A stretch of DNA of 43,034 bases. Source: a virus. Within the stretch, counting starts at the first letter, position 1. The number at the start of each line of letters is the position of its first letter. The stretch spans positions 1 to 43,034 of the IMG/VR virus record IMGVR_UViG_3300046491_000455, one strand, 5' to 3'. Below are positions 1-43,034 of the stretch, in pieces. The position numbers were made by a program, and so were the translations under genes. Below the pieces are notes generated by a model. That model was given only the letters and a program-made list of their open reading frames with translations, did not search any database and was not told the origin of the DNA.

Positions 1-865
1 TCAACCCGCCTGCGGTTGTTTGCGAAACACGCAAACGATGATGTCACTAGGGAACATCCGCATCAGCGGCAGCGCGCACAGGATCGCCGCGTACTGGATA
101 TAGAGCGACATGGGTGAAATGTTTGCCGCGCAACGCAAGCGTTCCAACAATCCCGCGGCCCGCAATGCAGGCAGCTCGGCGCAATGCACGAGCTCGAAAT
201 TGTGCTTGCCGACCAGCGCGGCCAGGTTTGCGCTATTAAAGTAGTGCACGTGTGGCGACGGCAGGTCTTTTTGCCATAAGCGGTCGAACGGCGCCCGCCA
301 ACCCAGCCTGGCCACCAGTTTCGACAGCCGGTAGAACAGTCCTTTGCTGCTGGGCAGGTTGAGGATCAGGATGCCGGCGTCATTGAGCCGGGCACGACAG
401 GCGCACAGCGCGCCGTTAATGTCGGGGATGTGTTCGATCACGTCATTGAACACGATGACGTCGAAACGTTCGCCTTCCTGCAGCACATCCGGAAAATAGC
501 CAGCGCGCACCGGCAAGCCTCGCGCAGCGGCACGCGTGCCGACCTGGGCATCCGGTTCGACGCCGAGCACGTCGAAACTCCCCCTGCGCTGTCTCGAGGA
601 ACCATCCATGCGCGCTGCCCACGTCGAGCAAGCGCGTCGCTCCCGGCTGCGCGAAGTGTTGGGCCACATGGACAATCGCGCGAAAGTTCTCCAGTCGCAA
701 AGCCTTGAGGCCCGTTTCGCGTTCGAGTTCGTCAACAAGCCCGGCTTGCTGCTGTTCGTTGATCGCGACGCGCAATGCCGCGCTTTCATAGGCACACGAC
801 GGACAGGTTGCATGCCAGCCAGCGAGGCCGGGCGCCTGCCTGTTCCCGCAGACGATACATGGCAT
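1..865 (-). pseudogene. SAM-dependent methyltransferase, frameshifted (host flank)
   Basis: A class I SAM-dependent methyltransferase with an N-terminal zinc-ribbon-like segment (MPCIVCGNRQ, then CPSC). The SAM-binding glycine loop (LLDVGSAHGWF) and the later motif (FDVIVFNDVIEHIPD) lie in two different frames. Removing one base from the run of five C at 580-584 joins them as AQGSFDVLGVEPD, so the break is a single-base homopolymer change. The ATG at 865 was chosen because GGAGGAG lies just upstream and CxxC follows at once. The stop is at 1-3. The substrate cannot be told; sugar or lipid modification is typical of the Methyltransf_23 group. It is host DNA outside the prophage. It may be a real pseudogene or a sequencing error; the 5-base run makes error quite possible. 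Confidence 0.75.
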
Positions 866-991
866 ACCGCTCCTCCGCACGGGCTTGAACTGACGAGGGA
901 CGACCATACATCAGTTCCGGCGCAGGGCAATCGGTGCGCGATATGGCACTTGACTTTGCGCAGACCGGCAGCATCTTGGGTCTAGTTGGAG

Positions 992-997
992 TACAAT
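992..997 (+). promoter_or_regulatory. Putative -10 box of the ssrA promoter
   Basis: TACAAT lies 16 bp before the mature tmRNA 5' end, at a suitable distance for a start a few bases upstream of the RNase P cut. No good -35 hexamer is visible at 16-18 bp spacing, so the call rests on the -10 box and position only. Confidence 0.4.
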
Positions 998-1012
998 GGA
1001 GTTTCTTTCGTT

Positions 1013-1371
1013 GGGGGCGACCTGGTTTCGACGTGGGTTGCAAAGCAGCGCAGGGCATACCGAGGGCTGGTTACCTCGTAAATACACCCAGAAATCAATA
1101 ACTGCAAACGATAACTCGTACGCACTCGCAGCTTAATTGCTGCTAGCTCTACAACACCTCGCCCCTGGGGTGTGCCGCAAGGCAAGTAGAGTCATTTACA
1201 GGGGCTCGCGCCTGACCGGGTTACTTGGTTAAGCGTTAAATCTAAGGTAACTCGCCTGTACAAAGGGTGCACGTCCCCGTTGTCCAGGTTAAATTAATTG
1301 ACAGTGCTAAGTATGTAGAACTGTCTGTAGAGTGCTTGCGGACGAGGGTTCGATTCCCTCCGCCTCCACCA
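1013..1371 (+). ncRNA. ssrA: Transfer-messenger RNA (tmRNA)
   Basis: tmRNA rescues stalled ribosomes by acting first as alanyl-tRNA and then as mRNA for a degradation tag. The 5' end GGGGGCGACCTGGTTTCGAC and the 3' end with GGTTCGATTCC (T-arm) and CGCCTCCACCA form a 7-bp acceptor stem. The tag frame starts at the GCA resume codon at 1104, reads ANDNSYALAA and stops with TAA at 1134-1136. The gene is one continuous piece, not permuted. It is complete even though the integrase gene begins only about 100 bp downstream, so the prophage restored the 3' end on integration. Its own host terminator is not recognisable next to it. Confidence 0.97.
1344..1371. other. Probable attL: prophage junction at the ssrA 3' end
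   Basis: The integrase gene is read toward ssrA and ends about 100 bp from it, the usual arrangement for phages that integrate in the tmRNA 3' end. The T-arm and acceptor-stem segment is the usual crossover region. Only one copy is in the window, so the core length and exact limits cannot be set. Confidence 0.45.
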
Positions 1372-1473
1372 ACAAACACTTTAGATTCAAGCACTTAGCT
1401 GCTCGGAACTGTCATTAATTGGGCTGAGTTGGGGCTGATCTGGCTCCAGAATGCCAACAGAATGACAACCTGC

Positions 1474-2652
1474 TCAGGACGCCTTCGTGGCGTCCTTTGT
1501 TTTTTCTGCGCCATAGATTGCCTCGGCGCGACTGCCGGCCTGCTTGTCGGCATCCGGCATCCAACGGCCATACCGGCGCGCAATCATCGTCCAGTCCTTG
1601 TGACCCATCTGCTTGGCCACCCACATCGGCGGCTCGCCGGCCGACAACATCATACTGGCGTAGGTGTGGCGCGTCTGGTACGGGTAGCGGTAGCGCACGT
1701 TTGCCTTCTTGAGCGCCCACTGCCATAGCGTCTTGCGGATCGGCTGGTCACCTTGCCACCGTTCCCGCGTTTGCGGGTTCTGGAACACTTCCTTGCCTGA
1801 CAGCCAGGTGTGCTGCTTTTGGTCGACCAGCGCGTCGAGCGCGCCGCGCAGCAGCTTCACCTCGCGCCGCCCGGCATAGGTCTTGGTCACCTCGGCCTTG
1901 CCGGCCGCGTTCTGGGTCATCGCACGCTGCACGCGCACCACGCCGCGCAGGAAGTCGACGTCGGCCCAGTCCAGCGCCACCAGTTCGGACGTGCGCAGGC
2001 CAGTCCAGAACGCGAACTGCACCAGGTTGCGGCCCTGCCCTTCCAAAGCGGCAAGGATAGCCTCCTGCTCATCCCGGCTGAACGGATCGATCTCATCGGC
2101 ATCGCGCGGCGGCTCGTTCTTCGTGTACGACCAGCCGGCCAGCGGGTTCGTCTCGATCAGCTCGTCATGCATCGCGTCGTCCAGCGCCGAGCGCATCACG
2201 CTTTGGATATTGCCCAGCGTCTTGTTCGTCACGTCGAGCTCGGCCAGCTGGTCGCGCATGTGCGTGCGCTTGAACTCGGACAAGCGCAGATGGCCAAACC
2301 ATGGGATCAGGCGGCCCTGAACGATCTTGCGGTAGGTGTCGTAGGCACTGGCCTTGCGCTGGCTCTTCTGCCGGTCGAGCCAGGCATCGAGGTAGCGCTC
2401 GACCGTCTGCACGTCGCCCGGCACACTGGCGAACTTGGCGGCGTTGCTCGAGTTGGGGAAGGTCGCGGCGTAATCGAAGCAGTTGGTTGCGATCGCATGC
2501 AGGACCGCTGCCCGGTGCTGCTCGGCCCGTTTCAGGTTAGCGGTTGTGGGCTTGAGCGCGATCCGCTCCCGGCAGCGGACGCCCCGATACATGAAGGTGA
2601 TTTCGATACTGCTTTCCGATGCACCTTTAACGCCCCGCCCGTCTCGACCCAT
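1474..2652 (-). CDS. int: Prophage tyrosine-recombinase integrase
   Basis: Site-specific recombinase expected to insert and excise the phage at ssrA. The 392-residue protein has an N-terminal arm-type DNA-binding segment of the DUF3596 kind (residues 1-40), a core-binding SAM-like domain (about 80-165) and a C-terminal catalytic domain. Catalytic residues visible are R220 (TGLRTSEL), R328 in YQTRHT, H351 (MGHKDW) and Y361 (RRYGRW). The usual His before the second Arg is replaced by Tyr (Y325), a variant I have seen in this integrase group. The start ATG at 2652 has AAAGGG upstream, and its first residues match the usual start of DUF3596 integrases. It overlaps the excisionase end by about 120 bp. 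The last codons form a hairpin listed separately. It is the last gene of the left operon. Confidence 0.95.
   Translation of the reverse strand: MGRDGRGVKGASESSIEITFMYRGVRCRERIALKPTTANLKRAEQHRAAVLHAIATNCFDYAATFPNSSNAAKFASVPGDVQTVERYLDAWLDRQKSQRKASAYDTYRKIVQGRLIPWFGHLRLSEFKRTHMRDQLAELDVTNKTLGNIQSVMRSALDDAMHDELIETNPLAGWSYTKNEPPRDADEIDPFSRDEQEAILAALEGQGRNLVQFAFWTGLRTSELVALDWADVDFLRGVVRVQRAMTQNAAGKAEVTKTYAGRREVKLLRGALDALVDQKQHTWLSGKEVFQNPQTRERWQGDQPIRKTLWQWALKKANVRYRYPYQTRHTYASMMLSAGEPPMWVAKQMGHKDWTMIARRYGRWMPDADKQAGSRAEAIYGAEKTKDATKAS
1477..1505 (+). terminator. Intrinsic terminator facing ssrA transcription, inside the int 3' end
   Basis: Read on the plus strand, GGACGCC - TTCGT - GGCGTCC (1477-1495) is followed by TTTGTTTTTT. 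The hairpin is made by the last integrase codons. The T-run is on the plus side, so it would stop transcripts coming from ssrA rather than the integrase transcript. Confidence 0.75.
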
Positions 2653-2810
2653 GACTCATACCCTTTTACATCTATCAAATTGCGCCCGTCAGGCGCCTTA
2701 ATCCAAACCTCACCCTCAAGCCAAATTCCGTCCCTGATCTTGGACCGGATTGCGTCCTCGGTATAACCCGATTCGGTGGAGAACTTGGAGATGGTCAAGT
2801 AGCGCAGCAT
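2532..2810 (-). CDS. xis: Excisionase-like DNA-binding protein
   Basis: A small basic DNA-binding directionality factor that would bend attachment-site DNA and steer the integrase toward excision. The first 60 residues (MLRYLTISKFSTESGYTEDA onward, IRSKIRDGIW, then DGRNLIDVKGYESWVE) have the winged-helix layout and the DG...D..GYE.W ending typical of phage excisionases placed beside DUF3596 integrases. The frame runs on to 92 residues; the low-complexity tail after about residue 65 reads into the integrase start and may be unimportant. The ATG directly follows the TAA of the upstream gene. Family assignment is by pattern only. Confidence 0.75.
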   Translation of the reverse strand: MLRYLTISKFSTESGYTEDAIRSKIRDGIWLEGEVWIKAPDGRNLIDVKGYESWVETGGALKVHRKAVSKSPSCIGASAAGSGSRSSPQPLT

Positions 2811-2987
2811 TTACTTTTCTGTCAGCGGCCAGCGGCAGTCGCTCAGCGCGTGCGCGCCGCCGCACCTGGTGCACTCGGCGGACGGCGCGACCATTCCCGT
2901 TTGCGCGGGAATCTTCTGCACTGGTTGCCACGATTGCAGCCACATGTGCCAGGCCAGATTCCCGATGGTGTAGAGGTCTGGACCCAT
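2811..2987 (-). CDS. Small Cys/Trp-rich protein, unknown
   Basis: A 58-residue protein with a Trp-rich N-terminal half (LAWHMWLQSWQP) and a C-terminal CTRCGGAHALSDCRWP. The spacing Cys-x2-Cys-x4-His-x4-Cys is exactly that of a CCHC zinc knuckle. The ATG at 2987 follows the DUF5131 stop by one base, so the two are almost certainly co-translated; longer upstream starts would run into the DUF5131 gene. Its function is unknown. Nucleic-acid binding is suggested only by the Cys/His pattern. Confidence 0.7.
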   Translation of the reverse strand: MGPDLYTIGNLAWHMWLQSWQPVQKIPAQTGMVAPSAECTRCGGAHALSDCRWPLTEK

Positions 2988-2988
2988 G

Positions 2989-3921
2989 TCACTCGTCCGG
3001 AAATCCATCGTGCTGCAGGCCGTCGAGCATGCGGCCTGCAAGCTTCTTGCCCATGCGCTCAATCCATTCGGATCCGGGAATCTTGATGCCAGCATCGTCG
3101 TTGAACCAGTTCGGCGCCCACTCGCCCCACTGCTTGAACAGGAACGGCACGTCGGCCGCCGCGCACTGGTCGCGCAGGCTGCGAGCCCAGTCCGGATCCA
3201 TCGGGCGGGCGCCAGGGCCGCTCTCGCCGCCGACGATTACCCAGTCGATGCCCCATTCATCACCAATGCCGGTAAAGTCGCAGCGCGAGCAGCACTCGTA
3301 TGCCCCCGTGCTGGGGTCCATCGACAGCGCTCCGTTCGAGGTCGGGCAAGGTTTGCACGCCACGATGCTCAGGTCGACCGGGCCAAGCAGCGGCTCCATA
3401 CTGAGGAATCGCACTGTGGCGTCGAGGGCGAGCAACTTCGGTATGTCGCGGTCGGCTTCAGCCTGACTGGTAATCGTGGCGCCAAGCCAGACATTCGGGT
3501 ACTGCTTCTCGAAGTCGAACGGAACCGGAAGCATATTGCCCACATTGCCGATCCGCTTCGTCAGCAGAAGCCAGTCGAGGTTCGGCGTGGCCGCGATCAG
3601 TTCGAACAGATCGGCGCGCCAGTCATCGGGTACCGCGTTATCGAAAACGTCGGCCAGCGACGCACAGAACACGCGCTGGCGCCGGCCATGCTGCGCGAAG
3701 AACGCGGCGTGTGCGGCGTTCCAGGCGAGCGGCTTGTGCCAGTTGGCCGGACTGGTGCGACGACGCGGCGCGCCCGGGCCCCAGTTGATCGCCACGCCGC
3801 CGCCGAAGCGCGCGTTGCGCGTCTCAGCGTAGCAGTGGTCGCAGCCCGGCCCAACCTTCTGACAGCCTTCCCACGGATTGAAAGTGTGATCGGTCCACTC
3901 GATAGTTGAGTTTTCACTCAT
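2989..3921 (-). CDS. DUF5131 / phage Gp37-Gp68 family protein (radical-SAM-like)
   Basis: A 310-residue member of the phage Gp37/Gp68 (DUF5131) family. The signature is MSENSTIEWTDHTFNPWEGC with a cysteine cluster C20-x6-C27-x2-C30-Y, followed by VFCASLADVFDN, LLLTKRIGN, RFLSMEPLLGP and VIVGGESGPGARPM, all family hallmarks. The cysteine spacing recalls radical SAM iron-sulfur clusters, but it is CX6CX2C rather than CX3CX2C, and the reaction is not known to me. A second cysteine group (CKPCP, CCSRC) sits near residues 190-235, perhaps another metal site. It lies between the cargo genes and the small zinc-knuckle-like protein in the left operon. A start at 3921 gives the canonical N-terminus. 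Confidence 0.88.
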   Translation of the reverse strand: MSENSTIEWTDHTFNPWEGCQKVGPGCDHCYAETRNARFGGGVAINWGPGAPRRRTSPANWHKPLAWNAAHAAFFAQHGRRQRVFCASLADVFDNAVPDDWRADLFELIAATPNLDWLLLTKRIGNVGNMLPVPFDFEKQYPNVWLGATITSQAEADRDIPKLLALDATVRFLSMEPLLGPVDLSIVACKPCPTSNGALSMDPSTGAYECCSRCDFTGIGDEWGIDWVIVGGESGPGARPMDPDWARSLRDQCAAADVPFLFKQWGEWAPNWFNDDAGIKIPGSEWIERMGKKLAGRMLDGLQHDGFPDE

Positions 3922-3959
3922 GATACTATTGCCTTTCGAATAATTTTAAGGAGACAAAC

Positions 3960-4175
3960 ATGGGTGGTCCATCGTTGATTCGCGATCCCTTTGAGGTGGC
4001 CAAACGGCGAATCGATCTTGCGGAAAAAATCACTGGTGAGCAGCTCGCGCGCGCCAAAGAGCTGCATCGCATTCACTTCGACGGCGACAACAGTCGGCCT
4101 GAGTTCATTGCTGCGATCGTCCAAGCGCTTGCAACCAATTACCTCGCCACGGTTGAGGCAGCGAACCAAAGCTAG
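3960..4175 (+). CDS. Small helical protein, unknown (plus-strand cargo)
   Basis: A 71-residue, mostly helical, charged protein (MGGPSLIRDPFEVAKRRIDL at the start) of unknown role. The ATG at 3960 has an AAGGAG ribosome-binding site nine bases upstream (TTAAGGAGACAAAC), which is the main reason to accept it. It is transcribed against the surrounding left operon and starts only 38 bp from the divergent DUF5131 gene. With the membrane-protein gene at 4320 it forms a two-gene island. Confidence 0.65.
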   Translation: MGGPSLIRDPFEVAKRRIDLAEKITGEQLARAKELHRIHFDGDNSRPEFIAAIVQALATNYLATVEAANQS

Positions 4176-4295
4176 AATCATGCCGTCCCACTCTCCGGCC
4201 AAGCGGCACCCAACCAGGTGCGGCTGGCCGAGGGGCTGGCGGCAGCCGACGCAGCGGCATGGGGTGCGAGTGACCGTTGCTGTTGTGCTACGATT

Positions 4296-4312
4296 CCGCG
4301 AATATTTCGCGG
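4296..4312. promoter_or_regulatory. 17-bp perfect palindrome just before the membrane-protein gene
   Basis: CCGCGAA-TAT-TTCGCGG, arms of 7 bp around a 3-bp centre, ends seven bases before the ATG at 4320. No T-run follows, so it is not a terminator. It could be a repressor operator covering an AATATT -10-like box (TTGCTG lies 18 bp upstream) or an RNA hairpin next to the GGGGGGA ribosome-binding site. Confidence 0.5.
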
Positions 4313-4319
4313 GGGGACT

Positions 4320-4940
4320 ATGGAAAACCGAATTTGGAAGATCATCGGCTTTTGGACGATGGGCCTGCTTCTCTTCATAGAGACGATGATCATCATTCGA
4401 TGGGTGATCGAATTTGTTACTTGGTCGACTGTGGATTCTGGCTGGGCGCAGGCCATCGGCTCTATCGCCGCCTTGGGTGTAGCGATTTATGTGATGAGCC
4501 GACAGAACTCGCACGCGGCACAATTGATCGTTGCGGCTGATAAATTGGCGGCCCGAAGACGCGCAGCAGCTGTGAGGGCTATTGTGCGGCGCGCGGTCGC
4601 TGTGGCGGAGCACATTCGGACCATTGTAGATATTCCAGTTGGGACTTCCGTGGCTCCAGGAGAATATAGCGGTAAGCTCGAGGCGGCCAAAATTTCGCTT
4701 CAAGGGGTCCTTACCACTGTGAAGGCGGTCCCAGCGCATGAGTTGGGATCCTTTGACATGGCCGAAGGAATCCATCTGCTTGGGGTCAATCTCCAAAGTC
4801 TCGATAACATACTTTCGAAGCTGATTGTGAATCTGGGTGATCGCGGGACGCCACAAGCGACTGAAGTTTTCAGGGTCTGTTTTGATTTCATCGAAAACGC
4901 GAGCACGCAATTCGATCGTGGTGCGGCCGAGTTCGATTAA
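4320..4940 (+). CDS. Two-helix inner-membrane protein, unknown (plus-strand cargo)
   Basis: A 206-residue protein with two predicted membrane helices (about 8-33 and 43-60) joined by a short Trp-rich loop, and a cytoplasmic helical domain of about 145 residues starting RQNSHAAQLIVAADKLAARR. I do not recognise the family. The ATG at 4320 follows GGGGGGA; a longer upstream start at 4218 lacks a ribosome site and would put Cys-rich sequence ahead of the first helix. The base composition is less GC-rich than its neighbours and the direction is opposite to the left operon, as for a phage cargo (moron) gene. Two-helix membrane proteins in such places often act in superinfection exclusion, but nothing here proves it. 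Confidence 0.75.
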   Translation: MENRIWKIIGFWTMGLLLFIETMIIIRWVIEFVTWSTVDSGWAQAIGSIAALGVAIYVMSRQNSHAAQLIVAADKLAARRRAAAVRAIVRRAVAVAEHIRTIVDIPVGTSVAPGEYSGKLEAAKISLQGVLTTVKAVPAHELGSFDMAEGIHLLGVNLQSLDNILSKLIVNLGDRGTPQATEVFRVCFDFIENASTQFDRGAAEFD

Positions 4941-4993
4941 AGTCGTACCTAAAGCCAAGCGTCCCGGGCCGGCATCGGAGATGTTGACCTGAT

Positions 4994-5914
4994 TCACGCT
5001 GCCTCCCTCAGTGCGGTGATCACGTCGCAGGCCACCTGCGGAGCAACGGCGTTGCCGAGCACGTGCACGGCGAGCCGATGGTCGTCCGGCAGGATGTAGC
5101 TCGGGCGGAAGCCCATCGCAGCCCGATTCTCGTCCTTGTTCAGCATCCGCATACGCGCACCGTCGACCACGGCCCAGCGATCGCGCGTGGTGATAGTGCC
5201 GATCGGACGGGCAAGGCTGCGGCCGGTGAGGCCCGAGCCTTTGCCGTAGTACGGCATCACGAAGCGGTCACCGAACTGGCGCCGACCGTTCGCCACGCGC
5301 GCCAGCGTCGCCGCGGCCCGGCCCGGCTTTTCGATCTGCGACCAATCGCCCGCGTCGAAGTCGACGAAACTGCTGGCAGGCACATGGGCACGCCTCGGCA
5401 GGCGCAGCATCAGAGGATGCTTGGCGCGCACGCCGACAAAGAACAGACGATCGCGGTTCTGTGGAACTCCTTGATTCGCCGCGTCTACCATTTGAATGTC
5501 GAGGCAATAGCCAAGCGCTTCAACAGCCATCCGCCACGCTGGATAAAGCTTCCAATTCAGGAAGCCACGCACGTTCTCGCCAACAAAGAATTCCGGGCGG
5601 TGGTGCTCGATCGCGGAAATAAATGCCCATGCAGTCGACCGCGAGGCGTCGTGCTCTGGGTTGTTGCTCGGCTTGCCGCGTGCGTGCGTGTTCCCCTGGC
5701 AGCACCAAGAGGCCAGCAGCAGGTCGTGGCGCGGGACCGTGGCCCAGTTCACCTGGTGCAGGTCTTGGCACGCGTGCTGCGTGTTCGGGTGATTGGCCGC
5801 ATGGATGTCGACCGCGACGCGCCAGTGGTTGCCAGCCCAGATCACCTCGCATCCAGCCATCTCCGCGCCCTCGGTGAAGCCGCCAGCGCCGGCGAACAGG
5901 TCGATGGCCTTCAT
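4994..5914 (-). CDS. Orphan DNA (cytosine-5) methyltransferase
   Basis: Would methylate cytosine C5 in DNA, probably shielding phage DNA from host restriction. The 306-residue protein carries motif I (DLFAGAGGFTEG, from residue 5), a motif IV variant WCCQGNTHARG where the usual PC is CC (nucleophile C72), motif VI ENV at 113-115, motif VIII QNRDR at 152-156 and a terminal GNAVAP (motif X). No restriction endonuclease lies beside it, so it is an orphan enzyme. The ATG at 5914 overlaps the upstream stop as ATGA and brings motif I to the usual place; a longer frame to 6004 would overlap the upstream gene. The target site cannot be read from the sequence. Confidence 0.92.
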   Translation of the reverse strand: MKAIDLFAGAGGFTEGAEMAGCEVIWAGNHWRVAVDIHAANHPNTQHACQDLHQVNWATVPRHDLLLASWCCQGNTHARGKPSNNPEHDASRSTAWAFISAIEHHRPEFFVGENVRGFLNWKLYPAWRMAVEALGYCLDIQMVDAANQGVPQNRDRLFFVGVRAKHPLMLRLPRRAHVPASSFVDFDAGDWSQIEKPGRAAATLARVANGRRQFGDRFVMPYYGKGSGLTGRSLARPIGTITTRDRWAVVDGARMRMLNKDENRAAMGFRPSYILPDDHRLAVHVLGNAVAPQVACDVITALREAA

Positions 5915-6201
5915 GCTGCCGCCAACATCGGAGTGCTGCGCGTACGCTTCGAGTACGTTTTCTTCGCTGGCTTGACAAGTCGACCGGCCTTGCGCAACTC
6001 GCATGCCCGGCCCATAACCGTGTTAATCGTGCGCTCGAGCGCGAGGCTGACCTGCTCTGGACCCGCCGTTTCGTAATTCTCGATCAGGTATTTTTCATCG
6101 GTCGTGGTCCACGGCGTGCCCTGCTTGCCGTGGTATTCAGGGTGAAACTTCATGCGCCCACTGGCATCGTAGACGACCGGGATTTCGCTGCTCTCGATCA
6201 T
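5911..6201 (-). CDS. Small SANT/Myb-like DNA-binding protein
   Basis: A 96-residue protein. The central WTTTDEKYLIENYETAGPEQ, followed by an ALERTINTVMGRACELRKAG helix, reads as a Myb/SANT-like helix-turn-helix with spaced aromatic residues. The C-terminus is basic (KPAKKTYSKRTRS). Both ends overlap neighbours as ATGA: the start with the winged-helix gene and the stop with the methyltransferase. It probably binds DNA; its target is unknown. Confidence 0.7.
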   Translation of the reverse strand: MIESSEIPVVYDASGRMKFHPEYHGKQGTPWTTTDEKYLIENYETAGPEQVSLALERTINTVMGRACELRKAGRLVKPAKKTYSKRTRSTPMLAAA

Positions 6202-6614
6202 GCTGCCGCTCCCTGCTCCGGCGCGCCGAACAGCGCGGCCACCAGGCCATCGCGCCACATACCGATCTGCACAGCCGGTGCCATGGGCCGCTTCGGCGCG
6301 ATGCCCCGGTCAAGCAGTTCATCTCCGGTCGGCAGCGCGACATCCTCGCCCAGCTCCCACAGTTCGCGGCGGCGCGCATCGCAGCGCCCCGTACGGCGCA
6401 CTTCGCGCAGTTCCTTCGCCATGTGCTTGAGGTGTGCGTACGCGGTCGACTGGTTCAGGCCCAGCCTCTCGGCGATGTCGCCAGGGGAAAGCGGCTGCTC
6501 TGCCAGCAGAACGCGAATTGCCGCGCGGGCCTGCTCGCGCAGCTCCAGCTTCTCCTTGGTGCCCATGTGGCGGCCCGACCCGGGCGGGTGGGCGCGGTTG
6601 TTTGTCTTGCTCAT
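6198..6614 (-). CDS. Winged helix-turn-helix protein
   Basis: A 138-residue protein with a winged helix-turn-helix at about residues 25-80: LREQARAAIRVLLAEQPLSP, then GDIAERLGLNQSTAYAHLKH and a basic wing (ELREVRRTGRCDARRRELWE). This resembles MarR/ArsR-type DNA-binding domains, but no effector domain follows. The ATG at 6614 overlaps the upstream stop (ATGA); the stop overlaps the SANT-like gene. It may regulate within the left operon or bind phage DNA. The specific role is unknown. Confidence 0.75.
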   Translation of the reverse strand: MSKTNNRAHPPGSGRHMGTKEKLELREQARAAIRVLLAEQPLSPGDIAERLGLNQSTAYAHLKHMAKELREVRRTGRCDARRRELWELGEDVALPTGDELLDRGIAPKRPMAPAVQIGMWRDGLVAALFGAPEQGAAA

Positions 6615-6820
6615 TCGGTATCCCCGGTCATCGTCTTGTCGTCGGCGCTTTGCGCCTGGTATTTGGTGCACGTGCGCGCCTCTTCACCGCGGCGGTTCGA
6701 GATCGGCAGGCACGGCAGGCGCAGCAGCAATTTGAAAGCCCCGCCGCCGGCCAGTGCCTGGTAGCTGACGCCCTGGGCGCAGTGCGGCTCGCCGGCGTGT
6801 GTGAAGAAGGCGCAGGTCAT
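6611..6820 (-). CDS. Small phage protein, unknown
   Basis: A 69-residue protein with four cysteines (MTCAFFTHAGEPHCAQG, LPCLP, CTKYQ) and an acidic tail. I do not recognise it. Acceptance rests on its place in the coupled operon: the ATG shares one base with the TAA of the gene before (TAATG) and the stop overlaps the next start as ATGA. Confidence 0.6.
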   Translation of the reverse strand: MTCAFFTHAGEPHCAQGVSYQALAGGGAFKLLLRLPCLPISNRRGEEARTCTKYQAQSADDKTMTGDTE

Positions 6821-7731
6821 TAAAAACCCCGCCGCTCGCGCAGCGCCTGGGCCGCAGCGATTTCTTTCGGCGAGGCCTTGTCCCCTTCGTGGACTTCATC
6901 GCGGTAGCCGTACGTCGGAACCTGCAAGCTGCCGCAGTAGCACGTGGTGCCGTCCCAGTACACGCGCCAATTCGGTCCAGCCGGTTCCTTGGCCCTGCTG
7001 CGATTGATCTCCACATCGTAGATCGCTGCCTTCGGCATAGCCCATTCGGCTCGGTATGGCTCCAGACGCGAGCCGTAGCTGTGGCCGACGCGCGCCACGC
7101 GGGCGTGCGCGCAATGCTTGGCAACGACGCGGAGGAACAGCTCTTCCTTAATGTAGAGGAAGCCGCCAGTGCATCGCGTGTACCAGGGCCGCGAGCGCGA
7201 CCACTTATCGCCGTACATTTGCGCTGTCACATCGCACAGCGTGACCTCGACATACCCGGGTGGTGTGCCGCCGTGCCATGGGCCGCGCAGCACCAAGTCG
7301 CTGCCGTCTTCCATCGTCAGCCAATATTCGGCACCGCCGAAACCGTCCTGCTTCGTCGTCGCCATTACGTCGACTTCCTTGCAGTCGGCGACCATTTCGA
7401 TATACCCGCCCCCAGGCTTGCGCCGGTCCAGCAGCTTCGTTCGGCTAAGCTCACCATCGTGGTAGTACGCCAGGGCGCGGCCGTCGTCCTGGCGCGCGAT
7501 GTACATCTTGTGGCCTTCCTTGCTCCACTGCTGGCCGGGCCAGCGGCAAGCCTGGCCGCGAACCTTCAAGATGAGCCGTGGCGCGCCACAGTGGCCATTG
7601 CCCCAGTCAACGTGTGCGCCCAAGCACCAGTCGGGCAAGGAGTGGCGCCCGGTCGGCAGTTCGCAGTCTTCCCACGACGAGATGCCCGCGCCCGACACGA
7701 TGTTCATTTGTTCGTCGCTCAACGTGGTCAT
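6820..7731 (-). CDS. Conserved-looking phage protein, unknown
   Basis: A 303-residue protein rich in Trp, Tyr, Gly and Cys (for example WCLGAHVDWGNGHCGAPR, YWDGTTCYCGSLQVP), suggesting a compact beta-rich fold and perhaps metal binding. No family is recognised. The start is ATG at 7731, two bases after the upstream stop; the frame is open to 8145 but that extension is Arg-rich shadow of the upstream gene. It sits in the left operon between the nuclease module and small DNA-binding genes. Confidence 0.7.
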   Translation of the reverse strand: MTTLSDEQMNIVSGAGISSWEDCELPTGRHSLPDWCLGAHVDWGNGHCGAPRLILKVRGQACRWPGQQWSKEGHKMYIARQDDGRALAYYHDGELSRTKLLDRRKPGGGYIEMVADCKEVDVMATTKQDGFGGAEYWLTMEDGSDLVLRGPWHGGTPPGYVEVTLCDVTAQMYGDKWSRSRPWYTRCTGGFLYIKEELFLRVVAKHCAHARVARVGHSYGSRLEPYRAEWAMPKAAIYDVEINRSRAKEPAGPNWRVYWDGTTCYCGSLQVPTYGYRDEVHEGDKASPKEIAAAQALRERRGF

Positions 7732-7733
7732 GA

Positions 7734-8252
7734 TCAGCCCACTGGCGGGAACAGGTCCGCAGCGGTCTTCGGCTCGGGCGGCGTGAGCGTCAGCTCGATG
7801 TCGCGCTGGATGAACTCGCACAGCTTGCCGACGTCGTCCGGGTCCGGATGAGCGATGATGCGGAAGCTGATCCCCACCGATCCGCCGTTGAGCGGCTCGA
7901 ATGCGAAGTGGTCGACCTTCACGTCGTTGAGCGCGATGTTGCTGTCGCCGCCCATGCCATAGTCGACAGTCGCGGTGTAGCCGCTGCCTTCCCAGTCCCA
8001 CTTGATGGCGCCCATCTTCGGGTAGCGCAGCGCGGTCAGGCCCTCGCCTTCGGTGACCTGGTCGACCAGATCGGGGCTCTCGTCTTTCTTGAAGAGGTGC
8101 TGGCGCAGCTCGGGGTGGAAGTGAATGAGCGCGCTGCTCGGGCACGTGGCTTCGATCTTGAGGTCGAGCGCTGGCTTGGTGTCTTCGCCGTGCTTCTCCG
8201 CGCGCGGGTTCACGTTGGCGAGCTTCACGGTGGCTTGGTCGAGGTCGAACAT
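7734..8252 (-). CDS. Phage early protein, unknown (recombination module)
   Basis: A 172-residue acidic protein, MFDLDQATVKLANVNPRAEK at the start, with beta-rich sequence through residues 20-110 and a C-terminal PPEPKTAADLFPPVG tail. Its place after the exonuclease and RecT genes and the short acidic end invite comparison with single-strand binding proteins, but I see no OB-fold signature and make no such assignment. The ATG at 8252 has AGGAG nine bases upstream. Confidence 0.7.
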   Translation of the reverse strand: MFDLDQATVKLANVNPRAEKHGEDTKPALDLKIEATCPSSALIHFHPELRQHLFKKDESPDLVDQVTEGEGLTALRYPKMGAIKWDWEGSGYTATVDYGMGGDSNIALNDVKVDHFAFEPLNGGSVGISFRIIAHPDPDDVGKLCEFIQRDIELTLTPPEPKTAADLFPPVG

Positions 8253-8255
8253 CGG

Positions 8256-8501
8256 TTACTTCTCCTGGTCTTGGGGTTGGTTTTTAGGGTCTTGCTGGAA
8301 CTGCAAAAATGGAATCCGGATGTATTCGTGAAAGCGCCCCGCGGCCTCGGGATCTCGGTCGATCTCGCCGCGTGATTGCACGTCGCAGACACGCCGCACT
8401 ACTTCCGCCGCCTCGTCCTCGCTGACGGCGCCGAGGAAGCGCTGGAACAGCGGCTCCCTGCAGCGCAGGGCAACCCAGGTCGAGAGGCGCTGGCGGTTCA
8501 T
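8256..8501 (-). CDS. Small phage protein, unknown
   Basis: An 81-residue protein with a helical middle (GAVSEDEAAEVVRRVCDVQS) and a polar Gln-rich tail. It is not recognised. The ATG at 8501 shares a base with the nuclease stop (TAATG), so it is co-translated with the recombination genes. Confidence 0.65.
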   Translation of the reverse strand: MNRQRLSTWVALRCREPLFQRFLGAVSEDEAAEVVRRVCDVQSRGEIDRDPEAAGRFHEYIRIPFLQFQQDPKNQPQDQEK

Positions 8502-10357
8502 TACGCGGCCTGCTGGGCCTGAGCCATGCTGATGTGACGGATCAGGGCAGCGCAGATCGGCTGGAAGTCCGATTCGTGGTACAGCACCGCAGCCCGGTCG
8601 CGGCCGGCGGGCGCGAAGCCCAGCGACGTCAGGAAATCGGCGGTCAGCGCGAAACCAAGGCGTTCCGCGATCTGGCCCAGGCGCAGGCTTGCGGGCGTGG
8701 TCGGTGCGGCTGCCGGGCGCGCGGTGGCGATCGGCGTCACCGGAGTGGAGAGCGTGCGGTGCGCGGCGGCGAAGCGTTCGGCGCCCTGCTGCTCGTTCAA
8801 TGCCTGCGCGGCCGGCGACAACTCAGCGCCTTCCGGCTTCGCCTGTGCGGCGGTCAGTTCGGCTGCGGCTGCCTTGTTCGCGGCTGCGATGCTGGCGGCC
8901 TGCTCTTCCAGTTGGCGCTTCGTGTCAGCGGCAACCCGGGAACGCTCCGCTGCGGCAGCTTCCTCGACCTTGCGGTCTTCCTCGGCCTTTGCCAGGCGCA
9001 CCTTTTCGGCTGCTGCCGCTTCGGCCTTGATGCGCTCTTCCTCGGCGATCCGGGCGCGCAGGGCTTCGGCCTTCTCTGCCTCGGCCTTCTCGTGGTCGGC
9101 GATCCGCAGCTTGACCAGCGCGGTCAGGTCGTCAGCGGCCTTGAGCACGATCGACGCCGTGTCGGCGAACAGGAAGGTGTGTGCGCTGGCCAGCTCGCGC
9201 AGCGTGCCCAGGTTGATCTGGATGCGGTCGGCGACGGCGTTCGCCTCGATCTTGAAGCGCGCCAGCTCGGTATCGACCGCGTCGCGCAGGCTAGTGATGG
9301 TCTTCTTGCCCTTCATGGCCCCGGCGAAGTCGACGGCGATGGCCGGCATGTACGGCTTGCCGAGACGCGTGTTCAGGGCGCTGATGTGCGCCGCTGCCTT
9401 GTCCTTCACCGCCTGGTGGATCTCGACGCGGATGGTTTCCTTGCGCGCCTTAACCACCTTCTCCAGCATCAGGCGGGTCTTGCGCGCCAGCTCCTTGTAG
9501 CTGGCGACCGTGCGCACCATGTCATCGACTGCCGAGACCTGGCCCAGTGCGGACGCTTCGGCGGCGCCCAGCGCGGTCTCGGCGCGCTCCATCACCTTGA
9601 TGGCCTGCTCGGCATCAGCGAAGGACTGGTCGTCGCTCGGGTTCGTGTCGATATCGGCGATGAACGACTGCAGCTTCTCGCCGAACAGAACCAGGTTGTG
9701 ATTCAGGGTAAGCTGGCCGTCGACGCGGATCGACAGGGCCGGCAGGTCCTGCACCGCGGCGGCCACCGGCGCAGGCAGAACTTCCACGTACTGGTAGGCG
9801 GCCAGGTCGGCTTCGAACTGCGCCCAGCCGGCGCGGATGCGCTCCTGCCAGGCCGGATCCGGCAGCACGACCAAGTACACGAAATTGTCGCGGGTACCGT
9901 CAGAGCAGACGAAGATCACCTTGCTGCAGCCGGTCACCATCATGATCTGCTGGGGCTGGGGCATGTACTCGTCCGGGAGCTGGCCGGCGGCGATTGCGTC
10001 GGCCAGCGCCTGGTTCCACTGCTTGTGTTCGAAGGCGACGTCTTCCGCCATGGTCAGGCCGTCGCAGGACGCGGACAGGAGGCCATCCGAACAGGTGACC
10101 GGATAGAGGTCTTCGCCGATCAGGTCCTCGACCAACGGGCGCGCCATCGCTTCCACCTGGTGGCCGTAGTCGAGGATATTCTTCTGCACCCAGTCGCTGA
10201 ACTCCTGCGCAGTGGCCGTCGCCTTCATGTGCAGCAGCTCGGTGCGCTTGATGAGCGTCGAAATGCCCAGCATGGCTGCAGCTTCGCTGGCGCCGCGGTG
10301 CTCGAGGCGAAAGGCTGCCCACTCCGGGCTGCCTTGGATGAGGTCGTGGATTTGCAT
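8501..10357 (-). CDS. YqaJ/lambda-exonuclease-type nuclease with long coiled-coil tail
   Basis: Predicted 5'-3' double-strand exonuclease working with RecT in phage recombination. Residues 1-200 form the YqaJ domain: QGSPEWAAFRLEHRGASEAA, GHQVEAMARPLVE (E69), SASCDG (D99) and EHKQW (E110, K112), matching the D...ExK active site of the family. Residues 200-540 are unlike a bare YqaJ enzyme: helical, with a long Ala/Glu/Lys coiled coil (about 425-510), similar to DUF1351-type regions seen beside such nucleases. A globular tail of about 70 residues follows. At 618 residues it is much longer than lambda exonuclease (226). The ATG at 10357 has AAGGAG upstream and lies 10 bp after the RecT stop. 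Confidence 0.9.
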   Translation of the reverse strand: MQIHDLIQGSPEWAAFRLEHRGASEAAAMLGISTLIKRTELLHMKATATAQEFSDWVQKNILDYGHQVEAMARPLVEDLIGEDLYPVTCSDGLLSASCDGLTMAEDVAFEHKQWNQALADAIAAGQLPDEYMPQPQQIMMVTGCSKVIFVCSDGTRDNFVYLVVLPDPAWQERIRAGWAQFEADLAAYQYVEVLPAPVAAAVQDLPALSIRVDGQLTLNHNLVLFGEKLQSFIADIDTNPSDDQSFADAEQAIKVMERAETALGAAEASALGQVSAVDDMVRTVASYKELARKTRLMLEKVVKARKETIRVEIHQAVKDKAAAHISALNTRLGKPYMPAIAVDFAGAMKGKKTITSLRDAVDTELARFKIEANAVADRIQINLGTLRELASAHTFLFADTASIVLKAADDLTALVKLRIADHEKAEAEKAEALRARIAEEERIKAEAAAAEKVRLAKAEEDRKVEEAAAAERSRVAADTKRQLEEQAASIAAANKAAAAELTAAQAKPEGAELSPAAQALNEQQGAERFAAAHRTLSTPVTPIATARPAAAPTTPASLRLGQIAERLGFALTADFLTSLGFAPAGRDRAAVLYHESDFQPICAALIRHISMAQAQQAA

Positions 10358-10367
10358 GGTGGTCTCC

Positions 10368-11138
10368 TTATTCGCCTTCGTGGGCCCAGCTGTCGATCGT
10401 CAGCTTCTGGTCTTCGGTGAGAACTGCCTTCGTGCTCAGCATCGAGATCAGCGCAGCGGGCGTCTTTTTCCCCGACAGGACCATGTCGCGCCACGCCGGG
10501 GTGTTCTCCGTGAACTTCTCCGGAGTGCACAGCGGCAGCTCGGCTCGGGCCGGCGCCGCAGTCACCGCGGCCGCCGCTGGCGCCGGCGTGATGTCATGCT
10601 CGACGCGCTCGTCGCTGGGGTAGTCGCGCAGCTCCTCGATCGACTTGATGCCCTTGAGGGCGTCGGCGAACAGGTCGCGTGCAGCGAAGGCGAAGGCACG
10701 CATCTGCAGCATCCGCTTCGGGGCGGTCTGCCAAGGCCCTTGCTTGCCCGCCAGCCCAGCCTTCTTCGCGTCTTCCATGGTGTAGGTGACGATCACGTGT
10801 GAGCGGCCGCGCCGCTTCAGGGTGACGGTGCAGTGGGTATCTGTCTTCTCCTCGTGCAGGTCTTCGAATTCGGGGTGGCTGATCACGAGCGCCCGCATCG
10901 CATCGCCCCACACGCCAGGACGGCCGTTGATGACCGAGATGCCCTGCAGCGACTGCATCGGCTTGAGGCCCAGCTCGGCTCCGGTCTGCACTGCGACCAG
11001 CACGTTGCCCGGCTTGTTGATGTAGTCCTTCGGCACCATGTCCGAAGACGCGATGATCTTCGAGAACTCCATGGCTTCGGCCAAGGTGCGTGGAGAAAGG
11101 GAGAATGTCGATTCGCCCTGGATGGTCAGTTCGTTCAT
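10368..11138 (-). CDS. recT: RecT-family single-strand annealing recombinase
   Basis: Anneals the single strands left by the downstream-encoded exonuclease, giving a RecE/RecT-like recombination pair. The 256-residue protein has the RecT core: KDYINKPGNVLVAVQTGAEL, MQSLQGISVINGRPGVWGDA, and the C-terminal RMLQMRAFAFAARDLFADAL block. An Ala/Pro-rich linker (about 190-215) separates a C-terminal region. The ATG at 11138 has GAAGGAA upstream; a longer open frame to 11222 lacks family similarity. It precedes the nuclease gene with a 10-bp gap. Confidence 0.93.
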   Translation of the reverse strand: MNELTIQGESTFSLSPRTLAEAMEFSKIIASSDMVPKDYINKPGNVLVAVQTGAELGLKPMQSLQGISVINGRPGVWGDAMRALVISHPEFEDLHEEKTDTHCTVTLKRRGRSHVIVTYTMEDAKKAGLAGKQGPWQTAPKRMLQMRAFAFAARDLFADALKGIKSIEELRDYPSDERVEHDITPAPAAAAVTAAPARAELPLCTPEKFTENTPAWRDMVLSGKKTPAALISMLSTKAVLTEDQKLTIDSWAHEGE

Positions 11139-11152
11139 GATTTCCTTCGTGG

Positions 11153-11263
11153 TTAAAAGCCGTTTTTGTATGCGCTGACTGCGCGCTGGATCGCCTTGCG
11201 CGGGCCGAAGCCGGCACGGCACGACAGGCGGTATTGGTTGATGAGGAAGCGCAGCACTGTCAC
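11153..11263 (-). CDS. 36-residue basic peptide, unknown
   Basis: A short basic peptide starting at GTG (11263), overlapping the preceding stop as GTGA, with GAGG just upstream. Sequence TVLRFLINQYRLSCRAGFG with a basic tail. No function is known. It is accepted only because of coupling to its neighbours. Confidence 0.45.
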   Translation of the reverse strand: MTVLRFLINQYRLSCRAGFGPRKAIQRAVSAYKNGF

Positions 11264-11469
11264 CACCTCACGATCTCGGTCCGGCGCATGGCCAACTCGA
11301 CCTGGCGTTTGTATTCGCACTGCATGCGCCTGCGGGCGCTCTCGCCCCTTGCGTACATGCTCGCGATCCGGGCCTCGGACCTTTTGTGCTGCCAGGCGTT
11401 GAGCCACAGGCGCGCCGGCTTGGTGCTCTTGCGCAGCAGGTGGCGCAGTGCGCGGAATGCTCGGATCAC
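11260..11469 (-). CDS. Small basic Arg-rich protein, unknown
   Basis: A 69-residue, strongly basic, helical protein (IRAFRALRHLLRKSTKPARL, then KRSEARIASMYARGESARRR). The GTG start at 11469 overlaps the preceding TGA (GTGA), and its stop overlaps the next GTG, so three genes in a row are coupled. Nucleic-acid binding is plausible from charge alone. Confidence 0.55.
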   Translation of the reverse strand: MIRAFRALRHLLRKSTKPARLWLNAWQHKRSEARIASMYARGESARRRMQCEYKRQVELAMRRTEIVRW

Positions 11470-11738
11470 GACTTCACCTCGGCCAGCAGCTTGTCCAGAT
11501 TGACGGAGAACGACTCGTCCGCCGCATGGCGGCAAGCGGTGTAGACCGCATTGGCGATGGCCCGGTCGCGGTCGGCCCTGCGCAGCTGCACAGCGCGCAT
11601 CTCCTTTTCCGCGTCATCTCGCAGGACCAGCTCGCGGGTCGCGTAGCCAAGGCTCACGTACGTGGCCACGCAGTGGTCCGGCAGCGTCATCCAGGTGCCG
11701 CCCTCGCTCGGTTTTCCCTGGTACAGAATCGTTTTCAT
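11466..11738 (-). CDS. Small phage early protein, unknown
   Basis: A 90-residue protein: a short beta-like N-terminus (MKTILYQGKPSEGGTWMTLP) then a charged helix (EKEMRAVQLRRADRDRAIAN). Not recognised. AAGGAG lies seven bases before the ATG, a strong initiation site heading the GTGA-coupled trio. Confidence 0.65.
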   Translation of the reverse strand: MKTILYQGKPSEGGTWMTLPDHCVATYVSLGYATRELVLRDDAEKEMRAVQLRRADRDRAIANAVYTACRHAADESFSVNLDKLLAEVKS

Positions 11739-11758
11739 CCATCGGCTCCTTGTTGTGG

Positions 11759-12118
11759 TTATTCGCTGAGTGCGCGGTCGACCTCGGCCCGCGCGGCCCT
11801 GTTCTCGTTCTTCGATACGGTGCGCTGTAGCTCCAGCTGCTCGACCTCGCGCAGCGCCGCGACTTCGGCAGCAGCGAGCAGGGCCTTGTTGACGAACTTG
11901 GCGATGCGGTCGCCGACCGACAGCGCGCCGAACGTCGACTGCCGCACCAGGTCGTTGAGGACTTCGTCGGTCAGCTCGATTGCAACAGCGCCGGCGATCG
12001 CGTTGACCGTGTCCGGGTCGGCGCCCTGCAGCTTCTTGCGCAGCTGTTCGTAGTGGTGGTCGGTCAGATCGGCGACCTTCTCGTCGCGGGCTTCTTCGGG
12101 GCTGATGTCGCGGGCCAT
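11759..12118 (-). CDS. Small helical phage early protein, unknown
   Basis: A 119-residue helical protein. The N-terminus MARDISPEEARDEKVADLTD is acidic, and the C-terminus is a probable coiled coil (AALREVEQLELQRTVSKNEN). It is not recognised. It starts three bases after the upstream TAA and is the second gene of the pL transcript. Confidence 0.65.
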   Translation of the reverse strand: MARDISPEEARDEKVADLTDHHYEQLRKKLQGADPDTVNAIAGAVAIELTDEVLNDLVRQSTFGALSVGDRIAKFVNKALLAAAEVAALREVEQLELQRTVSKNENRAARAEVDRALSE

Positions 12119-12121
12119 GGC

Positions 12122-12337
12122 TTACGCTCCGATGCCGACGATGTAGGGACGCACCGCCTGGCGCTCGGCCACCAGGTTCTGGAAGTCTTCGTCGGACATA
12201 TCAGTGCAATCGGTCCAGCCCGGGCGCGACACCAGCTCGAGCGGGTGGATCCAGTCGGCGTTCATGCCGTCCGGGCTCACCAAGAAGCGGTGGCCGGTGG
12301 TCTTGAGGAAGCTGCCTGTACGGGTGGTGGTGCCCAT
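12122..12337 (-). CDS. First gene of the left operon, unknown
   Basis: A 71-residue protein, MGTTTRTGSFLKTTGHRFLV at the start, rich in Trp and Asp in its middle. It is not recognised. GGAG lies eight bases before the ATG. The pL start predicted near 12379 gives it a leader of about 42 nt. Its first position in the pL transcript is where lambda-like phages keep antiterminators or anti-host proteins, but it is not Arg-rich like N. Confidence 0.65.
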   Translation of the reverse strand: MGTTTRTGSFLKTTGHRFLVSPDGMNADWIHPLELVSRPGWTDCTDMSDEDFQNLVAERQAVRPYIVGIGA

Positions 12338-12385
12338 TGCGTTCTCCAGTTCGCGGCTCGGGTTGAGCTCGTTTCGATGGAGAGA

Positions 12386-12414
12386 ATATTAGGACAAGCT
12401 AATTTTGGTGTCAA
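12386..12414 (-). promoter_or_regulatory. Left early promoter pL
   Basis: On the minus strand TTGACA (12414-12409), a 17-bp spacer, then TAATAT (12391-12386): a consensus sigma-70 promoter except for one -10 base. It reads into the left operon; the start is expected near 12379. Confidence 0.9.
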
Positions 12415-12449
12415 TAGGAACTCCTAACTTTTTCTTAGGAGACGCTACT
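12388..12449. promoter_or_regulatory. Left operator region, three 16-bp sites
   Basis: Three dyads of the form NTTAGG-N4-SCTAAN: ATTAGGACAAGCTAAT (12388-12403), AATAGGAACTCCTAAC (12413-12428) and CTTAGGAGACGCTACT (12434-12449), with centres 25 and 21 bp apart. The first overlaps the -10 box by 4 bp, the second the -35 box by 2 bp, so bound repressor would block pL. The same sites occur at pR. Confidence 0.85.
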
Positions 12450-12498
12450 TTGGCCAACTTTTTTTGGCAGGGCAGGGTTTTCGTCAGTGCGAGGACGC

Positions 12499-12522
12499 AA
12501 AAAAGCCCGCTCGCGGCGGGCT
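12499..12522 (-). terminator. Intrinsic terminator of the repressor operon
   Basis: On the minus strand AGCCCGC - CGCGA - GCGGGCT is followed by TTTTTT. It lies about 20 bp after the lipoprotein stop and ends the lysogenic transcript before it enters pL. Confidence 0.85.
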
Positions 12523-12543
12523 AGGACGGCAGGGTCTTGAACG

Positions 12544-13239
12544 CTACGGCGCGATCAAGGCTGCGATACGAGGGTCGTTCACGTGAAGGGCCATATCGAT
12601 CATATGCCCAGAGTTTTTGCCTATGTACGGGGCTGCTGCGGTAACCAGGTAGGGAAAGATGTAGCGAAGATCGCCGCTTTGCCCAGAACTAACGATTGAT
12701 ACGTTCCATAATTGGTTATGACTTCCCTTTTTTATCTCTTCTTTCTTGAATGCGACAAGACGCGCGTTTCGGACATAATAGGTGCTCGAAGTTTGCACTT
12801 GGGAATAACCGGAAATACCATAAGAAGGCGTTACTGTGGTGGTCGAATTGAAGTTACTTCCGATTACCTGACCTGTCGTATTTAGCGAGGAAACTCCTGT
12901 TCGCCCCCAGACAGGAAGCAAAATTTGACTTTGGAATGTTTTCGGATCACCGATTGCATATGACAGCAGAATTACGACTTCGGCCTGCTCTGGATCCGCA
13001 GTTCTCTTCATTCCCTGTGCTGACAATACGCGCTCGACATAACGGGAGAACTCTTGGTACTGGAGGTCACCGTTCGTCACTCCATCTTGTCCTGGCGCAA
13101 GCAGATATGTAGAGTGAGCAGTGCTGGTGACATCTGTGGCTGCGAGGGAATTAACCGAAATATTAATATCTGGCGCACGAGGCGTAACTGCACAACCCGC
13201 CAATGCCAATAGAAATACAGCAGAGAATAATCGCTTCAT
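12544..13239 (-). CDS. Lipoprotein, DUF4136-like, in the rex position
   Basis: A 231-residue protein with a lipoprotein signal peptide (MKRLFSAVFLLALAGC, lipidated Cys16), so it should be membrane-anchored after export. The mature part has Ser/Thr-rich stretches (GSNFNSTTTVTPSYGISGYS) and resembles DUF4136 lipoproteins in layout (family recall, not searched). Its base composition is clearly more AT-rich than the surrounding genes, a sign of separate origin. It is the last gene after the repressor and before a terminator, so it should be made in the lysogen. This is where lambda keeps rexAB. An envelope lipoprotein expressed by a lysogen could block superinfecting phage or alter the host surface; this is an inference. 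The ribosome-binding site is weak. Confidence 0.82.
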   Translation of the reverse strand: MKRLFSAVFLLALAGCAVTPRAPDINISVNSLAATDVTSTAHSTYLLAPGQDGVTNGDLQYQEFSRYVERVLSAQGMKRTADPEQAEVVILLSYAIGDPKTFQSQILLPVWGRTGVSSLNTTGQVIGSNFNSTTTVTPSYGISGYSQVQTSSTYYVRNARLVAFKKEEIKKGSHNQLWNVSIVSSGQSGDLRYIFPYLVTAAAPYIGKNSGHMIDMALHVNDPRIAALIAP

Positions 13240-13267
13240 TTCGGCCCAGTAAATTGATTAGTAGTAA

Positions 13268-13543
13268 CTAAAAAGGTGTTTCGCATTCAGTAAATTCGAT
13301 TTCGCTCCACTCGATATCACCGAGTGCGAGCAATTCAAGCAAATACGGTACAGCGTCGAACTCGGCTGCTGCCCGGGCGTTATTCCAGGCTGTGTCATCA
13401 CGCGCCACCAGCATTACCGGAAATTGAAACTTCATCTGCAAGTCTGTAATCAGCGGCCCAGCGAGACCCCACACGAGCTGGCGACGATCCACCAGAATTA
13501 CCGCCATGCGCACGCCGCGCAGGCGTTGAATCGAATGCAACAT
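13268..13543 (-). CDS. Small protein coupled to the repressor, unknown
   Basis: A 91-residue protein (MLHSIQRLRGVRMAVILVDR, then FPVMLVARDDTAWNNARAAA and an acidic C-terminus) with an alternating strand-helix pattern. It is not recognised. Its ATG shares one base with the repressor's TGA (TGATG), so it is translated with the repressor in the lysogen. It may be an accessory exclusion or repressor-modulating protein; no motif decides. Confidence 0.7.
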   Translation of the reverse strand: MLHSIQRLRGVRMAVILVDRRQLVWGLAGPLITDLQMKFQFPVMLVARDDTAWNNARAAAEFDAVPYLLELLALGDIEWSEIEFTECETPF

Positions 13544-14262
13544 CAAAACCTTTCTGTTTCCTTCCTCACTACGCGGCCTATTATTTGCGTCGTATCGCTC
13601 TGGAACGACTGCCGGTAATACCTGCGCTGATCGCTGTTATCCGACACCAGCCACCACCGGCCGGCATCGCGTGCGAGCCGCTTGATCGCCGGTTCGCCCT
13701 CATAGTTCACTGCATATACGCTACCTGCGACCGGCTGCGTATCGCCTGTGTTGATGACAACCAGGTCATCCTCATAGAACGTCGGCTCCATGCTCTCGCC
13801 GCGCACTCTGATGGCGATCAACTTGTCGCGACTGTATCCGTTCCGCTCGACCCAGTCAGTTGGCACGGTCGTTGACGATCCATCGTATGGCTCGGGCTCG
13901 ACCTCGAATCCGCTGAGCCCCGCCGTCAGGCGAAGGCGGACCTTCGGGATGATTGTCAGTCGCGGGTCATCAGGCCCGACGACGTCCACACGCATAAAGG
14001 TGCCAGGCGCCAGCCCATGATGTGAAGCCTTAAGCTGGTCCTGCTCGCCTGGATGCATCGGGCCAGCCCCGGTCGCTAACCATTCTTGATTCACGTTAAG
14101 CGCACGCGCCGCCAGCAGCAGGTTCTCGCCTCGCAGGAACTTCGCCTTGCCGTTCAGCCAGCCGTGAACACTCGGCGGCTTGACTCCGCAGGCGCGTGCG
14201 AGATCGACTTGGCTAAGCCCAGCTTCGTCCAACGCGAGCTTGATTCTTTCGGATAACAACAT
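13543..14262 (-). CDS. CI-like repressor, XRE domain plus S24 self-cleavage domain
   Basis: Maintains lysogeny by binding the operators at pL and pR and is inactivated by RecA-stimulated self-cleavage. The 239-residue protein has an N-terminal helix-turn-helix (LSQVDLARACGVKPPSVHGW, residues 16-35) and a C-terminal S24 peptidase domain. Ser157 (RGESMEP) and Lys194 (PAIKRLARD) are the catalytic dyad, and A114-G115 (LTAGLS) is the likely cleavage bond; the 37-residue Ser-Lys spacing equals that of LexA. The AGGA ribosome-binding site and the first two bases of the ATG lie within the innermost operator, so autoregulation at that site is likely. It is followed by two lysogenic genes and a terminator. 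Confidence 0.94.
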   Translation of the reverse strand: MLLSERIKLALDEAGLSQVDLARACGVKPPSVHGWLNGKAKFLRGENLLLAARALNVNQEWLATGAGPMHPGEQDQLKASHHGLAPGTFMRVDVVGPDDPRLTIIPKVRLRLTAGLSGFEVEPEPYDGSSTTVPTDWVERNGYSRDKLIAIRVRGESMEPTFYEDDLVVINTGDTQPVAGSVYAVNYEGEPAIKRLARDAGRWWLVSDNSDQRRYYRQSFQSDTTQIIGRVVRKETERF

Positions 14263-14326
14263 TAGGTCATCCTAATCGCTTTGCAGTTAGGAGTGGCTAT
14301 TGACTTGTTCGTTAGCTACTCCTAAT
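14261..14326. promoter_or_regulatory. Right operator region, three 16-bp sites
   Basis: ATTAGGTCATCCTAAT (14261-14276, a perfect dyad), GTTAGGAGTGGCTATT (14286-14301) and GTTAGCTACTCCTAAT (14311-14326), with centres exactly 25 bp apart. The outer two overlap the pR -35 and -10 boxes by 2 and 4 bp, as at pL. The first covers the repressor's ribosome-binding site and start codon edge. A lone half-site GCTAAT follows at 14341. Confidence 0.88.
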
Positions 14327-14328
14327 AT
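14300..14328 (+). promoter_or_regulatory. Right early promoter pR
   Basis: TTGACT (14300-14305), a 17-bp spacer, TAATAT (14323-14328). The same -10 box and spacing as pL. The start is expected near 14335, about 32 nt before the cro start codon. Confidence 0.9.
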
Positions 14329-14366
14329 ACGTCCATGCAGGCTAATTTCCTTCCTATGGACAACAC

Positions 14367-14612
14367 ATGACCCCTACCTCAAGTGAACTGATCGACAAGC
14401 TTGGCGGCCCTGCTGCCGTGGCCAAAATGCTCGGCATCAAACCGCCATCCGTCGTTGGTTGGCGGGCGCACGGCATCCCAGCTGACAAGCTGATTCGTTT
14501 GGCGCCGGTCTGCGAAAAGATGGGAATCGCCTCGCGCCGCGAACTGCGCCCGGACGACTGGCAGCAAATTTGGCCAGAACTGGCCGAGGCATCGAGCGAC
14601 GCACCTCAGTAA
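14367..14612 (+). CDS. Cro/YdaS-like antirepressor
   Basis: An 81-residue helix-turn-helix protein, first gene of the pR transcript. LIDKLGGPAAVAKMLGIKPP followed by SVVGWRAHGIPADKLIRLAP is the YdaS-type Cro fold; the second helix region closely parallels the repressor's VKPPSVHGW, fitting recognition of the same operators. It should repress the repressor gene and tune early transcription. The ATG at 14367 has only a weak ribosome site. A four-codon frame (ATG GAC AAC ACA TGA, 14356-14370) ends on top of it with an ATGA overlap and may help initiation. Confidence 0.88.
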   Translation: MTPTSSELIDKLGGPAAVAKMLGIKPPSVVGWRAHGIPADKLIRLAPVCEKMGIASRRELRPDDWQQIWPELAEASSDAPQ

Positions 14613-14636
14613 AACAGCGCTTTCGAGCGCTGTTTT
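14613..14636 (+). terminator. tR1-like terminator directly after cro
   Basis: AACAGCGC - TTTCGA - GCGCTGTT followed by TTT immediately after the cro stop. It would stop most pR transcripts, so expression of the replication genes needs read-through or antitermination, as at lambda tR1. Confidence 0.88.
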
Positions 14637-14673
14637 TGTGAGCCCAAATAATTACAACAAGGAAATTTCCACT

Positions 14674-14877
14674 ATGGATCAAGCCATCATTTCGCGCGAC
14701 CATATCCGCGCAACGGCCCGGCGCGCGTTTGCGGCCGGAAAGGGCCGTGATGACCATGGCTTCAACTGGCACAGCAGGGATGCGATCGCGACCTGGCAGG
14801 GAGAGTGGGACGAGTGCGCCAAGGAAGAGGCTCGCGCCTTCTTCAAGGCCCAGGACGCGCAGCTGGAGGCCGCATGA
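14674..14877 (+). CDS. Small phage early protein, unknown
   Basis: A 67-residue protein rich in Ala, Arg, Glu and Trp (HIRATARRAFAAGKGRDDHG, then WHSRDAIATWQGEWDECAKE). It is not recognised. AAGGAAA precedes the ATG at 14674, and the stop overlaps the next start as ATGA. Confidence 0.65.
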   Translation: MDQAIISRDHIRATARRAFAAGKGRDDHGFNWHSRDAIATWQGEWDECAKEEARAFFKAQDAQLEAA

Positions 14878-15170
14878 ACGCGCCTGACCAGAACCTCCGC
14901 TTTTACGCACACGGGGACAGCGCCCGCGCTCGCATCGTCGCTTTGTGGATCCGTGCGGCGGAACACCCGACCGACTGCCTGTGCGCCGAAGTTTGCGCAC
15001 CGATTTCGCAGCCAACACGTTCCCCCATTGTCAATGCTGGGCTTGCTGGAACGCATGGTGTTGATGTAGCTCAAGGTGTCGCGTTGTTGATAAGCCTCAA
15101 ACCATACGGGCAACAGGTGGCGATCGGCCACCTGCGCGCGCTGAATGGGCTCCAGGGGAAGCTGGGATGA
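14874..15170 (+). CDS. Small phage early protein, unknown
   Basis: A 98-residue protein (MNAPDQNLRFYAHGDSARAR, later CLCAEVCAP). It is not recognised. The start at 14874 overlaps the upstream stop as ATGA. Its stop is two bases from the end of the opposing gene at 15172-15477. Confidence 0.5.
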   Translation: MNAPDQNLRFYAHGDSARARIVALWIRAAEHPTDCLCAEVCAPISQPTRSPIVNAGLAGTHGVDVAQGVALLISLKPYGQQVAIGHLRALNGLQGKLG

Positions 15171-15171
15171 T

Positions 15172-15477
15172 TTATCCGCCAGTCAGCCTCTTGCGTAGCG
15201 CGGCGGCCTCGTGCCAGGCGACTCCGGCGTACCCGATATCTTCGCCGAGTATCACGGCCTTGAATTCCGCGAGAGTCGCATCGAAGGCTGCTAAAGCCAA
15301 GTCCGTGCGGTCACTTCCCACGACGGTTGCACGCGCCGGCTGGGCGGCAACGTCGAAGTGCCCTTCCAGGAAGTCCTTGTCCGGGTGGGCGCGTATCAGC
15401 GCCGTGAGCGCGACTTGCATTCCCTCGACGATCCCGAACAGCGTATCGATCTGCCATTCCACTGGCGGCTTTTCCAT
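15172..15477 (-). CDS. Antisense gene inside the right early operon, unknown
   Basis: A 101-residue protein (MEKPPVEWQIDTLFGIVEGM, FLEGHFDVAAQPARATVVGS, HEAAALRKRL) with ordinary amino-acid composition, GC-rich third codon positions and a strong GGGAG site before the ATG at 15477. These favour it over the plus-strand frame 15167-15508, which is very Ser-rich. That plus frame does, however, have ATGA overlaps at both ends, so the strand choice is not absolute. It converges with 14874-15170 and diverges from the replication gene, only 27 bp away. Function is unknown. Transcription against the pR message could let it, or its RNA, damp early expression. Confidence 0.62.
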   Translation of the reverse strand: MEKPPVEWQIDTLFGIVEGMQVALTALIRAHPDKDFLEGHFDVAAQPARATVVGSDRTDLALAAFDATLAEFKAVILGEDIGYAGVAWHEAAALRKRLTGG

Positions 15478-15504
15478 CGGTGCTCCCTTTCTTGGCGTCA
15501 TGAA

Positions 15505-16647
15505 ATGAACGATTCTCGCACACCAGCCGCTGTCGCCCCAGCCCCGCTCACCCCACCTGACTGCGATCTTCAGGACTTCAAATTCATGCCCCTGGACGTC
15601 GCCCGCCTGCGCGACAGCGACATGGCCAGCGAGCAGACGCCCGAGGAAAACTGGGCCGCGGTCCTGTTGTGGGCCGCCGCTTGGCACCAGGTCCCCGCCG
15701 GCAGCATGCCCGACAGCGACAACTGGATTGCGAAAGCCGCTGGCTACCTCTCCCGCGGGCGCATCGATCCCCACTGGAAGGACGTCAGGGCAGGTGCCAT
15801 GCGCGGTTTCGTCCTGTGCAGCGACGGCCGCTGGTACCACCCTGTGGTCGCCGAGAAGGCGAACGAATCTTGGATCGGAAAGCTGAAGCAACGACTGAAA
15901 ACCGAATGTGCACGCATCAAGAAGCACAACGACCGGCACGGGACAAGAATCCCTTTCCCCGAATTCGATGCATGGTTCGCGGCGGGCTGTCCCGTTGGAC
16001 AACCCCTGCCTGTCCCTAAGGACATCACCCCCAAGTCCCAAGGGACAGGAGAAGGTGTCACCGGGGACAACATCCCATTGTCCCTCAAAGAACTGCCGGA
16101 AGTCCCTAGCGAAACACCATCCAAGGGACAGGGAGAGGGACAGAGACAGGGAGAGTTAACTACAAAAGCATTGAGCGGCGGCGCATACGGCAGTAGTCGC
16201 GAGAATCTGCACGAGGCCCCGCTGCCGCCCCGCGAAGACCCAGAGCCGAACAACAACCCGGCCATCGCGCTGACGGTCACACTGCGCAAGTGGGGCGTCA
16301 ACGCGACGTTCACCCACCCCGCCGTGCAGGACTGGTCGAAACGCGACGAGGTCACGCACGACATTCTGGCCGCCGCCGTGGCAATTGCACGCGAGCGCCT
16401 CGGTGACAGCGCCAAGATCGCGCCGAACTACCTGGTGAACATCGTCGAAGACCTACTCAACCCGCCAGCGAAGACCGAAGCAGCGCCGCAGAAGCCGAAG
16501 TCCGACTCCTGGGCGTGGAAACGAACCGACAAGGGTTGCAACGACGAGGGCGCGAAGTACGGTCTGCGTGCACGCGGCGGCGAAAGCCGGGACGAATTCA
16601 TCGCGCGCATCGAGGCGGCGAAGGAAAAACGGAAAGGACAGCCATGA
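15505..16647 (+). CDS. Replication initiation protein (DUF1376/YdaU-like)
   Basis: Probable origin-binding initiator, the counterpart of lambda O. The 380-residue protein has an N-terminal DUF1376-type domain (FKFMPLDVARLRDSDMASEQ, then WAAVLLWAAAWHQVPAGSMP, DNWIAKAAGY, DGRWYHPVVAEKA), a low-complexity Pro/Gly/Gln linker at about 160-235 and a C-terminal helical domain (TLRKWGVNATFTHPAVQDWS) of the primosomal kind seen in such proteins. The linker DNA carries a phased iteron array (see 15988-16175), as the O gene does. The ATG at 15505 has a weak ribosome site; a longer open frame from 15358 has no family similarity. The stop overlaps the next start as ATGA. Confidence 0.85.
   Translation: MNDSRTPAAVAPAPLTPPDCDLQDFKFMPLDVARLRDSDMASEQTPEENWAAVLLWAAAWHQVPAGSMPDSDNWIAKAAGYLSRGRIDPHWKDVRAGAMRGFVLCSDGRWYHPVVAEKANESWIGKLKQRLKTECARIKKHNDRHGTRIPFPEFDAWFAAGCPVGQPLPVPKDITPKSQGTGEGVTGDNIPLSLKELPEVPSETPSKGQGEGQRQGELTTKALSGGAYGSSRENLHEAPLPPREDPEPNNNPAIALTVTLRKWGVNATFTHPAVQDWSKRDEVTHDILAAAVAIARERLGDSAKIAPNYLVNIVEDLLNPPAKTEAAPQKPKSDSWAWKRTDKGCNDEGAKYGLRARGGESRDEFIARIEAAKEKRKGQP
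15988..16175. other. Candidate phage replication origin (iterons inside the initiator gene)
   Basis: Six 14-bp units start at 15988, 16011, 16034, 16056, 16079 and 16101, steps of 22-23 bp. The first four are dyads: TGTCCCGTTGGACA, TGTCCCTAAGGACA, AGTCCCAAGGGACA, TGTCACCGGGGACA. The last two keep the left half (TGTCCCTCAAAGAA, AGTCCCTAGCGAAA). Extra GGGAC half-sites follow, then an AT-richer stretch (about 16155-16175). The step is not a multiple of three, so it is not a protein repeat. Lambda ori has the same layout inside gene O. Confidence 0.75.
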
Positions 16648-17105
16648 CCCACACCCACGAAGACCGCGTCGCCGAGCGTCCTGCCCACATGTGTTCCGCG
16701 TACGGCTGCCCGCTCATGGGCACGATGACTGCATCGACCAGCGGCGCCGACGACTGGGCCTGCTCGCTGCACGCGAACAAGGGCGCCGGCCAGATGCAGG
16801 CGGTCACCGTCGCGATCAACCGGCACCGCTGGCTGGCTACCGCGATCACCGACGTCCGGAGTTTTGTTCCCGGCAGAGCGGGAAAGGCCGAGTTGCTCGA
16901 GCGGATCCGTCACGACTTCACGGCCAACAAGCGCATGGACCTGTACTGGGCAGGCGGTACTGAGACCGTGCGCCAGTGGGTCAATCGCCTCGAGCCAGAG
17001 CTCGACCGGATCGTGCTGGCCGAGCTCGAGCTGCCACCGAAGCAGGAAACGCTGCCGACCGACACCTGGCAGAGCGCGGGCAAGGCGATGCCGCTCTGGG
17101 CCTGA
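16644..17105 (+). CDS. Phage replication-region protein with Cys/His cluster, unknown
   Basis: A 153-residue protein. The N-terminal part has a possible zinc site (MCSAYGCPLMG then WACSLH); the rest is helical (RAGKAELLERIRHDFTANKR, LEPELDRIVLAELELPPKQE). It starts inside the initiator stop (ATGA) and so is co-translated with it. Its place matches the second replication gene of lambda-like phages (DnaC- or helicase-loader position), but there is no Walker motif, so it is not a DnaC-type ATPase. Role unknown. Confidence 0.7.
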   Translation: MTHTHEDRVAERPAHMCSAYGCPLMGTMTASTSGADDWACSLHANKGAGQMQAVTVAINRHRWLATAITDVRSFVPGRAGKAELLERIRHDFTANKRMDLYWAGGTETVRQWVNRLEPELDRIVLAELELPPKQETLPTDTWQSAGKAMPLWA

Positions 17106-17157
17106 GAGACCAATTCGCGCGCGAGCGCCAACCAATACTTCCCGCAGGCGGCGCGGG

Positions 17158-17171
17158 CCGGCGAAAGCCGG
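17158..17171 (+). other. GAAA-tetraloop hairpin in the 200-bp gap before rusA
   Basis: CCGGC-GAAA-GCCGG, a stable GNRA-loop stem with no T-run. The 17106-17305 gap holds no convincing gene or promoter; this hairpin is the only structure I see in it. Confidence 0.4.
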
Positions 17172-17305
17172 GGACGTAACCAACCGAAGCTGAAGGGTGA
17201 CCGCCCAGCGAACCAATGGGAGCGAGCGCGCCAACGCCCGCTACACCTCGCGCCAGTGACCATGCAGGCGCACCAACAACAACGATAACCACCAAGGGGA
17301 ACGTC

Positions 17306-17770
17306 TTGAACTCGATCACTCTCACCCTGCCCTACCCGATCAGCGCGAACCGCTACTGGGCGACGCGCACGGTTCCAGCCAAGGGCGCGCGCAAAGCCAT
17401 GGCCCTGACCTACGTCACCGCTGAGGCAAAGGCCTTCAAGGCCGACGTCGAGCAGCTGGCCCGTGCCGCTGGCGTCATCGCGCCTATCACCGGCCGCGTG
17501 CAGGTCGACGTCAAGCTCTTCCCACACCGTCCACTGGACTGGCAGAAGCGCCAGCGCGCATTCGGCGCCGCCTGGGATGACACCGTCCAGTGCCTCGACA
17601 TCGACAACGCGAACAAGGTGCTGCTCGACTCGCTCAAGGAAATCGTGATCGACGACGACAAGTGGGTGCGGCGCTTGTCATCGGAGCGCATGGAACCGGA
17701 CGGCGAAGCGCGCGTCGTGGTGACGATCACGCCGCTGGCGATCGAGCAACCGCAGGCCGCGCTGATCTGA
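17306..17770 (+). CDS. rusA: RusA-family Holliday junction resolvase
   Basis: Cuts four-way DNA junctions made during phage recombination and replication, clearing branches before packaging. The 154-residue protein shows the RusA pattern: N-terminal ITLTLPYPISANRYW, central acidic CLDIDNANKVLLDSLKEIVI (D98, D100) and IDDDKWV (D116-D118), then EARVVVTI. The start is taken as TTG at 17306, because AAGGGGA lies six bases before it and the family N-terminus begins there. An ATG at 17216 in the same frame adds a low-complexity Thr/Ala/Pro stretch with no ribosome site. Confidence 0.9.
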   Translation: MNSITLTLPYPISANRYWATRTVPAKGARKAMALTYVTAEAKAFKADVEQLARAAGVIAPITGRVQVDVKLFPHRPLDWQKRQRAFGAAWDDTVQCLDIDNANKVLLDSLKEIVIDDDKWVRRLSSERMEPDGEARVVVTITPLAIEQPQAALI

Positions 17771-17780
17771 GGAGACGACC

Positions 17781-17915
17781 ATGGACTACCTGCTCTGCAT
17801 TCTGTTCGGCTTCGTGGCCGGCTTCACGTTCGCCTTCGAGATCGTGGCCGTGATCCTGACCGTGAAACCGGAGTCGCCTGCGGCTGGCACCGGCTCGGCC
17901 GAGGACTTCGCATGA
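17781..17915 (+). CDS. 44-residue single-helix membrane peptide, unknown
   Basis: MDYLLCILFGFVAGFTFAFE and onward form one long hydrophobic helix (residues 3-28), followed by a polar tail ending AEDFA. A strong GAGGAG site precedes the ATG, 10 bp after the rusA stop. Possibly a small inner-membrane regulator; no family is known to me. Confidence 0.65.
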   Translation: MDYLLCILFGFVAGFTFAFEIVAVILTVKPESPAAGTGSAEDFA

Positions 17916-18022
17916 CCGAACGTTGTTTCGATGCTGAAGCTATGCAGAGTCCGCACGCGAGCTTAAGCTTTCCCGCAGTAAAATTTCCTCATTTCAATCT
18001 ATTCGAGGAATCGCCATGTTGA
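17912..18022 (+). CDS. Possible 36-residue bridging peptide
   Basis: The frame starts with an ATGA overlap of the membrane-peptide stop and ends seven bases into the next gene. Sequence MTERCFDAEAMQSPHASLSF and onward, with no motif. It may instead be an untranslated leader: a TAAAAT -10-like box lies at 17979-17984, but without a matching -35. Confidence 0.3.
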   Translation: MTERCFDAEAMQSPHASLSFPAVKFPHFNLFEESPC

Positions 18023-18345
18023 CCGCCGAAGCGCTGCGCGTCGAAGACAGCGACCAGATCGTTCCTTCCACCAGCCGCAAAGTATTCGTCGCTGTCGACG
18101 AAAACGGCCTGCGCATCGGGGAAACCCACCCCAACGCCAAACTGACCGACTCCGAAGTCGAACAGATCCGCGACCTGCACGAACTCGCCGGTTGGGACTA
18201 CGCGGAGCTGGCTGTCGCCTACTTGGCGCCGTACATCACGATCCAGAAGATTTGCACCTACCAGCGCCGGGCCAACACGATCGCGCGCTGGAAAGTCCTG
18301 TTGCTGCACACGCCCATCTCACTGACCAACCGCCTGGAGGATTGA
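18016..18345 (+). CDS. Helix-turn-helix protein upstream of the terminase genes
   Basis: A 109-residue protein whose middle reads as a helix-turn-helix: NAKLTDSEVEQIRDLHELAG then WDYAELAVAYLAPYITIQKI and a basic CTYQRRANTIARW. Such NxKLT...VxxIRxL proteins are common phage DNA-binding proteins. Placed just before the packaging genes, it is a candidate late regulator. It is the natural first protein to test for binding to the repeated CGTATACG motifs downstream. GAGGA lies before the ATG. Confidence 0.72.
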   Translation: MLTAEALRVEDSDQIVPSTSRKVFVAVDENGLRIGETHPNAKLTDSEVEQIRDLHELAGWDYAELAVAYLAPYITIQKICTYQRRANTIARWKVLLLHTPISLTNRLED

Positions 18346-18348
18346 CCC

Positions 18349-18654
18349 ATGCTCGACCAGACCGCTGCACCAGCTGCATCCGAAGCGCCGGCCGCGCCTG
18401 CCCTGACCCCGGGGCAAGCGGCGGCGCAGGCGATCATCGACAAGCAGGATTACCTGACCATGCTGCGCACCTGCCTGCCGACCCTCAAGGCCGAGCACCT
18501 GGCGGGCCAGTTCCTGATGGCCGAGATGACCAAGGCCGGCGACGTGCAGGTCAAGAAACGCCAGTTCATCAAGGCGGCCAAGCGCATCGTGGGCGGCCTG
18601 CCGCCGTTCACCGAAGTGGCGCTGCAGCTGATCGCCAGTCAGGGGAAGAGCTAA
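18349..18654 (+). CDS. Small phage protein before the terminase, unknown
   Basis: A 101-residue protein with an Ala/Pro-rich N-terminus (about 1-24) and a helical, basic body (AEMTKAGDVQVKKRQFIKAA, then KRIVGGLPPF). It is not recognised. TGGAGGA precedes the ATG. Confidence 0.7.
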   Translation: MLDQTAAPAASEAPAAPALTPGQAAAQAIIDKQDYLTMLRTCLPTLKAEHLAGQFLMAEMTKAGDVQVKKRQFIKAAKRIVGGLPPFTEVALQLIASQGKS

Positions 18655-18657
18655 GCC

Positions 18658-19107
18658 ATGTCGCGCACCGTTGGGGCCGTTGAGATCACGGACGAGCAGA
18701 TCGAAGAGGTGATCTCGCGTCTGTGTGAAGGCCTCACGCTGAAACAAAGTTGCAAGAAGTCGAAGTTTTCGTACCCGAACATCGTGCGGCGCATAGGAAG
18801 TAACCCGGCTTTAAAGCAGCTTCACGCACACGCGCGCGAGGAATACGTGCGGGTTCGAGTGCAGGACATGCACGACATTGCCAAGAACCCGAGGATCGAC
18901 CCGAAACGGGCCAGGGTGATGATCGACGTGATCAAGTGGGAAAGCGCCCGCGTGCTGCCCAAGGAGTTCGGCGATCGGGTGCAGCAGGAAGTCATCATCA
19001 CCAACAACACCACGCTGTCGACCAGGATGGCGGCAGCGCGTGCCCGGGCGAGGGCAAAGCAGGCCGAGGAAGCGATCGCCAGCCAGCTGCCGCCCGATAC
19101 CAACTAA
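18658..19107 (+). CDS. Terminase small subunit
   Basis: Recognises the packaging site on phage DNA and loads the large terminase. The 149-residue protein has an N-terminal helix-turn-helix (EITDEQIEEVISRLCEGLTL then KQSCKKSKFSYPNIVRRI), a helical oligomerisation region (RVMIDVIKWESARVLPKEFG, typical of the terminase small subunit family) and a basic coiled C-terminus (AAARARARAKQAEEA). Its place ahead of the large subunit supports this. Assigned by pattern. Confidence 0.82.
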   Translation: MSRTVGAVEITDEQIEEVISRLCEGLTLKQSCKKSKFSYPNIVRRIGSNPALKQLHAHAREEYVRVRVQDMHDIAKNPRIDPKRARVMIDVIKWESARVLPKEFGDRVQQEVIITNNTTLSTRMAAARARARAKQAEEAIASQLPPDTN

Positions 19108-19126
19108 CTGAACAGGAGAACCTAGA

Positions 19127-19222
19127 ATGCTCAAATTGAGGCCCACCGCCCTGCTGGCGCAATACGCCTGCTACGTCTTTGGCCACGACTGGCGCGCCGC
19201 GCGCGGCCTGGAACCGGCATGA
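19127..19222 (+). CDS. 31-residue peptide coupled to the next gene
   Basis: MLKLRPTALLAQYACYVFGH, then a short Arg-rich end. AGGAGA lies eight bases before the ATG and the stop overlaps the next start as ATGA. Possibly a leader peptide bringing ribosomes to the following gene. Confidence 0.5.
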   Translation: MLKLRPTALLAQYACYVFGHDWRAARGLEPA

Positions 19223-19482
19223 CCTGCGTGCACATGAATTTCGCCGGGCATATCGCTGTCGCGCGCCTGGAGGACAGCGGCCGATTCAACGCCGACATCA
19301 CGATCAAGTGCGCCGACTGCGGCCTGCCGTTCCAGTTCAAAGGCCTGGCGCCCGGGCTGAACCTGAACGGCGCCGCGGTGAGCGTTGACGGACTGCAGGC
19401 GCGCCTGGCGATCGTTCCGCAGGGTGCCGAGCCCAACCCGATGCAGGCCATTATGCTGTCCGGCCAGAAGTTCGACGCCTAG
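19219..19482 (+). CDS. Small phage protein with a Cys pair, unknown
   Basis: An 87-residue protein: MTCVHMNFAGHIAVARLEDS, then ADITIKCADCGLPFQFKGLA, a CxxC that may be half of a zinc ribbon together with Cys3/His5. I recall similar proteins beside podophage terminases, but no role is known to me. It is translated through the ATGA overlap with the 31-residue peptide. Confidence 0.72.
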   Translation: MTCVHMNFAGHIAVARLEDSGRFNADITIKCADCGLPFQFKGLAPGLNLNGAAVSVDGLQARLAIVPQGAEPNPMQAIMLSGQKFDA

Positions 19483-19506
19483 CTGGCGCCCGAGCAAACA
19501 AGACAA

Positions 19507-19529
19507 CGCCGGCCCAGCGCCGGCTTTTT
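19507..19529 (+). terminator. Intrinsic terminator before the large terminase gene
   Basis: GCCGGC - CCAGC - GCCGGC followed by TTTTT, 24 bp after the preceding stop. It separates the large terminase gene from the early part of the operon and would need read-through for late expression. Confidence 0.8.
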
Positions 19530-19550
19530 CAATTCCGGAGGATCCCGCCC

Positions 19551-21038
19551 ATGTCAGCACACAATCAGGAACAGCAGGCCGAGCAGCAGCTGGTCGAAGA
19601 CATCGCCGGTTTCACGCACGACCCGCTCGGTTATGTCCTGTATGCCTACGACTGGGGCAATGGCGAACTGGCCAAGTTTCCAGAAGGCCCGGACAAGTGG
19701 GCGCGCGAGGTGCTGGAAGAGATCGGCGACAAGCTGCGCCGCGGCGTCATCAGCGGCCTGTCGGAGGTGATCCAGATCGCCACCGCATCGGGGCACGGTA
19801 TCGGCAAGTCGGCGCTGGTGGCCTGGCTGGTCGACTGGGCAATGAGCACGCGCGAGGACACCAAGGGCGTCGTGACCGCCAACACCGACAACCAGCTGCG
19901 CACCAAGACCTGGGCCGAGGTGGCGAAGTGGCACCGGCTGTCGATTACCAAGCACTGGTTCAAGCTGACCGCGACTAGCATCTACTCGACCGACCCGGAG
20001 CACGAAAAGAGCTGGCGCATCGACATGATCCCCTGGTCGGTATCGAACACCGAGGCATTCGCCGGCCTGCACAACCAGGGCAACCGCATCCTGATCATCT
20101 TCGACGAGGCATCGGCCATCCACGACGACATATGGGAAGTGACCGAGGGCGCGCTGACCGACAACCACACCGAGATCATTTGGGTGGCGTTCGGTAACCC
20201 GACGCAGAACACCGGCCGGTTCCGCGAATGCTTCCGGCGCTTCCGGCATCGCTGGTCCTGCCGCCAGGTCGACAGCCGCACCGTGCGCATTTCCAACAAG
20301 GACCAGATTGCCAAGTGGGTGGCCGACTATGGCGAAGACTCCGACTTCGTCAAGGTGCGCGTGCGCGGCATGTTCCCCAAGGCCAGCGCCAAGCAGTTCA
20401 TCAGCACCGAAGACGTCGACGCGGCCAGCGCGCGCATCCTGCGCCCCGAGCAGTACGACTTCGCGCCCAAGATCCTGACCTGCGACCCGGCCTGGGAGGG
20501 CGACGACATGCTGGAGATCGGCCTGCGCCAAGGGCTGCACTTCCGCATCCTGCGCACCATCGAGAAGAACGACAACGACATCGTGATCGCCGGCATCCTG
20601 TCGCAGCTGGAGATCCAGCACGAAGCCGACGGCGTGTTCATCGACAACGGCTTCGGCACCGGCATCATCAGCGCCGGCCGCACGATGGGCAAAAGCTGGA
20701 TCGGCGTCTGGTTCAACGGCGCATCGGGCGACCCGGGCTGCCTGAACAAGCGCGCCGAGATGTATAAGCTGGCGCGCGACTGGCTCAAGGACGGCGGCGC
20801 GATCGACCCGAACGACCAGGTGCTGTATCACGACCTGATTGCGCCCGAGACTGTGGCGCGTGCCGACGGCAAGATCCAGCTGGAGTCGAAGAAGGACATG
20901 AAGGCGCGCGGGCTGCCGTCACCGGGCCGCGGCGACTGCCTGGCGCTGTCGTTCGCCTACCCGGTGGCCAAGAAAACCCCACTCGAGCGGCTGGGGCTGG
21001 CCAGGCAGGCGCCAAAGGATTACGACCCTTACGCCTGA
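19551..21038 (+). CDS. terL: Terminase large subunit
   Basis: The DNA-packaging motor: an ATPase that pumps DNA through the portal and a nuclease that cuts it. The 495-residue protein has Walker A GHGIGKS (81-87), Walker B ILIIFDEAS (D185, E186), a coupling-motif-like FGNPTQNTG (214-222), and RNase H-like nuclease acids at D312 (LTCDPAW), D364 (VFIDNGFG) and D462 (GRGDCLALSFAY). Length and motif order are normal. GGAGG precedes the ATG at 19551. Confidence 0.96.
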   Translation: MSAHNQEQQAEQQLVEDIAGFTHDPLGYVLYAYDWGNGELAKFPEGPDKWAREVLEEIGDKLRRGVISGLSEVIQIATASGHGIGKSALVAWLVDWAMSTREDTKGVVTANTDNQLRTKTWAEVAKWHRLSITKHWFKLTATSIYSTDPEHEKSWRIDMIPWSVSNTEAFAGLHNQGNRILIIFDEASAIHDDIWEVTEGALTDNHTEIIWVAFGNPTQNTGRFRECFRRFRHRWSCRQVDSRTVRISNKDQIAKWVADYGEDSDFVKVRVRGMFPKASAKQFISTEDVDAASARILRPEQYDFAPKILTCDPAWEGDDMLEIGLRQGLHFRILRTIEKNDNDIVIAGILSQLEIQHEADGVFIDNGFGTGIISAGRTMGKSWIGVWFNGASGDPGCLNKRAEMYKLARDWLKDGGAIDPNDQVLYHDLIAPETVARADGKIQLESKKDMKARGLPSPGRGDCLALSFAYPVAKKTPLERLGLARQAPKDYDPYA

Positions 21039-21042
21039 CCGC

Positions 21043-21076
21043 CCGTATACGTCCCGAGGTGGACGCCTCATAGGAT
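21043..21076 (+). promoter_or_regulatory. Candidate late promoter, copy 1
   Basis: CCGTATACGTCCC ends at 21055, just after the terminase stop. TAGGAT follows exactly 15 bp later (21071-21076), before the GNAT-dioxygenase gene. The 8-bp core CGTATACG is self-complementary. Same layout as at 24436, 25558 and 39458. Confidence 0.55.
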
Positions 21077-21105
21077 GCCCGACATCCCTACTGGAGGCCC
21101 ACCCC

Positions 21106-22095
21106 ATGATTACCCTCATCGAAACCGACCGCGTCGCCGACGTGATCGACCTATCCACTGCGTTGCAGCTGGAGCACTGGGAAGAGATCGCCAAGAACAA
21201 GCACCTGATGGTGCTGGCACCCGACGTCGACAAGTACCGCGCCATCGAGCAGGCCGGCAAGCTGTTCGCCGTGCTGGCCTATGACGGCGACGAGATGGTC
21301 GGCTACTCGGTCAACATCCTCGACCACAACCTGCACTACCGGGACCTGCTGCAGGCGCAGAACGACGTGCTGTTCGTGAAGCCATCGCACCGGGCCGGCC
21401 GGCTGTTCATGCGCCTGCGCGAAGCGACCCTGCGCATGGCTGCCGCGCGTGGCGCGCGCCTGATGCTATGGCACGCCAAAGAACAGACCCCGCTGGCCGC
21501 GATCCTGCCGCGGCTGGGCTGCAAGGTGCAGGACGTGATCTACAGCGAAGAGCTGCCGGCGTCCAGCTTCCGACTGTTCGGCCAGTTCGACGTCTCGGCC
21601 GCGCTCGACGAGCAAGCAGCCTGTGACCTGTGGGACGTGTTCACCGCACGCCAGGATGCGCCCGGCAGTGCCCACCACGACACCCGCTGCATCGTGCTGC
21701 GCGCGCCGGTCGGCGACATCCTCACGCCCGACGTGGTGTTCAACGAACTGCAGTCGGTCGACACCAATGCGGTGGAATACCTGCCGGCCGTGCGCGACCT
21801 GTGCGTCGCTGCCTGCGAGCGGCTGGGCGTGAAGGAGCTGGGCCGGGTCATGCTGGTGGAGCTGGCGCCCGGTGGCCACATCGACCGCCACTTCGACGAC
21901 GGCGCCTATGCCGCGCACTACCAGCGTTTCCACCTGGTGCTGCAGTCGGACGAGGGCAACAGCTTCACCAATGGCGACGAATCCATCCACATGAAGCCGG
22001 GCGAGCTCTGGCAGTTCAACCACCGTATCGAGCACGAAGTCACCAACGCCAGCGCGAGGCCGCGCATCCATCTCATCATCGACGCAACCGTTTAA
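21106..22095 (+). CDS. GNAT acetyltransferase - aspartyl/asparaginyl hydroxylase fusion
   Basis: A 329-residue two-domain protein. Residues 1-150 read as a GNAT N-acetyltransferase (VLAYDGDEMVGYSVNIL, then VLFVKPSHRAGRLFMRLREA as the acetyl-CoA-binding loop and helix). Residues about 200-329 read as a 2-oxoglutarate/Fe(II) dioxygenase of the aspartyl/asparaginyl hydroxylase type: GGHIDRHFDDG gives the H262-x-D264 iron pair, H310 (HEVTN) the distal His, and R320 in RPRIHLIID the 2-oxoglutarate contact. The two domains share one frame with no internal ribosome site seen. It lies between terminase and portal, where related podophages carry a stand-alone GNAT gene as I recall. Substrates are unknown; a virion or host protein is the simplest guess. 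CTGGAGG precedes the ATG. Confidence 0.85.
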   Translation: MITLIETDRVADVIDLSTALQLEHWEEIAKNKHLMVLAPDVDKYRAIEQAGKLFAVLAYDGDEMVGYSVNILDHNLHYRDLLQAQNDVLFVKPSHRAGRLFMRLREATLRMAAARGARLMLWHAKEQTPLAAILPRLGCKVQDVIYSEELPASSFRLFGQFDVSAALDEQAACDLWDVFTARQDAPGSAHHDTRCIVLRAPVGDILTPDVVFNELQSVDTNAVEYLPAVRDLCVAACERLGVKELGRVMLVELAPGGHIDRHFDDGAYAAHYQRFHLVLQSDEGNSFTNGDESIHMKPGELWQFNHRIEHEVTNASARPRIHLIIDATV

Positions 22096-22107
22096 GGAGT
22101 TACAAAC

Positions 22108-22407
22108 ATGGGTGTTTCAGCAATGGCAGCAGTTGCCGTCATCAGCGCCGGGGCGGCTTACGTCAGCCACGAAGACCAGAAGAAGGCGCAGGAACAGAGC
22201 GTCGACCAGGCCAAGAAGACCGCCACCGCAGCCGACGAGGCGAACAACAAGGCAAACCAGAAGCGCGCCAACAGCTCGGCGCTGCTGTCGTCGAACCAGA
22301 TGGCGGCCAAGGGTGGCCAGGCCGGCACCATGCTGACCGGGCCGTCGGGCGTGGATCCCAGCGCGCTCCAGCTTGGCAAGACCACCCTGCTGGGCGGGGG
22401 CGGCTGA
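22108..22407 (+). CDS. Small helical head-region protein, unknown
   Basis: A 99-residue protein: a short hydrophobic N-terminus (MGVSAMAAVAVISAGAAYVS), a charged coiled coil (HEDQKKAQEQSVDQAKKTAT), and a Gly-rich end (GGGG). It is a common companion of podophage portal genes in my recollection; a minor virion part is likely. AAGGAG precedes the ATG. Its TGA shares a base with the portal ATG (TGATG). Confidence 0.7.
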   Translation: MGVSAMAAVAVISAGAAYVSHEDQKKAQEQSVDQAKKTATAADEANNKANQKRANSSALLSSNQMAAKGGQAGTMLTGPSGVDPSALQLGKTTLLGGGG

Positions 22408-24077
22408 TGACGACCGAACGCAACCGCATGATTCAACGCTGGGGCTCACTCAAGAACGAGCGTTCCAGCTGGGTCGACCACTACCGCGAGATTTCCGGCT
22501 ACCTGCTGCCGCGCTCCGGGCGGTTCCTGATCGAGGACCGCAACAAGGGCGGCAAGCGCCACAACAACATCTACGATTCGACCGGCACCCGCGCGCTGCG
22601 CGTGCTGTGCGCCGGCCTGATGGGTGGCGCCACGTCGCCGGCCCGGCCGTGGTTCCGGCTGTCGGTACAGGACAAGGAACTGGCCAAGTCCGAAGCCGTC
22701 AAGGTGTGGCTGTCGCAGGTCACCGACCTGATCCTGGCCGTGTTCGCCAAGTCCAACACCTACCGCGCGTTGCATACCATGTATGGCGAGATGGCCGGCT
22801 TCGGCACCGGCGCCAACCTGATCACCGGGGATTTCAAGGACGTGATCCGGCACTTCCCGCTGGCCACCGGCGAATACTGCCTGGCGCAGGACTGGCGCGG
22901 CGAGGTGTGCACGGTCTACCGCGAATTTCAGAAGACCGTCGGCGAGCTGGTGATGGAGTTCGGCCGCGACAAGGTCAGCAACTCGGTGCGCAACCTGTAC
23001 GACCGCGGCAACCTCGACGCCTGGGTGACGATCGTGCACGGCATGGAACCGCGGGTCGAGCGTGACGCCACCAAGCTAGACCCGCAGAACATGGCATGGC
23101 GCTCGGTCTACTTCGAACTGGGCACCGACAACGACAGCACGCTGCGCGAATCCGGCTTCAAGCGATTCGCGGCGATCTGCCCGCGCTGGGAGGTGGGCAG
23201 CGGCGGCGACATCTACGGCAGCAGCCCGGGCATGGAAGTGCTGGGCGACATCAAGCAGCTGCAGCACCAGAACCTGCGCAAAGGCCAGGTCATCGACTAC
23301 CAGACCAAGCCTCCGCTGCAGGTGCCGCTGACCATGAAGGGCCAGGCCATCGAAACCCTGCCGGGCGGGATCAGCTACTACGACCCGGCCACCGCACACG
23401 GCAAGATCGAGAGCGCCTGGCAGGTGAACATGAATCTGGATCACCTGCGCATGGACATGGGCGAAGTGCGCCAGCGTATCAAGGAGGGCTTTTACACCGA
23501 CCTGTTCCTGATGCTGTCGAACCTCGACAAGACCGGCATGACCGCCACCGAAGTGGCCGAGCGCCACGAAGAGAAGCTGCTGATGCTGGGCCCGGTGATC
23601 GAGCGACTGGACAACGAGGCGCTGAACCCGCTGGTCGACAACGCGTTCGACCAATTGCTGATGGCCAGCGCCCTGCCGCCGCCGCCGCCCGACCTACACG
23701 GCCAGCAGCTGGAGGTGGTCTATACGTCGGTGCTGGCGCAGGCGCAGCGCGCGGTGGCCACCAACGGCGTCGACCGCTTCGTCGGCAACCTGGGCCAGAT
23801 CGCAGCCTTCAAGCCGGGCGTGCTTGACAACTTCAACGAGGACGAATGGGCGCGCTCCTACGCCGACATGCTGGGCGTGTCGCCGGCCCTGATCGTGCCA
23901 TCGAGCCAGGTGGCGATCATCCGGCAGCAGCGCGCGCAGGCGCAAGCACAAGCGCAGCAGGCCGCGGCGTTGGAACAGATGTCAGCCACCGCCAAGAACC
24001 TGGGGGCAACACCGACCACCGGCGGCAATGCCGCTTCCGACGTAATGAACATGTTTGCCCAAGGCGTAGGCCGCTAA
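22407..24077 (+). CDS. Portal protein (podophage head-tail connector)
   Basis: Forms the dodecameric ring through which DNA enters and leaves the head. The 556-residue protein matches the podophage Head-tail_con layout: RWGSLKNERSSWVDHYREIS, YDSTGTRALRVLCAGLMGGA, SPARPWFRL, then a long helical body and a Gln/Ala-rich C-terminus (QAQAQAQQAAALEQMSATAK). The frame is open far upstream, but the ATG at 22407 overlaps the previous stop and begins the family N-terminus. A stretch of seven prolines (PPPPPPP except one Leu nearby) marks about residue 428. Confidence 0.93.
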   Translation: MTTERNRMIQRWGSLKNERSSWVDHYREISGYLLPRSGRFLIEDRNKGGKRHNNIYDSTGTRALRVLCAGLMGGATSPARPWFRLSVQDKELAKSEAVKVWLSQVTDLILAVFAKSNTYRALHTMYGEMAGFGTGANLITGDFKDVIRHFPLATGEYCLAQDWRGEVCTVYREFQKTVGELVMEFGRDKVSNSVRNLYDRGNLDAWVTIVHGMEPRVERDATKLDPQNMAWRSVYFELGTDNDSTLRESGFKRFAAICPRWEVGSGGDIYGSSPGMEVLGDIKQLQHQNLRKGQVIDYQTKPPLQVPLTMKGQAIETLPGGISYYDPATAHGKIESAWQVNMNLDHLRMDMGEVRQRIKEGFYTDLFLMLSNLDKTGMTATEVAERHEEKLLMLGPVIERLDNEALNPLVDNAFDQLLMASALPPPPPDLHGQQLEVVYTSVLAQAQRAVATNGVDRFVGNLGQIAAFKPGVLDNFNEDEWARSYADMLGVSPALIVPSSQVAIIRQQRAQAQAQAQQAAALEQMSATAKNLGATPTTGGNAASDVMNMFAQGVGR

Positions 24078-24097
24078 CCCCACCGAAAGGAATCACC

Positions 24098-24433
24098 ATG
24101 CCCAATCTCGCAATGACCGCCGAAGAGGCCAAGAAGGAATACGGCGACTGCTGCGTTTCGCCGGATGCCGACAGCCTGCCCAAGTATCCCTACGGGCTGA
24201 CCGTTTATCTGGACGACGATACTCTCAAGAAGTTGGGAATCACCGACCTGCCCAAGGTCGGCTCCTCGCTACCGGCCACGATCACGTTCATGGTTACCGG
24301 CACCAGCCAGCGCGCCACCCAGTCGGGCAAGGAAGGCGAAACCATGCGCACCTGCGTCGACCTGCAGATCACCGACATGGACATCGCGGCGCCGTCCAAG
24401 CCGGCGGCCGACGTGCTCTACCCAGCCAAGTAG
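24098..24433 (+). CDS. Small head protein ending in ADVLYP, unknown
   Basis: A 111-residue protein (MPNLAMTAEEAKKEYGDCCV, YLDDDTLKKLGITDLPKVGS) with a beta-rich centre and a C-terminus SKPAADVLYPAK. The same ADVLYP ending occurs in the scaffold encoded two genes later, so both may dock on the same partner, most simply the capsid or portal. Bicistronic position after the portal suggests a head or virion role. AAAGGAA precedes the ATG. Confidence 0.75.
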   Translation: MPNLAMTAEEAKKEYGDCCVSPDADSLPKYPYGLTVYLDDDTLKKLGITDLPKVGSSLPATITFMVTGTSQRATQSGKEGETMRTCVDLQITDMDIAAPSKPAADVLYPAK

Positions 24434-24435
24434 CG

Positions 24436-24469
24436 GCGTATACGTCCCGGTCCAGCGCGCCCATACAGT
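24436..24469 (+). promoter_or_regulatory. Candidate late promoter, copy 2
   Basis: GCGTATACGTCCC ends at 24448 and TACAGT starts 15 bp later (24464-24469). A start about 7 bases on would be at or next to the ATG of the Bbp19-like gene (24477), giving a nearly leaderless message. Confidence 0.55.
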
Positions 24470-24476
24470 GGCGCGC

Positions 24477-24782
24477 ATGACCGAACATGACCCCCTCGAC
24501 GTACAGCAGCAGGACGCGGCGCGCGATGAATCCGAAGCGCGCGCCGCCCTGACCCGCGAACAGGAAGCCGTCGACTTCCTCTGGCTGATGGCCGACCCGC
24601 GCGGCCGGCGCCTCGTGTGGCGCCAGCTGGCCGCCTCCCGCGTGTTCCATTCCAGTTTCGACCCCACCGCCATGAACATGGCTTTCAACGAAGGGCGCCG
24701 CGCCGAAGGCCTGCGCTTGCTCGCGCAGGTCCATGCGCTGTGCCCTGACCTCTATCCCACCATGATGAAGGAGAACGCGTAA
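24477..24782 (+). CDS. Bbp19-like phage protein
   Basis: A 101-residue protein matching, by recall, the Bbp19 family of Bordetella phage BPP-1: acidic N-terminus (MTEHDPLDVQQQDAARDESE), EAVDFLWLMADPRGRRLVWR and a helical end. Its role in the virion is not known to me; it always seems to sit between portal and scaffold genes. The ATG at 24477 follows no ribosome site, which fits a leaderless transcript from the motif upstream; an in-frame GTG at 24468 falls inside the -10-like box. The TAA shares a base with the scaffold ATG. Confidence 0.8.
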   Translation: MTEHDPLDVQQQDAARDESEARAALTREQEAVDFLWLMADPRGRRLVWRQLAASRVFHSSFDPTAMNMAFNEGRRAEGLRLLAQVHALCPDLYPTMMKENA

Positions 24783-25546
24783 TGCCTGGAGATACCCTGA
24801 TCACCGCGCCGGCTGCCGCCCCGGCACCGGCTGCAGCACCTGCCCCTGCAGCACCAGCGCCAGCAGCCGCACCAGCAGCCGGCGGCGCAGCAGCACCGGC
24901 CACGTTTGACGCAGCCACCGGCAAGCCGGTCGACGCGGGCGCCGCAGAACCGGGCGCTGGCGCACCTGGCGAAGCGGCCAAGCCGGGCGAAGGCGAACCC
25001 GGCAAGACCGCGGAGCAGATCGAAGCCGAGCGCGTCGCGGCCGAGGAAGCGGCCAAGGCCAACGAGAAACCGGTCGGCGCGCCGGAAAAGTACGAGCCCT
25101 TCACCCCGCCCGAAGGTGGCCAGCTCGATGCCACCGTGATGGAGCAGTTCGGCGAGGTCGCGCGCGAGCTGAACCTGCCGCAGGACAAGGCGCAGCTGTT
25201 GATCGACAAGATGGCGCCCAAGATCGTCGAGCGCCAGGTCGCACACATCGAAACCATGCGCACCGAATGGGCCACGCAAGCTACTGCCGACAAGGAATTC
25301 GGCGGCGACAAGCTGGCCGAGAACATGGCGGTGGCCAAGAAGGCGATGGACACGTTCGCCACGCCCGAGCTGACCAAGCTGCTCAACGACACCGCACTTG
25401 GCAACCATCCCGAGGTGATCCGCTTCATGGTGCGCGCCGGCCGTGCCATCAGCGAAGACAAGGTCGTCACCGGCGGCGTGCCGGGAGCCACCAGCCAGCG
25501 ATCAACCGCCGACGTGCTCTACCCCAGCAGCGCCCTGAAAAAGTAA
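24782..25546 (+). CDS. Capsid scaffolding protein
   Basis: Probable internal scaffold guiding capsid assembly. The 254-residue protein has a long Ala/Pro-rich N-terminus (residues 8-40), an acidic disordered stretch, a helical core (DATVMEQFGEVARELNLPQD, then KAQLLIDKMAPKIVERQVAH) and a C-terminus QRSTADVLYPSSALKK. Position directly before the capsid gene, acidic helical nature and the conserved-looking C-terminal tail support a scaffold; a protease is less likely since no catalytic motif is seen. Starts in TAATG with the preceding gene. Confidence 0.78.
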   Translation: MPGDTLITAPAAAPAPAAAPAPAAPAPAAAPAAGGAAAPATFDAATGKPVDAGAAEPGAGAPGEAAKPGEGEPGKTAEQIEAERVAAEEAAKANEKPVGAPEKYEPFTPPEGGQLDATVMEQFGEVARELNLPQDKAQLLIDKMAPKIVERQVAHIETMRTEWATQATADKEFGGDKLAENMAVAKKAMDTFATPELTKLLNDTALGNHPEVIRFMVRAGRAISEDKVVTGGVPGATSQRSTADVLYPSSALKK

Positions 25547-25557
25547 GCAGCCGCGGC

Positions 25558-25590
25558 GGTATACGTACCGCTGCACAGACTATTTACCCT
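25558..25590 (+). promoter_or_regulatory. Candidate late promoter, copy 3
   Basis: GGTATACGTACC ends at 25569 and TACCCT lies 15 bp later (25585-25590), ahead of the capsid gene at 25645. Here the element differs in one base (TACC for TCCC), making CGGTA-TACG-TACCG a longer dyad. Confidence 0.5.
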
Positions 25591-25644
25591 TCAATCTCAC
25601 TCAAGCATTGCTGAGTTTTCAACCCCAAAACCACGGAGTAATAC

Positions 25645-26664
25645 ATGGCACTTTTAGCAGCTGGCGCGCTCACTCTCGCCGATTGGGCAAAACGCCTCGA
25701 CCCCGACGGCCAGGTGCCGAAGGTGGCCGAGCTCCTGTCGCAGACCAACGAGATTCTGGAAGATGCGGTCTTCAAGGAAGGCAACCTGCCGACCGGCCAC
25801 CGCGTGACGATCCGCACCGGCCTGCCGCAGGTCTTCTACCGCATGATCAACCAGGGTGTGCCGGCATCCAAGTCGACCACCGCGCAGATCGACGAAGCGT
25901 GCGGCATGCTCGAGGCCCGTTCGCACATCGACGTCAAGCTGGCCAACCTGAACGGCAATTCGGCGGCGTTCCGTCTGTCCGAGGACGAAGCGTTCATCGA
26001 AGCGATGAATCAGACCATGTGCGGCACCATGTTCTACGGTAACCCAGGCACCGATCCGCGCCACTTCGCCGGCCTGCAGACCCGTTACAGCTCGCTGACC
26101 GCTGGGAACGGCGCCAACATTCTGGACGCTGGCGGCACCGGCACCAACAACTGCTCGATCTACCTGGTCGTGTGGGGCGAGAACACCGTGTTCTGCCCGT
26201 TCCCGAAGGGTTCCAAGGCCGGCCTGCAGCATCAGGACCTGGGCGAGGAATCGGTGCCGGATTCGAACGGCAACATGTTCCAGGCACTGCGCGCGCTGTA
26301 CCAGTGGGAAAACGGGCTGGTCGTGAAGGACTGGCGCTATGTGGTCCGGATCGCCAACATCAACGTTACCGACCTGACCGGCCAGTCGGCGACGCAGGCG
26401 GCATCGGCCGCGACGCAGATCATTAACCTGATGGTGCGCGCGCAGGACCGCATCCCGAACCTGTCGATGGGCCGCGCTGTGTACTACGCGAACCGCACCG
26501 TCTACTCGATGCTGCGCGTGGCTGCCCTGAACAAGTCGCAGAGCGTGCTGACGATCGAGGCCGCCACCAACCAGTTCGGCAACGCGTACAAGATGACCAG
26601 CTTCCTGGGCATCCCGCTGCGCAAGGTCGACCAGCTGCTCAACACGGAATCGCGCGTCGTCTAA
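25645..26664 (+). CDS. Major capsid protein
   Basis: Builds the phage head. The 339-residue protein has the layout of BPP-1-type podophage capsid proteins: MALLAAGALTLADWAKRLDP, NEILEDAVFKEGNLPTGHRV, NGNSAAFRLSEDEAFIEAMN, YGNPGTDPRHFAGLQTRY, and a C-terminal FLGIPLRKVDQLLNTES. I infer an HK97-like fold from the family. GGAGT precedes the ATG. The 75-bp leader after the promoter-like motif is the longest in the late region, fitting a highly expressed gene. Confidence 0.92.
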   Translation: MALLAAGALTLADWAKRLDPDGQVPKVAELLSQTNEILEDAVFKEGNLPTGHRVTIRTGLPQVFYRMINQGVPASKSTTAQIDEACGMLEARSHIDVKLANLNGNSAAFRLSEDEAFIEAMNQTMCGTMFYGNPGTDPRHFAGLQTRYSSLTAGNGANILDAGGTGTNNCSIYLVVWGENTVFCPFPKGSKAGLQHQDLGEESVPDSNGNMFQALRALYQWENGLVVKDWRYVVRIANINVTDLTGQSATQAASAATQIINLMVRAQDRIPNLSMGRAVYYANRTVYSMLRVAALNKSQSVLTIEAATNQFGNAYKMTSFLGIPLRKVDQLLNTESRVV

Positions 26665-26701
26665 GCGGCACGCCGATCCCTCAGACTTAAAGGAATCCAC
26701 C

Positions 26702-27187
26702 ATGTTTCTCGATGCACTTTTGCTCCTCTCCGGTTCGGTGTCGGCGGTCGGTGCGCTGACCGGCCAGGCCGTGAACGGCGCCGGCACCATCCTGTCGGCC
26801 AACACCATCGACGCGGCGCCGCTGGCGCTGGGCGGCAACCAGCCGGGCGACATCGGCTCTGGCGAAGACCTGAACGTCGCCTTCTCGGTGCTGACCGCGC
26901 CGACCGTCGGCACCAGCGTGCAGTTCCAGGTGATCCAGGCCGATGACGCGGCGCTGACCGCCAACGTGGAAGTGATCAGCTCGAGCGATGCGGTCCCGAT
27001 AGCCAAGCTGCCGGCCGGCACCGTCATCAAGCTGGGCATCAACCCGGCACCGGGCGCGGCCCGCCGCTACATCGGCGCCCGCTACATCAACGTCGGCGCG
27101 ATCGCCACCTGCTCGATCTCTGCCGCCGTGGTCAAGGACGTGCAGGGCAAGAACACGGCGTTCAAGTCGGGCTACTCGATCCTCTGA
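26702..27187 (+). CDS. Bbp16-like capsid cement protein
   Basis: Decorates and stabilises the capsid surface. The 161-residue, beta-rich protein starts MFLDALLLLSGSVSAVGALT and contains DIGSGEDLNVAFSVLTAP, DAVPIAKLPAGTVIKLGINP and RYIGARYINVG, the pattern of the Bbp16 capsid cement family. It directly follows the capsid gene with AAAGGAA before the ATG. Confidence 0.87.
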   Translation: MFLDALLLLSGSVSAVGALTGQAVNGAGTILSANTIDAAPLALGGNQPGDIGSGEDLNVAFSVLTAPTVGTSVQFQVIQADDAALTANVEVISSSDAVPIAKLPAGTVIKLGINPAPGAARRYIGARYINVGAIATCSISAAVVKDVQGKNTAFKSGYSIL

Positions 27188-27243
27188 TAACCAACCGGCG
27201 CGGGGCTTCGGCCCCGTTCCCATTTACCTGATTGGAGAAACAC

Positions 27244-27906
27244 ATGAACCGTCACACCCGCAACGCGCGCTTCGGCGCTTCGATGATGGCGCTGGCCATC
27301 GCTTCCACCTTCGTGACTGCCGCCGGCACCGCAAGCGCCGACAACCCGGCCGGCACCAGCGCACCGCGCGAGCCGGTCCAGTACCGCGTCAAAGAGAAAT
27401 CCCTGATCGGCAACGACGTGCACGAAGCCGGCGCCACCGTCAGCTACGCCGGCCTGCCGTCCGAGAATCTGGAACCGCTGTGCGACGAAGGCCGCAAGCG
27501 CGCCGTCGAGTACAAGGAATCGAACGCCGCGCGCGTCAAACAGATGATCGCGTCGACTGCCGGCGACAGCCCGGTCGGCGACCCGGCCAAGTTCATGGAG
27601 GCGTTCACCAAGGCGCTGGCCGAAGAGCGCGCCGAGCACCAGGCGCAGCTGGCCGCGCAGCAGGAAACGATGGCCAAGATGCTGGAGATGCAGCAAACCG
27701 CGTCGATCCAGCTGGCCGAGGCCGCCAAGAACATGGCAACCCTGGCCGCCGCCATCACCGCGGCGCCTGCCGCTCCTGTCGTTGCCGCTTCGGCAATCGG
27801 CGCCGTGATCCAGGCGCAGGTCGACAACCAGGCGCCGGCTGCCGACGCTGCCGCCAAGGACACCGGCACCGATGCCGGCGCACCGGCGAAACGCACCCGG
27901 AGCTAA
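27244..27906 (+). CDS. Virion-region protein with signal-peptide-like N-terminus, unknown
   Basis: A 220-residue protein. Residues 1-32 (MNRHTRNARFGASMMALAIA, then STFVTAAGTASA) look like a Sec signal peptide with an AxA cleavage site. This is unusual for a gene between cement protein and tail adaptor. Next comes a small domain (YRVKEKSLIGNDVHEAGATV SYAGLP), then a coiled coil (about 110-180) and an Ala-rich end. The YRVKEKSLI...EAG region is the part I recall in other phage proteins of this place. GGAG precedes the ATG at 27244. Either it is truly exported, or the N-terminus inserts into membrane during ejection. A terminator follows. Confidence 0.75.
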   Translation: MNRHTRNARFGASMMALAIASTFVTAAGTASADNPAGTSAPREPVQYRVKEKSLIGNDVHEAGATVSYAGLPSENLEPLCDEGRKRAVEYKESNAARVKQMIASTAGDSPVGDPAKFMEAFTKALAEERAEHQAQLAAQQETMAKMLEMQQTASIQLAEAAKNMATLAAAITAAPAAPVVAASAIGAVIQAQVDNQAPAADAAAKDTGTDAGAPAKRTRS

Positions 27907-27938
27907 TCCCGCATCGCTCACGCGGCGCATTTTCGGAA

Positions 27939-27968
27939 GGGCGATCTTGCGGTCGCCCTTTTTCTTTT
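27939..27968 (+). terminator. Intrinsic terminator between head and tail genes
   Basis: GGGCGA - TCTTGCGG - TCGCCC followed by TTTTTCTTTT. It splits the head operon from the tail genes. Confidence 0.82.
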
Positions 27969-27984
27969 CTGGAGAACGAAACCC

Positions 27985-28593
27985 ATGTCATCCGAAGTCG
28001 AAATCTGCAACCTCGCGCTGTCCCACCTGGGCGACAGCGCCACCGTGGCCAGCATCAACCCGCCGGAAGGATCGGCGCAGGCCGAGCACTGCCAGAAGTG
28101 GTATCCGATCGCGCGCAACGCGCTGCTGGAAATGCACGACTGGGGCTTCGCCACCACGCGCGCGCTGCTGGCCGAGCTGCCCAACACCTGGGCGCAATGG
28201 CAGCACGCCTATGCGCGCCCATCCGACTGCCTCAAGGTGCTGGCGATCCTGCCGTCGACCGGCACCTGCAGCGACAGCAACGCGCAGGCCTTCGTCACCG
28301 AGTCGGGCGCCGACGGCAGCCGGATCATCCTGGCCGACCAGTGCAACGCGGTCGCGCGCTACACACGGGCCGTCACTGACACCAGCCGGTTCTCGGCGCT
28401 GTTCACCGATACGCTGGGCTGGCACTTGTCAACCTACCTGGCCGGGCCGGTGCTCAAGGGCGAAAGCGCCATCAAGGTGGCGCGCGCGAACATGCAGGTC
28501 GTGCTGGAAATGCTGGCGCAGGCCAAGCTCGCCGACGCGGCGCAGCAGCACCAGCCGGTGGTGCACGCGGTCCCCTGGCTGGCGGGGCGCTGA
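27985..28593 (+). CDS. Head-to-tail adaptor (T7 gp11 / tail tubular A-like)
   Basis: Joins portal and tail nozzle. The 202-residue protein begins EICNLALSHLGDSATVASIN, then AEHCQKWYPIARNALLEMHD WGFAT, the typical start of T7 gp11-like adaptors, followed by DCLKVLAILPS and a helical C-terminus. Length matches the family. It is the first gene after the terminator; GGAGAA precedes the ATG. Confidence 0.88.
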   Translation: MSSEVEICNLALSHLGDSATVASINPPEGSAQAEHCQKWYPIARNALLEMHDWGFATTRALLAELPNTWAQWQHAYARPSDCLKVLAILPSTGTCSDSNAQAFVTESGADGSRIILADQCNAVARYTRAVTDTSRFSALFTDTLGWHLSTYLAGPVLKGESAIKVARANMQVVLEMLAQAKLADAAQQHQPVVHAVPWLAGR

Positions 28594-28594
28594 C

Positions 28595-30655
28595 ATGGCC
28601 GAGAAAATCAAATCCTACAAGGCCAGTTTCAACGGTGGCGAGCTGACCCCGGAATTCTTCGGCCAGATCGGCGACGCCAAATTCCAGACCGGGCTGGCGA
28701 CTTGCCGCAATTTCGTCATCAAGCCACAGGGGCCGATCGAGAACCGGGCCGGCCTGGCGTTCGTGCGTGAAGTGAAGGACTCGACCAAGGCGGTGCGCCT
28801 GCTGCCGTTCACCTACTCGACCACGCAGACCATGATTCTGGAGCTAGGCGCCAGCTACTTCCGTTTCCACACGCAGGGCGCCACCCTCCTGGACGGCGTC
28901 GATCCCTACGAGATCGCCAACCCTTACGCCGAGCTCGACCTGTTCGACATCCACACGACACAGTCGGGCGACGTGCTCACGCTGGTGCACCCGAACTATC
29001 CGTCGATGGAGCTGCGCCGGCTGGGCGCGATCAACTGGACGCTGGTGCCGCTCACCTTCGCGCCCGGCGTGCTGCCGCCGACCGGCATCACGGCGACCCC
29101 GGATTCCATGCGCGCGGGCGTCAACATGCAGTACGTGGTCACCACCCTGTCGGATGATGGCCTGACCCAGTCGGTGGCCAGCGCCGTGGCCAACTGCACC
29201 AATAACATCTTCGCGGTCGGCGCCTCCAACCTGATCGACTGGAGCGCACCGGCTGGCGCCACGGCTGGCGTCACCCAGTACATGGTCTTCAAGTACGTGG
29301 GCGGCACCTTCGGCTACATCGGGCGCACCAGCGACCTGCAGCTGACCGACGACAACATCGCCCCCGACATGTCGCTGACCCCGCCGCGCTACGACACCCT
29401 GGCGCAGGCGCCCGGCGACTATCCGAGCGCCACCAGCTACTACGAGCAGCGCCGGGTCTTCGGCGGCACCATCAACTCGCCGCAAAAAATCTGGATGACG
29501 CGGTCGGGCACCGAGTCGGACATGTCGTACTCGCTGCCGACCCGGGACGACGACCGCATCGCGTTCCGGATTGCCGCGCTCAAGGCCAACACGGTGCGCC
29601 ACCTGGTGCCGCTGTCCGACCTGATCGTGCTGACCAGTTCCACCGCGTTCCGGATCACGTCGGTGAACACCGATGCGCTGACCCCGACCTCGATCTCGGC
29701 CAAACCGCAGTCGCACGTCGGCGCCTCCAACCTGCAGCCGGTGATCATCGACAGCAATCTGGTCTACGCTGCCGACCGCGGTGGCCACCTGCGCGAGATG
29801 AGCTATTCACGCGACGCCAACGGCTACGCATCGGGCGACCTGTCGCTGCGGGCGATCCACCTGTTCGACGATTACGAGCTGGTCGACATGGCCTATGCGC
29901 AGGCGCCGATCCCGATCGTGTGGGCGGTCAGCTCGTCGGGCAAGCTGCTGGGCCTGACCTACGTGCCCGAGCAGCAGGTCGGCGGCTGGCACCAGCACGA
30001 CACCGACGGCACGTTCGAATCGTGTGCGGTAGTGGCCGAGGGCCGCGAGGACGTGCTGTATGTCGTGGTGCAGCGCCAGATCGACGGCGAGCAGAAACGC
30101 TACATCGAACGCCTGGCCAGTCGCCGCTTCGTGGATCCGGCCGACGGCTTCTTCGTCGACTGCGGCGCCACCTACCGCGGCGCGCCGGCCACCATCATCA
30201 GCGCGCTCGACTGGCTGGAGGGCAAAACGGTCAGCATCCTGGCCGACGGCGAGGTGCACCCGCAGCGCGTGGTCGCCGATGGCGCCGTCACGCTCGACAA
30301 CCCGGCCAGCATCGTGCACATCGGGCTGCCGATCACAGCCGACGCCAAGACGCTGCCGCTGGCGGCGCAGGTCGACGCCGGCTATGGCCAGGGCCGGGTC
30401 AAGAACGTGAACAAGGTATGGATGCGCGTGGTGCGCTCGAGCGGCGTGTTCGCCGGCCCGAGCGTCGATCGCCTGGTGCAATACAAGCAGCGCACCACCG
30501 AGCCGTTCGGCAGCCCGCCCGCGCTGCGCACCGACGAGATCGAGCTGGACGTGCGGCCGGACTGGGGCAACGACGCTTCCTTTATCGTTCGGCAATCTGA
30601 TCCGTTACCTATCACCATCACATCCATGACGATGGAAGTCGTCATCGCTAACTAG
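28595..30655 (+). CDS. Tail nozzle protein (T7 gp12 / tail tubular B-like)
   Basis: Forms the short tail tube end. The 686-residue protein starts MAEKIKSYKASFNGGELTPE, then FRNFVIKP-like TCRNFVIKPQGPIENRAGLA, a signature of podophage nozzle proteins, with a long beta-rich body. The ATG at 28595 follows the adaptor stop by one base; the frame is open upstream to 27872 but that part is Arg-rich shadow. It is followed by the internal virion genes, as in T7-like tails. Confidence 0.87.
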   Translation: MAEKIKSYKASFNGGELTPEFFGQIGDAKFQTGLATCRNFVIKPQGPIENRAGLAFVREVKDSTKAVRLLPFTYSTTQTMILELGASYFRFHTQGATLLDGVDPYEIANPYAELDLFDIHTTQSGDVLTLVHPNYPSMELRRLGAINWTLVPLTFAPGVLPPTGITATPDSMRAGVNMQYVVTTLSDDGLTQSVASAVANCTNNIFAVGASNLIDWSAPAGATAGVTQYMVFKYVGGTFGYIGRTSDLQLTDDNIAPDMSLTPPRYDTLAQAPGDYPSATSYYEQRRVFGGTINSPQKIWMTRSGTESDMSYSLPTRDDDRIAFRIAALKANTVRHLVPLSDLIVLTSSTAFRITSVNTDALTPTSISAKPQSHVGASNLQPVIIDSNLVYAADRGGHLREMSYSRDANGYASGDLSLRAIHLFDDYELVDMAYAQAPIPIVWAVSSSGKLLGLTYVPEQQVGGWHQHDTDGTFESCAVVAEGREDVLYVVVQRQIDGEQKRYIERLASRRFVDPADGFFVDCGATYRGAPATIISALDWLEGKTVSILADGEVHPQRVVADGAVTLDNPASIVHIGLPITADAKTLPLAAQVDAGYGQGRVKNVNKVWMRVVRSSGVFAGPSVDRLVQYKQRTTEPFGSPPALRTDEIELDVRPDWGNDASFIVRQSDPLPITITSMTMEVVIAN

Positions 30656-30665
30656 GGGAAACAAT

Positions 30666-31322
30666 ATGGGAATCAACGCAGGAACGACTGCGCGGTTCGG
30701 CGGCATGTTTGGGGCGGCACCTGCAGCTGGCGCTGCCGTTCCCGCGGCCCTGCCGGCGAGCGTGCCGACGGCGGCGCAGACGGCGCAAGCGGCGCAGGCC
30801 GCCCAAACCGCGCAGGCCTTTCAGGTCGGCGGTGCCGCCATCCAGGTGATCGGCGCCATTTCCAGCGCGATGAGTACGCGCCTGGCATTGCAGGGTGCGG
30901 CACAGATCGCCGAGATCAATGCGGGCGTGGCCGAGCGCGCAGCGCAGCAGGAGATGGCGCGCGGGCAGGAGCTGGTCGCCGCGGCCACCGAGCACGCCGG
31001 CCAGGTCAAGGGCGCGCAGCGCGCGGCGATGGCGGCCAACGGCATCGACCTGGGCGAAGGCAGCGCGGCCGAAGTCCTGACCAGCACCGACATGGTCAAG
31101 GAACACGACATGCAGACCATCCAGGCCAACGCGGTGCGCGCCGCCTGGGGCCACCGCATGAACGCCACCAGCCTGACCAACCAGGCGCGGGCCGACCGTG
31201 CCGGCGCCGATGCCACCAGCCCGCTGACCGCGGGCACGTCCTCGCTGTTGTCCAGCGCCGGCCAGATCGCCGGCAGCTGGTACTTGATGAACAAAAACGG
31301 CGTCGCGCCGAAGGGAACCTGA
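30666..31322 (+). CDS. Internal virion protein (T7 gp14-like)
   Basis: A 218-residue, Ala-rich helical protein. The N-terminus holds AAQTAQAAQAAQTAQAFQVG, then a hydrophobic helix (AIQVIGAISSAM). The core EMARGQELVAAATEHAGQVK with AAMAANGIDLGEGSAAEVLT is typical of gp14-like core proteins that enter the host envelope at ejection. It is the first of three ejection-type genes. AGGGGAA precedes the ATG. Confidence 0.8.
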   Translation: MGINAGTTARFGGMFGAAPAAGAAVPAALPASVPTAAQTAQAAQAAQTAQAFQVGGAAIQVIGAISSAMSTRLALQGAAQIAEINAGVAERAAQQEMARGQELVAAATEHAGQVKGAQRAAMAANGIDLGEGSAAEVLTSTDMVKEHDMQTIQANAVRAAWGHRMNATSLTNQARADRAGADATSPLTAGTSSLLSSAGQIAGSWYLMNKNGVAPKGT

Positions 31323-31325
31323 TCC

Positions 31326-33494
31326 ATGCCAACCGTCCCAACCTACGGTGGCGCGCAAGTCGCGCCCACCAGCGCCAACGGCGCCGGCTTCGCCACTCCC
31401 CAGCAGCAGAACGCCACGCCCGGCCAGCTGATGAACCTGGGCGACGGCATGGCACGCGCCGGCAATGCCGCGGCGAACATCGCGGTCGACCTGCAGCAGC
31501 AGGTCAACCAGGTGCGCGTCGATGACGGCCTGAACAAGATCCGGCAGCAGGCGCTGGACCTGACCTATAACCCGGACACCGGCTACAAGACGCTTCGCGG
31601 CGACGCGGCTCTGACCCGCCCGGACGGCAAGCCGCTGGCCGAGGAATACGGCAGCAAGCTGCAGACCGCCATTTCCGACACGGCGGCCAAGCTGGGCAAC
31701 GATGCGCAGCGCGCCGCCTTCGCGCACAGCGCCAACGGGCTGATGCGGCAGTTTCAGTCGGGCCTGGAAGAGCACACGCTGGCCGAGTACAAGGCCTATT
31801 CGCTGTCGACCCAGGAGGGCACGATCAAGCTGGGCGTGGACGAGGCGCGCCGTAACTGGCAAGACCCGGACAAGATCCGCAGTTCGCTCGACTCGGTCAA
31901 GGCAGCGGTGGCCAAGACTGGCCAGCTGTCCGGATGGTCGGGCAGCGACACCACCGCCCGCATGCGAGAAGTCACCAGCTCTGTGCACAGCGGCGTGATC
32001 GAAACCGCGCTCGCCGAGAACAACCCGGAATACGCACTGGGCTACATCGACCAGTACAAGGGCGAGATGACGGCCGGCGACCTGCTCAAGGTGCGCGGCG
32101 CGATCAACAAGGACGTCTACCAGCGCCTGGCCGACGGCATCGCCACCAACGTCGTCGGCGCAGCGCGCGCGCAGGCCCAGCCCGGCGACATGGGGCGCAT
32201 GGTGGCCATCACTATCGGCAGCGAAAGCGGCGGCGACCCGAACGCAGTGGGCCGCAACATCCCGGGCCAGGGCACTGCCAAGGGCGACATGCAGGTGATG
32301 GACGCCACCAACATTGACCCGGGCTTCGGTGTCGAGCCAGCCAAGGACGGCAGCAAGGAAGAGCGCACGCGCGTGGGCCGCGACTACTTGCAGGCGCTGG
32401 TCAAGCACTACGCGGGAGATCCGGGCAAGGCCTGGGGCGCCTACAACTGGGGGCCGGGCAAGGTCGACGCGGCGATCAAGGAACACGGCAGCGGCTGGCT
32501 GGCGCACGCCCCGGAGGAAACGCAGACCTATGTGGCCAAGAACCTGGCCGCGCTGGGCGCCGGTGGCGGCGTCGTCAAGCCGACCCTGCAGCAGATCCAC
32601 GACACCGTGCGCGAGCAGGTCACGGCCCGCTTCGGCGCCACCCCGCCGGCCGGCGTGATGAAGCTGGCGATGGCCACCGCCACCCAGCAGTTCGAAGACA
32701 ACGCCAAGGCGATCAAGGCCGACGAGGAAGCGCGCACCACTGCCGCCATGCAGGCGCTGCGGGAGAACGGTGGCAAGTTCTCGCAACTGCCGTATGCGGT
32801 GCGCGCGAACATCCCGGCCGACAAGGTCGACCAGGTGCTGAACTATGGCCAGAAGGTGGCCAAGGGCGACGACATCACCAACCCGGCCGTCTACCAGAAG
32901 CTGAGCGACCCGGGCACCTTGCGCCACCTGTCCGACGACCAGTTCTTCCAGCTGCGCGCCGAACTGTCTGACGCCGATTTCAAGCACTTCTCGGCACAGC
33001 GCGCCGCGGCCCTGGACAAGAGCACCAACAAGGTCGAAGAGATCAACATGTCGGCGATGAACGCGACCCTGCGCGACCGTTTCCAGACGCTCGGCATCGA
33101 CCCGACCCCGAAGGATGGCAGCGACGAAGCCGGCCGCGTGGGCGCGATCAAGAAGTTCGTCACCGACAGCATGCTGGCGCAGCAGAAGATCAGCGGCAAG
33201 CAGATGAGCGATGCTGACGTCGAAAAGCACATCGACGGCCTGTTCGCAAAGTCGGTCAGCTTCCGCAGTTCGTTCCTGGGCATGGACACCGGCAAGACCA
33301 GCCAGCGCATGCTGACGATGAAAGCGAGCGACATTCCGGACGACACTCGCAACGCCCTGCTGCGCGACTTCACGGCGGCCGGCATCTCGGCGCCGAAGGA
33401 TGCCGATTTGCTAGGCGCCTACTTCCGACTCAAGCAAATCCCACAAAAACCACGCCTCGGCCAGATCGCCAGCGGAAAGGTCACCTACAAATGA
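31326..33494 (+). CDS. Internal virion protein with lytic transglycosylase domain
   Basis: A 722-residue ejection protein. Residues about 285-405 form a lysozyme-like transglycosylase domain: MVAITIGSESGGDPNAVGRN carries the catalytic Glu300 (SE-SGG), followed by GTAKGDMQVM and WGAYNWGPGK. This would open peptidoglycan so that DNA can pass. The flanking parts are long and helical. It corresponds to the gp15/gp16 function in T7-like phages, with the transglycosylase in the middle rather than at an end. Its stop overlaps the next start as ATGA. Confidence 0.88.
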   Translation: MPTVPTYGGAQVAPTSANGAGFATPQQQNATPGQLMNLGDGMARAGNAAANIAVDLQQQVNQVRVDDGLNKIRQQALDLTYNPDTGYKTLRGDAALTRPDGKPLAEEYGSKLQTAISDTAAKLGNDAQRAAFAHSANGLMRQFQSGLEEHTLAEYKAYSLSTQEGTIKLGVDEARRNWQDPDKIRSSLDSVKAAVAKTGQLSGWSGSDTTARMREVTSSVHSGVIETALAENNPEYALGYIDQYKGEMTAGDLLKVRGAINKDVYQRLADGIATNVVGAARAQAQPGDMGRMVAITIGSESGGDPNAVGRNIPGQGTAKGDMQVMDATNIDPGFGVEPAKDGSKEERTRVGRDYLQALVKHYAGDPGKAWGAYNWGPGKVDAAIKEHGSGWLAHAPEETQTYVAKNLAALGAGGGVVKPTLQQIHDTVREQVTARFGATPPAGVMKLAMATATQQFEDNAKAIKADEEARTTAAMQALRENGGKFSQLPYAVRANIPADKVDQVLNYGQKVAKGDDITNPAVYQKLSDPGTLRHLSDDQFFQLRAELSDADFKHFSAQRAAALDKSTNKVEEINMSAMNATLRDRFQTLGIDPTPKDGSDEAGRVGAIKKFVTDSMLAQQKISGKQMSDADVEKHIDGLFAKSVSFRSSFLGMDTGKTSQRMLTMKASDIPDDTRNALLRDFTAAGISAPKDADLLGAYFRLKQIPQKPRLGQIASGKVTYK

Positions 33495-36400
33495 GCGACT
33501 ACAACGACAACGAAGACACCGCGGGCGCCGTCGCCGCATACCTGAACCCGGGGCAGGGCCAGCCGGCGCAGGCAGCAAAGGCAGCCATGACGGTGGCCGC
33601 CGGCAGCAATCCCGATTTGGAGGCCGAGTTGCGCCGCGTCGCTGAGCGCACCGGCGTGCCGCTCGATGCGGCGCGCGCCTATCCGGACGAGGTCAAGCAA
33701 CAGGCCGCGCTGCAGGCCCACGACTTCGACGCGCTGGCGCGCCAGTTCCCCAGCACGACCCGCTTTCTGGCCGACCCCGACAACGCGCGCATCGCGCACG
33801 ACGACGTGGCCAACCTGTCGAACACCGAGGCTGCCATCAGGGCGCTGCCAGCGCCATCCAAGCCGGCGCCGTCGTTCGGCGCGCAAGCCCTGGACTTCGC
33901 AGCTGAGAACCTGAAATCGCTGGTCAGCGCGCCCGGGTCGACCAGCGCTGGGACTGAATTTGGCAAGGGCTTGGCGGGTTCCTTCAACAAGGCGGCCGGC
34001 TCGGTCAACCTGGTGCTGGGTGCTTTCCCGACGCTGTACGACAAGGCGGCCAGCCTAATCACCGGCAAGAACACGACCAGCGCAAGCGATTACTGGTTCC
34101 GGAATATGGTCGACCCGCGCTTGGGCACACAATCGAAATACGAGGCGCCGAAGGACGCGCCGTTTGTTGCGAAGGCTGGCAACACCGCCGGCAACCTGTT
34201 GGGCGTGCTGGCGCAGATCGTCGGTACCGGGGGCGGCGGGGAACTGGCGCCGGCGGCCGACACCGTCGCCGGAATCGTCGGGCAGACCGCGGCGCACGGC
34301 GCCAAGTCGATGGCCTTCCCTGCGATCGCCGATTCGGTCGCGATGGGCAACAACGTCTACCAGCAGACCGGCGACATCAACGCCGCCATGCGCGCCGCAC
34401 AGGCGCAATACCTGTCCACCACCATGGCCGGCATCGTTCCGCTGGGCGTACCGGGCGGGCTGGCCGCGCGCTCCGCCACCGGATTCCTGTCCGGTGCCAT
34501 CGTAAGTGAGTCAAGCCGGGCAACCATGAACATGGTGCTGCCGACTTCAATGGCGCAACCTTTCGACCTGGAGCAAACTATGCTGTCGGGCCTGGCCGGC
34601 GCCGGGCTGGGCATGGCGATGGGCCCGCGCGCTGAGCCGGGCTATCACGACGCGCTGCGCCGGACCTACGCGGATGCCGCGCGCGCCGACCGCGCCGAGC
34701 AGGGAATGCAGGCGCTGGCCGCGCTGGGCGAGGTGGCAACGTCGAGCAAGACACGCGAGCGCGACCCCGCCGCCTTCCGCCAGTTGGTGCAGGACATGAC
34801 GGAGAATGGCCAACTGCAGGACGTCTACGTGTCGGCCAAGGACTTGGGCGAGGTGCTGAACCAGTCCGGAGTGACGCCGGCGCAACTGGCTGCCGCCCTG
34901 CCCGACCTCGCCGCCCAGCTGCACGAAGCGACGATGACGAACGGCGACGTGCGCATCCCGGTCGAGGACTACGCCACCCACATCGCCGGCGGCCCGGTCG
35001 ACGCCGCGCTGCTGCCGCATCTGAAGACCGACGCCGAAGGCATGACGTTCAAGGAGGCGCAGGACCACTTCGCCGGCCAGCAGGACGCCATGCACGCGAC
35101 CGCCGAGCAGCTGGGCGCAGAGCAGGCCAAGATCGACACCAAGGCGGCGGACAGCCAGGGCGTGCACGATGACATCCTGGCGCAGCTGAACCGGTTGGGG
35201 CGCTTCAACCCGGAGACGAACAAGTCGTATGCCGCGCTGATGCGCGCCTTCTTCGAGACGCAGGGCGAGCGCCACGGCTTGAGCGCGCGCGAGGTGTACG
35301 ACCGGTCCGGCCTGAGCATCAAGGGCCAGCCCATCATCGACGGCCTGGACAAGGTCGACCGCGGCGCCTACGACCCGAAGACCGCGACGCTGGCGCTGCT
35401 GAAGGCCGCCGACCTGTCCACCTTCCTGCACGAGTCGGGGCACTTCTTCCTGGAGGCGGCCACCACCCTGGCGGCCCGGCCGGAAGCCACCGACTCCATG
35501 CGCACAGACTCCCTGGCGCTGCTGTCTCACCTGGGCGTCGAGACCCCCGAAGGCGTGGCGCCGCTCGACCACTGGGCAGGCCTGAGCGTGGACGAGAAGC
35601 GTGCCGCCCATGAGCAGTTCGCGGTCGGCTTCGAAAAGTACCTGATGGAAGGCCGCGCGCCGACGATCGAGCTGCAGTCGCTCTTCTCGCGCTTCCGCTC
35701 CTGGCTGGTCAACATCTACAAGTCCCTGGCCAAGCTCGACGTGAAACTGTCGCCGGAGGTGCGCGGCATCATGGATCGCATGCTGGCGTCCGACGAAGCA
35801 ATTCGCGAGGCCGAGCAGACCCGCAAGTATAAGCTGCTGTTCGACTCCCCGGAATCGGCCGAAACCTCGCGCGAGCTGTTCGGCAAGTATGAAGCCCTCG
35901 GCACCCGTGCCACCGACGAGGCGATCGCCGACATGACCGGCCGCAGCATGCGCGACCTGCAGTGGGCCAGCAATGCCAAGGCCAAGGCTATCAGGGCACT
36001 GCAGAAGGAAGCGGCCGGCAAGCGCGCCGTGATCCGCGACCAGGTCGAGCAGGAGATCAACCAGCAACCCGTGTTCGAGGCGGCCGAATTCATCCGGACG
36101 AACACCGGCGACGTCGAGCACAAGGAAGCGCTGGCGGCCTGGACGGAACTCCGCGACGCTGAGGCGGCAGCGGTCAAGGCTGATACGAAGGACAAGGACG
36201 AGCGCGCCGCGCGCATGGCCGACTGGAACGAGGCGAACCCCAAGCCGGAACGCGCGCCGACCCCTGCCGAACAGTGGACCGCGGCGCAGGATACCAAGCG
36301 CGTCGAGCTGACCCAGCAGGTCAAGGACGAGTACCTGGCCAAGCCGGAAGCGGAGGGCGCCAAGGGCCTGAAGAAGGGGCAGTACCTGGCCAAAAACAAG

Positions 36401-39400
36401 CGCGCGATCGACAACGAGGTAGAGCGCCGGCTGATCGAACTGGCGAAGGACAAACCGAAGCCGGCTGGCGACGGGCCCCTGCCCAAGGAATTCGTCGCCG
36501 AGATGTTCGGCTTCCCCGACGAAAAGACCATGATGGATGCCATCAAGGCCGCCGGCAACAAGAAGGCCGCGATCGAATCGATCACCGACCAGCGCATGCT
36601 CGAGCAGCACGGCGAACTCACGGACGCGGCCCACATCGAGCAGGCGGCGCACGAGGCGGTCCACAACGAGACGCGCGCGCGCTTCATGGCCACCGGCCTC
36701 AAAATCTTGTCGAAGTCGCCGATCCCAGCGCGCCAGCTGGTGAAGGCCGCGCGCGAGGCGGCCGAAGCGTCGATCGCGGCGAAGCGCATGCGCGACCTGC
36801 GCCCGGCGCAGTACCTGGCGGCCGAGGCGCGCAGCAATGCCGAAGCCGTGAAGCTGGCGCCGAAAGATCCGGCCGGCGCCGTGCAGGCCCAGCGCGCTGC
36901 CCTGCTGAACAACCAGCTGTTCCGCGCGGCCGACACCGCCGTGCGTGACACCCAGAAGAGCCTGCGCTACCTGGCGCGCTTCAACCGGGACAGCGTGCGC
37001 GCCAAGATCGACGTGGAATACCGCGACCAGATCGACGCGCTGCTGGACCGCCACGACCTGCGCCAGAGCGTGTCCGGCACTGCGCTGGACAAGCGCGAGG
37101 CCCTGCTGTCGTTCGTGGAGCGCATGGCCGCCGCCGGCTTCGAGCCGCGGGTGCCGGAAGGCCTGCTGAACGAGGCGCGGCGCACCCACTACAAGGACAT
37201 GACGGTCGAGGAATTCAACGGACTGGTCGACGCGGTGAAGTCGATCGACCACCTGGGGCGCCTGAAGACCGAGCTGCTGGACGGGAGGGAGAAGCGCGAG
37301 ATCGAGGCGCTGGCCACGGAAGCGGCCAACACGATGGCCGAACTGAAGCAGCGCGGGCCGGAAAGCAACCGCGGCCTGAGCCGCATCGGCGCCGCTTGGC
37401 TCGGCGCGAAGTCGGCCGGACGCAGCCTGCAGGCCTCGCTGCTGAAGATGGAGCAGATGATGGACTGGTTGGACAACCGCAACCCGAACGGCGTGCTCAA
37501 CCGTGTGGTGTTCCGCCGGATCGCCGACGCCGGCGTGAAGGAAGCCGACCTCCAGGCGAAGGTAAAGGCCGGCATCGATGAGCTGATGCACGCGCACCTC
37601 GAGGACGTCACCAAGGACGGCGGCAAGATTTACGTCGCCGACAACCTGATCGACTCGCAGACCGGGCAGCCGCAGCGCTTCACCAAGAAGGAGATGCTGG
37701 CATTGGCTGGCAACATGGGCAACGACTCGAACCTGTCGAAGCTGGCCGCCGGCGAGAAGTGGGACCAGCAGCACGTGTGGAATTTCCTACACGAGAACAT
37801 GAGCAAGGCCGACTGGGATTTCGTCGCTGGCCTGGGCCGCACGCTCGAATCGCTGTGGCCGGAAAAGCTGGCCATGTCGCGCCGGCTGGGCAACAGCAAT
37901 CCCGAAAAGATTGCGCCGCGCCCATTCGACACTCCGCACGGACGCTATGACGGCTGGTACTGGCCGATGATCTACGACCCGGCGCGCGCGCAGGATGTAG
38001 CCGAGCGCGGCGCGCGCAGCGGCGACTCGCTGTTCGAAAACGTCTACTCCCGCGCCAACACCGACACCGGCCGCACGAATACCCGCAGCGAGAACTACGC
38101 GCGCCCGCTGTTGCTGTCGCTCGACGTGATCCCGCGCGTGATCAAGGACGAGATCCACGACATCGCCTATCGGGAGGCGGTGATGGACGCGGACCGCTTC
38201 CTCAGTAACGGCAAGGTGCGGGACGGCATTGTCGCGGCGCTGTCCCAGCAACACTACGACCAGCTGCGACCGTGGCTGCAGTCGATCGCCAACGACCGCA
38301 AGGTCGACATGCAAGCGCTGAAATGGTTTGACCAGGTGGCGCACGGTGCACGCACGCGAGCCACGATCGTAGGCCTGGGATACCGGCTTTCCACCATGCT
38401 GGTTCACGGCAGTTCGGCCGCAATGGAGTCGATCGCGGAGGTGGGCCCTGTGTGGATGTCGAAGGGGGTCGCCGATTTCGCCAACCCGATGCAGTGGGCC
38501 GCGAACAAGGATTTCATCTTCGAGCGCTCGGGCGAGATGCGCAACCGCATGAACGAGGTCGACCGGGACGTCCGCGAGCACCTGCGCGAGATCGACCTGC
38601 GCCTGATGGACACCACTACCGGCGTGGTCGCGCGCGGCGCCGACTTGATGAAGGCGCATGCCTACCAGGGCATCGCGATGCTGGACATGGCCAGCGCGTT
38701 GCCGACCTGGATGGCGGCATACCACAAGGGCATGGCACCGGAGGCACAGGGTGGCAAGGGTCTATCCGAGCAGGACGCGATCTACTTCGCCGACAAGACG
38801 GTGCGTAACGCCCACGGCGGCACCGGCGTGAAGGATATGGCGGCAGTACAGCGCGGCCCGGAATTCATGAAGTTGTTCACGATGTTCTACACGTTCTGGA
38901 ACCACAACGTGAACCGCCTTATGGACACGGCGCGCATGGCCGGCGAGCTACCGGCGACCTACCGCAGTGGCGAAATGGCGAAGTTTCGCGGCGACCTGGG
39001 CAACGTCATCATGCGCACGCTGATCTACACCATCGGCGTGCAAGCCATGCACGGCATCTTCCACCCGAAGCAGGACGAGGACGGCGACACCCATTGGGCA
39101 GCCTGGGCGGCGAAGGAATTCACCGCGGCGGCGTTCGCCGGCATCCCGATCCTGCGCGACCTGTCGGCCCACTACCTGACGGGCAAGGACTACAGCGCTA
39201 CGCCGGCGGCCTCGATGGTCGATGCGGTCGGGCGCAGCGGCCAGGACGCGGCCAATGCGATGGCCGGGCAGGAGGTGTCGGAGAAGTGGGTCAAGCACAC
39301 CGTCACGACCGCAGGTTACGTGTTCGGCCTGCCGACCGGGCAGGCGGCCAGCGCCGTCCAGTTCCTGTGGGACGTGGAGCAGGGCAAGGCGCACCCCGAG

Positions 39401-39454
39401 GGTGTGGCCGACTGGTGGCGTGGCGTCATGCATGGAGACATGAACAAGAAGTAG
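33491..39454 (+). CDS. 1987-residue internal virion/polyvalent protein with HESGH motif
   Basis: The largest gene, about 6 kb. A giant ejection-type protein like the large C-terminal core proteins of podophages or polyvalent proteins. Visible parts: a Gly/Ala-rich region with hydrophobic helices (about 120-350), a metalloprotease-like FLHESGHFFLEA (H647-E648-x2-H651), a long charged coiled-coil stretch (about 770-1330), and a C-terminal region rich in Trp and Tyr (GRYDGWYWPMIYDPARAQDV; FMKLFTMFYTFWNHNVNRLM) with possible membrane-active segments. The HExxH has a hydrophobic context as in zincins, but the third ligand is not identified. It starts within the transglycosylase stop (ATGA). The function of each part is inferred. 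Confidence 0.82.
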   Translation: MSDYNDNEDTAGAVAAYLNPGQGQPAQAAKAAMTVAAGSNPDLEAELRRVAERTGVPLDAARAYPDEVKQQAALQAHDFDALARQFPSTTRFLADPDNARIAHDDVANLSNTEAAIRALPAPSKPAPSFGAQALDFAAENLKSLVSAPGSTSAGTEFGKGLAGSFNKAAGSVNLVLGAFPTLYDKAASLITGKNTTSASDYWFRNMVDPRLGTQSKYEAPKDAPFVAKAGNTAGNLLGVLAQIVGTGGGGELAPAADTVAGIVGQTAAHGAKSMAFPAIADSVAMGNNVYQQTGDINAAMRAAQAQYLSTTMAGIVPLGVPGGLAARSATGFLSGAIVSESSRATMNMVLPTSMAQPFDLEQTMLSGLAGAGLGMAMGPRAEPGYHDALRRTYADAARADRAEQGMQALAALGEVATSSKTRERDPAAFRQLVQDMTENGQLQDVYVSAKDLGEVLNQSGVTPAQLAAALPDLAAQLHEATMTNGDVRIPVEDYATHIAGGPVDAALLPHLKTDAEGMTFKEAQDHFAGQQDAMHATAEQLGAEQAKIDTKAADSQGVHDDILAQLNRLGRFNPETNKSYAALMRAFFETQGERHGLSAREVYDRSGLSIKGQPIIDGLDKVDRGAYDPKTATLALLKAADLSTFLHESGHFFLEAATTLAARPEATDSMRTDSLALLSHLGVETPEGVAPLDHWAGLSVDEKRAAHEQFAVGFEKYLMEGRAPTIELQSLFSRFRSWLVNIYKSLAKLDVKLSPEVRGIMDRMLASDEAIREAEQTRKYKLLFDSPESAETSRELFGKYEALGTRATDEAIADMTGRSMRDLQWASNAKAKAIRALQKEAAGKRAVIRDQVEQEINQQPVFEAAEFIRTNTGDVEHKEALAAWTELRDAEAAAVKADTKDKDERAARMADWNEANPKPERAPTPAEQWTAAQDTKRVELTQQVKDEYLAKPEAEGAKGLKKGQYLAKNKRAIDNEVERRLIELAKDKPKPAGDGPLPKEFVAEMFGFPDEKTMMDAIKAAGNKKAAIESITDQRMLEQHGELTDAAHIEQAAHEAVHNETRARFMATGLKILSKSPIPARQLVKAAREAAEASIAAKRMRDLRPAQYLAAEARSNAEAVKLAPKDPAGAVQAQRAALLNNQLFRAADTAVRDTQKSLRYLARFNRDSVRAKIDVEYRDQIDALLDRHDLRQSVSGTALDKREALLSFVERMAAAGFEPRVPEGLLNEARRTHYKDMTVEEFNGLVDAVKSIDHLGRLKTELLDGREKREIEALATEAANTMAELKQRGPESNRGLSRIGAAWLGAKSAGRSLQASLLKMEQMMDWLDNRNPNGVLNRVVFRRIADAGVKEADLQAKVKAGIDELMHAHLEDVTKDGGKIYVADNLIDSQTGQPQRFTKKEMLALAGNMGNDSNLSKLAAGEKWDQQHVWNFLHENMSKADWDFVAGLGRTLESLWPEKLAMSRRLGNSNPEKIAPRPFDTPHGRYDGWYWPMIYDPARAQDVAERGARSGDSLFENVYSRANTDTGRTNTRSENYARPLLLSLDVIPRVIKDEIHDIAYREAVMDADRFLSNGKVRDGIVAALSQQHYDQLRPWLQSIANDRKVDMQALKWFDQVAHGARTRATIVGLGYRLSTMLVHGSSAAMESIAEVGPVWMSKGVADFANPMQWAANKDFIFERSGEMRNRMNEVDRDVREHLREIDLRLMDTTTGVVARGADLMKAHAYQGIAMLDMASALPTWMAAYHKGMAPEAQGGKGLSEQDAIYFADKTVRNAHGGTGVKDMAAVQRGPEFMKLFTMFYTFWNHNVNRLMDTARMAGELPATYRSGEMAKFRGDLGNVIMRTLIYTIGVQAMHGIFHPKQDEDGDTHWAAWAAKEFTAAAFAGIPILRDLSAHYLTGKDYSATPAASMVDAVGRSGQDAANAMAGQEVSEKWVKHTVTTAGYVFGLPTGQAASAVQFLWDVEQGKAHPEGVADWWRGVMHGDMNKK

Positions 39455-39457
39455 CCC

Positions 39458-39490
39458 CGTATACGTCCCGGGCGCTCCACTGCTGAGAAT
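39458..39490 (+). promoter_or_regulatory. Candidate late promoter, copy 4
   Basis: CGTATACGTCCC ends at 39469 and GAGAAT lies 15 bp later (39485-39490), ahead of the tailspike ATG at 39518. The element starts three bases after the stop of the giant virion gene. Confidence 0.55.
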
Positions 39491-39517
39491 GCAGCTTTCG
39501 AAATGGAGCGCCCGCAT

Positions 39518-41689
39518 ATGACCATCAGCAATTCGAGCCGCACTGCCGGGCCATTTCTCGGCAACGGCATCACCACGCGATTCCCCTTCGCCTACAAGGT
39601 TTTTGCGCGCGACGATGTGCTGGTCGCCCTGACCAGCGCCAGCGGCGTGGAAACTATCCTGACGCTTGACGCCGACTATACCGTCACGCTCAACGTCGAC
39701 CAGAACCTGAGCCCCGGCGGCTTCATCGACATGACGGTCGCGCCGGCCGTCGGAACCATGCTGGCCGCGACCAGCGACGTGGCGCTGGTGCAGTCGCTCG
39801 ACCTGACCAATGGCGGCGGCTTCCACCCGAAGGTGATCAACGAAGCGCTCGACCGGGTCGTGATCAACGTCCAGCAGCTGGCGGGCAAGATCGGGCAGGG
39901 GCTGGGCATCGGCCAGGCCGCGATCACCGACGCCGCACTGCAGGCGCTGGCCATCCTCCAGACCATCGCGACCGGCACCGGGGCCGCCCTGATCGGCTTC
40001 CTGCAGCTGGGCGCCGGGGCGGTGCTGCGCACCGTGCTGAACAAGCTGCGCGAGCGCGTCACGGTGATGGACTACATGACCGAGGCGATGCTGAACGACA
40101 TCGCAACGGGCAACCCGGTGCTCGACCACACGACGGCCTGGACCGCGTTTCTTGCCTACCTCTACACGACCGGAAAATCGGGCTGGGTGCCGCCCGGGCG
40201 TTACAACGTCAGCAGCACGTTGGACATCCCGGCAGGCGTGGCCGTAACGTTCGCCCCATCCGCAGTGCTGAACTACACCGGGGCCGTCGGCTCGGTGCTC
40301 CGTATCCGCAAGGGCGTGAAGTGCCTGGGCAATGGATCCAAGATCCTGATTGCCAACGCCGCGTGGGACGAACCGGCGGTCCTGCTGGACGGTTCGGACC
40401 ACTTCAAGGCCGACGCCGAAACCATCGTCGAGGGCTTTTTCATCAACGGCGCCGGCACGACCAAGGGCTGCGGCTTGCAGCTGCGGGCGCTGAACGGCGG
40501 CGAATACATCTCGTTCGTCAAGCTGCGCAACTTCACCTTCACCAACCTGAAATATGGCCTGCTCGTGTCCTGCGGCGGTGGCGTTGATACTGGCGTCGCA
40601 TCGTGGCACTGGATCAACAGCAACTTGCTGGAAAACTTCTCGTTCTTTTACACGCAGTTCGGCATGGCGGTCGTGGGACTGCCAGTCACGCCGGCCGAGG
40701 TGGCGGCGAACCAGTTCCTGAACTTCCACTTCCAGCCCATCGGCCTGCCGGTGTACTTCTTCGGCGCCAGCTGGAACACGTTCACCGGGTACATCTGGGA
40801 CTGGAACTATGGCACCAGCGGCGCCTCGATCCAGTTTGACGGCGGTGCCAAGTGGAACACCGTGCACAGCAACATCTACACCCCGCAGATCAGCGGCACC
40901 GCCAGCAACAAGTGCTTCGACCTGACCGGCGACGAGACTGGCCAAAAGTTCTTTTGGGGCGAGGTATACAACATCGGGCGCACGTACTACGGCACGCTGG
41001 GCAGTTCGGGACAGAGCGCGCAAACGTACTACCCCGACACCGCCGGTGGCTCCGTGTTCTGGAGTAAGAATTCCGGCGGTAACTACGAGTTTGGCGGCGG
41101 CGGCAACCCGTACGCCGGCACCCAGTTCTGGAGCATCGACACATCAGGCCGCATGACCTTCGGCGGCGGTGCCAACCCTACCCTGTCCAAGTTCCGCATC
41201 AATGGCGAGTCCGGTCATCACACGACGGCAGTGCGCGTGGGGGCCGACGGCTGGGGCGGCGTCATCTTCGAGAACGCGGCAGGCACAACCGCCGGCCTGA
41301 TCACCGTGAACACCTCGTCCACCGTGTACGGCACCAGCTCCGACTACCGCCTCAAGGAGGACGTGCAGCCGCTGGCCTTCGACGGCAGCTTCATCGACGC
41401 GCTGCGCCCGGTGACCTGGCGCTGGAAGATCGACGGCGCGCCCGGGATCGGCTTCATCGCGCACGAACTGCAGGCGGTGTCGCCGTCGTCGGTGCACGGT
41501 CAGAAGGATGCGATGCGGGACGTGTTCGACGAGGAAGGCAACAAGACCGGGCAGCAGGAGCCTGACTACCAATCCGTCGAATACGGCTCAGCCGAAATGA
41601 TCGCCCACCTGATCGCCGACGCCCAGGAAACGCGCAAGCGTTACACCGCGCTCGAAGCGCGCATGGCTGCCGTCGAGAGTCGCCAGTAA
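39518..41689 (+). CDS. Tailspike/tail fibre with S74 self-cleaving chaperone
   Basis: Host-recognition protein, 723 residues. The N-terminus (SNSSRTAGPFLGNGITTRFP, YKVFARDDVLVAL, TVTLNVDQNLSPGG) is the virion-attachment domain common to podophage tail fibres. Residues about 200-500 look like a right-handed beta-helix of the pectate-lyase type (GWVPPGRYNVSSTLDIPAG), possibly cutting a surface polysaccharide. The C-terminus is a peptidase S74 intramolecular chaperone: SSDYRLKEDVQPL with Ser608 and Lys613, the S-x4-K spacing of endosialidase tails, then GIGFIAHELQAV and a coiled coil. It would be cut before Ser608 after trimerisation. GGAG lies nine bases before the ATG at 39518. The receptor is unknown. 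Confidence 0.9.
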   Translation: MTISNSSRTAGPFLGNGITTRFPFAYKVFARDDVLVALTSASGVETILTLDADYTVTLNVDQNLSPGGFIDMTVAPAVGTMLAATSDVALVQSLDLTNGGGFHPKVINEALDRVVINVQQLAGKIGQGLGIGQAAITDAALQALAILQTIATGTGAALIGFLQLGAGAVLRTVLNKLRERVTVMDYMTEAMLNDIATGNPVLDHTTAWTAFLAYLYTTGKSGWVPPGRYNVSSTLDIPAGVAVTFAPSAVLNYTGAVGSVLRIRKGVKCLGNGSKILIANAAWDEPAVLLDGSDHFKADAETIVEGFFINGAGTTKGCGLQLRALNGGEYISFVKLRNFTFTNLKYGLLVSCGGGVDTGVASWHWINSNLLENFSFFYTQFGMAVVGLPVTPAEVAANQFLNFHFQPIGLPVYFFGASWNTFTGYIWDWNYGTSGASIQFDGGAKWNTVHSNIYTPQISGTASNKCFDLTGDETGQKFFWGEVYNIGRTYYGTLGSSGQSAQTYYPDTAGGSVFWSKNSGGNYEFGGGGNPYAGTQFWSIDTSGRMTFGGGANPTLSKFRINGESGHHTTAVRVGADGWGGVIFENAAGTTAGLITVNTSSTVYGTSSDYRLKEDVQPLAFDGSFIDALRPVTWRWKIDGAPGIGFIAHELQAVSPSSVHGQKDAMRDVFDEEGNKTGQQEPDYQSVEYGSAEMIAHLIADAQETRKRYTALEARMAAVESRQ

Positions 41690-41754
41690 CCACCGCCACC
41701 AACCGCCCACAACAAACAGCCCGCAACGCGCGGGCGTAACCAAAGGAGGTCCAA

Positions 41755-41967
41755 TTGGACCAACAAGCAAAACTTGCCGTTGATGCTGGCGCTGCCGTTC
41801 TCGCCTTCGGCAGCTTCTTCGGCTGGCTTTTCAGCTGGCTGCCGGTGCTGCTGTCCGTCATCGCCTCGACCCTGTCGATCGCCTGGCTGGGCATCCAGAT
41901 CTATGAATGGAACCGCAAGCGCAAGCAGGCCGCTGCCGGCGCTGCCGTGACCGGGAGCGGCGCATGA
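41755..41967 (+). CDS. Small holin
   Basis: A 70-residue protein with two hydrophobic helices (about 12-30 and 31-50, FGSFFGWLFSWLPVLLSVIA) and a basic end (EWNRKRKQ), the size and layout of class II phage holins. TTG start at 41755 with a near-perfect AAAGGAGGT site; the weak start codon may limit its level. Its stop overlaps the endolysin start as ATGA. A GCCCGC-GCGGGC hairpin without T-run lies just upstream. Confidence 0.82.
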   Translation: MDQQAKLAVDAGAAVLAFGSFFGWLFSWLPVLLSVIASTLSIAWLGIQIYEWNRKRKQAAAGAAVTGSGA

Positions 41968-42509
41968 GCATCCAGTCGATGATCGAGGGCGTGATCCAGC
42001 GCGAAGCCGGCTATGTCAACAATCCGGCCGACCGCGGCGGCCCGACCAACTGGGGCATCACCGAGGCGACCGCGCGCCGCCACGGCTACACCGGCCTGAT
42101 GCGCGACCTGCCGCGCGCCACCGCGGAGCTGATCTACCTGCGCGAGTACGTCACCGGCCCGGGCTTCGACAAGGTGGCGGCGATCCATGCCGGCATCGGC
42201 GAAGAGCTGGTCGATTCCGGCGTCAACTGCGGCCCGGCGCGCCCGGGGCCATGGCTGCAGCGCACCCTCAACCTCCTGAACCGCCAGGCCAAGCTGTTCT
42301 CCGACCTGGTGGTCGACGGTGCACTCGGCCCGGCCACGCTGGCGGCGCTGAAATCGGTGCTGGCGCAGCGCGGCGCCGACGGCGCAACCGTGATCCTGCG
42401 CACCCTGAACTGCCTGCAGGGTGCCTACTACGCCGAGATCACCGAGCGGCGCGAAGCGAACGAGGAATTTTTCTTTGGCTGGATTCTCAACCGTGTGGAG
42501 ATTGCATAA
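41964..42509 (+). CDS. Endolysin, glycoside hydrolase 108 type N-acetylmuramidase
   Basis: Cuts peptidoglycan to release phage. The 181-residue protein has MIEGVIQREAGYVNNPADRG followed by GPTNWGITEATARRHGY, the GH108 signature with catalytic Glu14, then DSGVNCGPARPGPWLQRTLN and a C-terminal peptidoglycan-binding-like part (VVDGALGPATLAALK). No signal peptide is seen, so it needs a holin. It is coupled to the small holin by ATGA. Confidence 0.93.
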   Translation: MSIQSMIEGVIQREAGYVNNPADRGGPTNWGITEATARRHGYTGLMRDLPRATAELIYLREYVTGPGFDKVAAIHAGIGEELVDSGVNCGPARPGPWLQRTLNLLNRQAKLFSDLVVDGALGPATLAALKSVLAQRGADGATVILRTLNCLQGAYYAEITERREANEEFFFGWILNRVEIA

Positions 42510-43034
42510 ATGGACCCGATTACCATTGGCCTGACCCTGGCGTCGCAGTTCGCGCCCGGCATCATCAAGTATTTTTCAAACAGCGACACCGCGGCCACCG
42601 TCGCCAGCCAGGTGATCGACATCGCCAAAACCGTCACCGGCAAGGGCACGCCGGAAGAGGCGGTCGAAGCAATGAAGGTCGACCCGGCGCTGGCGATTCA
42701 GTTCAAGACCGCCGTGATGCAGAACGACGCCGAGCTGGAAAAGGCATACCTGGCCGACGTCCAGAGCGCGCGCACCCGCGACATCGAATTGGCCAAGGCC
42801 GGGATCCATAACTACCGCGCCAACGTGCTGGCCGGCGCCGCGCTGCTGCTGGTGATGACCTGCCTGTTCATCGTGGTGTGGAGCTCGGGCGCCAGCGAGT
42901 TCGCCAAGGCCACCATCAGCCTGATCCTAGGTCGTGCCCTGGGCTGGGTCGAGCAGCTGTTCAGCTTCGAGTTCGGCACCACGCGCGCGAACAAGACCAA
43001 GGACGACACGATCAACAAGCTGTCTGGCGCTTAG
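42510..43034 (+). CDS. 3TM-type holin (GTA_holin_3TM-like)
   Basis: A 174-residue protein. It begins MDPITIGLTLASQFAPGIIK, has a soluble amphipathic middle (KGTPEEAVEAMKVDPALAIQ) and then strong membrane helices (AGAALLLVMTCLFIVVW at about 110-126, and a second near 132-150). This is the order of the GTA_holin_3TM family. It starts directly after the endolysin stop (TAA ATG). The stop TAG is at 43032-43034, the end of the window, so the gene is complete. With the small holin it brackets the endolysin. Confidence 0.85.
   Translation: MDPITIGLTLASQFAPGIIKYFSNSDTAATVASQVIDIAKTVTGKGTPEEAVEAMKVDPALAIQFKTAVMQNDAELEKAYLADVQSARTRDIELAKAGIHNYRANVLAGAALLLVMTCLFIVVWSSGASEFAKATISLILGRALGWVEQLFSFEFGTTRANKTKDDTINKLSGA

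Follow-up and report, generated by a model that had tools for sequence, protein, structure and literature searches.

Predicted late promoters in a BPP-1-like phage and its relatives, with a Bbp27-family helix-turn-helix protein as candidate activator

Four copies of a 12-bp box, each followed at a fixed distance by a sigma70-type -10 hexamer, precede late genes in a BPP-1-like phage, and they are likely to be late promoters read by the host sigma70 polymerase by way of a phage helix-turn-helix (HTH) protein encoded at 18016-18345. The window, which is the whole 43,034-nt stretch of DNA that was analysed, comprises positions 1 to 43,034 of IMG/VR virus record IMGVR_UViG_3300046491_000455. Site anatomy, conservation, strand bias, spacing, association with the HTH protein, residue-base covariation, and hairpin covariation were shown by sequence.

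Phage, host, and gene content

The window carries genes for an integrase, a CI-like repressor, a Cro-like protein, a replication protein, RusA, terminase, and head and tail proteins, and on the basis of this gene set the phage was identified as a temperate BPP-1-like podophage. Its best capsid relatives in IMG/VR were up to 98% identical. A prophage of Massilia sp. PDC64 encodes a protein closely related to the candidate activator, and the host is therefore likely to be Massilia or its kin. No phage RNA polymerase gene (T7-like single-subunit system) was found among the window ORFs scanned, and related Caulobacter phages have been reported without one (PMC11053796). Near the integrase, at 2989-6004 on the minus strand, are genes for a DUF5131 protein and a C5 cytosine methylase. 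Between the repressor and Cro genes (14260-14345), TTAGGA-type half-sites recur and an early promoter of standard form, TTGACT-N17-TAATAT, is present; the TATACGTCC that this region has in common with the late motif looks coincidental.

Boxes and -10 hexamers in the window

The motif GTATACGTMCC was found at 21045, 24438, 25559, and 39459, all on the + (late) strand and all intergenic, and its chance expectation in 100 dinucleotide shuffles of the window was 0. The 12-bp boxes begin 4-12 bp past the stop codons of the preceding genes (21038, 24433, 25546, and 39454), and the gap to a sigma70-type -10 hexamer is exactly 15 bp at 4/4 sites. When the hexamer is set at -12 to -7, the box occupies about -39 to -28, the place of the -35 element. 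No TTGACA-like promoter was found at the first three sites in a sigma70 scan of 14000-33900, which covers only those three, and no consensus -35 was seen by eye at the fourth, which lies outside the scan. The sites thus have the sequence layout of an activator-dependent sigma70 promoter, namely a -10 at a fixed distance from a box with no -35 consensus at the scanned sites. The features claimed in an earlier sequence-only reading (four intergenic copies, proximity within about 15 bp to a stop codon, the exact 15-bp gap, and the lack of a consensus -35) all held.

Late promoter P1 (21044-21076, + strand) consists of CGTATACGTCCC at 21044-21055, a 15-nt spacer, and the -10 hexamer TAGGAT at 21071-21076, with a predicted start at about 21083. 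The first gene past it is the post-terminase GNAT-hydroxylase gene (21106-22095, + strand), the product of which fuses an acetyltransferase-like N-terminal part with an aspartyl/asparaginyl hydroxylase-like C-terminal part. Orthologous sites were located in L004, L005, L007-L010, L122, L123, and L127, and the position is that of the BPP-1 bbp24 site. Late promoter P2 (24437-24469, + strand) has CGTATACGTCCC, 15 nt, and TACAGT at 24464-24469; its start is predicted at about 24476, and the ATG of the Bbp19-like gene (24477-24782, + strand; Pfam Phage_Bbp19, 1.2e-14) is at 24477, from which an essentially leaderless mRNA is predicted.

Late promoter P3 (25558-25590, + strand) has GGTATACGTACC, 15 nt, and TACCCT at 25585-25590, with a predicted start at about 25597, and is followed by the major capsid gene (25645-26664, + strand; phrog_212, 9.7e-85). 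The neighbouring genes ending at 24404-24433 and 25510-25546 were observed to encode near-identical C-terminal peptides, ADVLYPAK and ADVLYPSSALKK. In L006, L008, and L015 the protease gene contains the capsid-proximal promoter, whose -10 hexamer, TAYCCT, codes for the YP of this peptide.

Late promoter P4 (39458-39490, + strand) has CGTATACGTCCC, 15 nt, and GAGAAT at 39485-39490, with a predicted start at about 39497, and orthologous sites are present in records G001, G004, and G006 and in the Massilia sp. PDC64 prophage. The next gene encodes a tailspike with a Peptidase_S74 chaperone domain (39518-41689, + strand). The tailspike thus held as the fourth late gene of the sequence-only reading, with its start moved from 39503 to the probable ATG at 39518; the ORF is readable from 39503 too, and 39518 was preferred because of a Shine-Dalgarno (SD) sequence at 39505-39508 and N-terminal similarity to relatives.

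Conservation of the box in relatives

In relatives whose capsids are 87-98% identical, the same genes are preceded by the same boxes on the same strand, and the three longest close-relative records (G001, G004, and G006) have four sites each. In a 7.5-Mb Massilia genome, GTATACGTNCC occurred four times, always within the related prophage region and nowhere else; addition of N15-TANNNT left three matches, all in the prophage, and the reversed control gave 0. The BPP-1 equivalents are GGTGCCCGTGCC-N15-TACTGT, -TAGAGT, and -TAGCCT, located 5' of bbp24, bbp19, and bbp9, respectively. Three copies of GGTACCCGTATC were found in ctQRb9 and three of GGTGCCCGTATM in ctEw122, DC33 and zth2-2 have their own versions of the box, and SR18 has the box GGTGCGCATGAT with imperfect -10 hexamers. 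Limnohabitans phage DC33 (L102/L114, PQ492659.1) is listed under Inoviridae though it is a BPP-1-like tailed phage.

BPP-1 and more than 100 environmental relatives have clade-specific versions of the site (NGTRNNCRTNNN-N15-TANNNT), chiefly before Bbp19-like and post-terminase genes, and the generalised (strict) pattern matched 57 sites on the gene strand versus 0 on the opposite strand. After further scans, relatives of the HTH protein were present in 341 loci, and the late strand had 408 repeated sites, in 162 loci, versus 8, in 4 loci, for the opposite strand; some of these loci overlap or are closely related, and the counts do not represent independent events. Since the family pattern fixes bases 2, 3, 7, and 9, nothing can be concluded from their constancy; it left strand bias, spacing, and the remaining bases free. 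The next gene at 245 non-redundant sites was most often a Bbp19-like or post-terminase gene. Divergent boxes (e.g. GTGCGGATAA and CGTGCGCTTAA) were observed 5' of Bbp19 in L012, L239, L279, L390, and L154 at about the same gap to the -10, so the family motif is wider than the search pattern used.

The box varies between related phages and is uniform inside each phage. One alternative is that a host factor or a host alternative sigma reads the box. In its favour are the -10 hexamer and the fact that these phages have different proteobacterial hosts; against it, the box was found in the Massilia genome only in the prophage, and it differs among related phages while remaining uniform per phage and covarying with a phage protein. 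This alternative was judged very unlikely.

The scan of related phages and of the host genome that the sequence-only reading had proposed was thus run, and the motif was present before equivalent genes in relatives and absent from the Massilia chromosome outside the prophage. The late-promoter reading is strongly supported by that absence and by the conserved position, strand, spacing, and -10 in relatives, the starts being inferred. The suggestion that no late-promoter set of this form had been described in BPP-1-like phages partly failed, as BPP-1 itself has such a set; the motif is apparently unannotated there, and no prior mention was found in the open papers searched, the 2004 BPP-1 genome paper (J Bacteriol) not being excluded. 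The palindromic core at which an activator had been proposed to act also failed as a recognised family feature (8-bp palindrome, p=0.77). A direct 6-bp repeat inside the box reached only p=0.056, and the capsid-proximal site was rejected as a family feature, being seen only in the window clade and L015.

Spacing and predicted leaderless Bbp19 mRNA

Bbp19-like genes were located by protein homology for the spacing count. The gap between the box and TANNNT was 15 nt in 141 cases, and each other gap of 8-22 nt occurred at most six times. The Bbp19 start codon lies 5-7 nt past the hexamer in 137 of 143 relatives, so that the 5' end of the Bbp19 mRNA should coincide with the AUG or be only one or two bases away from it. 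A leaderless Bbp19 mRNA is predicted in nearly all relatives, no transcription start having been measured; the almost leaderless message that had been proposed for the start at 24477 held and is a family-wide feature.

Short repeats at gene-block boundaries could also be recombination boundary sequences or packaging or replication sites rather than promoters. This explanation leaves the 15-nt gap to TANNNT, the strand bias, and the fixed start-codon distance unaccounted for, and a site in L008 lies inside a coding end; it was considered to be practically ruled out.

The candidate activator

The candidate late activator (18016-18345, + strand) is a 109-aa HTH protein and an orthologue of BPP-1 Bbp27; other orthologues are small proteins beside the terminase in SR18, ctQRb9, and DC33. 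The HTH gene sits near the terminase in motif-bearing phages, and in the window it is part of the early rightward operon. The terminase small subunit gene (18658-19107, + strand; Pfam Sf6_terminase, 1.4e-16) lies just 3' of it, and this neighbourhood is conserved, the order in BPP-1 being bbp27-bbp26. A Bbp27-like HTH family was defined here by a core G-R-G-H-A-D-V-IR-H motif, an HTH, and a gene close upstream of the terminase, and the window protein fits this definition.

A related capsid is encoded in 91 named records of the annotated phage collection, and of these confident HTH relatives were found only in the BPP-1 group, four Caulobacter phages, DC33, zth2-2, ctEw122, and ctQRb9. The strict pattern and an HTH match were both absent from the fetched stretches of phiV10, PfDIW6, Ab31, and BcepC6B. 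The activator gene is unannotated in ctEw122 (L113 6552-6764) and is labelled "54S ribosomal protein" in ctQRb9 and "endonuclease" in BPP-1 (L112 36495-36830 and L116 26337-26573 for these two labels).

Comparison of the protein with Pfam gave no family at E<=0.1, and PHROG gave only a weak, generic HTH match. Weak matches to the PHROG late transcriptional activators phrog_836 were obtained in 13/31 members (best 2.5e-4), and membership of the Mor/C family (PF08765, phrog_532/836) was not met, the best Mor score being 14.6 bits versus a cut-off of 24.9. Profile comparison (hhalign) with the Mu activators gave probabilities of 15.9% (Mor) and 3.1% (C), and homology was unsupported. Sigma factor membership (regions 2 and 4) was not met by a 109-aa protein with a single HTH, and Sigma70_r4_2 scored 14.3 bits in Bbp27 versus a cut-off of 25.7. 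Assignment to MotA was likewise not met, with no Pfam family at E<=0.1 and a box sequence that differs from the MotA box consensus.

An AlphaFold model of the protein had pLDDT 92-96 over residues 51-80, with the recognition helix at 73-80. The nearest solved folds include the Hin HTH (1ijw, Z 6.0, 2.3 A over 45 residues) and sigma region 4 domains (2h27 and 3n97). A fold-based claim of function was dropped, the PDB matches all being weak (Foldseek E>=0.2, best VIA Z 6.2).

Covariation between protein and box

Covariation was computed as mutual information with average-product correction (APC) for 105 distinct protein/box pairs, over 80 HTH columns and 8 motif positions. The top pair was column 56 (Q77 of the window protein) with base 4 (APC 0.332) and the second was column 57 (K78) with base 6 (APC 0.268), and the two residues are adjacent in the recognition helix. 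Control proteins from the same loci, treated with the same measure, peaked at 0.192 (Bbp19) and 0.187 (TerL). Within a set of 36 proteins less than 70% identical, Q was paired with A in 8/8, R with G in 8/8, K with C in 13/17, D with G in 6/7, and S with G in 4/4, and none of 300 permutations reached the top covariation score. The position 6 pair alone scored 0.174 in this set, below the 99th percentile of the permutation maximum (0.251). Contrasts between independent pairs gave p=2.8e-4 and 3.4e-3, and several other column pairs performed equally well or better in that comparison.

K78 pairs with A in the window clade, not with the usual C. A simple one-residue code failed: L021 (GGTGCGCGT) was predicted to have D at the second position and has G, and D, S, and G all pair with base G. 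Contacts of Gln with A, Lys with G, and Asp with C, the latter two on the opposite strand, are chemically plausible and are offered as a possibility inferred from these pairings. Q77 and K78 are putative specificity residues in the modelled recognition helix, an inference made without binding data, and the residue-base covariation makes it likely, again by inference, that protein and boxes changed together during evolution. The nomination of the 18016-18345 protein as activator in the sequence-only reading was strongly supported by this covariation, no binding data being at hand.

The boxes might instead serve for repression, with the HTH protein, or CI/Cro, using them as operators to shut off late promoters that are otherwise active. 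A location at -39 to -28 would permit occlusion too, and covariation indicates recognition and not its sign. Against repression, no alternative -35 was found at the sites, so that unaided use by sigma70 is hardly expected, the HTH gene has the position expected for a late activator, in the early rightward operon next to the terminase, and the CI/Cro region (14280-14340) has other repeated half-sites. Repression was regarded as highly improbable.

Hairpins around the late promoters

Pairing of the spacer with the region of the translation start was predicted in the window clade. At P2, a hairpin (24449-24482, + strand) with arms at 24449-24461 and 24470-24482 flanks the -10 and would cover the Bbp19 AUG. 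In ten Bbp19 promoters of the window clade, the 13-pair helix was 81.1% paired, and its covariation was 0.267 versus 0.113 in shuffles (0/500 reached it), with slid controls at or below 0.077. The P1 hairpin (21056-21104, + strand; -22.2 kcal/mol) pairs GCCTC at 21065-21069 with GAGGC at 21094-21098, with outer GGTGG/CCACC, and covers the SD GGAGG at 21093-21097; the arms in relatives are CCCCCTCCTA/TAGGAGGGGG. The P4 hairpin (39470-39513, + strand; -25.8 kcal/mol) is formed by GGGCGCTCCA at 39470-39479 and TGGAGCGCCC at 39504-39513 and covers the SD GGAG at 39505-39508. In the window clade, hairpins at the post-terminase and tailspike promoters lie over the SD, at about -13 to -35 kcal/mol, and the capsid promoter of this clade is without such a hairpin. 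The predicted start falls between the hairpin arms, so only read-through RNA would fold. The hairpin was rejected as a family-wide feature (mean z about -0.4 over 223 sites, versus -1.95 in the window clade) and is limited to the window clade and scattered cases.

In BPP-1, a 13-bp stem followed by TTTTT was observed 5' of bbp9 (L104 33469-33520), with the late promoter -10 in the loop. From its sequence this stem is inferred to be a likely terminator for incoming transcripts, and new ones would start in the loop. Sites for antitermination are frequent in phage late genes, and the overlap of this terminator-like stem with the bbp9 site could suggest that the boxes are put/nut-like sites acting on passing RNA polymerase. 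Against this, there are several sites, each with a -10 at the exact spacing, and an AUG at the predicted start, which fits initiation, and the factor resembles a DNA-binding HTH protein; antitermination was judged to be all but eliminated.

Proposed mechanism and comparison with known systems

For the preferred reading as activator-dependent late promoters, DNA binding, activation rather than repression, start sites, and translational effect are inferred, without transcript, binding, or deletion data. The HTH protein would be made from the early rightward operon and would recognise the 12-bp box at about -39 to -28, which would replace the -35 element, while the -10 hexamer would be read by the host sigma70 holoenzyme. 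Bound at the box, the protein would occupy the DNA in lieu of sigma region 4 and recruit or position RNA polymerase, and the post-terminase, head, capsid, and tailspike blocks would thereby be switched on. Transcripts of the Bbp19-like gene would start at or beside its AUG. In the window clade, where 3/4 promoters are within predicted hairpins, read-through RNA would hide the SD or AUG, and RNA begun at the late promoter, lacking the 5' arm, would be translatable.

The arrangement resembles T4 middle promoters (MotA with AsiA), which retain the -10 of the host sigma70 but have, instead of a -35 element, a box read by a phage protein. This MotA box has its centre at -30 and lies 12+-1 bp from the -10, and MotA acts as a monomer (PMC2988021), whereas the box described here is 12 bp long, is centred at about -33.5, lies 15 bp from the -10, and serves late genes. 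Unlike MotA, which has a double-wing fold, the candidate is a small three-helix HTH with flanking strands, and to our knowledge it has no AsiA-like partner. As with Mor (middle) and C (late) of Mu, a small phage HTH activator would serve promoters read by the host RNA polymerase. Mor binds as a dimer to a 16-bp inverted-repeat element whose centre is at -43.5 (PMC4390567), whereas no family palindrome was found here, and the box lies at about -39 to -28 rather than at an inverted-repeat site near -43.5. The HTH of Hin recombinase (resolvase type) and sigma region 4 are among the closest folds and share a common HTH arrangement, with weak scores, but the candidate has no catalytic or sigma region 2 domain.

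The window-clade hairpins match the arrangement at T4 gene e and I-TevI, where a hairpin encloses the late promoter: read-through RNA made early folds up and gives little translation, and late RNA lacks the 5' arm (PMC3014915). Here they are predicted at 3/4 late promoters of one clade; T4, unlike the window phage, uses gp55 late promoters.

A bolder reading is that late control in a large and widespread phage group rests on a single common system, in which a stand-alone sigma-region-4 substitute of about 80 aa acts as a single-domain -35 reader, with its specificity rewritten repeatedly through two adjacent residues, with leaderless late mRNAs fixed, and with silencing hairpins in one clade. 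This is put forward tentatively, the balance being judged to fall slightly against it.

Significance

If the preferred reading is correct, a concrete system of late-gene control would be in hand for hundreds of environmental relatives and for BPP-1 itself, which serves as the reference phage for diversity-generating retroelements, and the unannotated or misannotated Bbp27-family protein would gain a candidate function. The natural co-varying protein/promoter pairs would amount to a ready specificity code for building small activators of transcription that are orthogonal to one another, and the predicted leaderless Bbp19 mRNA, which is conserved, would make leaderless translation late in infection directly testable.
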